Of a stretch of 64,000 nucleotides of DNA, positions 1 to 64,000 are shown piece by piece. The DNA comes from Chrysophaeum taylorii (Eukaryota; Sar; Pelagophyceae; Pelagomonadales; Pelagomonadaceae). The position numbers and the translations under genes were made by a program. The notes beneath the pieces were generated by a model. It saw only the letters and a program-made list of their open reading frames with translations, had not been told where the DNA came from and searched no databases. The stretch's first letter is position 1, and each line of letters begins with the position of its first letter. The stretch lies in contig JAQMWT010000667.1 in the NCBI GenBank assembly GCA_029834535.1, positions 276,451-340,450 on the forward strand. Reading direction: 5' to 3'.

Positions 1-3000
1 TGGGACTTTGCCCCAAGGGCAAGTCGACTCATGCGAACCGTCTCCCCGCCTGGGAGGGTTCTCGTCACATACCGCTGGTTCATAAGATCGTAGAGTGCCT
101 CATAAATGGTGTCGCATTCTACGAGGATCAATGTCTGACCCCTTGCCATGGCGTTTTTCACACGGTTCACACTTTCTGTGGTCTCAAACTCAGACGTATC
201 ACTTCCGACAACGTTTTGAACGTGCATCGATCCGAACAAAACTTCTGTCTGTTCCGCCCGTGCGTCCACCAAGCCAGAAGAACGCAAAATCGACAAGGCT
301 GTGGAATCACGTGAAAGTAGCATTACGTGTCTGGCGCCGTTAATATCGTTTAAAGACGCTCGAACAAGCTCGAGCGCGCTCGGTGGAGTCGACGGCATAC
401 ATCCCATGTGGGTGGTGGACTTGGCATCTCCGGATCCGTAAACATGAGCAAAAAATAAAGCGCGGATTTCCTCGAATACAGCCGAGTTCCCACCAAAGCT
501 CCTGCCAACGGCGTGATCCAGAACACGGGGATCAAGTTGCGAAGTGCCTCGAGCTGCGCGCGCGAGGAGGTGAACAAGGCCATAAAAGTCACGCATCCCA
601 TAAAAGTAACGCCCACCAAGCTGGAGATGGTAGAGTTGGTGATAAGCTGCCGCTACGCGCGGCAGCCACTGAGCCTTCATCGTCGAGCTGCTCGTGCGTC
701 GCAGCAGTGGCGGCGGAGGTGGGGGCTGTGGCTGCTCGGGAGATGGCGCTTTGCCGGTCGTGAAGCCAACGTCTGTTGCTGACCCTGAGATCGAGACGAT
801 GGCATTTCCCGTGGCCGCAATGTCTGACTCTGTCGGGTCCGGGCGCCTCAACACTACAGCACGATTCATCTTGGCAGCGTCGAGGCTCCAGTTCGAGATG
901 CCAACAATCGCCACTGGCGGCTTGGTCAAAATACCATGAAGGCACTTCAGCGGTTTATGTGGCGAAAACTCCGCAAGACCCACTTCGTCAAGCAAGAGAA
1001 CCTGCGGGAATGATGAGCAATTCGTCGAGCTGTTGTGTCTATCTGCGCTGGACGTGCACTGTGCGCGTCTTTGGCGAACGTGCTTGATAGCTGCACGCAG
1101 ATTTGTATTGCTGCCTACGAAACAAGGTGTTGCTCACAGTTGTGGCAGTCAGTACGGGGCTCGTGCAAACACATACACGAGAGCATAAAGAGAGCGAGCG
1201 TTTGAGGGAATGGGTTAACTTGGATGAGGGGTAAGTCGCAAGACACCGTGACTCGTACATGATACCGTCAGATGAGCTCAGCGGGCTGCACTGATACGAG
1301 AATATTGTGACGCTAGGTAGCCCGCGCCAAAACGGGCGAGCGCTGTTTTTCCCGTTTAAGTTCGAGGAGATGATTGACAACGTAAGCGATTTCGATGTGC
1401 CAGGTCGACCAACGATGAACACTGGTACTCTAGTGAGCAAACAGACGGTTACTGCGTACAAATTCTCTGCGAGTGCAAAATTCAAACCGATACCATCTCC
1501 AAGGTCGAATCGCCTGCATAATCGGCGCTTGGCAGTGTCGATCAGAGTCTCAATCACCCCGTCCCGCGCGAGCCTACCAAAGCCGACTTCGGAGCCCACT
1601 AGGCTTGATGTGCTATCGCGGCCTCGTGCGATCCGAATAGCCCCTCGTATCGTTGCGAGCAGGGAAAAGCGCGCGCTTTCTGTTGGCAAACGAAAAAAGT
1701 ACACCTATTGATCGATGAATCTGATGAGACGGCCTACACCTTATTGTTGACCCTGGATTGCATACATGCACCACTCCAAGCATCGCCGTGTCGTAGAGGT
1801 CAAAGGCAGCGTCGAACGTTTTCCGCTGCTTTGTCGGAGGCTTTGTTTTGGCAAAACACACGGCGGCGAACCTATAATTGGTGGAGCTGATGAGATAGCC
1901 CACGACGACGTCCTCACTGGACTCTGGTCAGCTACCAAACCCCCAGGTCCAGAGCACGCCGGACATCTCGGAGCGAAACGGCGCTCTCATCTCCTTCGAC
2001 CTCCCGCACGAGGCTTTGCGCAGCAGTGATGCACGCAGCGAGGCTTCGCTTCTCAAGCCGGGAGATGGATGAAGAACTGTGTCTATCTTCGACCATTGCG
2101 CGGATGTACGATTCCTCTTGATGCAATGCCAACGAACCGAACGAGAAAACCTTGCGTCGAGATTTTGAACGCGGGGAAGCCACATGCACAGACACATAAG
2201 TCTCCCTTCAAGGAGATATGCAGCCGGCTACAATCAAGGCGCTCTGAAAACAGGCAGATCGGACAACGCGCGAACAAACAGAAAACCAAGAACTCCGTAA
2301 GGATACGAAGTCCAGTAATGACGGAGCTAGTGGGTTCACGCGATACACAAGATCAACTAAATCGCGCCGCGCATCTGAACGATACGCAAAGCCGGGCATC
2401 GTCTCAGCTTCATCAGCGAGCGGGGCTCGACGTCGCCTTACAGGGTTGATCGCGGCAATTACATGCACTCGAGGCGAGATTGGCTTCCCGTTGTTGATGC
2501 GGCGATTCGTCATCAGTTCGGCAATCAATCCCATGTGGTCGCAGCTGTTGGCTTCGTCCAAAAAGACGACAGCACTTACCAGCCCCTCTTCCCCGCCGCG
2601 CTCTTCATTACCCAAAGAAGAATAGGTCGTGTTCTGCGTCGTATCTAGGAAGGAGTGCGCCTCGGCGACGACTTGCAGAATATCCTCGGATTGCGTGCCA
2701 CCGTTGCAGTCGAGTACAGACAGGCGAAATCCGACCCATTTACACAGGACGTTGAGCAAGAATGTTTTCCCGACGCCAGCTTCGCCGACTAGAATGACGG
2801 GTAACCGAGCGCGAAGCCTGGTATAGATGTTGTGAATTTTCAACAAATTATCCGGGGTTAGGACATATCGTCGTAGCAATCGTCTTGCGTTAACTTGGTC
2901 TCGGTGGACCCCTGTCACAAGCGCCATAGCCGCGTGAGCGTCAATCTCAGTGCTCAGATCGAAGGGGGCGCCCACTTCGACGCTGTTCGCCTCGAGCGCT

Positions 3001-6000
3001 CGACGAAGAAAAGGATGAAGAGATAGCATCGTGCGTCGCGGCTCTAAGCCCAACACTGAGATTGCCGGTCTCGTTCCGTCGTCGCTTAAGCCGTTGTTCT
3101 CTTCTCGTGCCGGGCACTCTTCGTTAATGCATACGCACTGGTAGTTGCTGCGCTCCCATCGTTCGACTCGTTCGAGCCGAGACATTGCATCGTCGGGCGT
3201 CGATGATTCCGCCACGTCGCTTGAATCGTAGCGCTCGATTCTGACATTGGGTTCGGGGCGAGACGCTTCCGGAACCAACCACTCTCCATCGAGACGTGTA
3301 GTCGCAGACTGATAAAAAACACTCTCGCTTTCGTCCGAGCACGACGCTAAGACCCATCGCATACGTTCGAGGCTGTAAAAGCAATGCAAGCGATCATGCT
3401 TGTCAAAGGCGAGCGACACGTATCGTGGACGGCCGGCGATCGTCGCGTGAGGTGCATTTGGCTCAACTTGAGTCATGCACAGCACACCATCCGTGCTCGT
3501 GGCTTTGGAGGGGACGCCTCGAAATTCGAGACGACGAGTCCCGACCCATACTTGGATGAAACTCGCCGGAGACCACTCGAAAGAACTCGTCCACTGTGCA
3601 GAGCTGGTAGGATCCTCGCTCAATCGAGCCTGGTGGGAGCTACGCGAGATACCCGCGTCGGCATTTTTGTCAGCATCGGGCAATGACAGTCTCTTATCGA
3701 TTATCCAGCGAACTTTTTCGCATTTAACTTGCGCGAAAAGGTAATAGTCGCCCATCTGAAAAGCGCAGAGACCGTCAACGCAAAACGGCTGTCGCTTCCA
3801 CACGCCGTTTAGCGCGGCACAGGAGTGCCCCGTCAAGCGAACATCGAACGCAGACCACCGCGTCGGCCGTACAGGCGGAGTGACACCTCCGCCGATTGCA
3901 GTTGCCACCGTGGTTGCAACGTATTCCACCAGCGCCGTTCGGAGCGTCTTGGTGGCTTCTGGACTGTCGAACGACGTTCCCTCGTGATCCTCGACGACGA
4001 AAAGTGCCGCGGCTGGTGCCGACGTCATCGCGAGCACAATGAAGCTGCGCCAGAGCTGGTCGACGAATCCCCAGAGTTTGCGGTATGATGTCACGCATTG
4101 ATTCCCCCGAGAAGCCCACTCCAGCAGGTCGAACACAGTTCGACTGTCGTCAAAGTCAATCTCGTCAATCCCCCGGCCAAAAGGATGGTTCCGAGCAGCC
4201 GCGAGGACTGTGCAAACAAAGCGAAGTCGCGAAAAAGGCTCGTCGGCAACCTTGGGGAATCGACGTCTCTCAGCATCCGTGAGGCATACGTGCGACGCGT
4301 AAGAGTCACCAAAGCCTCGCTCGAGATCTTTCCTCGTCACGACCAAGCCGTCGACAGGATGAGCAGAGTCCCACTGGGGCAAAACCTTCAAAAAACTATC
4401 TCTGTCGCAGTGAGTCTCAATAGCAATTCGATATCCATTTCTCCACGACCACGCGAACTGGCCGTCTTCTAGCTCGCGCAAAAACAATAGGGAGAAGAGA
4501 ATAGAATCAGAGAGCTCGGAAAGGTTCGCAGCCAAGTCTAAATGCAAAACACAGTCCGTGCTTGCGTGTGGCACTCGGCGAAGTGCGTCGATAACGTCCG
4601 CAACCGAGAGCGGATCTTGAAACCACCCGAGTTTTTTTCGTTCGAGGTTCTTCTCCGCACTCATGCTGCAGATTGCAAATGACTTTCCCGCGCCAGCGTC
4701 GCGCGATGCGTACACGCGCACGTTGTCTTCGTCGTCCACTATTAATCGGGAAAACTTCGAAAGGCTCGCGATCGTTAGCACGGGAATATTTGCGCTTCGG
4801 ACGCAAGGTAGCGATCGAAGCGGCGACAACGACATAGTCGTGCGAGAAATGATAACTAGCGGCGGGCGATTCGTGGTAGCAGCACCGGGGGCGAGCTCGT
4901 CGAGCAACGACGCAAGAAGCCGCCAATCTACAGGGCTTAGAGACTCTGAAGCTGGCAACACGAGCGCGTACATCTCGAACTTCACGCAGCAGTCCAGAGC
5001 CCAGCGTAACAATAAGTGCTCGAGCGCTGAGCGGTAATGGCGCTGGAGACGCGGGTCGAGGACTAAAACGTTGTGCTTGGTCAAACGAGGAGTCGCCGAG
5101 TGACGAGCCAACCTAAACGCACGGCGTTAGTCTTATTGCCTCGCACGTTGTGATTTCAGCACATTTCAGAGAAATAATATTCAAACTCTGAACCAAACGC
5201 AGAAAGCAGCGTGAGATAGATGTCGTTGTCGTGGCTTGTCAGCCAATAAGCAGCACCCGAGTCGAACGGCGATGTAACCGTGGTCTGCGCCTGTTGATGG
5301 ACATCACCAAGCGCAGCGTCGAGCTCATTGCCGAGTAACGCGAGCCGCGAGAATTCGAGATCAGGTTGCCACGCCGCAGTCAGCCGGCGTGCGACGCCAT
5401 CCAGCGCTCCAAGTGCGAAAACCGTGCCTGGCAGGACCTCTGCGAGGCAGCCTACCACGTCTGACCTGTCTTCCACGCTGCGCGAGATACTATTGAGCTG
5501 CGCCGTTGTAAGGAAGTTCAGGCTCGGGTGCAATCTGCGCGCCGATCGCAGCGCGGTGCGCCACTTGGAAAGCCGCGTCCGCGTCGCATCGACCAGCCAA
5601 GCAAGCTTGTCTTCACCTCCGTCCTCAGTGGTGACAGGGACGACCAGGGTCTGCGCATCGGCGCAGCCTTCAGTCGCCAAATCTACTCGAAGCGCCGCGA
5701 GTTCTTGCACCCAGCGCATCTGCTTGACGAAACTTTCTACTGCCGCTTTGACGGCGGGGGCGCGAGTGGCGCCTGCCAAGGCAACGCTCGTCGCGAAATC
5801 GCGCAGCTCGACCAGATTCGCCGATTTGTGCACGATTGTCTTCTTTCGCGGCATTTCCCATTCCAGTCGAACGACGGCATCCGAAAGGTCGTCCCCGCAC
5901 CCCACCTTCCACCGCGCCCGCCAGTCTTCGCGAAAGAGGCCTAACAAACGATTTGGCGCTGTGCTGTCCTCGGATTCGTCCGACATGAGCTCTACCAATG

Positions 6001-9000
6001 GGAGTGCAACCTCCAAACATTCTTCAAAAGCCATGCAAAAATTAGACGGGGCCCCGCCAAGATCGCCGTAGAATTGTTGGAGCACCTCTTCAAAACTGGC
6101 GCGAGGAACCACGCCGCCGTCTCCGAGAACGGGACGGATGTACTGCCGCACAGATGAAAGGGAAGACAGGATTGCCTCGTCGACGCGACCGGACTCGAGC
6201 CAAAGCTCGGGCGGGCACTCGAGTTCGCTCTTTCCCAACGCGATTTCGACCGCGGACGCGAAGTCGGAGTCCTCGCGAGGCAGCGACGAAATAAACGCAC
6301 AAAAGTCTGGATTTCGCGCGATGAGATGAACGACGCGAGGGTTCAGATCCAGAAGTCGATCGTCGACCTTCTGAGCTGCCAGAGCGATGGGCGTTGTCCC
6401 TTTGGCGTCAATGTCTGCCAGAGTGAGTCCACTCCATCCGTCAGACAGTTGGTTTGCGAGCTCTTCGAGAGCCGCTCGGCTCGCGCTCTCCTTAGAGCTG
6501 TGTTCCTCGCGAGACGAGCGAACGAGAAGCGCGAGATCATCGATGAGTCTTAAGAGATCCGATAGGTGCTGGCGAACGCGATCGAGACGTCGAAAATTTG
6601 CAAGTTTCTTGCGTATTTTTGTCCGCCAAATCACGCCAGTCGCCCCCAATTCAAGCACTTTGAACGGTTCGCGCGTTCGAAACAAAAGCTCTAGTTGCGA
6701 ATCTGCGAAGTCAAAGGCGGCAAGGTCGTCGTCTACCTTGATGGTTCCCTTGTCCAAGTCAGCGAATAGGCTCGCCCACGACTCTGACGTCTTTTCGATG
6801 GCAGTGTCGACTTCGGCGTTCGTCATCGACGTTGGCCAGACTCGACGGAAGATCGAAGATTCGCAAAGGGTATCAAGCCACTCGATCGCCTCGAGCAAAC
6901 CGGATGGCAAGCCCTGACCTCGGTCCACAACATCGAGCGCTTGATTGACAGTCATATCGCCCGCATTCCATCTCGACGAAACATCGCCCACGTGACACGC
7001 AGCGTCCGATTTTTCGGCCAAGCACCCTAAGACTCGACGAAAGCGGCCTAACTCCGCCGACACGAAATTCGTGTCTTGGACGCGTCGAGCGAGATATGTC
7101 GCGTCCACGACGCTATTGAGTTGCTTCGCATTGAGGGCGTGACAAGCGTCGACGAGCAAGCGCGTGCAAGATCCGGTCGCAAGATCGCTGGAGGCTGCGG
7201 CGAATGCCTTTATCGCGCGTTCAGCGATCGGTCCGACGGTGCGTTCCCACGCGTCACTCTTCTTCTTCGCGTGATCTTCACGACTGGCCCACTGGACCAA
7301 CGCGATCCAGACGCGGGGATTACTCACCGAGAGAAAATCAAGAGCATTCTCGGGAGGCTTTCGCGAAGGAGCGATCGACGGAGCTTCCAACGTCGACGCC
7401 GCGAGCTCGTAAACAAGCTCGTGACGGGTAGTAGGTGGACATTGAGATACGAGCGTATGAAATGCCCTTCCAGGCGCGAGCGATGCCACCGCATGCCTGG
7501 CAGCATCGGCGATGGCAGCGTCGACGACGACGACGTCGCCGCAATCCCCGTCCGGCGCAGCACAAGTGGTGAGCCAGTGCAAAAAACGTTGCGGGTCTTC
7601 GTCGCAAAGCTCGTCGAGCGCGGCTCGCAGGATGAAGCCGAGCGCATCGAGACGCCGGCTACTTTCGGGGCGTTCAGCTGCTGCTGCTGCTGCCATGGGA
7701 ACGAAATAAGAGCAAAGAGCATCGAGCGACTGGTGTCCAGCTCGCTTGACAACAACAGCAACAATGTCGCGCGCACCACTGACTCGCAGCGCCAGGGCAC
7801 CGCACGCGTCCCGAAGCGGACCGGCCGCGTAGCGCGGTGATACCCAGACGCCGACGTCATCCTTTGTGCGACGATCTAGCATGGTGGCGATCAAGTCGAC
7901 GACGTCGAGAACGTCAACCTCGAGTGCGGGGTTTCGGAGTAGCGCCGCTATCGCAGAGTCATCGACGCAGCCACCGGGCAGAAAACCGGCGAGTCGTGCC
8001 AACGCGCGGACGTCTTCGGCCAGTACTGGGCAGTAGCTTACGGCACACCGATCCCGTAGTGCGGCGGCGACGCTTTCACAGTTTTTTGTAATCACAGCAC
8101 CAGCGATGGTGCACACGAAAGACAGATCCTTCAGACGCGGGCTGCATCGGATCATGGCGGCGAGATAGGACGCGTCGTCGAGGCGCTTTGATTCTTCTTC
8201 GAGAAGGCTTAGTAGCTCTCGTTTCCACGCGTCGCCGAGGACCTCGATAACTGCGTTGTGGAGGGCAGTCCGAGCCTCCTCCACCAAGCTGGCGGCCTGA
8301 GTCGCAGCAAAGTCCGATTCGCGGGCACTCTCGAGGAGATCTTCGATCGCGCGGTCGAAGGGGCCGCCGAAAGCATCGTATCGACGGGCCGCCCGGAGCC
8401 TCGCGGAGGGCGGCGCTAGTCGTACGATCCGCGATTCTGATTTTGTCTTGTTGCCGGCTTGCTGGCCGTATATCCGAGACACTCCGTCGAGAAAGGCGAT
8501 GCACCCGTCACTCAGGGATGTCGCGCCACTCGGCGCGACCACCGCCGCTTCGCTCCACGGGCCGTCGATCTGCTTTTGCCGCATCGGATGAACGACGGTG
8601 GTGACCATCCCGTCTTCCCTAACTTGCGCGGGCGACGGCGCTGCAGTCCACTCGGGGAGCTCGGGCGCCGGCGGAGGATCGAGACGCAACGCTCTGGCGA
8701 CCGCGACGGCGGCGGCGCGAGCATCGAGCGCGTTCTCGACGCGGTCGTCGAAATCGCCGGCATCTTCTTCGTTTATCGCGCAAATTCGATCGTTGCCAGT
8801 GTCAAAAACTAGCAGCGTGTGGGCTCTTCGGTGTCGCGTTCCCTCGTCTAGCCACGCGAGCCCCGCAGGTGCGTCGAAGCGAGCGACTTGGTGCCGTTTC
8901 GTGTTTCCGCGCGGCGGCGCGCAGTGGCCGTCGCTGTTCCCTCGGCGCTTGGGGTCCCCGGCGAGAGTCGTCACGACGCCGTCCGGAATGGTCGCGTGCC

Positions 9001-9436
9001 GCACGCTGTGGCCATCTACGAAGACAACGCCCTCGACGCGATTCTTTGGCACGCCTGCTGTCCTCTCTTTCAGGCGTCGTCGCGTACCAAAGCCGCGGCT
9101 GGCTACGAGGGCGCCGGGGGAGACGAGCGTGGCTTTTTCGACGTGTTCGACCACCTCTTTGCCACCTCTGGAGCCATCGTTCCAAACGCGCAACACGGTG
9201 TCGACAGGCTCGGGCGCGGAGAGGACACTCGAAGAAGAAGCGCCCCCGGCGAGGGTAGTTACCGACGCCGCCGCGGTCGAGAATTCGTTCGACGCCAGCG
9301 CCACGACGCGAAGCGCGGCGTTTCCCGTGTCGCTGACTACGAGACGATCGGGCGGGACAAGCGTCACCGACGACGGTTGCGCGAAGAGTGGTTGGGTCGC
9401 GGCGTCGTCTTGGTTCATCATCTTCTTCTTCTTCTT

Positions 9437-9469
<33 letters not shown>

Positions 9470-11242
9470 CGTCGAATCGGTCGAGCCGCGCTCGCCGAGG
9501 ACGCCGGCGAGCGTCGTGATCCTTCGCGAGTCGGCAGAGAGGAGCCGAAGCGCGTGACTATGCGTGTCGCAGATCACGATTTCCCCCGAGGGAAGCGCGC
9601 AAAGTCCACGGGGGGATCGCAGGATTGCGAGCCGCGGCCTTGGAGCGCGGATTCTGCGACGAACGGCGTCGAGAGGCGAGACGCGGCCGTTCCTTTCGAA
9701 CGGGCGATCGCAGTCCAAGAATAAGAGTTGTCGCTTGTCGTCGCACTGCACCGTAAGACCTCGACGGACTCCCGGAAGATCCCGTAGTTCGCGTTCGACA
9801 ACGGTCGCCGGCTGCCACTTGCTCGAGCCTTGCGGCAAAATCTCGACGCGATCGCCCGGATCGCACGCGAGCGGCGACGCGTCGAGCGCTTCGACCTCTC
9901 TCGCGCGGCCCTCGATCGTAAAGCCGTCGACGGCTTGGCGCGCGACGCGTCGAGATCGACCGTCAACCAGCACGCCAACGACCTCGCCGGTCGCAGCGTC
10001 GAGCTGGTAGAGCGAGTTTTCATCGCTTGCCACGAGCCACCGGCGCTGTTGGCGCGCGACTTGGACCACCGCGCAAAAGTTCAACGCTCGATCCTCCTTT
10101 TCTCCCGCGATACGGCCCCTCGCCAGCGTCGACAACGTCGCTCCTCCTCCTCCTCCGGCATCGAGCATCGCCGACAGGTCTGGCCCAAAGGTGCGCTGCA
10201 AATCGGCGGCCGCGCGGCGTAGGTCTTTGCCTCGGCGCCTGAGGCGACCCTCTCGAGCTCGGAGCGGCGCCGCGCGACTCGCCAACGCCTCGAGCTCGCG
10301 TAGCACAGCCAGGCACGCGTCCGGGACGCCATCGTCGTCCAGCCGGCGATCCCCCGAGAGCAACAACTCTCTTGCGACGAGTCCGGCCGTCCGTCTCTCG
10401 GCGGTCGCTGCGGCCGCCGCCCGCTCGCACCGCCAGAGCGCCGCGTCGCACGCCGCGAGCGCGCGACGCCATCTCTCTTCGCGTTTCGCGAGAGACGCGG
10501 AGCGAGCGAACGACGGAACTTTTGGGGGTTTGTCCTCGGGTGCGGCGGCGAACTCCTGCCTCGGTTCTCGAGAGAGCTGTATCAGGCGTGGGGGCGGGCC
10601 GAGTCTTGCGAGATCGTCGTCGCCGCAAAACGACGCGAGCCTCGCGAACGCGTATCCGTCGGGTCCGCGCGGCGCGGCCCAGAGAGCGGCAAGCGCCGCG
10701 CGCGCGGCCGTGGCCACGGCTCGCCGCGCGCTCGCGGACATCGCGATTCGGCGACCAGCCGGCGGGGCCGCCGCCTCGATGAGGCGCCGCCATTCGCGCG
10801 CCGACGCCACGCTCGCGAACACGGCAGCGAACGCCCACGCGGCGAGCGGCGACGCGTCCGACTCGGCGAGCGCGAGGACGGCCTCGTCGGCGCGGCGCCC
10901 GCGAGCGAGCTGCGCGTGAGCTGCGAGCAACGTCGCGCTCGCTCGCTCGTCGGTCAGCCACGGCCCTCCGAACGCGTCGATAACGCCGCAGCATCGCTCG
11001 TAGTCGTCGCTGTCGGCGACCACCGTCGTCGTTTCCGCAACATCGACGACCTTTGAGCACCCGTCGTCGTCGTTGAATACGACGCGCCGAACGCGGCCGC
11101 GCGCGTCGGGCAGGACCGCACATCGGGTGCCGCGGTCCACCTCCACCTGATTGCCGCCGTCGTCGTCGTCGACGTATTCGACGGAGACCACGCGCGCGGC
11201 GTCGAGGCACACGATGAGCAGGTCATCCTGCGACCACCCCAT
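1..11242 (-). CDS. RNF213-like giant AAA+ E3 ubiquitin ligase, C-terminus outside window
   Basis: Proposed exons on the minus strand are 11242-5163, 5112-2307, 2150-1936, 1871-1772, 1704-1266 and 1114-1, and all phases agree. They encode about 3,584 residues. Seen: a likely SH3/Tudor-like segment near residues 460-515; NHL-type propeller repeats at about 535-825, interrupted by a Ser/Lys run; a long helical region; a first P-loop (AGAGKSF, ~2168); a full AAA unit with Walker A GEAGVGKT (~2803) and Walker B VVFLDEAN (~2876); then VSLRDVRRALDL, YFFRLPTE, a second Walker A VGRPGTSKS (~3168), Walker B VLLLDEVGLAEF and VGISNWSLDAAKMNR. The order and spacing match the RNF213 core, a cytosolic ligase that ubiquitinates lipid or pathogen surfaces and whose two central AAA units bind ATP. 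The RING and E3 shell would lie left of position 1. The start is the first in-frame ATG (11240-11242). The frame is open a further ~50 codons upstream without ATG, so a 5' exon is possible. Confidence 0.85.
1115..1265 (-). other. Intron 5 of the RNF213-like gene (151 bp)
   Basis: The donor GTATCA follows CSPLSSSD and the acceptor is TTCGTAG. The new frame stays open through Walker B VLLLDEVGLAEF to the window edge. Other acceptors nearby are possible, because the linker between Walker A and B is poorly conserved. Confidence 0.6.
1705..1771 (-). other. Intron 4 of the RNF213-like gene (67 bp)
   Basis: The donor is GTGCAT and the acceptor AATAG. Splicing gives AMLGVVYFFRLPTE, matching the conserved helix before the second AAA unit of RNF213 proteins. 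Confidence 0.65.
1872..1935 (-). other. Intron 3 of the RNF213-like gene (64 bp)
   Basis: The donor is GTAGCT and the acceptor ATTATAG. Splicing rebuilds a split Trp codon (ALDLGVWF) and removes an in-frame TAG. Confidence 0.7.
2151..2306 (-). other. Intron 2 of the RNF213-like gene (156 bp)
   Basis: The donor GTATCC directly follows LLDF and the acceptor is CGCAAG. The join gives LLDFVFSFGSL followed by HQEESYIRAMV, the expected order after the first full AAA unit of RNF213 proteins. Confidence 0.7.
5113..5162 (-). other. Intron 1 of the RNF213-like gene (50 bp)
   Basis: The donor is GTGCTG and the acceptor TTTAG. A GACTAAC branch-point-like motif sits about 20 nt before the acceptor. Removing it joins the 2,000-residue upstream frame to the downstream frame at a split Met codon and avoids the TGA at 5156-5158. 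Confidence 0.75.
9421..9471. repeat. GAC and TTC trinucleotide run inside the RNF213-like coding region
   Basis: Adjacent TTC and GAC runs on the plus strand encode a Ser run followed by Lys residues on the minus strand, within the NHL propeller region. The run keeps frame, so it is probably a surface loop prone to length change. Confidence 0.8.
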
Positions 11243-11523
11243 CAGCAGGACTTGTTCTTGCTGCTGCTGCTGCTTCGAGGGCGCGAATCGCGGTTCAACA
11301 ACGCGGGTCGCCGGAGCCGATTGATGACACGCTCTCGGCACCTTCCGCCGGGCTTTTCGGACGGGGTTTAGGGACAAGAAAAAAAAATCCTGTCATGGTT
11401 GTTGTTGTTGTTGCTGTTGTTGTTGAATCTGCTGCGTCACTCCGAAGGTTTTCATTAATAATAATACGAAAACGCAGCGCGGTTATTTTTCGACGTCGAA
11501 GATCGACCGTTCCTAACAACAAT

Positions 11524-13199
11524 ATGCTCGACGCGGTGCCCCCGGCGCTCGTGCAGACGTTGGTCTCGGCCATCCAGGCCATGACGTTCGGGTCGCTCGT
11601 GTTTCCAAGGGACGTCGCTGCGCTATGTGGGAGTGGTGCTCGCTTCTCGACTCTTGTGCGCCGTCGCTGGCGGTGCGATCGAGCTCGTGCCGTTGTTGAT
11701 GCACGACCTCGCCTCGAGCGTCACGACCTCGTTCGAAGATGAAGAGCCCCGCGAAGTCGTCGCGCGGGGGGTTGGATCATCGCGGCGCGCGTGGTACGCG
11801 GTCGTCGTAATCCAACGGTTCCTGCGGCTCGTGAACGAGAGCGCGCGCTCAAAGGCGCGCTCGCAGGGGTTGGCGTCTACTATCTACTCGAAATGTGGAC
11901 CTACACGAATCGCGACCCCGCGCAGCCGCGTCGGCGCTCGCCGCGGGACTCGTCGCCGGCGAATGCGTCTTTACCTCGACGCGGTTCGCGCCGTAGTTCG
12001 TCGCAATCTATCTGGCGATTGCCTCCGTCGTTGTCGGGGTTTTGTTGAAAGGTGACGACACCGAGTGGTTGCTCTTTCCCAGAGAGGAGGAAAGCTCGGC
12101 GCCCCTCGGGGCGATTTCGTTCAAGAGCGTCCGCTGGCGGGTCGTTCTGCTGAACTCCAAGACCTGGATGGCCGCGGCGATCTTCGTGCACCAGCTTAGC
12201 ACCGTGGTGGACTTCGTCAATCTCCAGTCTCTCGGCTGTCGCGTCCGCCACGGTCGCGGCGATTATTTTTGTCTAGCGCTGCGGAAAAGTGGAGAGCGGG
12301 AGACGTTGCTGCTGGCACGGTCTGCGTCGTCTCTCCGGTGGGAAGATGAGGCGTTGTCGCGGCGGCAGGCCGCAACGTGTCGCAGCGGTGGTGAAGCCGT
12401 GCAGCATTTTCGCGCCGAGGAGGGCACGGTCCGAGAATACGGCGGGAGCGTGTCGTCGCGCGGGAACGGTGTTTGCGTTGCGGCGGCGAGGCCGCGTCGT
12501 CCGAGCCCAAGAGCGATACCGTGATCGAAGCCCTGGACGCTCTGCGTGGAGAACGTAGTTTTTCGCCCTCGGACGCCCCACCTACCTTCCATTTTCGGCG
12601 TGCTACGCGGCGCGTACGCGGCGTCGAGGCGACGACCGGTGGTGGTCGAGCCGCTGGCCGTCACAAACCTCGTCGTCGGCACTGTACCTCGACGTTTTCG
12701 CCTCTCACGCCTCGCGGCCTGCGGTCGCCTCGTACTTCCCTTTCCTCGCCTGGATCTTCGTCGAAGAAGAGACGCTCGCGAGGACGGACGGCGCTCGTCG
12801 AGCGCCCGCATCCCATCGACGCGCTCACAATCTACGCGACGCCATTCGTCGTGATCTACGTTGGCTTTGTCGAGGGCTTGCTCCTGCTCGGTTTAGGCGT
12901 CTCGAGCATCGGTCTCGCCGTGCGATTGGGTGGTGCGACCAAGTCGGCGTCGGTCGTCCGCGCCCTGCAGACCGGCCTCCTCAGCGGGGACGTTCCAGCT
13001 CCGTCGCGATCGTCCCCACTCGACGACCCCCGCCGTCGTCGAGGTCGCCACCGCTCTGGCGCTCCTCGGGCACGTCACCTTCTTCGCAAACAACGCCTCT
13101 CGCCAAAAACAACGCCTCGGTCCTCGCGTCCGCCGCACTCGGCCGCGCCTACGACGAGTACGAGCACTACCTCGCGCAGCCGCCGTCCACTCGTGATTG
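11524..13199 (+). pseudogene. Decayed multi-pass membrane protein gene(s)
   Basis: Coding-like hydrophobic stretches run along the plus strand but jump frame repeatedly. Examples are MLDAVPPALVQTLVSAIQAM (from 11524), a helix starting near 11627 (ASRLLCAVAGGAIELVPLL), GVYYLLEMW (~11870), FVAIYLAIASVVVGVLL (~11996) just after an in-frame TAG, SYFPFLAWIFVEEET (~12740) and IYATPFVVIYVGFVEGLLLL (~12830). No set of GT-AG introns that I tried restores one frame. The 5' end lies about 280 bp from the divergent RNF213-like gene. I do not recognise the family. It could be one large gene or two fused relics. Base-calling indels are an alternative, but neighbouring genes of equal GC are clean. Confidence 0.45.
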
Positions 13200-13217
13200 A
13201 TTGCTTTATAATTTTCA

Positions 13218-14066
13218 CTATGTTGACGCGCGGCCCCAGAACATGCGCTGGACTTGGGGGGTGTTGACGAAGCCGGGCCGGTCGCTAAAGCAGTAGACCG
13301 CGACGAGGCGGGTCTCGTTCCCCAGGACGGTCGTGACGCGGTGGAGCGACGAACGGCCGTTGAAGATCTGGAGGGTGCCGGGATCGAAGGGCGCGACGCG
13401 AACGTCGGGCTGCCCTCCTTGCGAACCGCACGCCGCTGGCCGCACCGCGTAGTCCGAGTGGGCATTGATGACGTCGGCCGTAGCCTGAAAGGCCGGGTCG
13501 TCGTCCTCTTCCCCCCGGAGCGGCGGCGTGTACTCGAAGTCGCCGCCCTCGCCGCGTCGAAGCGCGAGCGTCACCGTGAACCTAGCCTCGTCGTAGTGCC
13601 ACGCGTGGTCCCAGCCGGGGCGAAAGACGTTGATGGTCGCCGCCCCGAGGGGATCCGCGAGCTGGTGGACCGGGCGCCCGACGACGGCCGAGACGAGGGG
13701 GGCAAGCGAGTCGTAGACGTCCCTCGACGGTCCAGTCAGCTCGTCGTACGCGATGCTCGCGACGCGCGTTCGCATCCGAGCGTTGCGGACGTGATCCACC
13801 GCGAAGCTCGCGTTCGGTTCGAGCTGGTACGCGTTGTGCGCATCGTCCGTCGCCCACGCCTTGGACTCGTCGATCGCCGCGACGGCCGCATTCACGGCCG
13901 CCGGCCTCAGAAACCCAGGAAACGACGCGAGACCCCGTTCCCGGAAGTCGCGCCGTTTACTCAACACCCACCCGCTCTCCAGAGAATCGATCGGATATCG
14001 TTCGACGTCCACCAGAGACCCCACGCCGCTCCCGCTGGCCACCGCGGCCAACACGAAGCACAACAT
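13218..14066 (-). CDS. 2-oxoglutarate/Fe(II)-dependent oxygenase with N-terminal leader
   Basis: This 282-residue protein starts at an ATG and begins with a hydrophobic leader (residues 1-17) suggesting secretion or an organelle. The double-stranded beta-helix is recognisable: iron ligands H157 and D159 in WHYDEARFTVTLAL, distal H242 in NGRSSLHRVTTV, and R253 in ETRLVAVYCF as the likely 2OG-binding arginine. The GxLQIFxGRSSLHRV block is typical of bacterial and algal small-molecule 2OG hydroxylases related to the free-amino-acid halogenase group. Because the Asp ligand is intact, hydroxylation fits better than halogenation. The substrate is unknown. Its 5' end abuts the TIR element at 14082. 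Confidence 0.75.
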   Translation of the reverse strand: MLCFVLAAVASGSGVGSLVDVERYPIDSLESGWVLSKRRDFRERGLASFPGFLRPAAVNAAVAAIDESKAWATDDAHNAYQLEPNASFAVDHVRNARMRTRVASIAYDELTGPSRDVYDSLAPLVSAVVGRPVHQLADPLGAATINVFRPGWDHAWHYDEARFTVTLALRRGEGGDFEYTPPLRGEEDDDPAFQATADVINAHSDYAVRPAACGSQGGQPDVRVAPFDPGTLQIFNGRSSLHRVTTVLGNETRLVAVYCFSDRPGFVNTPQVQRMFWGRAST

Positions 14067-14079
14067 GAGACGCCCCTAA

Positions 14080-16873
14080 TCAGTAGGGGGGGTTAAGGAA
14101 CCAGGTGGTTCTGTACACAATAGGCCGTCCCCAGGTTTGTTTTCCCTCGAGCTCCCACAACACCTCGACTGGCTGGCCAACAAGAGAGTCGACAATCGAA
14201 GGCAGCAGCTGGTCTCGCTTCGCCACTCGCTTGCGCTTTGCTCGCTGTGTGGCCAGAGCAGCCCCGGCTTTTTCCTTGAACTCAGCGTCGCTCACAAGGC
14301 GCCGAGCGTCCATGGCCCTGCGCTCCTGTGTTGCCGTACCAAGCACCGGCGGCGGCCGTCGCTGCGGAACAACAGCCTCATCCGTCAACGCCCGCCTCTC
14401 CATTTTGATCTTGCGGTAGATCTGCTTGAGATGCTTGGTTAAAAGGGCAACATTTGCTTCTGAACCAGACTGGCTGTCAAGTGCGTCCTTTGTCGAAGTG
14501 AAGAACTTGGGCTTGAGGTCACCCATGCCCGTTCCGTGGGTGTAGCGATCAATGTTGCTGACGAGCATCTTGCATCGACCACTGTTGCTACGGAGCTTGG
14601 CGAGTTCGGCGTCGAGCTATCTTTCCAACTCTGCGAGCGTGGTTTGTCCCTCCAGCTCCTGGTTGCTGACAAGGGGCACCTTCTCAATGGCACCCATGGC
14701 CCTCGTCAAATCGTTTACGCATCGATCGAGCGCCGCCGCGATCGTTTCGGCATTTCGCGCACGGTGCCGATCGATCGCTGCTTGGCGACGAGCGGCGGCT
14801 TTCGCCTTGTAGTCCAACCGCCCCATTCGCGCTGCTTCAATCACAGCCGTCACAGTTTTTTTGTCATTGTGCTGGTCGATGGTCGAGACGACCGGGGGCG
14901 GATTTCCTTCCACCACTACCACCTCTGTCTGTTCCTTCGGCAGCGATGGTGGCTCGGCGCTGACGCTTGACGACATGCGCATCGGCCCGCTCTCGGACGC
15001 TTGCCAAGGCCGCCGCTGCGTTGTCGGTCGTCCCGACAGCACCTGTAAGACTGCGAACGCCGACGTCACCAATCGCTGAAATTCCGTCCGCCGAACCATG
15101 AAGCTTCGCGTACACCCCAAGGAACTGATCGAGGGCGCTCTGGATGTCGCTGAAGCGGGCTGCAATAGCCTGGGATTCGCCGTGAGCGGTCTGGTCGGCG
15201 AGCTCGGTGGCGCCCATGGTCCAGTCTCGAACTTTATGGTCGCCGTCGATTCGGAGTTGCGTACCGATGAGCTCCTTGCCGTCGAGCGGCGACGCGTCCG
15301 ATTGGAACGCGCGCACCTCGCCCTCGCTGAGGTCGAGGGCTAAGAGGAGCTCCTGGAGACGTCCCATCTCGCTTCGCAGGTTGCGGACGAAACACAAGGA
15401 CGGGAGCTCCATCTCGGCGGCGCGCTCTTTTCGATGACCGCGATGGCGATCGATGCGATGACTTCAGAGACCTCGGACGGCGGGACGCGCAACGCCAGCA
15501 GACGTATACAGAGGTGTCGCACCCACGGAGGCCAGGCCTGGCCCTTGCCAGCACCGTGTCGGCCGGCATGGAACTCGAATAGTGGCGTCTCGCTTCTCGA
15601 GCTCGGCGACGCGCGCCCGTAGACGATCGATCTCATCGTCCCGCGCTCTAAGCTCGGTCTCGGCCTTGTCGAGCTCAAAGGCCAGCTGCTTCGCATCCCT
15701 GTTGACGTCGGCGTAGCTGCGCTGGAGCTGGCGCATCTTCGCCGGGTCGCACTTTTTAGCCAGCTGCGCCTTGGTCCGCTCCGTCGCCGCTGCCGCCGCC
15801 TCGGTCACTGCTCGCTTCACTTCGGCGCGGGCGTCGGCCGCTGCCTGCTTCTCTTCAGCCACCGCCTGTAGAGCGCGCTTCCGCTTCAACGCCGCAGCCT
15901 CCTCGTTCCGCTGACGCTGGACCTTGAGCTGTTGCTCTCGACGGGCCGCCTCCCGGGTTTCGGCATTAGTTCGGGCAGCGACAGCTGCCGCAGCCTCGAT
16001 GGCCTCGGCCTTCTCGACCTCGGCCTCGAAGACCTCTTGGTTTGCCACCATAACGGCACGCTCGGCCGCGGCGGCACGGTGTTGCTGGGACGCCCTTGCT
16101 GCCTCGAGCTGCAGGACCTTGAGCCATTCCGCTACCAACTGCCTCCGCAACTCAGGCGACTGCGACTGCGATTGTGCTGGCTGCAGCGCAGGCGGCCGCC
16201 AGAGCGAATGAGCGCGACAGGTGATGGCGTCTGACGCTGCGCGGACGCCGCTCAAGCCCACCTTGATGGTGCCGTTGGAGACGCCCTTGACCGTGGGAGT
16301 GACCGAGCTCGTTGCTGCGTCATAGTGGAGCCTCAGGACGGTAACCGCCTCAGCGTAGACTCTGACGCCCGCCGAAAGATTGCCTATCGCCTCGACTCGA
16401 TCGCCGGGCCGGATGTCCGTCTTCAAGCACGTCGTCAACGCCACCGAGATGCGTTTAATGATCTCGAGCACAGGCCGAAAGTCGGCGTACATCGGGGTAA
16501 AGTCGTTGCAGCAGCGCCTACTGCAGACGAAGAATTGAAGGGGCAGCTCGCCCTCGATACCGAGCACTCGTTCCAGGTCAATCGCCTTGCCCGGATCCTC
16601 CTCCGGTAGTACACAGCGACGGAGCAGCAACACTCTCCTTCGCGGAGGTTGGACCGGCGTACGCGTCGCTCGGCCGATTTCATTCACCGATTCTGCGAGC
16701 CCACTGCCTCGGGGAGCTCGGTGACCCGTATCAGGCAAGATCTGAACGGCCGGCCGGGGCCCCAGCCATCGTCCAAGACCGCCACGGCTTTTTGAGCTCG
16801 CCCCAAGGGCTAGAAAACGACTAAAAATGCTCGAGTGTTGGAATGAGCGTTTTGCGCTTTTCGATTTTAGCAA
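14080..16873 (-). pseudogene. Broken coiled-coil protein gene inside the TIR element
   Basis: Four segments read in order on the minus strand: 16873-15590 (a globular part, then an Ala/Arg/Glu-rich coiled coil ending near VAELEKRD), about 15595-15415 (RHLCIRLLALRVPPSEVSEV), 15412-14990 (RLQELLLALDLSEGEV) and 14990-14080 (ending TTWFLNPPY). Moving between them needs two or three frameshifts. In addition, one in-frame TAG at 14617-14619 splits LAELER from LDAELAKLRSN with no frame change. No ATG lies near the 5' end of the first segment. I do not recognise the protein. Its position makes it the element's presumed cargo or transposition gene. Unseen introns could explain some of the shifts, but not the isolated TAG. 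Confidence 0.5.
14082..14104 (+). repeat. Left terminal inverted repeat
   Basis: Inverted partner of 16924-16948. The TIR encodes the C-terminal residues of the internal gene, and its stop codon (14080-14082) straddles the outer edge. Confidence 0.55.
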
Positions 16874-16923
16874 GGGTTTCGCGCTTGATGAGTGTCAGAA
16901 AATAATTCACGCAATCAAATTTA

Positions 16924-16948
16924 TGGTTCCTTACTAACCTCCCCTACT
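16924..16948 (-). repeat. Right terminal inverted repeat
   Basis: Inverted partner of 14082-14104. Just outside it are a CTTCAAG direct repeat and the palindrome AAGGCGCCTT. Confidence 0.55.
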
Positions 16949-16989
16949 TCAAGGCGCCTTCAAGTCCTATCCTAAACAAAAAACAGCCT

Positions 16990-17802
16990 ATGGGTGGTCT
17001 TTCGGCCGTGGGGTGGGGTTCGCTCCCGTCGTCGTCTCCCGTGGTGATCGCGTTCGGGTGGGTCGGCGCCCTCACCGCGTGGGCTCTGTTCTCGTCGCCG
17101 ATGGGGACATTCGTCAAGATCGCGCGCGACGGCAAGGTGCGCGGGTTTGATCACCTGCCGTACGTGGTTTCCGTCGCGAACTGCGGGTTGTGGGTGAGCT
17201 ACGGGCTCATCACGCCGAACCGGCTGCAGCCCCTCGTGACGAATGCGGTGGGAGCCGTTCTAGAGCTCGCGTACTGCGTCGTGTTCGTACGGTGCTCGCC
17301 GACGCGGAAGTGTCTGCGAGATCTCGTGCTCGCACTCTCGTGCATCGCGGCGGTCGATCTCCTCGCCGTTCTCGGGGCCGGGGAGTTTTTCCCGCGCGTC
17401 GGTGGCGACGCGCCGGCCTCCAGCCTCGTCGGCCTCGCCGCGGCTGCGCTCAATACGGCCATGTACGCCGCGCCTCTGAACGTCGTGCGCCGCGTCGTGC
17501 GCAGCAAGTCCGTCGAGTTCATGCCTCTCGGCCTCGCCTTCGGTGGATTCTTCTGTTCGGCGACCTGGACGGTCTACGCGATCGCCGTCGGCGATCTCGC
17601 CATCTTCATCCCTAACATCTGCGGGGACGTCCTCGCCATCATCCAATTCGTCGTCTACGCGGCCTACAACGACGCCGACGACGCCGTGACCCGCCGGTGC
17701 CCCTGCGTTGTCGCAAAGACGAGGTCGAGCTCGAGCCCGCGCATCGACGCGGCGCCTCTCCTCGTCGGAGACCCCCCCCCTCCCGACGCAACGACGGTCT
17801 AG
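16990..17802 (+). CDS. SWEET-family sugar transporter
   Basis: This 270-residue, seven-helix membrane protein has two MtN3/saliva repeats joined by a linker helix. The first repeat shows SSPMGTFVKIARDGKV, LPYVVSVANCGLWVSYGL and a following helix. The second shows the hallmark AAPLNVVRRVVRSKSVEFMP, then CSATWTVYAIAVGDLAIFIPN. The Asn of the last motif and the Trp-Tyr pair are the family's pore residues. SWEETs are facilitative uniporters for mono- or disaccharides in the plasma membrane or internal membranes. The C-terminal tail is polar. The ATG is the first in frame, 40 bp right of the TIR element. The substrate cannot be told from sequence. Confidence 0.9.
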   Translation: MGGLSAVGWGSLPSSSPVVIAFGWVGALTAWALFSSPMGTFVKIARDGKVRGFDHLPYVVSVANCGLWVSYGLITPNRLQPLVTNAVGAVLELAYCVVFVRCSPTRKCLRDLVLALSCIAAVDLLAVLGAGEFFPRVGGDAPASSLVGLAAAALNTAMYAAPLNVVRRVVRSKSVEFMPLGLAFGGFFCSATWTVYAIAVGDLAIFIPNICGDVLAIIQFVVYAAYNDADDAVTRRCPCVVAKTRSSSSPRIDAAPLLVGDPPPPDATTV

Positions 17803-17863
17803 CCAACCAACCTCGCCTCGCGTTTGCGGGCGACCTTTAATAAAAACCCTCCCTCATCATCAG

Positions 17864-19678
17864 ATGTTGTGGTGGCGGTGGTTTTTCGTCGTTGTTGTTG
17901 GTGGTGCGAGCCTCCAAGGCGTCGTCGAGGTGGGGCCGGACGGTACCCTCGAGGAGAGGACGCAGACGACCGTGCTCGACGACGAGATCATTCCCCCGGA
18001 CCACAACAACAACGAAGCGAGGTCGACGGAGTCGGTGCTGGCGCGGTTGATGGACGAGGAGGTCGCCACGCTGGAGAAGTCGATCGCGTACCAGCAGAAG
18101 AAGCTGGAGATCCTGGCAGCGCTCCGCGGGGCGGTGGTCGCGGAGGCGACGGCGAGCGACGACGAGCGGCTGAGCACCAAATACTGCGTCGCGCTTTCGC
18201 GCGCGGCCGAGCGCCTCGACTGCGGCGGCGGCGGCGCGGTCGTTAAGGGGGCGAGCCCGCGGCGCGTCGAGAAGGCGCGTCACGAGGAGGGCGTCGTCGA
18301 GAAGGCGCGGGTGGCCGCGGCGTCGGTGGTCGCGGTCGAGCTGCTATCGTTCCGCGCGCGCGGCGCCGCGCACCGGTCCGCGCGCGGCCAGAGGCAACGC
18401 CCGTCTTACGGGCTCGTACATCTCGTCGCCATCGGATTCGCGAACGGAACCGTCGCCGTGCTGGACGGCGTGGGGGAGCCGGTCGCGCGGTTCGAGGCGC
18501 GCGCGGCCGTCGCGGAATTCGCTTTCGACGGCGCCGACAGCATCGAGCCGGCGTTGGCGACGGGCCTCGTCGACGGCTCGATCGCTCTCTACGACCTCGC
18601 GCTCTGGCGGGACGACGTCGTCGTCGCCGGGCGCCGGCCCCGCGGCACTAACTTGACCACCACGCACAGCGCGCTCACGAGCCTGCGGCTCTCTGTCCGC
18701 GAGGGGTTTTCGTTCGGCTTTGGCGGCGACATAGCTGCGCTAGGCGTTTTGTCGCGCCGCGCCCCCTCCGGCCGCGAGGTCAAATTTCTGAGCGTTGCGA
18801 CGGGCCCGCGGCTCGACCTCTTGCACGCGAACGGCACGCGCCGCGCCTCGACGACATTTGACGCGCAGATTACCTCCGTCGAGCGGTCGGGCGGCACCCT
18901 CGCGGTCGCGCACGGCTCGACCGTCTCGCTTTTGGCCGCCTCGAAATGGCACGTCGTTGGCGCCTGTCGCGGCGCCGACCGGGCGACGGCGATCGCCTTC
19001 GATGCCGCGACCCCCACCTCCCTGCACGTCGCCTACGCTTCGGGGGACATGTTGGTCTTCAACACGCGCGCCCGCGCCCCCGGCTCGGACAAGCCCGTCT
19101 GCAAGCTCCAGCACAACCTCGGCCGGCCGCATCCGGGCCCAGTTTTGGGCTTGTCGGTCAGCCGCGGCTTCCTCGCGTCCTTTTCGAGAACCCTTCTGGT
19201 TCACAACACGACCCACCTCGCCTCGCGCTCCCCCCGCCTCGTCTGGCAACAACAGCCCAAGTTGGCGGCGGCGGCGGCGGAAAACGTCTCTGTCGTACGG
19301 TTCGCGGGGGCGGCCGCCGCCCCCCCCTACGCCGTCTCCTCCGCGTCGGAGGTCGTCTTCGCCTTCCACGCCGACGACACCCTCGTCCTCCTCGAGTCCC
19401 TCTTCCGCTTCGAACCCCCCCTCGACCAGGACATCTCCTGGATGCGCATGCCCATCCTCTTCATCGGCCTCGTCGTCGTCTTCGGCTACCAGATCATGCG
19501 CAAGCAAAAGTCCATCGGACCCTCCGCCTATGGTGGTGGTGGTCCTGCTGCGGACCACCGCGGCCTCGACCCCGCCTTCCTCCGCGACCTCGACCAAGTC
19601 ACCGCGGGCGGCTCATTAAGTCACCGCCGCCGCCGCCGCAGCCGCCGCTTGGACGACGACGACGACGACGACGATTGA
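17864..19678 (+). CDS. Single-pass membrane protein with luminal beta-propeller-like domain
   Basis: The protein has 604 residues from the ATG at 17864. The frame is open upstream, but this ATG directly precedes a signal peptide (LWWRWFFVVVVGGAS). A short coiled coil follows (about 65-105), then repeated beta-strand units such as HLVAIGFANGTVAVLDG, LATGLVDGSIALYDLAL and LHVAYASGDMLVFNTR that look like WD-type blades. One transmembrane helix near residues 525-545 (ILFIGLVVVFGYQI) is followed by a basic and then poly-Asp tail made by a GAC microsatellite. The topology is luminal or extracellular propeller with a short cytosolic tail. It resembles eukaryotic ER/Golgi type I propeller proteins, but I cannot name the family. 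Confidence 0.65.
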   Translation: MLWWRWFFVVVVGGASLQGVVEVGPDGTLEERTQTTVLDDEIIPPDHNNNEARSTESVLARLMDEEVATLEKSIAYQQKKLEILAALRGAVVAEATASDDERLSTKYCVALSRAAERLDCGGGGAVVKGASPRRVEKARHEEGVVEKARVAAASVVAVELLSFRARGAAHRSARGQRQRPSYGLVHLVAIGFANGTVAVLDGVGEPVARFEARAAVAEFAFDGADSIEPALATGLVDGSIALYDLALWRDDVVVAGRRPRGTNLTTTHSALTSLRLSVREGFSFGFGGDIAALGVLSRRAPSGREVKFLSVATGPRLDLLHANGTRRASTTFDAQITSVERSGGTLAVAHGSTVSLLAASKWHVVGACRGADRATAIAFDAATPTSLHVAYASGDMLVFNTRARAPGSDKPVCKLQHNLGRPHPGPVLGLSVSRGFLASFSRTLLVHNTTHLASRSPRLVWQQQPKLAAAAAENVSVVRFAGAAAAPPYAVSSASEVVFAFHADDTLVLLESLFRFEPPLDQDISWMRMPILFIGLVVVFGYQIMRKQKSIGPSAYGGGGPAADHRGLDPAFLRDLDQVTAGGSLSHRRRRRSRRLDDDDDDDD

Positions 19679-19747
19679 TTATTGACTTTCGAGTCTATGC
19701 TTATATCAAGTAGGTTAGAGGTGGTGGTGTTCGGAATCTTCATCAGG

Positions 19748-20725
19748 ATGGCAGCCACCGGGGCCATCAACGAGAACCGGAAGAGCGCCAAAGATGGCGA
19801 GATGAGCCACCTGATGCACGCCGTCTGGGGCCTCTACCACTACCCCAACTACCTCCAGCGGTGGCGCGACGCCGAGATCGAGGACCTCGAGGGCACCCTC
19901 GAGGCGCTGCTCTCAAAGGTGCGCGAGCAGCGCGCGACGGGGCGCGCTGCGCGAGAGGCGCTGTCGGAGGCGGGGGGGAGCAAGGCGCAGCGGATGCGAT
20001 CGGCTGATCGGTGGACCGTCGGCGACGTGTTCGCGGCTCCGTTCGCCGCGGCCCTCGGCTGGGCGCCGAGTGCCCCCGTCTCGGCGGCGCTCGGCGTGAC
20101 CACCACCGGAGTCGTAGAACTCGATGGCGACGGCATCTACGACCTCGAACTCTTCACCCCCGACTTCTGCGCGGCGCTCGCCGACGCGATCGACGACGCG
20201 ATCGGCCGGGACGCCTCTCGCACCTTTCCGCGCGCCAACCTCGACCACCTCGGCTTTTCCTGGGTTGCGGACGCGATGCTCCTCGCGGCGCGGGCCGTGG
20301 CCCGAATTGCATTTCCCGACCAAGTCCCCGCGTGGCGCCACGCCTACGTGCTCGATTACGCCAGAGAGGGCCCGCGCACTTCCCTCGTCCCCCACACCGA
20401 CGATGCCGAGATCACGCTCAACGTGCCCCTCACCGACGGCTTCCGAGGCGGCGACCTCCTCTTCGGGGCCTGCCGCGGCGACGAGGACGAGCTTACGTCG
20501 CCGATGTCTCCCGTCCCCCGCCGCCCCGTCGGCACCGCGACCTGCCACATCGGCCGCCACCTCCACGCGGTCGCCCCCGTTACGGCGGGCCACCGCAAAG
20601 TCCTCATATGCTGGACCCGAGCCCCTCCCCTCCGCGCCCGCGTCTGCCCCTGCTGCTGGATGAACCGAAGATTCGGCGACGTCGATCCGGGCAACTGCAT
20701 CTCCGGCCCCGTATGGACCGACTAG
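19748..20725 (+). CDS. 2OG-Fe(II) oxygenase, OGFOD/prolyl-hydroxylase-like
   Basis: The protein has 325 residues from the ATG at 19748, chosen for its context (AGGATGG). In-frame ATGs further upstream begin a sequence without obvious function. The C-terminal half is a 2OG oxygenase fold: H216 and D218 in PHTDDAEITLNVPL, the GGDLLFG strand, distal H273 in GRHLHAVAPV and R283 in HRKVLICW. The HTDD...ITLNVPL arrangement is that of the OGFOD2-like group rather than classical collagen prolyl hydroxylases. The N-terminal part is helical and the C-terminus is Cys-rich (CPCC). The substrate is unknown. The 3' end overlaps the convergent gene below by 4 bp. Confidence 0.75.
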   Translation: MAATGAINENRKSAKDGEMSHLMHAVWGLYHYPNYLQRWRDAEIEDLEGTLEALLSKVREQRATGRAAREALSEAGGSKAQRMRSADRWTVGDVFAAPFAAALGWAPSAPVSAALGVTTTGVVELDGDGIYDLELFTPDFCAALADAIDDAIGRDASRTFPRANLDHLGFSWVADAMLLAARAVARIAFPDQVPAWRHAYVLDYAREGPRTSLVPHTDDAEITLNVPLTDGFRGGDLLFGACRGDEDELTSPMSPVPRRPVGTATCHIGRHLHAVAPVTAGHRKVLICWTRAPPLRARVCPCCWMNRRFGDVDPGNCISGPVWTD

Positions 20726-20973
20726 TCTTTCATCGCGTGGGGCAGGGGCCACGTCGCCGCGATGCCAACGAGGATGATCGCCCACGCGAGCATGTTGAAC
20801 GCGACCAACACGCCCACGAGACACCTCCCGGGAAACGACGACGACGCTCTCCGTCGTGATGCCAGCAGGGCACGCTTCAAGTCGATCTCGTCGATCACCT
20901 CGGACGCGAGCGCCTGGTGATCTGGCGACAGCGCGGCGACTCGCCGCCGCAGCGCTGCGAGTTGTGACTCCAT
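20722..20973 (-). CDS. Small single-pass membrane protein (83 aa)
   Basis: ATG-started. The helical N-terminal half (MESQLAALRRRVAALS...) is followed by one transmembrane helix (LVGVLVAFNMLAWAIILVGI) and a six-residue tail after the helix end. Amphipathic helix plus tail helix is common in tail-anchored proteins. I do not recognise the family. It is convergent with the oxygenase gene. An antisense chance frame is the alternative, but a clean hydrophobic segment and a good ATG make a gene likely. Confidence 0.5.
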   Translation of the reverse strand: MESQLAALRRRVAALSPDHQALASEVIDEIDLKRALLASRRRASSSFPGRCLVGVLVAFNMLAWAIILVGIAATWPLPHAMKD

Positions 20974-21193
20974 CAGTACTCCTACTATAGATAATAACCC
21001 TTACCCTTACGGGGTCCAGGATCGGTATCTCTCGCTCTTGCAACAATTCTCATCCCCCGAACATGATGTTGACGCCCAGGAATTATTAATGACCAGAAAG
21101 TCCAAAAGTTGGCAAAACAAGAAAAGTTGACGGGGTCGAGTCGATGATTTTCCTGACTCCCGTTTCCCGGACCGTGTCTATCGTGTTCTTAAT

Positions 21194-21810
21194 TTGTCCG
21201 ACTCGGAGGCGGAGCTATTTAAGCGTTTGTGGTGTGACGTTTCTCGCGCTGTCGGTCAACGCGCCGGCCAAATTGCGCTCGTCGAATTATTTTTGGAACT
21301 CTCCAGCGTACTGGGGTTGATGATCTTGAATCCTTCCTCAACAAGAAGATTACGAAATGCGTCCCGACCACGCTATGTCATCATCGCCAACTTAGCACCG
21401 AATTGGCTTTTCTCTTTCTCAAGTCAAAGATTCCCGACAGCGTCATCTCGCGCTTTGTTTTGTTGTGCCTTCAAACGCACGATGGCTTTCTTGCTCGCCT
21501 CGAGTCAAAGGTGGTGTCCGAGCGCGCTCGACTCTCGGCAGCTCTGGTCAATGCCACCGGCGTCGTTTGGGGATGATGCTCCGAACGGCAGTACGCCCAA
21601 AAAATGCCAAATATGTGGCCTTCAGAATCACACCACGGCCAGGTACTGGCATCCCGCGGCCGCCAATACGCCTCCTTCAAAAAACGACATCGGCGTCGTC
21701 AGCAGGGTCGCCCTTATCACGCTATGCGCCCCGCTCGCTTCATCATCAAATGCCGTTTTTGCGGCCGTCAAGCAGCATGTTCCTTGCTCACCAACACCCC
21801 CTGCAGTAAC
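21194..21810 (+). pseudogene. Relic of a Copia-type gag gene
   Basis: Two plus-strand frames hold gag pieces. One reads LSDSEAELFKRLWCDVSRAV and, further on, KCQICGLQNHTTARYW, a zinc knuckle whose last Cys has become Tyr. The other, from about 21310, reads DDLESFLNKKITK... and FLKSKIPDSVISR... and DGFLARLESKV. The second set lines up with DELESFLNKFITG, LQTKIPDSLLSK and DGFVDRLHSKV of the Copia gag at 42.7 kb. No LTR or pol remains. Confidence 0.6.
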
Positions 21811-21833
21811 TGAGAGTACGTTCGTACCTCCGG

Positions 21834-23036
21834 ATGCGCGGCGACGATAAAAGCTTGGGTTTTGTCGCCGCGGCCGCGTGCGCCGCCGGCGCCGCAGCGT
21901 GGGTGGTGTGGTCCCGGCGTCGGTCCGAGGATGAGGAGGACGAGATCGGGCGGCTGGTGCGGCCGAATATCCGGCGGCTCGCGCCATACCGGTGCGCGCG
22001 TGACGACTACGAGGAGGGTGTCCTGCTGGACGCGAACGAGAACGCTTTCGGGCCCGCCGCCGCGGCCCCGGGGCTCGAGGGGATCCACCGGTACCCCGAC
22101 CCCGGGGCGCGGCAGGTGAAGGCGCGGATCGCCGCGCTCCGGGGCGTTCGACCAGAACAAATATTCGTCGGCGTCGGAAGCGACGAGGCTATCGACCTTT
22201 TGTTTCGCGTCTTTTGCGAGCCGCGCCAGTCGACGGTGCTCATCATGCCCCCCACCTACGGCATGTACAAAGTCTGCGCCGCGGCCAACGACGTCGGCGT
22301 CCTGAGCGCGCCTCTGGACGAGTCCTTCGACGTCGACGTGCCGACTTCCGTTCGCGTCGCCCGGGGGTCGACTCGTCTCGTGTTTGTGACGAGCCCCGGG
22401 AACCCGACGGCGCGGATCGTGTCGCGAGACCGCGTCGTCGCGCTCCACCGGCTCCTTCCGCGCGCGATTATCGTTGTCGACGAGGCCTACGTCGACTTCC
22501 GCGAGGACGCGACGCTGGCCAAACTCGTCGACGACTTTCCGCGCCTCGTTGTCCTCCAGACTTTGTCCAAGGCCTTTGGCCTCGCGGGGGCGCGGGTCGG
22601 CACCGCGATTGCCTCGGAACGAGTCGTCGGATTCCTCAATAACCTCAAGGCGCCCTACAACGTCAACAAGATGACCGCCGCCCTCGCCGCCGCCGCCCTC
22701 GACGCCAAGGGCGTCCAAGCGATGCGCGCTAATGTCGTAAAGCTCAACGCCGAGAAAGCGATCTTGAGGAAGGGCTTGCTCGAAAAACCTTACGTCACCA
22801 AGATCTTTCCCTCGGACGCTAACTTCCTCCTCGTCCAGATTACCCCCCCCCAAGCCGCAAAGCCCCTCTACAAGACCCTCGCCGAAAACGGCGTCGTCGT
22901 CAGGTACCGCGGCGACCAGCTCAACTGTGCGGGTTGCCTCCGCGTCACCGTCGGCACGCCCCCGGAGAATAAGGCCCTGCTCGATCTCCTCGACACGCTC
23001 GCCCCCGCGCTCATCGCTTCTCATCAAAATAATTAA
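21834..23036 (+). CDS. hisC: Histidinol-phosphate aminotransferase
   Basis: 400 residues from an ATG. This is a fold-type I PLP enzyme of histidine biosynthesis, converting imidazole-acetol phosphate plus glutamate to histidinol phosphate. Seen: LDANENAFGP (substrate/PLP region, 65-74), YPDPGARQVKARIA, SPGNPT (187-192), VVDEAYVDF (PLP-ring Asp216 and Tyr219), the Schiff-base Lys246 in TLSKAFGLAGARVG with the phosphate-binding Arg254, and the C-terminal substrate Arg in CLRVTVGT. About 40 extra N-terminal residues include a hydrophobic stretch (9-26) before RRR, consistent with an organelle transit or membrane anchor. Related aminotransferases can use aromatic acids, so the exact substrate is inferred. 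Confidence 0.9.
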   Translation: MRGDDKSLGFVAAAACAAGAAAWVVWSRRRSEDEEDEIGRLVRPNIRRLAPYRCARDDYEEGVLLDANENAFGPAAAAPGLEGIHRYPDPGARQVKARIAALRGVRPEQIFVGVGSDEAIDLLFRVFCEPRQSTVLIMPPTYGMYKVCAAANDVGVLSAPLDESFDVDVPTSVRVARGSTRLVFVTSPGNPTARIVSRDRVVALHRLLPRAIIVVDEAYVDFREDATLAKLVDDFPRLVVLQTLSKAFGLAGARVGTAIASERVVGFLNNLKAPYNVNKMTAALAAAALDAKGVQAMRANVVKLNAEKAILRKGLLEKPYVTKIFPSDANFLLVQITPPQAAKPLYKTLAENGVVVRYRGDQLNCAGCLRVTVGTPPENKALLDLLDTLAPALIASHQNN

Positions 23037-23106
23037 GTCCACGACGACCAGCCTCCTTCCTAATTCAGGTTGCCACCATCTTTCTATTTGTTTCCAGGTC
23101 CTTTGG

Positions 23107-23150
23107 TCTGTCAGTCAGTCAGTCAGTCAGTCAGTCAATCAGTCAGTCAA
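23107..23150. repeat. (TCAG)n microsatellite
   Basis: About ten TCAG units with two TCAA variants lie between the convergent 3' ends of the hisC and FAM136A genes. Confidence 0.9.
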
Positions 23151-23177
23151 CGCTGCGTTAGTGATACCCGCCGACAA

Positions 23178-23205
23178 CGTCGTCGTCGTCGTCGTCGTCG
23201 TCGTC
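23178..23205. repeat. (GTC)n microsatellite
   Basis: An uninterrupted GTC run reaches the stop codon of the FAM136A-like gene, so its length would change the 3' UTR only. Confidence 0.9.
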
Positions 23206-23651
23206 AGATGGTCTGTAGGATGCGCTTCTTGAGCGTGGGGACCATCGAGATGTGCTTCTGGACGACGCCCGCGAGGCACTTATCCATGGCGGCGGAGGCC
23301 TGGTCGGGATCAGTCACCCCGCTGTCCTTGACGGCGTCCTGGCACGACATCGCCGCTCGCCTGCGTGCAGTGTTCCCTCCCCTGGTGTTGACGTTGTTGT
23401 CCTCCTCACCGCAGTCTGTCCTGGAACTCGTTGAGCTCGTACTGGACGACCTGGTTGGCCTTCTCCTCGGGGATCCCCGCCCTTTGCACGCACTGATGAA
23501 AGGCCTCCCGCGAGCCTCCGCCATCGCAGCACTTGGCCATCGCCAAGAAAGCCTTCTTGCGCAGCGGGCGGAGGTGCTTCTTGTCGATCTCCTCGACCAC
23601 CTCGTTGACCGCGTGCTCGAGCTTTGGCTGCAGTTGGTCGTAGCTGCTCAT
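23204..23651 (-). CDS. FAM136A-like mitochondrial protein (two exons)
   Basis: Exons 23651-23410 and 23360-23204 join in phase to a protein of about 133 residues. Exon 1 gives MAKCCDGGGSREAFHQCVQR and the conserved LNEFQDRLR. Exon 2 gives MSCQDAVKD and MDKCLAGVVQKHISMVPTLK. The spacing from FQDRL to the last Cys block is that of the FAM136 (DUF842) family, small helical proteins of the mitochondrial intermembrane space. The usual paired CX3C motifs are incomplete here. The ATG is close to the TWINKLE start on the opposite strand. FAM136A has been linked to stability of intermembrane-space proteins; the exact role here is inferred. Confidence 0.8.
23361..23409 (-). other. Intron of the FAM136A-like gene (49 bp)
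   Basis: The donor is GTGAGG and the acceptor CACGCAG. Removal rebuilds a split Arg codon between FQDRL and AAMSC. The size equals that of the shortest RNF213-like intron. Confidence 0.75.
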
Positions 23652-23734
23652 CGCCGCTCGCTGCTGCTTGGCGAGGGTTTTTGTTTAGGGACCAACCGAC
23701 AAGTTGTGTAGTGTGAAGGAATATCGTATTAACG
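23652..23734. promoter_or_regulatory. Shared intergenic region of the divergent FAM136A and TWINKLE genes
   Basis: Only 83 bp separate the two start codons, so both 5' UTRs and core promoters must lie here or overlap the genes. No TATA box is evident. Both predicted products are mitochondrial, which fits co-regulation from one bidirectional promoter. Confidence 0.5.
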
Positions 23735-25729
23735 ATGCGACGAAGAGCAGCCTTCCTCCGACGATGGAGGACGACGACGGGACCGCCCGAGCTGCCGCCG
23801 GGGTCGTACTTGCCGCAGCACGTGAGGTCCCAGATAAATCGCAAGACGGTCGAGGCCTACATCGTGCAGCGGCTCGGGCCCGCCTCGGCGCCACGGCCGC
23901 TGTGGCGGCGGGCGGGCGACGACTTGCTAGAAGTCAAGGAGTGTCCATCTGCGACCTTTTGCGCCATCGACGGCAAGTTCGACCGGCGCGCGGCTCCCGG
24001 GAACCAATGGAAGCTGACGATCTGGGACTCCGGGTCGTTCTTTTGCCACCGGTGCCGGGGCAAGGGCTCGTGGCTCGACCTCAAGCTCAAGTGGACGGGC
24101 GTCACGGTGGCCAAGAAAACGGCGGCGCGCGAGGCGCTCGTCGAGGAGGAGGGAATGGACCAATCCACTGCAACGAGGTACGTCGCGGCCTTGATGGAGC
24201 CCGAGGGCGAGGGCGCGCGGAAGATGCTCGAGGAGCGAGGGTTGCGCCTGGAGGTCGCCGCCGAGTACGGCGTCGGCTTCGCGAGAGCAGTGTTCCGCGA
24301 CGACGACGACGTCACAACCTATCGCAAGCACGAGTGCGTGACGTTTCCTTGGGTCGATCCCAAAACCAACGCGACGACGCGCGTCAAGCTGCGGTCCCTG
24401 TCGGAAAAACGGTGCATGCGGCTCGAGCCCAAGGGGGGCGGCTGGGGGCTTTTTGGCCGCCACGTCGTCCCCCCCGACGCGACGGAAATCGTCTTGACCG
24501 AAGGTGAGTTCGATGCGCTCGCAGTCCGGCAGGCGACGGGAAGGCCCGCCTTGAGCCTTCCGAACGGGGCGGCGTCTCTGCCACCCCAAGTCCTGGCGCT
24601 GCTCGAACCCTTTTCCAAAGTCTACTTGTGGATGGACAACGACGCGGCGGGCGACGCCGGGGCGCGCAAATTCGCCGAGAAGCTCGGATTGCACCGGTGC
24701 AGGCTCGTGCGACCCCCGGCGTCGTGGGGAAACGATCCGCCGAAAGACGCGAACGACGCGCTCGAGCGCGGTCTTCGGTTGGACGACGCAATCGACGAGG
24801 CGGCGCCGCCCGCGCACGAGCACCTCGCGCGCTTCGCTGACCTCAGGGAGGACGTGCTCCACGAGCTCCGGAATCCCGATCTCTACAAGGGAGTCGAGCT
24901 CGCGAGCCTCCCGGGCTTGACCAAGCTGCTGCTCGGCGCTCGCACTGGCGAGTTCACCCTCCTCAGCGGCCCGACGGGTTCCGGCAAGACGACGCTCGCC
25001 GCGCAGCTCGCCGTCGATCTCGTCAAGCAAAACACGCCCGCTCTCTGGGGCTCGTTCGAGATCCGCAATACGCACCTCGCGATTAAAATGCTCAAACAGT
25101 TCGCGAGGCGCCAAGACCCCGAGCTCACCCAAATGCGCCCAGACCATCTCTACAGATTATGCGACGACTTCGAGCGACTCCCGCTCTACTTCATGAGGTT
25201 CCACGGAGCGACGCTCGTCGACGACATCATCGACGCCATGACCTACGCCAAGTACGTGTACGACGTCGAACACGTCATCCTCGACACGCTCCAATTCATG
25301 CTCGCCCACGATCCCTCGCGGGCCGCGGTCGGCTCGCGCTTCGACACGCAGGACCACGTCGTCGCTAAGTTCAGGCATTTTGCAACCAGTCAAAACGTCC
25401 ACGTCCTCCTCGTCGTCCACCCCCGCAAGGAGGACCCCGCCGCCCCCCTCACAATCATGTCCATTTATGGCGGCGCCAAGGCCATCCAGGAGGCCGACAA
25501 TGTCCTGCTCCTCCAGGCTCCGTCGCCCAAGCCCGCCGCCGACAAGCCTGCTACATCATCCTCCTTGCCGACGGCGGCCTCGGCAAACAATAAGCCCATC
25601 AAGGCTCTAGACCTCGTCAAAAACCGATTTGGGGGCAAGACGGGTTCCATCAAGCTCGCCTTCGAGGACAAACGCCAGCGCTTCTTCGAGCTCGCCACCC
25701 GGCCCCCGACGTCAGCGTCCTCTTCCTAA
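23735..25729 (+). CDS. TWINKLE-type mitochondrial primase-helicase
   Basis: 664 residues from an ATG. An Arg-rich amphipathic leader (MRRRAAFLRRWRTTT) suggests mitochondrial or dual organelle import. The primase half has candidate zinc ligands C70, C76, C104 and C107, and a TOPRIM domain with EGEFDAL (E256) and DNDAAGD (D301, D303). The RecA-like helicase half shows Walker A GPTGSGKT (412-419), FEIRNTHLAIKM, the Walker B strand HVILDTLQFM and the arginine-finger region VVHPRK. This is the T7 gp4-like replicative helicase of organelle DNA. Unlike animal TWINKLE it keeps primase motifs, as plant and algal homologues do, so priming activity is likely. A low-complexity insert lies before the last strands. 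It starts 83 bp from the divergent FAM136A gene. Confidence 0.92.
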   Translation: MRRRAAFLRRWRTTTGPPELPPGSYLPQHVRSQINRKTVEAYIVQRLGPASAPRPLWRRAGDDLLEVKECPSATFCAIDGKFDRRAAPGNQWKLTIWDSGSFFCHRCRGKGSWLDLKLKWTGVTVAKKTAAREALVEEEGMDQSTATRYVAALMEPEGEGARKMLEERGLRLEVAAEYGVGFARAVFRDDDDVTTYRKHECVTFPWVDPKTNATTRVKLRSLSEKRCMRLEPKGGGWGLFGRHVVPPDATEIVLTEGEFDALAVRQATGRPALSLPNGAASLPPQVLALLEPFSKVYLWMDNDAAGDAGARKFAEKLGLHRCRLVRPPASWGNDPPKDANDALERGLRLDDAIDEAAPPAHEHLARFADLREDVLHELRNPDLYKGVELASLPGLTKLLLGARTGEFTLLSGPTGSGKTTLAAQLAVDLVKQNTPALWGSFEIRNTHLAIKMLKQFARRQDPELTQMRPDHLYRLCDDFERLPLYFMRFHGATLVDDIIDAMTYAKYVYDVEHVILDTLQFMLAHDPSRAAVGSRFDTQDHVVAKFRHFATSQNVHVLLVVHPRKEDPAAPLTIMSIYGGAKAIQEADNVLLLQAPSPKPAADKPATSSSLPTAASANNKPIKALDLVKNRFGGKTGSIKLAFEDKRQRFFELATRPPTSASSS

Positions 25730-25760
25730 TATTATTACAGCAACGGACGGACCTCTTTTG

Positions 25761-26782
25761 TCCTAACTACTAATCGACAGATGTTTGTCTGTTTGTTTGT
25801 CTGTTTGTCTGTTTGTTTGTCTGTCACTCGATTTAGGGTAAGGATCAGGTAGGCGCGAGAGTAAGGATCAGGTAGGCGCGAGAGCCAGACAGTGATCCTC
25901 CAAGCCGTCTACGGCGACCTCGCAGACTATTTCCACGACCCGCGGCGGCTCTTTCAGCGCGCCATTCTCACGCCCCGTCGAAACGATGTTGTCGATGCTG
26001 ACAACGCGCGCGTGACCGCGGCCTTTTTTTCCCGGAGACGAGGCGTCGGAGTTCTTTTCGGCCGACTAGGTTGGCTCGGAAGACGACGCCTCGCTCTTTA
26101 CAGTCGAGTTTTCAACTCCCTGACAACCAACGGCATGCTGACTTTAATCGCGAGCTTAAAGTCTTCGCAACCTCGACCCGTCGCACGGCCACTGCAACGG
26201 TACCAGATACATGATCGATCGCGTCGTTGTCACCGAGGCTTCTCCAACTCGCCCATTGGGTGGACGGCGAGAAAAAAACCCTCATGGTCCCGCGCATCAC
26301 CCTCACCACGAAGCACGGCGACCTCCCCTTCGAGCTGCGCCGACGCCAGTTTCCGTTAAGGCCGGCGTTCGCCATGACGATCAACAAGAGCCAGGGCCAG
26401 ACGCTTCGCAAGGTCGGCGTCCTCTTGCCCAAGCCCGTCTTCGGCCACGGCCAGCTCTACGTGGCTCTCAGCCGAGTTGGCAAGCCCGAGGACATCGTCT
26501 TCTGGGTCGACGACTCCACCCGACCCAACGTAGCGCAATACCGACAACGCCACCCTGGCGTCTACACGCGCAACGTGGTTTACCACGAGGTCCTCCGGTA
26601 GCCGCACTACCCTTATTAGGACGAGTGTTGTTCGCGAGGGACCGGGTCGAAGTCAGCGCAGCAGCGCAGCACGAAACTTTGTGGGGTTTGAGAACCAAGT
26701 GAATGTGGGGTAAACTCAAAGGTGAATGTGGGGTTAGAAATCTGAGCAAACTTACTGGCCTGCACTTACTGGCCTGCACTTG
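25761..26782 (+). mobile_element. Helicase-derived repeat element, copy A (most complete)
   Basis: It begins TCCTAACTACTAATCGACAG followed by the TGTTTGTC microsatellite and ends GGCCTGCACTTG. The flanks rejoin as G^T without a target duplication. It is the only copy keeping a helicase segment (about 26262-26370) that the other copies have lost, so it is closest to the progenitor. It begins 31 bp after the TWINKLE stop codon. Confidence 0.75.
25893..26601 (+). pseudogene. 3' part of a PIF1-type helicase gene (in copy A)
   Basis: Three plus-strand frames follow one another: LQAVYGDLADYFHDPRRLFQ and RAILTPRRNDVVDADN (from 25893), then NLDPSHGHCNGTRYMIDRVV (~26170), then an open C-terminal frame from 26227 with LPFELRRRQFPLRPAFAMTI, NKSQGQT and QLYVALSRV and the end NVVYHEVLR. 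These are the last helicase motifs of the PIF1 group found in Helitron Rep/Hel proteins and in cellular PIF1. Walker A and the N-terminal part are absent. Frameshifts and stops separate the segments, so it is not functional here. Confidence 0.75.
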
Positions 26783-26820
26783 TGTTTGTTTTAACGCCCA
26801 AAAATTCATTTTTTTCGTCT

Positions 26821-27762
26821 ATGTCCGACGACCTCAGCTTCGACGAGTTTCGTGCCATCCAGCGCCAGCGGCAGCAGGACGAGGAGGACGAAAAGCCGGC
26901 GCCGGCGCCGCTGTCTCGGCGCGCCGGCGTCTTCGCCGAGATGGTCGAGGTGCAGCTGCTGATGGCGTTGCTCATCGTCGTCGACGTAGCGGCGTCGGCG
27001 GTCGCGTCGGCGTGCAACTTGGGCGTGCCGGCGTGGGGCGCGCGCCTCATCGAGGCTTTCACCGGATTCACGGTCTTCGTCTTCCTCTTCGAGCTCGCCG
27101 CACTCGTCGCTGCGTTTGGTCCAATCGAGTTTGCGAGACACCCGGGCTACGCCCTCGACGCGATCGTCGTCGGACTCTCTTTGTGCGCCGAAATGCAGCA
27201 GGGCGGCCGTGACGTCCGGCTCCTCGGTTTTCTGCGCCTCTGGCGCCTCGCGAGACTCAACGACGCCTACGTGGGGGCGGCCAAGCTCGACGCCGACGCC
27301 GCGAGAGCCCAAGCCGCCGACCACCGCGAGGCCGCGCTCAAGCTCCAGCTCGACCTCTCGCAATTCCAGGCCTCGCTCCACGAAGCCGCGGCCTCGCGGA
27401 AGCGCCTGGAAACTATGTGCAGGGCCTACAAGGACGAGATCGACACGCTCAACGAGGCCCTCGCCATCGCAGCCATGGACATCGCGGAGGCTGCCGACGA
27501 CCAGCTCCTCCAGGAGGAGGACGAGGAGGACCACCACCATAAACAACAACAACAAAAACAACATGATGGGGACGACGAACCCGCTCTCCCTATCGCGACG
27601 AAACCCCCTCCCAGACCCACCAAATTCGTCGTCGACGAGTCCGGCGCCTATTATCAACGCAAAGATGATGATGATGATGATGATGATGAGGTTGCTGATG
27701 GTGGCGAACAACAACTCCAGCAACCCCCTCCCAGACAAAGCAACGGACCCCAAAAAGAATAG
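26821..27762 (+). CDS. Hv1-like voltage-gated proton channel
   Basis: 313 residues from the ATG at 26821; no ATG lies upstream in frame. Four helices form a lone voltage-sensor domain: S1 with the proton-selectivity Asp (D55, LLIVVDVAA), S2 with E91, S3 with D113, and S4 RLLGFLRLWRLARLN with arginines R133, R139, R142 and R145. The RxWRxxR signature separates Hv1 from other voltage sensors. The canonical S4 Asn is one residue early (N147). A long coiled coil follows (about 150-235), as in dimeric Hv1, then a Gln/His- and Asp-rich tail including a GAT microsatellite. Hv1 passes H+ outward, which in algae supports pH control during calcification or photosynthesis. Physiology here is inferred. 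Confidence 0.85.
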   Translation: MSDDLSFDEFRAIQRQRQQDEEDEKPAPAPLSRRAGVFAEMVEVQLLMALLIVVDVAASAVASACNLGVPAWGARLIEAFTGFTVFVFLFELAALVAAFGPIEFARHPGYALDAIVVGLSLCAEMQQGGRDVRLLGFLRLWRLARLNDAYVGAAKLDADAARAQAADHREAALKLQLDLSQFQASLHEAAASRKRLETMCRAYKDEIDTLNEALAIAAMDIAEAADDQLLQEEDEEDHHHKQQQQKQHDGDDEPALPIATKPPPRPTKFVVDESGAYYQRKDDDDDDDDEVADGGEQQLQQPPPRQSNGPQKE

Positions 27763-27919
27763 TTGAAGTCTGACGCCTCCTTGCCGCGAGATTTCATAAA
27801 TTGCAGGCAATTCCTGTTTGTGTTTCTGTGTGAGCTTTTGTGACCTGGAAGTTCACACGAATAAACAAGAAAACATTATTTTCTGTTTGAACACCTGGAG
27901 TCTCCACCAACCTAAGACA

Positions 27920-28639
27920 ATGGACTGCGTGGTCGAGGACAGCCTGCAAGCCCGCGTGGAGGCGATGAAGCAGAGACTCCGTCTACCCGAAGAGCACATC
28001 AAAGATTTGCTCTCGATTTCGGGGGGGACCGACATCGTCGTCATCGCCGACGACTCGAGCAGCATGAACATGGTGGCCGACACGGAGGGGCTTCGAACGC
28101 GGTGGATAGAGCTGCAGGAGACGCTCCGAAGTCTCGTCACCATGCTCCTCGTCATCGAGCACGTCGACGGCTTTTGGCTCAAATTTTTGAACGATCCCAG
28201 CTGGTACATCGTGACGTCCGAGCAGCAACTCGTCGACATCTACCTCGCAAAGCCCCGCGCCCGCGGCAAGACCCCGCTCAAGGCCTCGCTCGCCCCGGTG
28301 ATGCAAGGGTACGGCGACATCGAAAAAGAAACCCTCGTCCTCACCGATGGCCAGCCGACCGACTGCTCGTTCCCCGAGCTCGTCGAGCTCGTCCGTTCCA
28401 AACGCAGCGACGTTTACCTGTCCTTTGCCATGTGCACCGACCAGCTCGACGTGGTCGACGCGTACAACAAGCTGGTCGATCCGATCCCGGGCTGCGACAT
28501 CACCGACGACTACGTCACCGAGCGCGCGGAGGCAAAGCTCGTGGGCAGAGACCTCACCCCCTACCAGTGGCTCGTAAAACTTCTCCTCGTCAAGCACGAC
28601 CACTATGACAAGCTCGACGAGCACCACAATCCCCCATGA
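27920..28639 (+). CDS. von Willebrand factor A-domain protein
   Basis: 239 residues from the ATG at 27920. The N-terminal helix is followed by a vWA fold with a MIDAS metal site: DDSSSM (DxSxS) at the first strand, a Thr in RGKTPLKASL and LVLTDGQPTD as the Asp motif. It ends TPYQWLVKLLLVKHDHYDKL. vWA proteins of this intracellular type often scaffold ubiquitin or membrane complexes. No partner domain is seen in the ATG-to-TGA frame. The same frame continues after the TGA with a coding-like tail (separate entry), so the true protein may be longer. It lies 157 bp after the Hv1-like gene on the same strand. Confidence 0.8.
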   Translation: MDCVVEDSLQARVEAMKQRLRLPEEHIKDLLSISGGTDIVVIADDSSSMNMVADTEGLRTRWIELQETLRSLVTMLLVIEHVDGFWLKFLNDPSWYIVTSEQQLVDIYLAKPRARGKTPLKASLAPVMQGYGDIEKETLVLTDGQPTDCSFPELVELVRSKRSDVYLSFAMCTDQLDVVDAYNKLVDPIPGCDITDDYVTERAEAKLVGRDLTPYQWLVKLLLVKHDHYDKLDEHHNPP

Positions 28640-28801
28640 GAAAACTACACTGCCCCCAACATCAACGAGCCCCCGCCACCATACGAACAACACGCCGCTC
28701 AGGCCCCCCCACCTTACGTCGCCAAGAACCTCGACGCTGAGAAGCACCAGGCCGCCCGCCCTCGCCGCGGTGGTGGTGGTGTCTGCTGCACTCTTTCCTA
28801 G
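28637..28801 (+). other. In-frame TGA followed by a 53-codon coding-like extension of the vWA gene
   Basis: After TGA (28637-28639) the same frame runs 53 sense codons to TAG at 28799-28801. The tail contains two Pro-rich Tyr motifs (EPPPPYEQ and APPPYVAK, PPxY-like, binding sites for WW domains) and ends RRGGGGVCCTLS, where CTLS fits a CaaX prenylation box next to a second Cys. Its composition is protein-like, not UTR-like. Possible explanations are stop readthrough, a Sec codon, or a recent nonsense allele. Confidence 0.55.
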
Positions 28802-28896
28802 GGTGCTTGTTCTTGTCTCTTTTCGCGCGCGCGAGCGCGAGCGTTCACTACACACAAAAACCCCCCGCGTTTATTTATTATGACCCTTACACCACC

Positions 28897-29796
28897 TTAC
28901 TCGACGCCGCCGCCACATCGAACGCCCGTCTTGTGGGACGCGTTATTGACAGTAAAGACGCAGTTGCACTTGGATTCGTCGTCGCCGAGAATATTCGTAC
29001 ACGTCCTTGCGTGCGCGCTTAAACTCGAGTAGAATAAATCAATCTCTATCGCGCAATACTTGATGAGGTTGCGGCGCGAGCCGTCGTCGAGCGCGTCGAC
29101 GACATCCGACGTCGCGTACGAGCCAGTGCTGTTGTTCTTGCGCATTCCACCATACCACGCTTTTGAGACTCGGTTCGGGTCGACGAAACTCTGGAACATG
29201 CGGAGCGTAATCTTCCAGTTGTCGACGAGGCCCACGACATCGAGCTTGGTCGCGAGGGTGCGCTTCGCGTCGTCGTAAGATGCCGCCTTCGACAGGTAAT
29301 TGGCCGTTCCCTTGTATTTTTCGCCGCTCCCCGCGCGCTTTATGACCTCCTCAACCACGCGCGAAAATTTCCAAGACGAATGCGAGTAGCGGATTCCAGA
29401 GATCATCCTGGCGACGGGCTCGCGGACCGTAGTCGTAAAGTATACCTTGTATTCGCTCCCGTAGAGAGCAGAAATTCCGGGGTGTATGTGCCCACTCAAA
29501 ACATCAAACGAACGCGCTTGCTGAAGCGTCGGTCGCTGGTTGTGTAATGGATGCGTCGCCACGCGGCACTGGACACGCTGACGCACTAATAAGTGTTTCT
29601 TGTCGCAGCGATTAAGACTGGCGTATTTTAGACCGCATGCCTGCGCAAACTTGTTCAAGAGCGCGCTCATCGTAGACCCCGCCGCTTTGAAGACATGAAG
29701 GTACACCACACGAGTGCGTTGCGTCTTGTTGCACACAAACAACGATGTCGTAGCACTCCTGACAAAAAAGAATAGCAGCGACTTCGCGCAGTGCAT
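28897..29796 (-). CDS. Golgi-type carbohydrate sulfotransferase
   Basis: 299 residues from the ATG at 29796; the frame is open slightly further without ATG. An N-terminal hydrophobic anchor (SLLFFFVRSATTSLFVC) gives type II membrane topology. The 5'-phosphosulfate loop is VVYLHVFKAAGSTMSALL (around residues 30-47), with His before the loop as in 2-O-sulfotransferases. The 3'-phosphate-binding strand is YFTTTVREPVARMISGIRYS (about 119-138). Such enzymes move sulfate from PAPS to glycans in the Golgi lumen. Several Cys near the C-terminus and possible N-glycosylation sites (NNST, NNAS) fit a luminal domain. The exact sugar acceptor is unknown. Confidence 0.8.
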   Translation of the reverse strand: MHCAKSLLFFFVRSATTSLFVCNKTQRTRVVYLHVFKAAGSTMSALLNKFAQACGLKYASLNRCDKKHLLVRQRVQCRVATHPLHNQRPTLQQARSFDVLSGHIHPGISALYGSEYKVYFTTTVREPVARMISGIRYSHSSWKFSRVVEEVIKRAGSGEKYKGTANYLSKAASYDDAKRTLATKLDVVGLVDNWKITLRMFQSFVDPNRVSKAWYGGMRKNNSTGSYATSDVVDALDDGSRRNLIKYCAIEIDLFYSSLSAHARTCTNILGDDESKCNCVFTVNNASHKTGVRCGGGVE

Positions 29797-30116
29797 ACAA
29801 GCTTCGTACAAGCGGGTTTGAGCCTAAAACAACCGATTCAAAAGTTAAAAGTTTGTGTAAAACGCGAACCCCGGACCTGGTCGGACAAGACGGGGTGTCT
29901 TGGGCGGCCCGCGAAGATTCGAATGGGTCTCGGCGGACCGGGTGAGTTGGTGATATCGTTTTTTTCGTCCGGGGCAGCGACGATTGTGCGACTTCGGGAG
30001 GTTTTTCGCAGACACAACTCCAACATACCGTCCGATTTCGAAGCGGATTCCCGTGCGCGGGACAGCCAATGCGCCCTCTCGAGCACCTTCGAGAAACTGG
30101 CATCATAAAACGCGGC
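29797..30116. other. Intergenic, no gene seen
   Basis: Short overlapping frames on both strands show no family resemblance. It probably holds the sulfotransferase promoter and the end of the transposase relic. Confidence 0.5.
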
Positions 30117-31031
30117 AGATGTGTATCAAAGTCGTGGTGTGCTCATGTTTCCACCTCGTCGAGGCGAGTAAGCTCACTTTGCGGGATAGAGCGATGCGTG
30201 TGGTGTTCCCGGCGGAGTTTCTGGGTCTGCTTGGCGGCCTCGATGGCGGTGTAGTGCATTTCGGCGTCTTCTCGCTGGCGTACGCGAGCTTGTACTCGCG
30301 CGCCTTCCGCGAGTAGCGCATGAGGCGCGAGCGACAGGCGGGTTGGGAGCATCAATGGACTCGAAGATGAGGGTTAGTTGGTTGGCAGTCATCTGCGCCG
30401 CAGTGCCGACGCTGTGGCGACGGTAGTACTGCTTGGACTTGCCCCACGCGTACTAGACACCATTGCCGGCGAGCTCGGGATGGCACTTCGGGGATGAGAG
30501 AAGGAGGTGGCCGCGGTCCTCGACGAGTCGTTGGAGGAGGTTCTTTTCATCCTTGAAGTCGGTGCAGTTCGCCAGGATCCGTCGTGATTCTGCTTGGACT
30601 GGTGCGGTCGAGAGAACTGCAAGCTACTAAAGCTGCGGCGAAGCCCCGGTGGGAGCTCCGAGTGAAACCGCCGCGGCCGCGCGCGTCTTCTTCGCTGGCG
30701 AACCGGAACCGGGGCCCGCCTCGGCCACTTTCGTTTTCTTCTTGCGACCGGCAGCGTTGGCCTTGAGCTCACGTGCGAGGCGACGCTTGTTGACGAGCAG
30801 GACGGCTTCCGCGACAGTGTCGTAGGCACCCACCTTGACGATCTCGGTTCTTCCTCGCTCCAGCCCTCGTTCGTGGTAGTCAAAGCACACTAAACACTTC
30901 CCCGCGTGCTTGTGCGACTTCGAGTACTGCCGCACGCCCTGCGGGAGTTGGTCCAAAAAGTCCTCCCGTGCTTATGGAAGCCAGAGCACGGTTCTGGTGT
31001 ACTCCGTCTCTTCAGCTCCGACTGCAGCCAT
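30117..31031 (-). pseudogene. Relic of a DDE-type transposase gene
   Basis: Read on the minus strand: an ATG at 31031 with a short frame stopped by TAA, then REDFLDQLPQGVRQYSKSHK and GKCLVCFDYHERG (possible Cys/His zinc-binding end), a basic linker, then NCTDFKDEKNLLQRLVEDRG, HLLLSSPKCHPELAGNGV, a TAG, and YAWGKSKQYYRRH. A further frame holds RYSRKAREYKLAYASEK. The order Asp...GH...SPKxHPELxxNxxEYxWGxxK followed by an Arg/Tyr helix is the end of a eukaryotic DDE transposase catalytic domain, where the Glu before the Trp-Gly would be the last catalytic acid (here replaced by the stop). At least one frameshift and two stops make it dead. Confidence 0.5.
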
Positions 31032-31035
31032 GATG

Positions 31036-31586
31036 ACGAGAGCCACCAGGCTGCGTGGATGCATCGAAACTGTCCGGACGCGCTCGGACGGCGCGTCAGG
31101 CGTCAGACGCGCCGAAACACTTCTCCATTTCGGTGAAATGAGGTAGAATCGGTCCGTTGCGTGCGTGTTCTTTGGCGTCCAAAAAAAAATGGACCAAAAC
31201 AGAAGGGCGGGAATGCCGGTGCTGGTGTGTGCGAGAGCCCGGGCCTATATATAGCGCTGTGGAAAAAGCTTCCCGCCACTGAGGATCGCCATCCTACGTG
31301 CTCTGAAGAAGCAAGCCCTCCCAGAGTCGACTTAGGGATATCGATCGGCACATGGAGACTGTGGCGTAAGGGGAATTTAGGGGCTACGTGGCGTGCCTTC
31401 GAATCCTGGCTCGCCGCTCGCGCCCGTGCCCTTGGTGGAGTCACGGGACGAGGATGGCCGTTCTCCCGCCACACAACCACAAACTACTTCCGTGTCTGGT
31501 CATCACAACCTTGAGGATCGGCTGTTGCTTTATGATTAAGAACACTTGAATCACAGAAATCAGGGAAGATTATGTCATAGAGAAAA
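31036..31586. other. Intergenic with a TATATATA box, no assignable gene
   Basis: TATATATA at 31246-31253 sits in a GC-rich setting. A 117-codon plus-strand frame (31161-31514) starts upstream of the box and shows no known motif. The box could belong to the minus-strand transposase relic. Confidence 0.35.
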
Positions 31587-32663
31587 CAAGGGCAGGCCAG
31601 TAAGTTCGCCAGTAAGTTCACCTAGTCCCAATCTCTAACCCCAGTAAGTTCACCTGGTCCCAGTAAGTTCACCTAGTCCCAATCTCTAACCTCAGTAAGT
31701 TCGGCGTAAGCCCACTCGTGCTCGCTCACATCCACTCACCCCTCTCCTTTGAACTCGTCCCTCTCACCCTCGCCAATCTAAGCTGCTTTGATCCGCACAC
31801 GCCGCTAACCTTTGAGTTTACTCCAAAAAAAATAGTAAGTTCACTTGGTCCCAGTAAGTTCGCCTGGTCACTAATTTCACCTAGTCCCAATCTCTAACCT
31901 CCGTAAGTTCACCTGGTTCCAGTAAGTTCACCTGGCCCCAGTAAGTTCACTTACAGTGCGCGTGTAGACGCCGGGAGGGGGCTTATCGGTATTGCGCAGC
32001 ACGTGTGGGGTAGGGTGGAGTCGTCGACTCAGAAGAGGATATCCTCGGGGTTGCCGATCGACAGAGAGCCACGTAGAGCTGGACGTGGCAGAAGACGGGC
32101 TTCGCCAAGAGGACGCCGACCTCGCGGGGCGTCTGGCCCTAGCTCTTGGTGATCGTTTCGCGTCGGCGGGCCTTACGGGATACAGGTTGGAGGAGCCTCG
32201 GTGACAACGACACGATCGATCATGTATCTGGTACCGATGCAGTGGCCGTGCGACGGGTCGAGGTTGCGAAGACTTAAAGCTCGCGATCAAAGTCAGCATG
32301 CCGTTGGTTGTCAGGGAGTTGAAAACTCTACTCTTGAGAGCGAGGCGTCGTCTTCCGACCCAACCTAGTCGGCCGAAAAGAACTCCGACGCCTCGTCTCC
32401 GGGAAAAAAAGGCCGCGGTCATGCGCGCGTTGTCAGCATCGACAACATCGTTTCGACGGGGCGTGAGAATGGCGCGCTGAAAGCGCCGCCGCGGGTCGTG
32501 GAAATAGTCTGCGAGGTAGACGGCTTGGAGGATCACTGTCTGGCTCTCGCGTCTACCTGATGCTTACTCTCGCGCCTACATGATCCTTACCCTAAATCGA
32601 GGGACAAACAGACAAACAAACAAACAGACAGACAGACAAACATCTGTCGATTAGTAGTTAGGA
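31587..32663 (-). mobile_element. Helicase-derived repeat element, copy B
   Basis: Minus-strand copy; its 5' end is at 32663 and its 3' end at 31587. Its 5' end directly abuts the 3' end of copy D, making a head-to-tail junction. It carries the same internally deleted helicase remnant as the other non-A copies. Confidence 0.75.
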
Positions 32664-35087
32664 CAAGGGCAGGCCAGTAAGTTCACCTAGTCCCAATCTC
32701 TAACCCCAGTAAGTTCACCTGGTCCCAGTAAGTTTCATATAAGTTCACCTGGTCAGTCCTAACTACTAATCGACAGATGTTTGTCTGTCTGTTTGTTTGT
32801 TTGTTTGTCCCTCGATTTAGGGTAAGGATCAGGTAGGCGCAAGAGTAAGGATCTGGTAGGCGCGAGAGCCAGACAGTGATCCTCCAAGCCGTCTACGGCG
32901 ACCTCGCAGACTATTTCCACGACCCGCGGCGGCTCTTTCAGCGCGCCATTCTCACGCCCCGTCGAAACGATGTTGTCGATGCTGACAACGCGCGCACGGC
33001 GACCTCGCAGACTATTTCCACGACCCGCGGCGGCTCTTTCAGCGCGCCATTCTCACGCCCCGTCGAAACGATGTTGTCGATGCTGACAACGCGCGCATGA
33101 CCGCGGCCTTTTTTTCCCGGAGACGAGGCGTCGGAGTTCTTTTAGGCAGACTAGGCTGGGTCGGAAGACGACGCCTCGCTCTCAAGAGTCGAGTTTTGAA
33201 CTCCCTGACAACCAACGGCATGCTGACTTTGATCGCGAGCTTAAAGTCTTCGCAACCTCGACCCGTCGCACGGCCACTGCAACGGTACCAGATACATGAT
33301 CGATCGTGTCGTTGTCACCGAGGCTCCTCCAACCTGTATCCCGTAAGGCCCGCCGACGCGAAACGATCACCAAGAGCAAGGGCCAGACGCCCCGCGAGGT
33401 CGGCGTCCTCTTGGCGAAGCCCGTCTTCTGCCACGTCCAGCTCTACGTGGCTCTCTGTCGATCGGCAACCCCGAGGATATCCTCTTCTGAATCGACGACT
33501 CCACCCTACCCCACACGTGCTGCGCAATACCGATAAGCCCCCTCCCGGCGTCTACACGCGCACGGTAGGTGAACTTACTGGGACCAGGTGAACTTACTGG
33601 GGTTTGAGATTGGGACTAGGTGAACTAAGTGACCAGGTGAACTTACTGGGACCAAGTGAACTTACAGGGGTTTTTAGAGTGAACGCAAAGGCTAGCGGCG
33701 TGTACGGATGAAAGCGGCTTAGATTGGCGGAGGTGAGAGCGACGAGCTCGAAGGAGAGTGGGGTGAGTGGGTGTGAGCACGAGTGGGTTTTATGCCGAAC
33801 TTACTGGGGTTAGAGATTGGGACTAGGTGAACTTACTGACCAGGTGAACTTACTGGGACCAGGTGAACTTACTGGGGTTAGAGATTGGGACTAGGTGAAC
33901 TTAACTGGCCTGCACTTGTATTATTATTGACAGTAAGTTCACCTAGCTCACACCAACTCCTTTGAGCTCGTCGCTCTCGCCTCCGCCAATCTAAGCTGCT
34001 TTGATCCGCACGCGCCGCCAACCTTTGAGTTTACTCTAAAAACCCTTTACTCTAAAAACCCCAGTATGTTCACCTGGTCCCAGTTTCACCTGGTCACTCA
34101 GCTCACCTAGTCCCAATCTCCAACCCCAGTAAGTTCACTTGGTCCCAGTAAGTTCACCTACAGTGCGCGTGTAGACGCCGTGAGGGGGCTTATCGGTATT
34201 GCGCAGCACGTGTGGGGTAGGGTGGAGTCGTCGACCCAGATGAGTATATCCTCGGGGATGCCGATCGACAGAGAGCCACGTAGAGCTGGACGTGGCAGAA
34301 GACGGGCTTGGGAAAGAGGACGCCGACCTCGCGGGGGGTCTGGCCCTGGCTCTTGTTGATCGTTTGGCGTAGGCGGGCCTTAAGCGATACAGGTTGGAGG
34401 AGCCTCGGTGACAACGACACGATCGATCATGTATCTGGTACCGTTGCAGTGGCCGTGCGACGGGTCGAGGTTGCGAAGACATTAAGCTCGCGATCAAAGT
34501 CAGCATGCCGTTGGTTGTCAGGGAGTTCAAAACTCTACAGTAAAGAGCGAGGCGTCGTCTTCCGACCCAGCCTAGTCAGCCGAAAAGAACTCCGGCGCCT
34601 CGTCTCCGGGAAAATAAAGGCCGCGGTCATGCGCGCGTTGTCAGCATCGACAACATCGTTTCGACGGGGCGTGAGAATGGCGCGCTGAAAGAGCCGCCGC
34701 GGGTCGTGGAAATAGTCTGCGAGGTCGCCGTAGACGGCTTGGAGGATCACTGTCTGGCTCTCGCGCCTACCTGATCCTTACTCTCGTGCCTACCTGATCC
34801 TTACCCTAAATCGAGGGACAAACAGACAGACAAACAGACAGACAAACATCTGGCGTTGTCAGCATCGACAACATCGTTTCGACGGGGCGTGAGAATGTCG
34901 CGCTGAAAGAGCCGCCGCGGGTCGTGGAAATAGTCTGCGAGGTCGCCGTAGACGGCTTGGAGGATCACTGTCTGGCTCTCGCGCCTACCTGATCCTTACT
35001 CTCGTGCCTACCTGATCCTTACCCTAAATCGAGGGACAAACAGACAGACAAACAGACAGACAAACATCTGTCGATTAGTAGTTAAGA
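32664..35087 (-). mobile_element. Helicase-derived repeat element, copy D, split by copy C
   Basis: Its parts are 32664-32756 and 33919-35087. The two sides rejoin inside a sequence that is uninterrupted in the plus-strand copy at 52650-53685 (GACCAGGTGAACTTATATG side and TGTCAATAATAATACTGACC side), so copy C inserted after D existed. It also holds a 218-bp internal tandem duplication (34635-34852 and 34853-35070). Confidence 0.75.
32757..33918 (+). mobile_element. Helicase-derived repeat element, copy C, nested in copy D
   Basis: The ends are TCCTAACTACTAATCG and CTGCACTTG. Host flanks GGTCAG and TATTATT rejoin with no base lost or duplicated. A stretch of about 102 bp (GACCTCGCAGACTATTTCCA...CAACGCGC) is tandemly doubled at about 32895-33097. 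Confidence 0.8.
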
Positions 35088-36161
35088 CAAGTGCAGGCCA
35101 GTAAGTTCGCCAGTAAGTTCACCTAGTCCCAATCTCTAACCCCAGTAAGTTCACCTGGTCCCAGTAAGTTCACCTGGTCAGTAAGTTCACCTAGTCCAAA
35201 TCTCCAACCCCAGTAAGTTCGGCGCAAACCCACTCGTGCTCACACCACTCCTTCGAGCTCGTCGCTGTCGCCTCAGCCAATCTAAGCTGCTTCGATCCGC
35301 ACGCGCCGCCAACCTTTGAGTTTACTCTAAAAACCCTTTACTCTAAAAACCCCAGTATGTTCACCTGGTCCCAGTTTCACCTGGTCACTCAGTTCACCTA
35401 GTCCCAATCTCAAACCCCAGTAAGTTCACGTGGTCCCAGTAAGTTCACCTACAGTGCGCGTGTAGACGCAGGGAGGGGGCTTATCGGTATGGCGCAGCAC
35501 GTGTGGGGTAGGGCGGAGTCGTCGACTCAGAAGAGTATATTCTCGGGGTTGCCGATCGACAGAGAGCCACGTAGAGCTGGACGTGACAGAAGACGGGCTT
35601 GGGCAAGAGGACGCCGACCTCGCGGGGCGTCTGGTCCTGGCTCTTGTTGATCGTTTGGCGTAGGCGGGCCTTGAGGGATACAGGTTGGAGGAGCCTCGGT
35701 GACACGACACGATCAATCACGTATCTGGTACCGTTGCAGTGGCCGTGCTACGGGTCGAGGTTGCGAAGACTTTAAGCTCGCGATCAAAGTCAGCATGCCG
35801 TTGGCTGTCAGGGAGTTGAAAACTCGACTGTAAAGAGCGAGGCGTCGTCTTCCGACCCAACCTGTCTGCCTAAAAGAACTCCGACGCCTCGTCTCCGGGA
35901 AAAAAAGGCCGCGGTCATGCGCGCGTTGTCAGCATCGACAACATCGTTTCGACGGGGCGTGAGAATGGCGCGCTGAAAGAGCCGCCGCGGGTCGTGGAAA
36001 TAGTCTGCGAGGTCGCCGTAGACGGCTTCGAGGATCACTGTCTGGCTCTCGCGCCTACCTGATCCTTACTCTCGCGCCTACCTGATCCTTACCCTAAATC
36101 GAGGGACAGACAGACAGGCAAACAAACAAACAGACAAACATCTGTCGATTAGTAGTTAGGA
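35088..36161 (-). mobile_element. Helicase-derived repeat element, copy F
   Basis: The 5'-most member of the minus-strand F-D-B trimer. The left flank in element orientation ends ...GATGTCAG and the trimer's far flank begins TTTTCTC, again G^T. Confidence 0.75.
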
Positions 36162-36585
36162 CTGACATCATCAGAACGGAGTTGGGTGCCCCTGATAAGG
36201 GGGGGGCTAGAAGAGGGGTAAGCCTTAGGAGGCGGGAGTTGCCGCCACAAAGACCCGCGAAACTCGACGGTCTTGCCCATGAAACCCAGCGACCCAAGAC
36301 GTCTCAGCTGCTGCCTAAAACTCGCTAATCGGGACATTTTCCAGGTCCCCACCAGGCGCCGATCGACACCTTCTGAGGTGTACTCGAAAGTGGCCAAGCG
36401 GCGTTGGTGGGGCGGTCGATCTGCAGCTACGGGGGGGGGGGGGGGGGGGTTATGGTCTAGCGCGCTAGTAGGGCCCTAGGGGTTACGGATTTAGGAGTCA
36501 ACCCAACGGTTAAGGGCAGAGCGGGCGCTGATAAAAAAGCAGGTGGTCGGAGCGTCGAGCGGGGTTATGGAAGAGAAACATCCTA
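36162..36585. other. Intergenic segment with a 19-nt poly-G run
   Basis: The run of 19 G is at 36431-36449. No convincing coding frame is present. Such a run can form G-quadruplex DNA and is prone to length error. Confidence 0.7.
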
Positions 36586-37062
36586 TCATCGTCCGGATTT
36601 CTTCCTCTTTGCTGCTGCTGCACTCGTGTCTCCGAGTTGAGCCATTGACCGTACGTAGTCCTCGATCGCCGAGGTCAGCGCGTCAGAGGGTGACCCCTCG
36701 GGCCGGACCTCACGCGCAGGTTGCTCGGCGGGGGCAGGGGCGGGCCCCTCCAAGTCGGGGCGCGCCCAAACAGCCGTGCCGGTATCGGTGCGCCTCGCCT
36801 CCTCGATCAATGCGTCGACCTCCGCGTCGAGCGCCGGGAGGTCACTCGTCGTGTACGCTTGCCGGAGCGTCTGCAACAGCCTCACGAGCTGCATTGCCGC
36901 CTGCGTCAGGTTCGAAGTCTGCAGCTTGATGGCGAGCGTCGTGAAACTCCCCGAGTCATCTGATGCCAATGGCACGCGCGCCTCCGCCACAAGCCGTCGC
37001 ATGCTCTCTGCCATTGTCGTCAGGTGCACTTCGGCCATCTCGATCGGTGCCCTCTCCTCCAT
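36586..37062 (-). CDS. Hypothetical helical protein (158 aa)
   Basis: ATG-started. The predicted helical N-terminal two thirds (MAEVHLTTMAESMRRLVAEA..., NLTQAAMQLVRLLQTLRQAY) is followed by a Pro/Ala/Glu linker and a basic end (AAAAKRKKSGR) that could be a nuclear signal. No family recognised. It lies between outward-facing repeat copies F and E and could be a host gene or cargo of a larger element. The codon pattern is GC3-rich like the host genes. Confidence 0.4.
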   Translation of the reverse strand: MEERAPIEMAEVHLTTMAESMRRLVAEARVPLASDDSGSFTTLAIKLQTSNLTQAAMQLVRLLQTLRQAYTTSDLPALDAEVDALIEEARRTDTGTAVWARPDLEGPAPAPAEQPAREVRPEGSPSDALTSAIEDYVRSMAQLGDTSAAAAKRKKSGR

Positions 37063-37123
37063 CCGCTTCTTTGCCTTGGCTAACCCTTCTTCGTGATCAG
37101 CGCACGTTCCTAACCTTTGAGAG

Positions 37124-40100
37124 TCTTAACTACTAATCGACAGATGTTTGTCTGTCTGTTTGTTTGTCTGTTTGTCTTTAAATGTCGACTGCTAAGAGGG
37201 GGGTGTGTGTGGGGAGCATGAAGGATGTGGGTGGGTTTGTGGGGTATGAGGGATGTGCCTGACGGGCGGAGATAAGTACGCGGGACCTAGTCGGGGTCAT
37301 CGCCGAGGCGTGGGGCAGGCGAAGAGAGGACGGGCCCCGCCCGTAGGTCGTACGCATGCTGCCGCCGGACGTATGTGCGACGAAGGGTGACGTCCTGCTG
37401 GGATCGGGCGGCCTGGGCGGGGTTCCCCGAGGCGGCGACATGGGTGAGGGCGGTGAGGGCACAGCGAGCCCGGCCTAATGCGTTGGCGATCCCCCACTCA
37501 CGGTAGATGCGGCGAGTTTGGGCCGCCTTTGCCTCTGTGAAGTTGGCGCAGCCGCTTGTCACCCAGGTTCGCGCAGCGATGCGCTCTGCGCATGTTTGGG
37601 CGAGAGCGTGGCACGCCGCGCTGGCCTCACCGAAGGCACCGAAGACGAGGCCGGCGACGGTGCCGTAGCTACGTAGCCGCTGTTCGACAGGGCCCAAGAA
37701 GCCAGGCGGTGGTGCTGTACCCGGCTGGGGGATGATGGCGTCGATGCCGCGGGCGTGAGCGAGGTATTCGGAGTGGACTTGCGCTGCGCGCCGATCGACA
37801 GGCGACGGTTGGAGGGATGGAGGCGTGGGCGGTGTACAAAGAACCCCAAGCGAGGGTTTTGATGTCGTAGAGTTGCTCCTTGTTGTCGAGCGTGGTGAGG
37901 ATGTCTGGGACGACTTGACGTCGGGCGAGATTGCCTCGGTACCGGCCGTAGAGGCGCGTGCGAATGGTAGGGGCGACGACGTCAGCAAAGATGCCGAAAA
38001 CCTCGGACAGGGCTGGGATGCCGGCCTCTTTGACGCTGCCGTGGACGCAGTCGAGCTGGCCGTCATGCCAGGTGGTCCGCGCTCCTCCGCGGTTGACAAG
38101 GTTGGCCTGCGTGAGAAGCACCTTGCCGTGAGCGTCGAGAACGACGTCAGTGCCCAGAATGCGAGTGCCCACGAGGCCCAAACAAGCTGGAGAGGGGTAG
38201 CCAAAGTACTGGGCACACATCTCAGCCCAGCAGCGGTTGGGGATTTGAAGGCCAGAGCTGGGCCACGAGCTGATGAACGTGGTCGAGAAGCGATCCCATG
38301 AGGACGCCGCTACTCGAAGTGCTTCGGTGATGGGAAGGGTGGCCGCAAGGCGCTGGAGTGCAGTGGCCCGAGCTGTCTCGCGCTGGGAGGTTAGAGCACG
38401 CTGGAGTTGGGGTATGAGCACGGGTGTCGAGATGGTGGGGTCGACGAGGACGCCCATGGACACGAATTCGTGGGAGAGAGGACCGTCGACGAGATGAACG
38501 TTGGCGGGGTCGCCGGAACCAGCGCCGCCGTGGGAAGCCAGCGTGGTACGGAGATCAGCCCGAAGTCCGTTCCACGCAGTCTCGAGTGCCCGCCCCAGGC
38601 GGCAACCGGATGCGAGGAGGTGGTGCCAACGGTGCAACTCGTTACCTGTGCGAAAAGAAGTGGCACCCAGGACCGAGGCGAGGCGGGGAGGTAGCCAGGG
38701 ACCTCCAAGGCACCCGTAGGATCGCGAAGGTCGACGAGGTGTGGGAGGGCCTGGGCCGCCGTGCCAACAAAGGCGGCGGGGCTGAGGTCGGCGCAGGAGC
38801 GAATGCCGCCACCCCCACTTCGAGCAGGAAGACGGAGGCGTTGGAGGACGATGCCGTTGGAGTCAAAAACCTGACGCGGATCTGCGCCAAGTGCTGTGGC
38901 GACGAAGCTGAGGGCGGCAACGTCGAAGCGGCGGAGCGCGCTCAAGGCATTGGTGGGGTAGCAGTGTTGCGCGATGTAGTCCATGCGCGGGCGATGCAGT
39001 AGCGGCCCAACGAGTACATGCAGTGGAGGGGACGTTCTGGAGCTTGGTGCGAATACGGCTCATGTAGCTCACCTGAGCGTCAACCTCGCGTTGCAAGGTA
39101 GCTTCGACATAGGCATCTCCGGCGTGGCCGGGGGAGCCGATGGGCACACCGTAGATTACGAGGCCGTCGGCGACAACGGGGATACCAGCAAGAGTACGCG
39201 TGCCGTCAGGCGCAACTTGGACGTGGTCGTGAACATCGGGGTGGTCGAGAAGCCCCATGCCAAGTGCCGGACAGAACGCCTCGCACTTGTCGAGGCGGAG
39301 CTCCTCGCCGCTAGCTTGGATGTCGCGGGCGTACTGCAGGAGGGCGTCGACAACCTCACGAGGGGAACCAGAGATGACGCCGTCGTCCATGCCAAATCGG
39401 GCGTAGCCGGCACATGAACGTAAGCGGGTGTCAAGGGCCTGAGCGGCGTCATGCGTTGCCAGACAGTACGCCGGTGGATAGGTGGGGTCGCCTTGCTGGC
39501 CGCCTTCTTGATTTGTTTGTCTGTTTGTCCCTCGATTTAGGGTAAGGATCAGGTAGGCGCGAGAGTAAGGATCAGGTAGGCGCGAGAGCCAGACAGTGAT
39601 CCTCCAAGCCGTCTACGGTGACCTCGCAGACTATTTCCACGACCCGCGGCGGCTCTTTCAGCGCGCCATTCTCACGCCCCGTCGAAACGATGTTGTCGAT
39701 GCTGACAACGCCGCGCGCATGACCGCGGCCTTTTTTTCCCGGGGCGTCGGAGTTCTTTTCGGCCGACTAGGTTGGATCGGAAGACGACGCCTCGCTCTTT
39801 ACAGTCGAGTTTTTAACTCCCTGACAACCAACGGCATGCTGACTTTGATCGCGAGCTTAAAGTCTTCGCAACCTCGACCCGTCGCACGGCCACTGCAACG
39901 GTACCAGATACATGATCGATCGTGTCGTTGTCACCGAGGCTCCTCCAACCTGCATCGCTTAAGGCCCACCTACGCCAAATGATCAACAAGAGCCAGGGCC
40001 AGACGCCCCGCGAGGTCGGCGTCCTCTTTCCCAAGCCCGTCTTCTGCCACGTCCAGCTCTACGTGGCTCTCTGTCGATCGGCATCCCCGAGGATATACTC

Positions 40101-40477
40101 ATCTGGGTCGACGACTCCACCCTACCCCACACGTGCTGCGCAATACCGATAAGCCCCCTCCCGGCGTCTACACGCGCACGGTAGGTGAACTTACTGGGGC
40201 CAGGTGAACTTACTGGGACCAGGTGAACTTACTGGGACCAGGTGAACATACTGGGGTTTTCAGAGTAAGTTTTGGTTTTTAGAGTAAACTCAAAGGTTGG
40301 CGGCGCGTGCGGATCAAAGCAGCTTAGATTGGCGGAGGCGAGAGCGACGAGCTCGAAGGAGTGGGTGTGAGCTAGGTGAACTTACTGACCAGGTGAACTT
40401 ATACGAAACTTACTGGGATTAGGTGAACTTACTGGGGTTAGAGATTGGGACTAGGTGAACTTACTGGCCTGCACTTG
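37124..40477 (+). mobile_element. Helicase-derived repeat element, copy E, split by a LINE
   Basis: Its parts are 37124-37176 and 39512-40477; the first part is only the 5' end and microsatellite. Outer flanks CCTTTGAGAG and TTTACTCC rejoin as G^T. Confidence 0.75.
37177..39511 (-). mobile_element. 5'-truncated non-LTR retrotransposon (LINE-type) inserted in copy E
   Basis: An 18-bp duplication (TTTGTTTGTCTGTTTGTC) flanks it at 37159-37176 and 39512-39529. On the minus strand the reverse transcriptase palm is seen from the 5' side: GGQQGDPTYPPAYCLATHDA, then ARFGMDDGVISGSP (the catalytic YxDD-type site as MDD), EELRLDKCEAF and IYGVPIGSPGH. The downstream thumb and C-terminal part follow in other frames (RLRLPARSGGGGIRSCADLS, AFVGTAAQALPHLVDL). 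At least three frameshifts make it inactive. The fingers, any endonuclease and ORF1 are missing. The 3' end (ATTTAAA) matches a second copy at 45614. Confidence 0.75.
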
Positions 40478-40578
40478 TTTACTCCTAAATCCTTCTTCGT
40501 TGTCAGAGCTAGCCGTTTAATTTACGGGACCTCCGAGGCTCTGGCGACTCCCCTTGACTACCGACGCGGTGCAGTAGT

Positions 40579-41004
40579 TCAACCTGAAGCCGCAACAGCG
40601 TCGGCCTCGATTTCGACGAGCATGTCGGGGTCGATGAGGCGCGCAACTTGGACCATCGAGGTCGCCGGGCGGTGGTCGCCGAAGAACTCCGCATGCGCTC
40701 GACCGATCTCCTCCCACTGCCCTATGTCCGTCACAAAAATCCGCGTCCGGACAACGTCGTTGCGCGAGACCGACGCGCGCGACAGCGCGCTCTCGATGTT
40801 GCGGAGGATGGTGACCGTTTGGACGTAGGCGTCGCCAACGCCGACAAGACCACCGTCGCGCGTCGCCGTCGTCCCTGACACGAACACCATGTTTCCCGCG
40901 CGCACAGCCCGCGAGTATCCGACGATAGACTCCCACTTGGCGCCGCTCGAAAATCGCTCGACCTGGAGCGCGGCGCACGTCGCGATTAGCAACGGCGAAC
41001 GCAT
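40579..41004 (-). CDS. RidA (YjgF/UK114) family protein
   Basis: 141 residues from the ATG at 41004. The family fold is clear: SRAVRAGNMVFVSGTTATRD, QTVTILRNIESALSRASVSR, DVVRTRIFVTDIGQWEEIGR, then FFGDHRPATSMVQVARL and LVEIEADAVA. RidA proteins are trimers that hydrolyse reactive enamine/imine intermediates. At the catalytic Arg of true RidA (PARS) this protein has Thr (PATS), so it belongs to a non-RidA Rid subgroup or has another role. It sits intact between repeat copy E and the hAT relic, one of few apparently functional genes in the mobile-element zone. Confidence 0.85.
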   Translation of the reverse strand: MRSPLLIATCAALQVERFSSGAKWESIVGYSRAVRAGNMVFVSGTTATRDGGLVGVGDAYVQTVTILRNIESALSRASVSRNDVVRTRIFVTDIGQWEEIGRAHAEFFGDHRPATSMVQVARLIDPDMLVEIEADAVAASG

Positions 41005-41112
41005 TTCGGCTTCTCCGAACAATCCCGATGGATTCCCCAACGGATCTATTGCAAGCAGCACCGTGCAGCGGCAGTATTGGCTACCGAACGTAATAATGCC
41101 GGTATCAAAGGT

Positions 41113-42077
41113 CAGGGTTTAGTTTTAGTACTTTAGTACATGTTTTAAACCGGTTTAAAACCGGATTTAACTTGGATTTTACCGGATTAAACATCTTCTC
41201 GCGTCCGGTTGACACCGAAACGCTCAGAAAACGTTGCAGGACGTCCGTTTCTGGTCAGGGAGCATTTTCTCTTCCAAACCTCTTCTGTGCCACACGCTCT
41301 CGCTGCCTCCTGTTGAAGTTGCACACGCTGGTGACCGTTATGGTGACCATGTTCGAGGGGGACGGCCCAGGAGTTCGGCGAGTGACTACGTGATCACAAC
41401 GCCTAAGGGCGACAGCACGTTCGAATGGAGATGTGCGGCACGCGGCTGCACGCACGCACGCGCGGGCAAAAAGTTCAAGCCAACTCAATGGGTTGAGCAC
41501 ATCGTCCTGGATTGCAATCACACACCCGATGGCGTTAAGTGCACGCTCGCGAGCAAGTCGTCAGCTAAGAATATCTCGGGGTGTGTATGGGCCACGAATA
41601 AGCAGCCCGCCGCTGTCCACGACCTTCGCGCCTCGACAGCGACATCGTCCGCGCCTTCGTTGTTGCCGAAGACTGGGACGGCTCAAGTCGTGTCGAAGCA
41701 AGCTAGAGTCACCGAAGTCACTGACAGGTGTGATACGCGACGTGCCAATCTTATCAACGAGAAGATCACCAAATTCATGGTTGGTTGCGCTCTGCCTTTC
41801 AGCATCGTCAACACCTTTTTCTCCATCGATATGATTAAGGCGCTCAACGCGGCCTACGTCAAGCACTTGCCCAAGTCCGAGGCCTTTCGGCGCACGTGGG
41901 CGCCACGGCTTTTTGAAGAGACAGTACATAATATCGACAAGATGTGGTTCGCCACTGGCAACTTCGCTCGAACCATTGGGTTCGACGGCTTAAGACCGAG
42001 GCCGGCGCTCAACTCGGGGTTAGCGCGAAGAGTGTACATGGTGAGCTGACGTGGCGGTACGAAACCTAAACCCCCCA
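41113..42077 (+). pseudogene. hAT-like transposon relic, 5' part, interrupted by Copia
   Basis: The possible left end CAGGGTTTAGTTTT is followed by inverted TTTAAACCGGTTTAAA. A frame to 42049 shows a Cys/His zinc-finger region (FEWRCAARGCTH, HIVLDCNHT) typical of a BED-like N-terminus, then ANLINEKITKFMVGCALPFS and NTFFSIDMIKALNAAYVKHL, the hAT/DUF659 pattern (a glycine-leucine-proline-phenylalanine-like motif, here CALPF). The frame ends shortly before the Copia LTR. The remainder after the Copia (45189-45246) is only about 60 bp and ends near AAACTACC, which may be a damaged right end. The catalytic part is missing. Confidence 0.5.
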
Positions 42078-42173
42078 TGTGAAGAAGCTATGACACTTAC
42101 CCCTGCACCACGTATCCAGTATCCTTACGTCTTTCTCTTATCGCTAGTCTAACGCCTCATACCATTCGTAACA
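42078..42173 (+). repeat. Left LTR (96 bp)
   Basis: Begins TGTGAAGAAGCTATGAC and ends ATTCGTAACA. No TATA box is obvious in this very short LTR. Confidence 0.85.
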
Positions 42174-42190
42174 TGGTACCAGGTGTTCCA
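42174..42190 (+). other. Primer-binding site of the Copia element
   Basis: TGGTACCAGGTGTTCCA directly follows the LTR, the position and TGG start of a tRNA primer site. The matching tRNA was not identified. Confidence 0.5.
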
Positions 42191-42290
42191 GGTGTCCAAG
42201 GTCGAACGCCCTGAGCTTGACTTCACGGACAACAGCGACTCCTCCTCGGCTTCAGTTCATTGCTACGTGTTCGGTTCGTTATCGTTTATC

Positions 42291-43275
42291 ATGTCCTCGA
42301 TCGAAATTAAGGATAGCAAGCTTTCGCAAAAACTCGATGCTTTCAGTGGTGAGCGACATCTTTTTCACCAACGGACCCGGCGCCTGGAAAACATGATCAT
42401 TTCCACCGGTGATCGCATCATCTTGACCACTGACACTTGGACTAGCATTTCCGCTTCTGGCTGCTCTGAAGAAGAATTTGGTCTCAAGCAGCAACGCTGT
42501 TACAGTGCACTCTTCATGGCACTACCAATGCATGATACTGATCGTGCGGATATCCGTGAAAACCGCGATATGAACTTCACGCGGCTTTACAAACGCATTA
42601 CTGATGTTTACATGGGTCATGGAGATCGTGTCGCTCAGTCTGCAATTGCTTCACTGCATTCCTTGGTGTGCAACAACATCGATGAACTTGAGTCTTTTCT
42701 TAACAAGTTCATTACTGGTGTTCAAGTTGCTCGGCATCATCAAGATTTCCCTGACTCACGTGCCTTGCAGTTGCTTCAAACGAAAATCCCCGACTCGCTC
42801 TTGTCTAAGGATCTCATTGCACTTGATCCTAAATTGCGCACATATGATGGTTTCGTTGATCGCCTCCACAGTAAAGTTTTGATTATCTTCAGACCAAGTC
42901 TGTGCACGTCCATGCTACGTTCCGTGAAAGTCCCCGTCATCGTGAACGCTCCAACTTTTATGGTCGCCATCCTTCTGAAAAGTATTTTCATCGCTTCAAT
43001 GCTTTACGCTCTCAACAACATTCTAGCCCACGCCCCTCTTTTCGATCATCATTCCGTCACCCACCTTCATCTTCACGTGGTTTTCATCGCAAGCGCCAAC
43101 GCCATACTGATCTTTGTCACTTTTGTGGTATTCCTGGCCATCACCAGAAAGATTGTCATAAGCGTCAGCGCTCGTGGATTCTCGTTTTCCTGACTTGTTT
43201 TATTACGACCCTCGTCTATCTTCGGCCGTTAGCCCCTTATCTTCTGTTTTTGATGCTCCGGAGCCGGCCTTATCG
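42291..43275 (+). pseudogene. Copia gag
   Basis: From the ATG at 42291 the frame reads a gag capsid-like region (NNIDELESFLNKFITGVQVA, KIPDSLLSKDLIALDP). Near 42890 the coding signal jumps frame into a basic, Ser/Arg-rich stretch ending in a CCHC zinc knuckle, CHFCGIPGHHQKDCH, at about 43120-43165. Another frame change follows. The capsid part resembles the gag relic at 21.3 kb. Confidence 0.7.
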
Positions 43276-43419
43276 GGACTGATCACCCCAGCGTCACTGC
43301 CCACAATGTTACCGGCCAATACGAAACGTGCACCATTACGTCGTGCCAAACGGGGCCGACAGCGCAAAGTCGACCAACCAACAAACTTTTTTACGGGCCA
43401 TGTTTCATCCTGTCTGTCT

Positions 43420-44914
43420 CAACTTGGTTGTTGGGATGTGATTCGCCTCCCTCAGACTTTTTCTGGCAACATTTGTACCCTCAAGTGGATCCTCCGCAAG
43501 AAGTATGACTCTGGCCGCTAAATCGTACAAGGCTCGCCTTGTCGTCCGCGGTTACACCCAGGTTCACGGCATTGATTATCATGACACCTACTCACCGGTT
43601 GCCAACATCGTCACGATCCGTTTCTTTCTGACCTTTGTCGCTGCTCATGACTGGGATTTGCACAAGTTGGATGTTTGCTCCGCTTTTATTCAAGCTCCCA
43701 TTGACGAAGACATCTATGTCTGGCCACCCGAAGGCTATGCTCCTCGCCAACCCACCGATGGTCCCAAAATCGTTTACAAGCTCCGTCGCTCTTGGTATGG
43801 TTGCAAACAAGCTTGTCGCAATTGGTGGCTTTATTTGGAACGCTTCCTTCTCAATGATTGTGGCTTCGTCCGCGGATCTGGTGACACTTGCCATTACAAG
43901 CTCGTCCTCAATTCTACCGTGGTCCTCCGTCTTGTTTTGGTCGTCGATGATCTTCTTGTGGCGCACCCTCCTCATTGCATTGGCCATTACCAAGCCTTTT
44001 TCCTCCGTTTCCGCGCTTTCACTGACGTCAATGAACTCGATCTCACCTCTTACGTTGGTCTTCGCATTACGCGTGATCGCCCTCGGAGAACCCTCACTCT
44101 TGACCAATCCCATGCTATCCGCGAAATCCTTACCGAACATCGCTTCATCAACAGTAAACCCGAACTCACTCCCGCTCCCAAACCCAAAGGTCTTCATCTT
44201 TCTGCGGCTGATTGTCCGGCTCCTGGTTCTCCAGATCACATCTTCATGGCACGCATCCCTTTTCGCCGTATTGTTGGCTGTGTCCTCTTCATCTCCATCA
44301 TGACTCGCCCTGATATCACTTGGTCCGTCAATCAGTGTGCGCGTTTTCCCCACAATCCTGGTAAACCCCACTGGCACGCTTTATCCCACACTCTGCGTTA
44401 TCTCAACGGTACTCAGGATCTTGCCCTTATTCTTGGTCGCGATTCTACCCTTCATCTCTGTGGTTATTCCGACTCCAGCTGGGCCGACGACCCTGATGAC
44501 CGCCACTCTACAACTGGGTTTTGTTTTCTTCTCAGCGGCTCTATGATAGCCTACTGCTCCCGCTCGCAATACTTACTTGCTCGTTCTTCTTTCGAAGCTG
44601 AATTGCTTGCTCTTTACGCTGCTACTGCTGATCTCTCTTGGCTTCTCAAACTTTTTGATGACTTTGACCTCCCTCGTCACACGGTCCCAATGTATGTTGA
44701 TAATAGCACCACCGTCACTCAAGTTCGTCTCCAATGTCTCACACGGCGCACCCGCCATATTGACATTCGCTTTTACAGTACCGCCGAATATCATCGCAAC
44801 CACATCATCGATCTCAAGCACATACCCCGCCTTAACAATCTTAGCGACATTTTCACCCGCAGTACGGAAGCTCCTTCCTTCCTCCGGCTTCGTGCTCGTT
44901 ACCTCACTTCGTGA
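43420..44914 (+). pseudogene. Copia reverse transcriptase and RNase H
   Basis: The RT starts in one frame (GNICTLKWILRKKYDSG) and shifts by one base near 43515 into a frame open to 44914. Seen: YKARLVVRGYTQVHGIDYHD, YSPVANIVTIR, HKLDVCSAFIQAPIDEDIYV, the active site LVLVVDDLLVA, and the RNase H part LCGYSDSSWADDPDDRHSTT with MYVDNSTTV and RTRHIDIRF. This is the full C-terminal half of a Copia polyprotein. Only the one frameshift breaks it from about 43420 onward. Confidence 0.85.
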
Positions 44915-45092
44915 TCTTCGCCCTGATCTCTGTTGTCTCTTTTTCTTGCCACAATGCCTCTGTGACGTTTTCCTCAGAGCTTCTCCTCTGTGAGCGTCTC
45001 ACTTACCCCTTTTTTTCTTTTTCCTTCTTTTCCAGCACCTGTGTGAGGACCTCACTTACCCCTTTTTCCTTTTCCTTCTTTTCCAGCACCTG

Positions 45093-45188
45093 TGTGAAGA
45101 AGCTATGACACTTACCCCTGCACCACGTATCCAGTATCCTTACGTCTTTCTCTTATCGCTAGTCTAACGCCTCATACCATTCGTAACA
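45093..45188 (+). repeat. Right LTR (96 bp)
   Basis: Same sequence as 42078-42173. It is preceded by a pyrimidine-rich tract (CTTTTTCCTTTTCC...) that serves as polypurine-complement/priming region, itself present twice just upstream (about 45005-45090). Confidence 0.85.
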
Positions 45189-45246
45189 CCCCAAATTGTG
45201 TTGTTTTTTATCGGAAAAAAAAACAAAAAAACAGGTTTAAACTACC

Positions 45247-45614
45247 CTTCACAGAGGCAAAGGCGGCCCAAACTCGCCGCATCTACCGTGAGTGGGGGAT
45301 CGCCAACGCATTAGGCCGGGCTCGCTGTGCCCTCACCGCCCTCACCCATGTCGCCGCCTCGGGGAACCCCGCCCAGGCCGCCCGATCCCAGCAGGACGTC
45401 ACCCTTCGTCGCACATACGTCCGGCGGCAGCATGCGTACGACCTACGGGCGGGGCCCGTCCTCTCTTCGCCTGCCCCACGCCTCGGCGATGACCCCGACT
45501 AGGTCCCGCGCACTTATCTCCGCCCGTCAGGCACATCCCTCATGCCCCACAAACCCACCCACATCCTTCATGCTCCCCACACACACCCCCCCCTCTTAGC
45601 AGTCGACATTTAAA
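45247..45614 (+). mobile_element. 5'-truncated 3' end of the same LINE family
   Basis: Nearly identical to the minus-strand sequence of 37540-37180, ending at the same ATTTAAA. It encodes the same last residues (TEAKAAQTRRIYREWGIANA). Different 5' break points with a shared 3' end are typical of target-primed reverse transcription. No clear target duplication was found. Confidence 0.75.
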
Positions 45615-46321
45615 GACACCCTTGTAAAAAAGAGAGGTAACGGTAGTACTGGCACGTGTTGGACAACGGTAGTACTGGCACGTGTTGGAACAATGTACAT
45701 CCCGAATCCCATAACAAAAATAGGTAACGGGATTTAAGGTATGTTCGGACACGGGTGACCACGGGATGGCCAACCCGGAGCTAGCCGCAACGTAGCCGCA
45801 ACGGGCGCGAAGGCGGCGACGGGGGCGTCGGGGCGACAATGGCGGCATGCGCGGAAGGTGGAGGAGGAGAGCGGGTACTGCATAAATAAAAGTAGTCGCT
45901 CTAGCTTGACAACTCTAGTTTCGGGTTCACTCTCATAGTTAGGATTGAACGGAATGCTGGGTAAGTCTCGTCTTCTTTGAGGCCGGCGACAAATTTCTGT
46001 ACCATTGCTTGTACGACGTACAGGAGTTGGCGTCCGAACTATGGCCCACAAAGTCTTCGAACGTGACAATTTTGGGGTATCATAATTTCGAGAATAACCT
46101 CCCACGAGACTGGAGGTCACCACATTCTTGAGAAGTAGCTTCTTCGAGTTTCTTTCCCCGTCATCGCCGATCGAATTCTCAGTCCTGATGTTGGTTGGAA
46201 TTTCTTAGCGCCACAGCCTCATGCACCCTCCGATGCAGCGTGTATCTGCGGCTTGGACTCCAAACTAATCAAATCGCTGCATCGTGACGGGCAAACCGGA
46301 CATACTCGCCGTGAGTAGTCT

Positions 46322-46699
46322 TTAGAAGGCGCGAGGTGCATATATAATGCGATTGGGATCTTGCCCTGCGGCAATTTGCTCTGAAGGAGTCGGGCACGAG
46401 GATGGCGAACAAAATGCAAGGTCCGCAAGGATCCGAACGACGTTCGAAGCGGGAAGTGCTGGCTGCGATGAGAGGGCGTTATGCACAAGCCTAGTAAAGT
46501 CCAGAATGTTTGAGGCGGTGTCCAGGGACGAGAGTGGAGAGCAGCGAGCGTCTATATCAAGATCCATATATGGTGAAGAAGTCATGCGTGCCAGCACCTG
46601 GGGCAAAAGAGTGCGTTCTCCGATATTCTGAGCGAATACGCGGCAGTGGGCGCATAAAGAAATTGGACCTTGTCCTCGACGGAGAGCCATTGGGGACAT
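46322..46699 (-). CDS. Hypothetical protein (125 aa), doubtful
   Basis: The ATG-started frame includes Cys/His-containing LCAHCRVFAQNIGE and otherwise ordinary composition. There is no recognised domain, so a chance frame is as likely as a gene. Confidence 0.2.
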   Translation of the reverse strand: MSPMALRRGQGPISLCAHCRVFAQNIGERTLLPQVLARMTSSPYMDLDIDARCSPLSSLDTASNILDFTRLVHNALSSQPALPASNVVRILADLAFCSPSSCPTPSEQIAAGQDPNRIIYAPRAF

Positions 46700-47057
46700 G
46701 TTTGGGGTAAAGGTGGTACCCGGGAGCCAAAGTTACTGTGGGGCTGTCTGGATTGGGTCAAGGTTGGGGATCGTGCTTGGGGGCGACATGGCTAATTCAG
46801 AAGACCCGTGCTCGAGATCGTAATCGTCTAGAGGCTTGCGCGAAAAGACGAGATCATCGCTAATAAGCGATGCTTAGAATTTTTTTTCTCAGAACGTTGA
46901 GGCGCTGTAGATGCCGGTGTGACTGTAGTAGCCAAGCTTCGCGTTATATTCGATAAGCGTCGAACATTCACCTTGTGTGCGCGCGTTATTACGTGGCCTC
47001 GCTCAGTCCATCGCTGTCCCGTCTACTCCAGGACGGGCTCCTTACACGACGGTCGCA

Positions 47058-47253
47058 TTTTCTACGGCGACTCTGGCTTAAGCGCGGGCCCCAACTGTGA
47101 CCGCCGTCACGTCGGACTCCCAGGGACGGGACTGACGCCGGGACACCATCCTAGATTTTCTACGGCGACTCTGGCTTAAGCGCGGGCCCCAACTGTGACC
47201 GCCGTCACGTCGGACTCCCAGGGACGGGACTGACGCCGGGACACCATCCTAGA
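47058..47253. repeat. 98-bp unit tandemly duplicated
   Basis: Both units begin TTTTCTACGGCGACTCTGG and end CACCATCCTAGA, with no difference seen. The duplication is recent. Confidence 0.9.
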
Positions 47254-47382
47254 CTCCCCGGATGATGCTGGTTCGGGTTCGGGTTATATTAATAAGTTGC
47301 AGGGGAGGGAATTGAGGCAGGTGGATTCTGTGGGACTGCGCCAATATTTCTCAGGCGGCGGCGGCGGCGGCGTAGAAGAAAA

Positions 47383-48474
47383 TTAGGTCGAGCGGCGGCG
47401 CGAGTTGGAGATGGTGGGTCGCTTGCGGGACTTGACGGCGAGGAGGTCGGCGTCGGCGTCGTACTCGGCGCGACGCTGGAGGCGCTGCCACCACTGGGGG
47501 TTTGTGGGGGGGAGGACGCCCATCCCGGGGACGGTCGGGCGGAATCCGAGGTGAAGGTGGAGGTCGTTCGCGCAGGCGTCGACGAGGGGGCCGTCTCCGG
47601 CTCGATCGAGGGCGCGCGCGGCGAGGGTTGGCGGGCGGTCGCCAAAGCGCCGTCGGGCCGCGGGCGCGTCGAGGGCGAGCGCGAGGTGGGCCGTCGCGGC
47701 GGTGCGGTGGGCTGTCGGGAAGGCGGCGAGGGTCGCCAGCGCCGCCGCTGCGGCGTGGAGGTCGCCGTCGTCGTGGCCTCGAGCGCGGCGCGCGAGCGCG
47801 CACGCTCCACGCTGCGCCCTCGCGATCGCCATTAGCAGCGGCCGGCGCGCGTAGTCGGTGGTCGGGGCGAGGGCCGCGGCCTCGACGGCGAGCTGTGCGG
47901 TATAGCAGGCGTCGGCGAGGTCGCCGTTCCGGAGCGCGAGGGTCGAGGCGGCGACGAGAACGCAGGGCGCGTCCCATAGCGTCGTCGTCTTCGACGCAAG
48001 CCACGCCTCGGGGAGCAGGTCCATCGCGCTCTGCAGACTCGAGGGCGTGTCGGCTGCGAGCGCGAGGTGCAGCAGCGTCGCGCGCGCGAGCTCGGGCGAC
48101 GGCCGGAACCCGCGCCGCGCAGCGAAGAGTCCTCGCCGCAGGCACGCGAGACCATCTTCGACTCTACCGACCGCCACCCTCGCGAGCGCCACGTCGTTCA
48201 GGACGCCAACGAGGTCCGCGAAGTCGTCGCGCCCCACGAGCCCGCTCTGCAACGCGTCCAGCGCCGCCTCCACGTGCGTCGTCGCGCGCGCCGCCGACCC
48301 ACCCAGCACCAACAACGACGCACCGCCGATCCTGTGGGCAACATAACGCAGCTCCAAGGACGGCGACCGCGTCAGGGCGCGCTCGGCGAGCCGCACGCTC
48401 TCGCCGTACGCCCCGCGACGCACGGCGGCCACGGCGCACGCGACAAGCTGCGCGGCAGCGCGCTGCGTGCTCAT
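47383..48474 (-). CDS. TPR-like alpha-solenoid protein (363 aa)
   Basis: ATG-started and uninterrupted. It is almost entirely Ala/Leu/Arg-rich helix pairs (VACAVAAVRRGAYGESVRLA, ERALTRSPSLELRYVAH, VGRVEDGLACLRRGLFAARR) with the rhythm of tetratricopeptide repeats over residues 5-270. It ends with a basic tail (VKSRKRPTISNSRRRST). A protein-binding scaffold is inferred; no specific family recognised. Its start codon is about 90 bp from the first unit of the plus-strand repeat array, so its promoter may be affected by that insertion. Codon use matches the host genes. Confidence 0.6.
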   Translation of the reverse strand: MSTQRAAAQLVACAVAAVRRGAYGESVRLAERALTRSPSLELRYVAHRIGGASLLVLGGSAARATTHVEAALDALQSGLVGRDDFADLVGVLNDVALARVAVGRVEDGLACLRRGLFAARRGFRPSPELARATLLHLALAADTPSSLQSAMDLLPEAWLASKTTTLWDAPCVLVAASTLALRNGDLADACYTAQLAVEAAALAPTTDYARRPLLMAIARAQRGACALARRARGHDDGDLHAAAAALATLAAFPTAHRTAATAHLALALDAPAARRRFGDRPPTLAARALDRAGDGPLVDACANDLHLHLGFRPTVPGMGVLPPTNPQWWQRLQRRAEYDADADLLAVKSRKRPTISNSRRRST

Positions 48475-48562
48475 CCTTCAACACCTGCTTCGCGACAACA
48501 CGTTGCTCGGTCCGTTCAATTTCACGGTCTCTCAAACGGATTTTTTTTTTCAAGGGCAATCT

Positions 48563-49580
48563 TCCTAACTACTAATCGACAGATGTTTGTCTGTCTGTCT
48601 GTTTGTCTGTTTGTCTGTTTGTCCCTCGATTTAGGGTAAGGATCATGTAGGCGCGAGAGTAAGGATCAGGTAGGCGCGAGAGCCAGACAGTGATCCACCA
48701 AGCCGTCTACGGCGACCTCGCAGACTATTTCCACGACCCGCGGCGGCTCTTTCAGCGCGCCATTCTCACGCCCCGTCGAAACGATGTTGTCGATGCTGAC
48801 AACGCGCGCATGACCGCGGCCTTTTTTTCCCGGAGACGAGGCGTCGGAGTTCTTTTCGGCTGACTAGGCTGGGTCGGAAGACGACGCCTCGCTCTTTACA
48901 GTAGAGTTTTCAACTCCCTGACAACCAACGGCATGCTGACTTTGATCGCGAGCTTAAGGTCTTCGAAACCTCGACCCGTCGCACGGCCACTGCGACGGTA
49001 CCAGATACATGATCGATCGTGTCGTTGTCACCGAGGCTCCTCCAACCTGTATCCCTTAAGGCCCGCCTACGCCAAACGATCAACAAGAGCCAGGGCCAGA
49101 CGCCCCGCGAGGTCGGCGTCCTTTTGCCCAAACCCGTCTTCTGCCACGTCCAGCTCTACGTGGCTCCCTGTCGATCGGCAACCCCGAGGATATCCTCTTC
49201 TGAGTCGACGACTCCACCCTACCCCACACGTGCTGCGCAATACCGATAAGCCCCCTCCCGGCGTCTACACGCGCACTATAGGTGAACTTACTGGGACCAT
49301 GTGAACTTACTGGGGTTTGGGATTGGGACTAGGTGAGCTGAGTGACCAGGTGAACTAACTGGGACCAGGTGAACTAACTGGGACCAGGTGAACTTACTGG
49401 GGTGTTTAGAGTAAACTCAAGGGTTGGCGGCGCGTGCGGATCAAAGCAGCTTGGATTGGCGGGGGTGAGAGCGATGAGCTCAAAGGAGAGTGGGGTGAGT
49501 GGGTGTGAACACGAGTGGGTTTACGCCGAACTTACTGGGGTTAGAGATTGGGACTAGGTGAACTTACTGGCCTGCACTTG
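48563..49580 (+). mobile_element. Helicase-derived repeat element, copy G (first of the array)
   Basis: Starts TCCTAACTACTAATCG after a T-rich host flank. It is the only start in this window where the base before the element is T rather than G. Confidence 0.75.
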
Positions 49581-49605
49581 TCCTAACTACTAATCGACAG
49601 ATGTT

Positions 49606-49640
<35 letters not shown>

Positions 49641-50635
49641 TTGTCCCTCGATTTAGGGTAAGGATCAGGTAGGAGCGAGAGTGAGCATCAGGTAGGCGCG
49701 AGAGCCAGACAGTGATCCTCCAAGCCGTCTACGGCGACCTCGCAGACTATTTCCACGACCCGCGGCGGCTCTTTCAGCGCGCCATTCTCACGCCCCGTCG
49801 AAACGATGTTGTCGATGCGGACAACGCGCGCATGACCGCGGCCTTTTTTTCCCGGAGACGAGGCGTCGGAGTTCTTTTCGGCTGACTAGGCTGGGTCGGA
49901 AGACGACGCCTCGCTCTTTACAGTAGAGTTTTCAACTCCCTGACAACCAACGGCATGCTGACTTTGATCGCGAGCTTAAAGTCTTCGCAACCTCGACCCG
50001 TCGCACGGCCACTGCAACGGTACCAGATACATGATCGATAGTGTCGTTGTCACCGAGGCTCCTCCAACCTGTATCCCGTAAGGCCCGCCGACGCCAAACG
50101 ATCACCAAGAGCCAGGGCCAGACGCCCCGCGAGGTCGGCGTCCTCTTTCCCAAGCCCGTCTTCTGCCACGTCCAGCTCTACGTGGCTCTCTGTCGATCGG
50201 CAACCCCGAGGATATACTCATCTGGGTCGACGACTCCACCCTACCCCACACGTGCTGCGCAATACCGATAAGCCCCCTCCCGGCGTCTACACGCGCACTG
50301 TAGGTGAACTTACTGGGACCACGTGAACTTACTGAGGTTTGAGATTGGGACTAGGTGAACTAAGTGACCAGGTGAACTTACTGGGACCAAGTGAACTTAC
50401 TGGGGTTTTTAGAGTGAACGCAAGGGCTAGCGGCGTGTACGGATCAAAGCAGCTTAGATTGGCGGAGGTGAGAGCGACGAGCTCGAAGGAGAGTGGGGTG
50501 AGTGGATGTGAGCACGAGTGGGCTTACGCCGAACTTACTGGGGTTAGAGATTGGGACTAGGTGAACTTACTGGGAACCAGGTGAACTTACTGGGGTTAGA
50601 GATTGGGAGTAGGTGAACTTACTGGCCTGCACTTG
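49581..50635 (+). mobile_element. Helicase-derived repeat element, copy H
   Basis: Head-to-tail with G through the junction GCACTTG/TCCTAAC. It has the standard internal deletion in the helicase remnant. Confidence 0.75.
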
Positions 50636-50657
50636 TAACTACTAATCGACAGATGTT

Positions 50658-50688
<31 letters not shown>

Positions 50689-51693
50689 TTGTCCCTCGAT
50701 TTAGGGTAAGGATCATGTAGGCGCGAGAGTAAGCATCAGGTAGGCGCGAGAGCCAGAAAGTGATCCTCCAAGCCGTCTACGGCGACCTCGCAGACTATTT
50801 CCACGACCCGCGGCGGCTCTTTCAGCGCGCCATTCTCACGCCCCGTCGAAACGATGTTGTCGATGCTGACAACGCGCGCATGACCGCGGCCTTTTTTTCC
50901 CGGAGACGAGGCGTCGGAGTTCTTTTCGGCTGACTAGGCTGGGTCGGAAGACGACGCCTCGCTCTTTACAGTAGAGTTTTCAACTCCCTGACAACCAACG
51001 GCATGCTGACTTTGATCGCGAGCTTAATGTCTTCGCAACCTCGACCCGTCGCACGGCCACTGCAACGGTACCAGATACATGATCGATCGTGTCGTTGTCA
51101 CCGAGGCTCCTCCAACCTGTATCCCGTAAGGCCCGCCGACGCCAAACGATCACCAAGAGCCAGGGCCAGACGCCCCGCGAGGTCGGCGTCCTCTTTCCCA
51201 AGCCCGTCTTCTGCCACGTCCAGCTCTACGTGGCTCTCTGTCGATCGGCAACCCCGAGGATATACTCTTCTTGGTCGACGACTCCACCCTACCCCACACG
51301 TGCTGCGCAATACCGATAAGTCCCCTCCCGGCGTCTACACGCGCACTGTAGGTGAACTTACTGGGACCGGTGAACTTACTGGGGTTTGAGATTGGGACTA
51401 GGTGAACTAAGTGACCAGGTGAACTTACTGGGACCAAGTGAACTTACTGGGGTTTTTAGAGTGAACGCAAGGGCTAGCGGCGTGTGCGGATCAAAGCAGC
51501 TTAGATTGGCGGAGGTGAGAGCGACGAGCTCGAAGGAGAGTGGGGTGAGTGGATGTGAGCACGAGTGGGCTTACGCCGAACTTACTGGGGTTAGAGATTG
51601 GGACTAGGTGAACTTACTGGGACCAGGTGAACTTACTGGGGTTAGAGATTGGGACCAGGTGAACTTACTGGCGAACTTACTGGCCTGCACTTG
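50636..51693 (+). mobile_element. Helicase-derived repeat element, copy I
   Basis: The 5' end lacks two C (TAACTACTAATCG) after ...GCACTTG. H and I share the same variants over most of their length, pointing to a recent tandem duplication. Confidence 0.75.
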
Positions 51694-51718
51694 TCCTAAC
51701 TACTAATCGACAGATGTT

Positions 51719-51753
<35 letters not shown>

Positions 51754-52649
51754 TTGTCCCTCGATTTAGGGTAAGGATCAGGTAGGCGCGAGAGTAAGGA
51801 TCAGGTAGGCGCGAGAGCCAGACAGTGATCCTCCAAGCCGTCTACGGCGACCTCGCAGACTATTTCCACGACCCGCGGCGGCTCTTTCAGCGCGCCATTC
51901 TCACGCCCCGTCGAAACGATGTTGTCGATGCTGACAACGCGCGCATGACCGCGGCCTTTTTTTCCCGGAGACGAGGCGTCGGAGTTCTTTTCGGCTGACT
52001 AGGCTGGGTCGGAAGACGACGCCTCGCTCTTTATAGTCGAGTTTTCAACTCCCTGACAACCAACGGCATGCTGACTTTGAGCGCGAGGTTAAAGTCTGTA
52101 TCCCTTAAGGCCCACCGACGCCAAACGATCAACAAGAGCCAGGGCCAGACGCCCCGCGTCCTCTCGCCCAAGTCCGTCTTCTGTCACGTCCAGCTCTACG
52201 TGGCTCTCTGTCGATCGGCAACCCCGAGGATATGCTCTTCTGAGTCGACGACTCCACCCTACCCCACACGCGCTGCGCAATACCGATAAGCCCCCTCCCG
52301 GCGTCTACACGCGCCCTGTAGGTGACCAGGTGAACTTACTGGGGTTTGAGATTGGGACTAGGTGAACTTAGTGACCAGGTGAACTTACTGGGACCAAATG
52401 AACTTACTGGGGTTTTTAGAGTGAACGCAAAGGCTAGCGGCGTGTACGGATCAAAGCAGCTTAGATTGGCGGAGGTGAGAGCGACGAGCTCGAAGGAGAG
52501 TGGGGTGAGTGGGTGTGAGCACGAGTGCGTTACGCTGAACTTACTGGGGTTAGAGATTGGGAGGTGAACTTACTGACGAACGTAACGGGACCAGGAGGAC
52601 TTACTGGGGTAAGAGATTGAGACTAGGTGAACTTACTGGCCTGCACTTG
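51694..52649 (+). mobile_element. Helicase-derived repeat element, copy J
   Basis: Shorter than its neighbours because about 80 bp around NLDPSHGHCNGTRYMIDR are deleted near 52095. Confidence 0.75.
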
Positions 52650-53685
52650 TCCTAACTACTAATCGACAGATGTTTGTCTGTCTGTCTGTCTGTTTGTCCC
52701 TCGATTTAGGGTAAGGATCAGGTAGGCGCGAGAGTAAGGATCAGGTAGGCGCGAGAGCCAGACAGTGATCCTCCAAGCCGTCTACGGCGACCTCGCAGAC
52801 TATTTCCACGACCCGCGGCGGCTCTTTCAGCGCGCCATTCTCACGCCCCGTCGAAACGATGTTGTCGATGCTGACAACGCGCGCATGACCGCGGCCTTTT
52901 TTTCCCGGAGACGAGGCGTCGGAGTTCTTTTCGGCTGACTAGGCTGGGTCGGAAGACGACGCCTCGCTCTTTACAGTAGAGTTTTCAACTCCCTGACAAC
53001 CAACGGCATGCTGACTTTGATCGCGAGCTTAAGTCTTCGCAACCTCGACCCGTCGCACGGCCACTGCAACGGTACCAGATACATGATCGATCGTGTCGTT
53101 GTCACCGAGGCTCCTCCAACCTGTATCGCTTAAGGCCCGCCGACGCCAAACGATCAACAAGAGCCAGGGCCAGACGCCCCGCGAGGTCGGCGTCCTCTTT
53201 CCCAAGCCCGTCTTCTGCCACGTCCAGCTCTACGTGGCTCTCTGTCGATCGGCATCCCCGAGGATATACTCATCTGGGTCGACGACTCCACCCTACCCCA
53301 CACGTGCTGCGCAATACCGATAAGCCCCCTCACGGCGTCTACACGCGCACTGTAGGTGAACTTACTGGGACCAGGTGAACTTACTGGGGTTGGAGATTGG
53401 GACTAGGTGAGATGGTGACCAGGTGAAACTGGGACCAGGTGAACATACTGGGTTTTTTAGAGTAAAGGTTTTAAGAGTAAACTCAAAGGTTGGCGGCGCG
53501 TGCGGATCAAAGCAGCTTCGATTGGCGGAGGCGAGAGCGACGAGCTCAAAGGAGTTGGTGTGAGCTAGGTGAACTTACTGTCAATAATAATACTGACCAG
53601 GTGAACTTATATGAAACTTACTGGGACCAGGTGAACTTACTGGGGTTAGAGATTGGGACTAGGTGAACTTACTGGCCTGCCCTTG
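52650..53685 (+). mobile_element. Helicase-derived repeat element, copy K
   Basis: Keeps the uninterrupted TGTCAATAATAATACTGACC region (about 53580-53600) that serves as the empty site for copy C in copy D. Confidence 0.75.
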
Positions 53686-55740
53686 TCCTAACTACTAATC
53701 GACAGATGTTTGTCTGTCTGTCTGTCTGTCTGTTTGTCCCTCGATTTAGGGTAAGGATCAGGTAGGCGCGAGAGTAAGGATCAGGTGGGCGCGAGAGCCA
53801 GACAGTGATCCTCCAAGCCGTCTACGGCGACCTCGCAGACTATTTCCACGACCCGCGGCGGCTCTTTCAGCGCGCCATTCTCACGCCCCGTCGAAACGAT
53901 GTTGTCGATGCTGACAACGCCGCGCGCATGACCGCGGCCTTTTTTTCCCGGAGACGAGGCGTCGGAGTTCTTTTCGGCCGACTAGGCTGGGTCGGAAGAC
54001 GACGCCTCGCTCTTTACAGTAGAGTTTTGAACTCCCTGACAAGCAACGGCAAGCTGACTTTGATCGCGAGCTTAAAGTCTTCGCAACCTCGACCCGTCGC
54101 ACGGCCTCTGCAACGGTACTAGATACATGATCGATCGCGTCGTGTCACCGAGGCTCCTCGAACCTGTATCCCTCACCGAGGCTCCTCCAACCTGTATCCC
54201 TCAAGGCCCGCCGACGCCAAACGATCAACAAGAGCCAGGGCCAGACGCCCCGCGAGGTCGGCGTCCTCTTGCCCAAGCCCGTCTTCTGCCACGTCCAGCT
54301 CTACGTGGCTCTCTGTCGATCGGCAACCCCGAGGATATCCTCTTCTGGGTCGACGACTCCACCCTACCCCACACGTGCTGCGCAATACCGATAAGCCCCC
54401 TCCCGGCGTCTACACGCGCACTATAGGTGAACTTACTGGGACCACGTGAACTTACTGGGTTTGAGATTTGGTGGTGAGGGGTGGGCGGACCAGGTGAAAC
54501 TGAGTGACCAGGTGAGGGACCGGTGAAACATACTGGGGTTTTAGAGTAAAGGGCTTTAAGAGTAAACAAGTGCAGGCCAGTAAATTTCACCTAGTCCCAC
54601 AATCTCTAACCCCAGTAAGTTCACCTAATCCCAGGTCAGTTTCATATAAGTCACCTGGTCAGTAGGTTCACCTGCTCACCACCCACTGCCTTCGGAGCTC
54701 GTCGCTCTCGCCTACGCCAATCTAAGCTCGATCCGCACGCGCCGCCAACCTTTGAGTTTACTCTAAAAAACTTTACTCTGAAAACCCCAGTATGTTCACC
54801 TGGTCCCAGTAAGTTCACTGGTCCCAGTAATTTCACCTACCGTGCGCGTGTAGACGCCGGGAGGGTGCTTATCGGTATTGCGCAGCACGGGGGGTAGGTG
54901 GAGTCGTCGACTCAGAAGAGGATATCCTCGGGGTTGCCGATCGACAGAGAGCCACGTAGAGCTGGACGTGGCAGAAGACGGGCTTGGCAAAGGACGCCGA
55001 CCTTGCGGGGCGTCTGCCTCTGGCTCTTGTTGATCGTTTGGCGTCGGTGGGGCTTGAGGGATACAGGTTGGAGGAGCCTCGGTGACAGGACACGATCGAT
55101 CATGTATCTGGTACCGTTGCAGTGGCCGTGCGACGGGTCGAGGTTGCGAGACTTTAAGCTCGCGATCAAAGTCAGCATGCCGTTGGTTGTCAGGGAGTTG
55201 AAAACTCTACTGTAAAGAGCGAGGCGTCGTCTTCCGATCCAACCTAGTCGGCCGAAAAGAACTCCGACGCCTCGTCTCCGGGAAAAAAGGCCGCGGTCAT
55301 GCGCGCGTTGTCAGCATCGACAACATCGTTTCGACGGGGCGTGAGAATGGCGCGCTGAAAGAGCCGCCGCGGGTCGTGGAAATAGTCTGCGAGGTCGCCG
55401 TAGACGGCTTGGAGGATCACTGTCTGGCTCTCGCACCTACCTGATCCTTACTCTCGCGCCTACCTGATCCTTACCCTAAATCGAGGGACAAACACACAGA
55501 CAGACAGACAGACAAACAAACAGACAAACATCTGTCGATTAGTAGTAAGGACTCAAAGGTTAGCGGCGTGTGCGGATCGAAGCAGCTTAGATTGGCGGAG
55601 GCGAAAGCGACGAGCTCGAAGGAGTTGGTGTGAGCTAGGTGAACTTACTGACCAGGTGAACTTATACGAAACTTACTGGGATCAGGTGAACTTACTGGGG
55701 TTAGAGATTGGGACTAGGTGAACTTACTGGCCTGCACTTG
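53686..55740 (+). mobile_element. Helicase-derived repeat element, copy L, split by copy M
   Basis: Its parts are 53686-54566 and 55552-55740. The parts rejoin exactly as AGAGTAAA + CTCAAAGG, a sequence seen unbroken in copies K and N. Confidence 0.75.
54567..55551 (-). mobile_element. Helicase-derived repeat element, copy M, nested in copy L in opposite orientation
   Basis: In element orientation it starts TCCTTACTACTAATCG and ends CCTGCACTTG, between host CCTTTGAG and TTTACTCT. Confidence 0.8.
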
Positions 55741-56794
55741 TCCTAACTACTAATCGACAGATGTTTGTCTGTCTGTTTGTTTGTCTGTCTGTTTGTCCCT
55801 CGATTTAGGGTAAGGAACAGGTAGGCGTGAGAGTAAGGATCAGGTAGGCGCAAGAGCCAGACAGTGATCCTCTAAGCCGTCTACGGCGACCTCGCAGACT
55901 ATTTCCACGAGCCGCGGCGGCTCTTTCAGCGCGCCATTCTCACGCCCCGTCGAAACGATGTTGTCGATGCTGACAACGCGCGCATGACCGCGGCCTTTTT
56001 TTCCCGGAGACGAGGCGTCGGAGTTCTTTTCGGCCGACTAGGTTGGGTCGGAAGACGACGCCTCGCTCTTTACAGTCGAGTTTTCAACTCCCTGACAACT
56101 AACGGCATGCTGACTTTGATCTCGAGCGTAAAGTCTTCGCAACCTCGACCCGTCGTACGGCCACTGCAACGGCACCAGATACATGATCGATCGTGTCGTT
56201 GTCACCGAGGCTCCTCCAACCTGTATCCCTTAAGGCCCGCCTACGCCAAACGATCAACAAGAGCCAGGGCCAGACGCCCCGCGAGGTCGGCGTCCTCTTT
56301 CCCAAGCCCGTCTTCTGCCACGTCCAGCTCTACGTGCTCTCTGTCGATACTCATTCTGGTCGACGACTCCACCCTACCCCACACGTGCTGCGCAATACCG
56401 ATAAGCCCCTCCCGGCGTCTACACGCGCACTATAGGTGAACTTACTGGGACCACGTGAACTTACTGGGGTTTGAGATTGGGACTGGGACCACGTGAACTT
56501 ACTGGGGTTTGAGATTGGGACTAGGTGAACTGAGTGACCAGTGAAACTGGGACCAGATGAACATACTGGGGTTTTAGAGCAAAGTTTTTAGAGTAAACTC
56601 ACTCAAAGGTTGGCGGCGCGTGCGGAGGCGAGAGCGACGAGCTCAGAGGAGTTCGTGTGAGCTAGGTGAACTTACTGACCAGGTGAACTTATATGAAACT
56701 AACTGGGACCAGGTGAACTTACTGGGACCAGGTGACCAGGTGAACTTACTGGGGTCAGAGATTGGGAGTAGGTGAACTTACTGGCCTGCACTTG
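55741..56794 (+). mobile_element. Helicase-derived repeat element, copy N
   Basis: Complete 5' end. A small deletion near 56335-56355 removes part of the LSVDRQ region. Confidence 0.75.
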
Positions 56795-57711
56795 TGTTTG
56801 TCTGTTTGTTTGTCTGTCTGTCTGTTTGTCCCTCGATTTAGGGTAAGGATCAGGTAGGCGCGAGAGTAAGGATCAGGTAGAAGCGAGAGCCAGACAGTGA
56901 TCCTCCAAGCCGTCTACGGCGACCTCGCAGACTATTTCCACGACCCGCGGCGGCTCTTTCAGCGCGCCATTCTCACGCCCCGTCGAAACGATGTTGTCGA
57001 TGCTGACAACGCGCGCATGACCGCGGCCTTTTTTTCCCGGAGACGAGGCGTCGGAGTTCTTTTCGGCTGACTAGGCTGGGTCGGAAGACGACGCCTCGCT
57101 CTTTACAGTAGAGTTTTCAACTCCCTGACAACCAACGGGATGCTGACTTTGAGCGCGAGCTTAATGTCTTCGCAACCTCGACCCGTCGCACGGCCACTGC
57201 AACGGTACCAGATACATGATCGATCGTGTCGTTGTCACCGAGGCTCCTCCAACCTGTATCCCTTAAGGCCCGCCTACGCCAAACGATCAACAAGAGCCAG
57301 GGCCAGACGTCCCGCGAGGTCGGCGTCCTCTTGGCGAAGCCCGTCTTCTGCCACGTCCAGCTCGACGTGGCTCTCTGTCGATCGGCAACCCCGAGGATAT
57401 CCTCTTCTGGGTCGACGACTCCACCCTACCCCACACGTGAGCTTACTGGGACCAGGTGAGCTTACTGGAGTTTTTTGCAACTCAAACTCAAAGGTTGGCG
57501 GCGCGTGCGGATCAAAGCAGCTTGGATTGGCGGGGGGGAGAGCGACGAGCACAAAGGAGAGTGGGGTGAGTGGGTGTGAGCACGAGTGGGTTTGCGCCGG
57601 GAGAGAGATTGGGACTAAGTGAACTAACTGACCAGGTGAACTTACTGGGACCAGACCTAAACTTACTAGGGTTAGATATTGGGACTAGGTGAACTTACTG
57701 GCCTGCACTTG
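56795..57711 (+). mobile_element. Helicase-derived repeat element, copy O (last of the array)
   Basis: Lacks the CCTAACTACTAATCGACAGA start and begins in the microsatellite. An internal deletion lies after the PTPHV region (about 57440). It ends GGCCTGCACTTG before TTGAATTATA. Confidence 0.75.
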
Positions 57712-58025
57712 TTGAATTATATTAGCCACCGCCGCATCGGATGGGCCCAGGATAAATATATAATACCGGACTCCAGCCGACTGAAATAGTAGTGCCGTTT
57801 CGTCAGCCGTGCCGAACGTGCGGAGCTTTCGACATTCGTCGTGGTTCTTGTGAGGTTCTAGACCCGAAGAGGCCTTCGAAGGCCTGTTGCCGAAGACGAA
57901 GCCTGTTGCGTGCGTTAAATCAAGGGCCGCTTGGTTGCATAGATCATCAAAGCAAACAAGGGTTTCATTTTATGTTTTATAATCTAAACGAGGATACAGC
58001 ATATATACATATCACAGAGGGCAGC
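57712..58025. other. Intergenic, start of the AT-richer right flank
   Basis: Holds the perfect 16-bp palindrome AGGCCTTCGAAGGCCT at 57870-57885. No supported gene: an 82-codon frame (57792-58037) runs into the tRNA and has no motif. Confidence 0.5.
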
Positions 58026-58098
58026 GTCGAATTCGTCTAGCGGTCAGGACGTCACCTTGACACGGTGAAGATCGTGAGTTCAAATCTCACATTCGATA
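58026..58098 (+). tRNA. tRNA-Val (anticodon GAC)
   Basis: The 73-nt sequence folds as a full cloverleaf: 7-bp acceptor stem (one G-T pair at the end), 4-bp D stem (GTCT/GGAC), 5-bp anticodon stem TCACC/GGTGA with loop TTGACAC (anticodon GAC, 58058-58060), 5-nt variable loop, and 5-bp T stem GTGAG/CTCAC with loop TTCAAAT. The internal A box (TAGCGGTCAGG) and B box (AGTTCAAATCT) fit RNA polymerase III. No encoded CCA. GAC is an unusual valine anticodon for nuclear tRNAs, which mostly use AAC, and the arm resembles bacterial or plastid tRNA-Val(GAC), so transfer from an organelle is possible. Confidence 0.85.
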
Positions 58099-60099
58099 TA
58101 AGTTTAAGTGTCTGAAGCCCACCCCCCCGCTTTGATTTTGCCTGGGCGATCGTTATTATTTTGATCACGAGTTTGTCGTCCTTGGACGAGAGAGAGAATT
58201 CTGTATTTCTTTTTTTCCGCGGACGAGAGAGAGGTTCCAGTATTTTTTTCCCCCTTCAAAGTATTTTTTTATTTTTTTAGAGAGGATCCAGTATTTTTTC
58301 CCCCCTCTCTCTCGACATCGCTGCCAGGCAGTAGCGGTAAACCAACCGTGGCCCACGTGCGCTAGGTTGAAATGAGTAGCAAATCCTAACTAACTAGCTT
58401 CAGACCTCTCCCGAGCATGGGAGCCAGGCCGGACCGACAGGAGCCAGTCCGGAATCACGGGCCTGTAGACGAGGGGCGCCGAAAGGTGGGTCGGCGGAGA
58501 GTGATCATCAAGCTTGTCGCCATGCGACGAGGAGACCGCGATGTGACTGACAACCAACTCGTCGATAACCTTCCGTCTGCGCCCCCCGGCCATACCCCGT
58601 CCCACTGCGAACGTTCCGGCTGCCAACCGGCCCGCCCGGGAGGCGACTAGGTGCCAACCTACGCCGGGAGGGCGGATGCCCTCGCAAGGCTCAGGATTCA
58701 TGAGGCACCGTCCTCCATCGCAACCATGCGGTCGGCGATCAGGGTAAGGTTGCAAATCCTCTTTTCACTTGACAATTGTATTACTTTCGTTATAAATGTT
58801 TTGACTTTATCACTTTCGATTCGCGTGTTCGTGACTTGCGGACGAGGGACAGTCCCCGGATGAAACCATGAAGCTTTTTTCTATTCTTTCTCCACACCGC
58901 TCTGTTCTCTGTCACCAATACAGTTTTTTTCCACGGCTGGTGACCTCACGTTGAACACCCGGGGGACACGCGGCGCGTCAGTCGGAAACGACGACGAGAA
59001 GCGCGAAGTTGATGATTAACACGTGGTGTGGGCGTAAAGAGGTCGATGTCGCAAACGCGGTGTGGGTGTAGGGATTTCCAAGCAAAAAGGCGGGGAAGGA
59101 CGGTATGCACGATGAAACCAAGGCAATATCCCTCGGGTTCGTGCACTTACTCAAAACTTTGCGCGGAGAAATCTGCAAACTCCAGCTCATATCCCGTCCG
59201 TTGAGAAGGCGATCTCTTCTCCAGAGAGCTACACTATTATTGTTTGCGACACTGGAACATTTCACACCTATCTCTACAAGAGGGTTTTCTCTCCGTAATA
59301 CGGCTTTCCCTCCTTCCTTCCTTACCCTCCCGCAATTATATTTTCATGACTATGAAGAACCCAGTCTGAAGCTCTTTTCCAACATGGAGTAGGCCTCCAG
59401 GTGCGTACCGTCAGGTACGGGGTGTTCTGTTTAATTAACAGAGGCTTCGTTCCTCCAGTGTCAGTGTAAACGCTTCTATGGGACCTAATGTCCTTAAGGA
59501 GTTAGGGCTTAAATCGCTATCTTGTAAAGTAGCATGTGACAAGCGGAATGGTCTGTACACGCCTAAGACTGCACGCAGTCTCTACCATGTACCCGGAGAG
59601 GGTCAAATCTCTCCAGGTTATGGGCCCAGATGCGTAGGTGTGTCAGTCCAACTGTGTTGTACGTTTAAATGGAGGGATCAATTTACGCCTGATCACGACT
59701 ACAATGCGACAATGTGTTAGGCGGTGGTCTACTGTACATATTTGTTGTGTGACGATATGTGCCCGCCAGTTAATTTGGTTTGTGACCGAGTTGGGTCGGT
59801 CACTGGTCACATGCACTCGCATAACCAATAAAATTAAAAATTTTCCTATACAAGCCGCGGAAACTTGTGCGGGTTTTTCCTTCCATTCCCCAACAAAAGA
59901 CTGACTGCTCGAGAACTAATCCTTTCTTCAGTCTCAAGTCATCCTGTTTTAAATAGCATGTTGATTTGTTTGGTCTTGTCAATAAGCCCACGTTTAAAAT
60001 AGCGTACTGTACATAGAACCCGCACTTGAGAAACCCTTCATTCTTATGTGTTGAATATGTCTATCAATCCTATAACCTATTTCCGAATAGGTCACAATC
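58099..60099. other. AT-richer intergenic region, no supported gene
   Basis: From 58140 to 58320 there are polypyrimidine/polypurine tracts with repeated CCAGTATTTTTT. A hairpin CGTACC-GTCA-GGTACG lies at about 59405-59420. Several 60-95-codon frames on both strands show no motifs. The region could be the 5' leader of the reading frame that starts at 60100. Confidence 0.4.
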
Positions 60100-63000
60100 A
60101 TGTCAAAACAAAAACCAATATCCACTACGGATATCTACAAACAAGAACAAATCCTCGTTGATAAGATTAACGCGGGATTGCGTTTCCAAGACAACTCAAC
60201 CAAGGTGAGCTTGCAAATTGAGGTGCTTCGCAGGCATATGACAAGTCCATATGTGGGCGCGTTATTCTGCTTCGATTCATATGAAGCTTACACCCGGAAT
60301 GCTCCGGAATATAATCAACTTCTTAAACAATAAGTTGATATCATCTTCGCTCAATGGAAAGCTGAACAAGTAAACGATTTAAACTTACATGATGAAGATG
60401 CCCTGCCTGATGATCTTAAAACTTGGCACGTCAATTCATCAAATCAACTATCAGTTGATGTCCGTAATAATCTTGAGCGACTTTACTACCAAGAGTCGTA
60501 CAATCTCGTTCGTCCTGAATTAAATGAGGATGTCAAACGTGCCCTCACTTTATTAGATACCCGATTCCCTAAATCAATTGTGTATGATTCATCTCTAACT
60601 AACATATCCTTTACAGGTCTCTCTAATGCCGACTGGATCAAACACTGCGAAACTTATGCTGGTTTCTTGTACACATTCTTTAACTTGGAGTCCCAAGAAA
60701 AGCCCGCACTCGCTATGTGGCCTCAACTAAAGAAGATTTGTGCAATTACTGCACATCCCAATAAATTACGCGCAGTAATGCTTTTAGCTTACCATTACTA
60801 TGAGACAGTGTCTTGTACAGATGTAACTGAGCTTAAATCTCAGTTTAATCGAATGTCTCTAAATGTTAATTGGTATGCCCATGTATTTGTCGAACAACTC
60901 CTTGCCTTCCAATCTCAGGCAAAGCAATTAAATAATGATGAAGCATCAATCCAATTTAATAACTCCATAATCACTCTTAAAGCTCACGAGGAGATCTACC
61001 GTCTATATGCTAATCCCTCGGATCACGAGCGCTATTCTCAATCTTTATTGGAATGGTGTAAACTCTACGAGACACGCTCTGGGAACAACTCGATTCACGA
61101 TCCTGAATTGTTAAAGCTAGTTGATCCTAACGACGTTCGTCCACTATTGGAATTCTTGTTAAAGATATACAATGAAACAAAGTTTTCCTCTAACCGACGC
61201 TTGGATAAACCCGCTTCCTGGATCCCTTACATCCCTGGTACTACCGCTACCAAGCCACCTAAGGTATTATTGATGGATACTATTCATCAATCCCACGACT
61301 CTCTAAACAACGCTTACTCGTTGTTAGCTACTGTAGCTGGACAGTCTGGCTTCAACGCTCGTAAGCTTCGTAATGCAAAAGACAAAGCATCGACAATTTT
61401 AACTCGTGACACGTCGTACTATCGTCCACCCTCAAATTATAACGTCAAAGGTACCAGCTTCGATCGCCCTGTCTACTCATCTTCCTCTAACCGTAATGCA
61501 CGCTCTAATATGTCTCTTATGGACCGGGCTACTTATCAAGTTGATCGTCTTCGCCGCCTGTTTGGTAAATTACAGGAAGCGATTCCCAATCCTTCTACCG
61601 ACTCTAAAATGGTACAGGCGGAAATGAAAAGCTTATTGAATACCCTCTGGACAACCGCTTCTCAAGCTTCGACACAGTCCTTAGATCCTGACGAAGCCAC
61701 CCAAGTTCATCTCTACTTATCTCGAGTTGATACTATGTCCAATACCATATCGAACTTCTTTGGAGCCGATAAGGAATCTCTTGTCTCAGAAGAAAGGTAT
61801 CAATCTGAAACACCTGCTCCTGGAGCGTCCCCCAGTGATGCGGAGCAGAGGGGGGCTGCTGATACAGAGAAAATGTTCCACACTTTTCTGTCCATTAAAG
61901 ATGATGAAATCGATAACATCCCTCAGCCGTTATTGCAGCACATAAATGCTAAAGCTCAGAATGCTATCGTTCGTCGTCAAGCTCGGGAAACTTCCTCGCA
62001 CTCTGAGCTCCCCAGTAATCTACCCAATGAAGATAATGAAGATGTTACAGATCCCCCTGTGTTGCTACCAAAATTAAATACTGGTTTTACACTCGTCGTT
62101 GTGCCTTCCGAACAAACGCAAAGTTTCATGACGCAGTACGTGTTTGGTCAAAGCTCAACACATGCCTGTTATGCAACAATGCTTAAACTGTACAACGAGT
62201 ACAATTTGCCGCTAATGACTACGCCAGGATATGCTGACACATGTGCTTCTCAACATGTAATTAACTTTAAACGTTATGCTGATCCTATCCACATCGTAAA
62301 GCTACCCGAGTCCTTATCACCTGCTATCCAGACTGCTACGGATACGCAGAGAATCACACATGCTATGATTATAAGGACCGTCATTCCCGCTCTCCCAAAG
62401 CATCCAAATGTGGGATATGTAAAGCTAGACGTTGCGCTTTTTCTACCCAAGCAAAACGACCATAACGATCCCGATCTGCACATCATCAGTATGACTCAAT
62501 GGGGATGAGATAAACTTGGTATACATCTTTATGGAGTTGAATTTAAAGGACAATCATCTATCCAGAGTAAAATTGATGATAATGTCAAGATTACTTTGTT
62601 TAGACTCAGTAACCTGTTGCCAACTCTACCAATTTACTCGCTACAACAAGCAAAAGCGCGTAAAATGGAACTTCGCTCACTACAGTTCAGACTATGTGCT
62701 TTTAATGAACAACGCGAAATGCTCAAACTTTATTCCACCCTCATGGAACGAGTAATTTACGTCCCATGGCTTAAAACCATCTTGGAGTCAATGCATTCGC
62801 AGCTGCCTTACATACGCAAGCATTTCCCACCTCCTGTATGACGCAAGGTTACAACACGTTTGCTCCACACAGTAACTTCATCTCCCAGCCCACGAATACC
62901 TACAGTAACTTTACTTTGTTCTGGGATGTCCACTCCTGCATTCTTGGCATGCGCTTCTAATGACTTGCAAATCAACATCAACGTTAAAGTTCTTGTTGAG

Positions 63001-63534
63001 AGCGACGACAATATCACGCACATGCTACGAAGACGTTTTGGTAATTCCATCGAAGTTTTCCCATCCTTACCTAAGTTTTTGACATATCTCCATCGAGCAT
63101 CGGACGTTGAACGTGCACGATATTACACTGACATAATGGAATTGACATCACCATGCACAAATCGCAACATAATCAATGGGAGGTCCATTTCCACCTTCGA
63201 GCGCGACATGGATGATTCCTTGTTTCCAAGTGCTCTGAGTGTACTTGAGCTTTTAAAGCCGCTCGTTCTTTTCATGGAAATGACACCACCACACTCCACA
63301 TCGTATGAAGATCATATACGAGTTGCTAATCTCATCTTCTCAACGATGCACTATACGGTGGATATATGTGACCGATTTCCATGCTATCTGTGTATTATCA
63401 AGCCAGAGAAAGATGGATCCTCGTTGCACGCAAATATAACACCGGCCCTCTTGATCTGCTTTCATGGCCTAATAAACGAGTCACTTCCTTTCTGGACATT
63501 GCAGACCACGCTAACTCCATCAGTCGCAAGTTAA
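60100..63534 (+). pseudogene. Long decayed reading frame, probably a retroelement polyprotein
   Basis: One frame runs about 1,144 codons from ATG 60100 to TAA 63532-63534, interrupted only by TAA at 60331-60333, TGA at 62506-62508 and TGA at 62839-62841. The first two thirds are helical and polar, like a gag, with Ser/Asn-rich linkers. Near 62230 comes YADTCASQHVINFKRY, then LDVALFLPK and LHIISMTQWG, the layout of a Copia-type aspartic protease (DxGAS at the active site, here with Cys for Gly) and its downstream strands. RT and integrase are not seen before the edge. The base composition is clearly more AT-rich than the host genes. The family call is tentative; an endogenous virus-like element is the alternative. 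Confidence 0.45.
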
Positions 63535-63845
63535 TAGTCGACGAACCTTGGACGCAGGTCTTTCCTGACATACCATTCGTGTCCACACCTAAAACCTACA
63601 ATATTTTCAGTCGTACAGGATCCGTGCGCTTAACTGTGACTGAGCTTGAAACCTTAACTATGCTGTTCCCTCGTCTGCACTCTAATAAAACAGTCGAACA
63701 TCCCAGTCAAGATGAAATGGAGGGCATTTCTAACTTCCGCCTGGGATTCTTGACTAATTCAAGAAAACCACTTGCTTGCATGAGATCCCCTATTGAACTC
63801 AAAGCTTTTGTGCTCCTCTATATATTATGGGACGATTATTCCTAA
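63381..63845 (+). pseudogene. Frame-shifted continuation of the decayed element
   Basis: Around 63400 the coding-like signal passes to another plus-strand frame: RKYNTGPLDLLSWPNKRVTS, then FSRTGSVRLTVTELETLTML, to TAA at 63843. It supports a frameshift in the AT-rich element and suggests that it continued beyond 64000. Confidence 0.35.
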
Positions 63846-64000
63846 ATCTATCACTTTACCCCGTGTCTTTTCGTATTACAACTATCGACTCTAGAACCAT
63901 CTCACAGGTTATTTTAAAATACACCCTCTACTGCCTCCATCATTTTACATCACCGGTGAGACTGAACTGTCTCATGGTAGTGCAGAATGAGGGGTGCGCG

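Follow-up and report, generated by a model that had tools for sequence, protein, structure and literature searches.

Non-canonical Helitrons with CTTG ends in Chrysophaeum taylorii and the probable growth of their tandem arrays at resident 3' ends

How does a single locus come to hold fifteen copies of a helicase-derived element, several of them joined end to end? The question is posed by the window, a 64,000-nucleotide stretch of a contig of the pelagophyte Chrysophaeum taylorii, for which a preliminary description had proposed fifteen copies (A-O) with common ends, a minus-strand trimer and a plus-strand array, two kinds of internal satellite and the 3' remnant of a PIF1 helicase. When the end motifs were searched on both strands and the extents of the copies were mapped with blastn, each of these components proved real. 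The satellites are of a TGTTTGTC type by the 5' end and a 19-bp AGGTGAACTTACTGGGACC array by the 3' end, and copies also carry a 23-bp doublet. Homology to full elements (88-92% identity, eight loci) makes the helicase remnant of copy A clear, whereas in Pfam it is weak, with Pif1_2B_dom at 21.5 bits, below the cut-off of 23.9.

Copy A (25761..26782, plus strand) is a single non-autonomous Helitron that clusters with autonomous elements in the tree and ends at its 3' side in a doubled 14-bp unit. The minus-strand array F-D-B opens on its 5' side with copy F (35088..36161) and finishes on its 3' side with copy B (31587..32663); between them, copy D is divided into a main part with an internal duplication of 218 bp (33919..35087) and a 3' part (32664..32756) by copy C (32757..33918, plus strand), which is nested at a G^T site and has its own internal tandem duplication of 101 bp. 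Once joined, the D flanks of copy C match copy K and locus L019 at 100% over 140 bp, and the whole array (31587-36161) occupies a single G^T target within another repeat. Copy E (37124..40477, plus strand) is interrupted within its 5' satellite by 2.3 kb of non-family sequence (37178-39513), in which a search of five frames against Pfam, at E-values up to 1, found nothing. The plus-strand array is opened by G (48563..49580) and continues through H (49581..50635), I (50636..51693), J (51694..52649, with an internal deletion), K (52650..53685), L, N (55741..56794) and, as its final unit, O (56795..57711). Copy L is broken into a 5' part (53686..54566) and a 3' part (55552..55740) by the minus-strand copy M (54567..55551), nested at CCTTTGAG^TTTACTC (G^T). 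The exactness ascribed earlier to the junctions of this array stands for five of the seven on the plus strand (G/H, I/J, J/K, K/L and L/N); at H/I it does not, as copy I begins TAACTAC without its first three bases (TCC), nor at N/O, where copy O lacks its 5'-terminal 21 bp.

The cargo had been called a Helitron-type helicase, which is correct, and the full-length copy with a HUH Rep upstream of the helicase that was to be sought in the genome does exist. Autonomous elements of 6.7-7.3 kb occur in the same genome, and three of them, at L061, L064 and L066, have both ends recognised and in common with the short copies; across the eight loci examined, the 3' end is present in all and a recognised 5' end in three. 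Their Rep (HUH, two tyrosines) and PIF1-type helicase match Helraiser with E=1.7e-175, both motifs being aligned, and two L061 open reading frames yield Helitron_like_N, PIF1 and Pif1_2B in Pfam, with no match to an endonuclease domain. The helicase reading frame stops 184 nt short of the 3' end, and translation of three autonomous copies showed a single uninterrupted Rep-helicase frame in none of them. Copies A-O are deletion derivatives of this larger Helitron. The probability that they instead belong to a TIR or LTR element, or to an unrelated repeat with a helicase pseudogene, is vanishingly small: a TIR or LTR partner is refuted by a Rep-helicase partner with the same ends, the missing TIR and the absence of target-site duplications at five sites.

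The ends themselves are abundant and well defined. A 17-base 5'-end pattern has 2,793 matches genome-wide and its reversed control none, so these ends are not the product of chance; exact head-to-tail junctions number 521, again with none for the reversed control. Autonomous and short copies alike begin TCCTAAC, TCTTAAC or TCCTTAC, and so with the 5' TC of Helitrons, the initial T of which is indistinguishable by sequence from a target T. The 3' end lacks CTRR, as first reported, and has CTTG instead in 58 of 61 contexts found by a one-mismatch search with a pattern that itself ends in CTTG; the other three are two CTTA, both inner units of doubled ends, and one GTTG. No perfect stem of at least 6 (loop 2-10) was found in the final 60 nt of any of 51 distinct 3' ends, and the three ends that were folded gave weak folds only. 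Between the first 80 and last 100 nt, the longest exact inverted match is 5 nt in each of eight elements, below the shuffle means of 5.8-6.6.

Target choice likewise departs from the canonical pattern. The base 5' of the insertion is G in 27, T in 19, A in 17 and C in one of 64 targets, and the 3' flank begins with T in 30 of 33 cases (24 of 27 when six flanks running on into element sequence are set aside) and with another base in three. All five empty sites found are free of a target-site duplication: the autonomous element at L066 (T^T), the F-D-B array and L011 (both G^T), and the nested cases of C in D and M in L (both G^T). For 13 host sites, searches of the best 40 candidates each, many of them repeats, gave no empty site for W1, W3, W4, L013, L014, L016, L026, L046, L064 or L023. 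Read from flanks and empty sites, insertion is before T and after G, T or A, and not after A only. A strict T^T target of the Helentron kind is not favoured, four of the five empty sites being G^T if the element begins TC. A shifted reading, in which the element would run from CC to CTTGT and the target-side base would be T, is compatible with the sequence. Host-side flanks end in TCT in nine of 64 cases, but the idea that a TCT stutter accounts for any T found just ahead of the 5' end fails as a general rule, given the TC in paralogous host copies at L023 and the true T^T empty site at L066.

That the copies are of Helentron/HINE type (T^T targets, satellite-bearing non-autonomous members) rather than of Helitron1 type is very improbable. 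Internal satellites and a microsatellite, T-rich 3' flanks and high copy number do resemble DINE-1/HINE as described in the available part of PMC4067079, but the family has no endonuclease domain, inverted repeats at or near its ends do not exceed those of shuffled sequence, its 5' TC and G^T targets point elsewhere, and the Helraiser match spans most of the protein. More broadly, likeness to Helitron2/FoHeli and Helentron/HINE (PMC4067079, PMC5148889, as far as their available text goes) consists in a rolling-circle Rep-helicase, non-A^T targets and short copies bearing satellites; the family differs from both in having neither asymmetric terminal inverted repeats nor an endonuclease.

Likeness to Helraiser/Helibat, a canonical Helitron (Helitron1) and the sole Rep reference compared, extends over most of the Rep-helicase protein with its HUH and two-tyrosine motifs, and also takes in the 5' TC, the absence of a target-site duplication, the T after the 3' end and an AT-rich 3' flank (PMC4778049, in part). 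Canonical Helitron1 elements have CTRR, a hairpin about 11 nt before the 3' end and an A^T target, whereas here the end is CTTG, there is no hairpin and the 5' target base is G, T or A. A 3' CTTG is found likewise in HELPO2 of Pleurotus ostreatus, although the HELPO families have AT specificity and a subterminal hairpin (PMC4289320, sections available), neither of which is seen here; CTTG is also reported for some maize Helitrons and for truncated Helraiser insertions (PMC4778049). Tandem Helitron arrays are on record from bat, silkworm, maize, rice and other genomes, with head-to-tail copies and distantly related Helitrons directly adjoining, as in the present family (PMC5876387, PMC4067079, PMC5148889, available portions). 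The suggestion of an undescribed system accordingly falls, the Rep-helicase being homologous to that of Helraiser and both CTTG ends and tandem arrays having been published. In its sequence features, the family is of a known kind, the Helitron, in a non-canonical variant that ends in CTTG, is hairpin-less and does not target A only. Helitron finders that require CTRR and a hairpin (HelSearch, as presented in the available part of PMC4289320) would miss it.

The exact junction is very frequent here, at 521 against 2,793 5'-end matches, counts that cover this genome alone. Were 2,793 copies to insert at random among about 30 million N^T sites, a 3' end would be hit exactly about 0.3 times (2,793 squared divided by that number), against the 521 observed. 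Such exactness had been read as a sign of rolling-circle replication, and it is real; the closest relatives of array members, however, are usually not their neighbours. If the arrays were rolling-circle concatemers, a weak hairpin-less 3' end would be bypassed, one element copied repeatedly and the multimer inserted in one step, a reading in keeping with the 521 junctions, with the single target without duplication occupied by F-D-B, with close neighbours such as H and I (98.5% identity) or the adjacent pairs 0.4-0.6% apart at L029 and L061, and with the bypass of a termination signal to which tandem arrays are ascribed in the literature (PMC4067079, in part). The relationships among neighbours argue against it. 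For 24 of the 33 adjacent pairs, each member has more than nine copies nearer to it than its neighbour (a rank worse than 10 of 81 in both directions; counted from the table), and single-template concatemers therefore fail to account for most arrays. Units within an array belong to different subfamilies and vary in structure. At L061, moreover, a 6.8-kb autonomous element (1632-8412) lies exactly head-to-tail between a 1,049-bp copy and a short-type unit with no recognised 5' end of its own, an arrangement not expected of a concatemer from one template. Extra bases at 136 junctions also count against concatemers, which are weakened as a general mode of array formation and which we regard as rather unlikely. 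The adjacency test covered 82 units at loci picked because they resemble copy A or Rep, and is weak for copies from a single burst. Adjacent copies nonetheless lie a little nearer to each other than randomly paired ones (mean distance 0.057 versus 0.075 permuted, p=0.012; array neighbour within the five nearest in five of 33 pairs versus two expected), so part of the arrays would reflect re-copying or exchange.

The arrays accord better with different family members inserting at the 3' end of a resident (CTTG^T) than with simple concatemers. Probably, the abundant non-autonomous Helitrons are mobilised in trans by autonomous kin with the same ends, and their arrays grow mainly by joining at resident 3' ends, with a minority arising by re-copying or exchange. 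Under this scheme, autonomous Helitrons with a Rep (HUH/Y2) and a PIF1 helicase would act as the putative transposase source for the short copies, and new, independently made copies would attach exactly to resident 3' ends, each of which would in its own right be a cleavage site for the transposase and also presents a G^T target of the permitted kind. In a minority of arrays, growth would come from rolling-circle re-copying or from unequal exchange. A stronger form of the idea, possible though doubtful, holds that the transposase prefers resident 3' termini, so that serial insertion of unrelated copies builds exact arrays; fragments from the element's 5' terminus are over-represented at near-exact junctions, and on this view the concatenated pieces there would be scars of abortive cycles, in which a nick at the 5' end and a short extension may be followed by religation of the displaced end. 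For the study of how Helitrons select targets and terminate replication, thousands of copies, 3' ends without a detectable hairpin, a non-A^T rule and hundreds of exact heterogeneous junctions offer natural material with which to separate concatemers from serial insertion.

Irregular junctions bear on a further alternative, that the arrays are ordinary tandem repeats which began with a single chance tandem insertion and were enlarged, without transposase, by unequal crossing-over and gene conversion. One junction filler recurs at a constant spacing of about 1 kb in each of C281, C377 and C29, the mark of tandem amplification, and neighbours are slightly more similar than random; yet neighbours are heterogeneous, the 521 exact junctions, on many contigs among the 100 places listed, would need as many founding events, and every founding junction would still require an exact insertion. 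We consider this mode of array growth decidedly unlikely. Nested insertion as the origin of all irregular junctions was rejected, with counterexamples at offsets of 21 and 3 bp. For the A^T site lying 21 bp inside the element, nesting predicts a 21-bp duplicate with CTTG|TGTTTG some 1 kb further along, and among the matches listed, paired by eye, this is seen in C2, C3, C9 and C441; C2 additionally has one such pair in reverse order, and C1, C11, C29, C99 and C418 have 21-bp duplicates without that partner. The N/O junction of the window has no 21-bp duplicate. At the 3-bp offset, nested and reverse orders stand at three to three, again by eye among the matches listed.

The short Helitron copies A-O are internal deletions of an autonomous Helitron-type partner that shares their ends. 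The copies and their end motifs lie where the preliminary description placed them (window 25761-57711), and their internal satellites are borne out. Copy A is solitary; F, D and B form the minus array, with C nested within D; and the plus array consists of G, H, I, J, K, L, N and O, with M nested in L in minus sense. The head-to-tail junctions of the plus array had been described as exact, which holds for five of seven, H/I lacking three bases and N/O 21. In copy A the 5' end with its satellite is fused directly to sequence from late in the helicase; the deletion is ~98 bp larger in the remaining copies of the window.

A genome-wide search for Helitron_like_N gave 40 matches. Copy A is matched over most of its length at eight loci (88-92% identity), in each of which a Rep match lies ~2.2-2.3 kb upstream. 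All eight Rep-bearing loci (L061-L068) carry the 3' end, and the 5' end of short-copy type delimits three of them. The autonomous element is 6,781 bp long in L061, with both ends exactly as in the short copies, 6,743 bp in L064, and 7,319 bp in L066 (5' TCCTTAC). That in L061 is bordered head-to-tail by a 1,049-bp copy on one side and, on the other, by a short-type unit lacking a recognised 5' end of its own. Its frames match the canonical Helitron Helraiser (7lcc) at E=1.7e-175 and 1.6e-66, with GLPHAHILL and VKYIHKYVYKGHD aligned to the HUH and two-tyrosine stretches. The six longest stretches are 96.0-98.7% identical pairwise (four best pieces); none of three translated copies has a single uninterrupted Rep-helicase frame. 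A second Helitron_like_N group (L056-L059), with weaker scores (49-64 bits) and in most cases a longer domain span, is perhaps another Helitron lineage.

The 3' end is CTTG in 58 of 61 contexts, in a one-mismatch search whose pattern itself terminates in CTTG. No perfect stem of at least 6 was found within the final 60 nt of 51 distinct 3' ends, nor any inverted repeat joining the 5' and 3' ends in 8 elements. Targets are N^T (^ marking the insertion), where N is usually G, T or A. The 83 distinct 5' contexts, drawn from similarity-chosen loci and the first contigs listed rather than from a random sample, comprise 13 preceded by the element 3' end, 4 by element 5' sequence and 66 flanked by host DNA, 64 of the latter distinct. 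The base before T at these 64 (G27, T19, A17, C1) departs from the background preceding T in the window (A 18.5%, C 28.2%, G 28.7%, T 24.6%; chi-square p=4e-5), so that C is avoided and A is not required. T opens the 3' flank in 30 of 33 cases, or 24 of 27 after removal of flanks running into element sequence.

Insertion left no target-site duplication at any of five empty sites. The joined flanks of L066 match elsewhere over 160/160 bases (T^T), and those of F-D-B are contiguous within another repeat at all five places fetched (G^T); thus the entire array occupies one target, with no duplication. L011, another locus from this genome, is G^T by comparison with five related places (one partial). 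Copy D rejoined across C is 100% identical over 140 bp to copy K and to locus L019, while L rejoined across M reads AGTAAA/CTCAAAGG, uninterrupted in many copies; both sites are G^T in the sense of the inserted copy. For ten other host sites queried, there was no empty site among the matches listed. In Helitrons generally the terminal T is assignable to either element or target, and that of these copies could lie on either side.

Across the 70.8 Mb searched (697 contigs), a 17-base 5' pattern with at most one mismatch gave 1,337 forward and 1,456 reverse matches (reversed control, 0), an estimated ~4% of the genome, as an order of magnitude, at ~1 kb per copy. Exact head-to-tail junctions, with up to two mismatches, number 521 (control, 0).

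These arrays are both exact and heterogeneous. Members of one array are dispersed in a tree built from 82 units (the window plus 29 loci). Adjacent pairs (33, same strand, core starts within 1,150 bp) have a median distance of 3.5%, compared with 4.7% across 3,185 inter-locus pairs. A unit's neighbour is one of its five closest relatives in 5 of 33 cases, where two would be expected; in 24 of 33 both neighbour ranks are worse than 10. H and I are 98.5% identical, and H is nearer to C, which is outside its array (96.4%), than to G (95.5%). Mean adjacent distance is below the permuted value (0.057 versus 0.075, p=0.012), so some local re-copying or exchange takes place.

A zero-mismatch search found 136 further junctions with 1-30 extra bases. 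Among 89 parsed fillers, 43 are element 5'-end prefixes or prefix chains (TCT, TCTTA, 13, 21 or 25 nt), compared with 1.2 expected from equal-length starts of 27 host flanks and a mean of 6.1 (maximum 13) in 2,000 rounds of shuffling. Of the remaining 46, many are short, T-rich and possibly host flank; a filler that recurs at several places need not have arisen independently each time. The first three bases are missing at 60 junctions, and at 73 the 3' end leads directly into TGTTTGTCTG, which is element sequence starting at base 22. Four loci fit nested insertion at A^T 21 bp into the element. The same short filler recurs at successive junctions with constant ~1-kb spacing at G000:C281:43555-48611 (one base different in one of four), C377:47857-49957 and C29:355044-356191; these arrays are tandem amplifications of a filler-including unit.

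We infer that the short copies are mobilised in trans and that arrays would grow by serial insertion at the 3' end of a resident copy, which would supply a permitted G^T target and should also serve as a transposase cleavage site. Part of the arrays would instead derive from rolling-circle re-copying or unequal exchange, contigs C281, C377 and C29 being likely cases.

The family is a non-canonical form of an already known kind: earlier reports (PMC4289320, PMC4778049, PMC5876387, PMC4067079, PMC5148889) describe ends in CTTG, circles, tandem arrays and unrelated Helitrons lying side by side. Their combination here, of CTTG, no hairpin, no requirement for A and very frequent exact junctions, was not found in the parts of the open-access literature searched.

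The window holds several other features. Copy E is interrupted within its 5' satellite by 2.3 kb of non-family sequence (37178-39513) with open frames, for which Pfam gave no match up to E=1; the left edge of this insert also adjoins copies at L008, L015, L030, L038, L076, L100 and L102, and its CAG^T insertion point is common to at least L008 and L076. Between E and G lies a Copia-type reverse transcriptase frame (43442-44914; RVT_2, E=7e-32), and a 98-bp perfect tandem duplication (47057-47253) stands ~1.3 kb ahead of the G-O array. Toprim and DnaB-like helicase domains occur together in a frame (23717-25729), which we take to be Twinkle-like, that ends just upstream of copy A.
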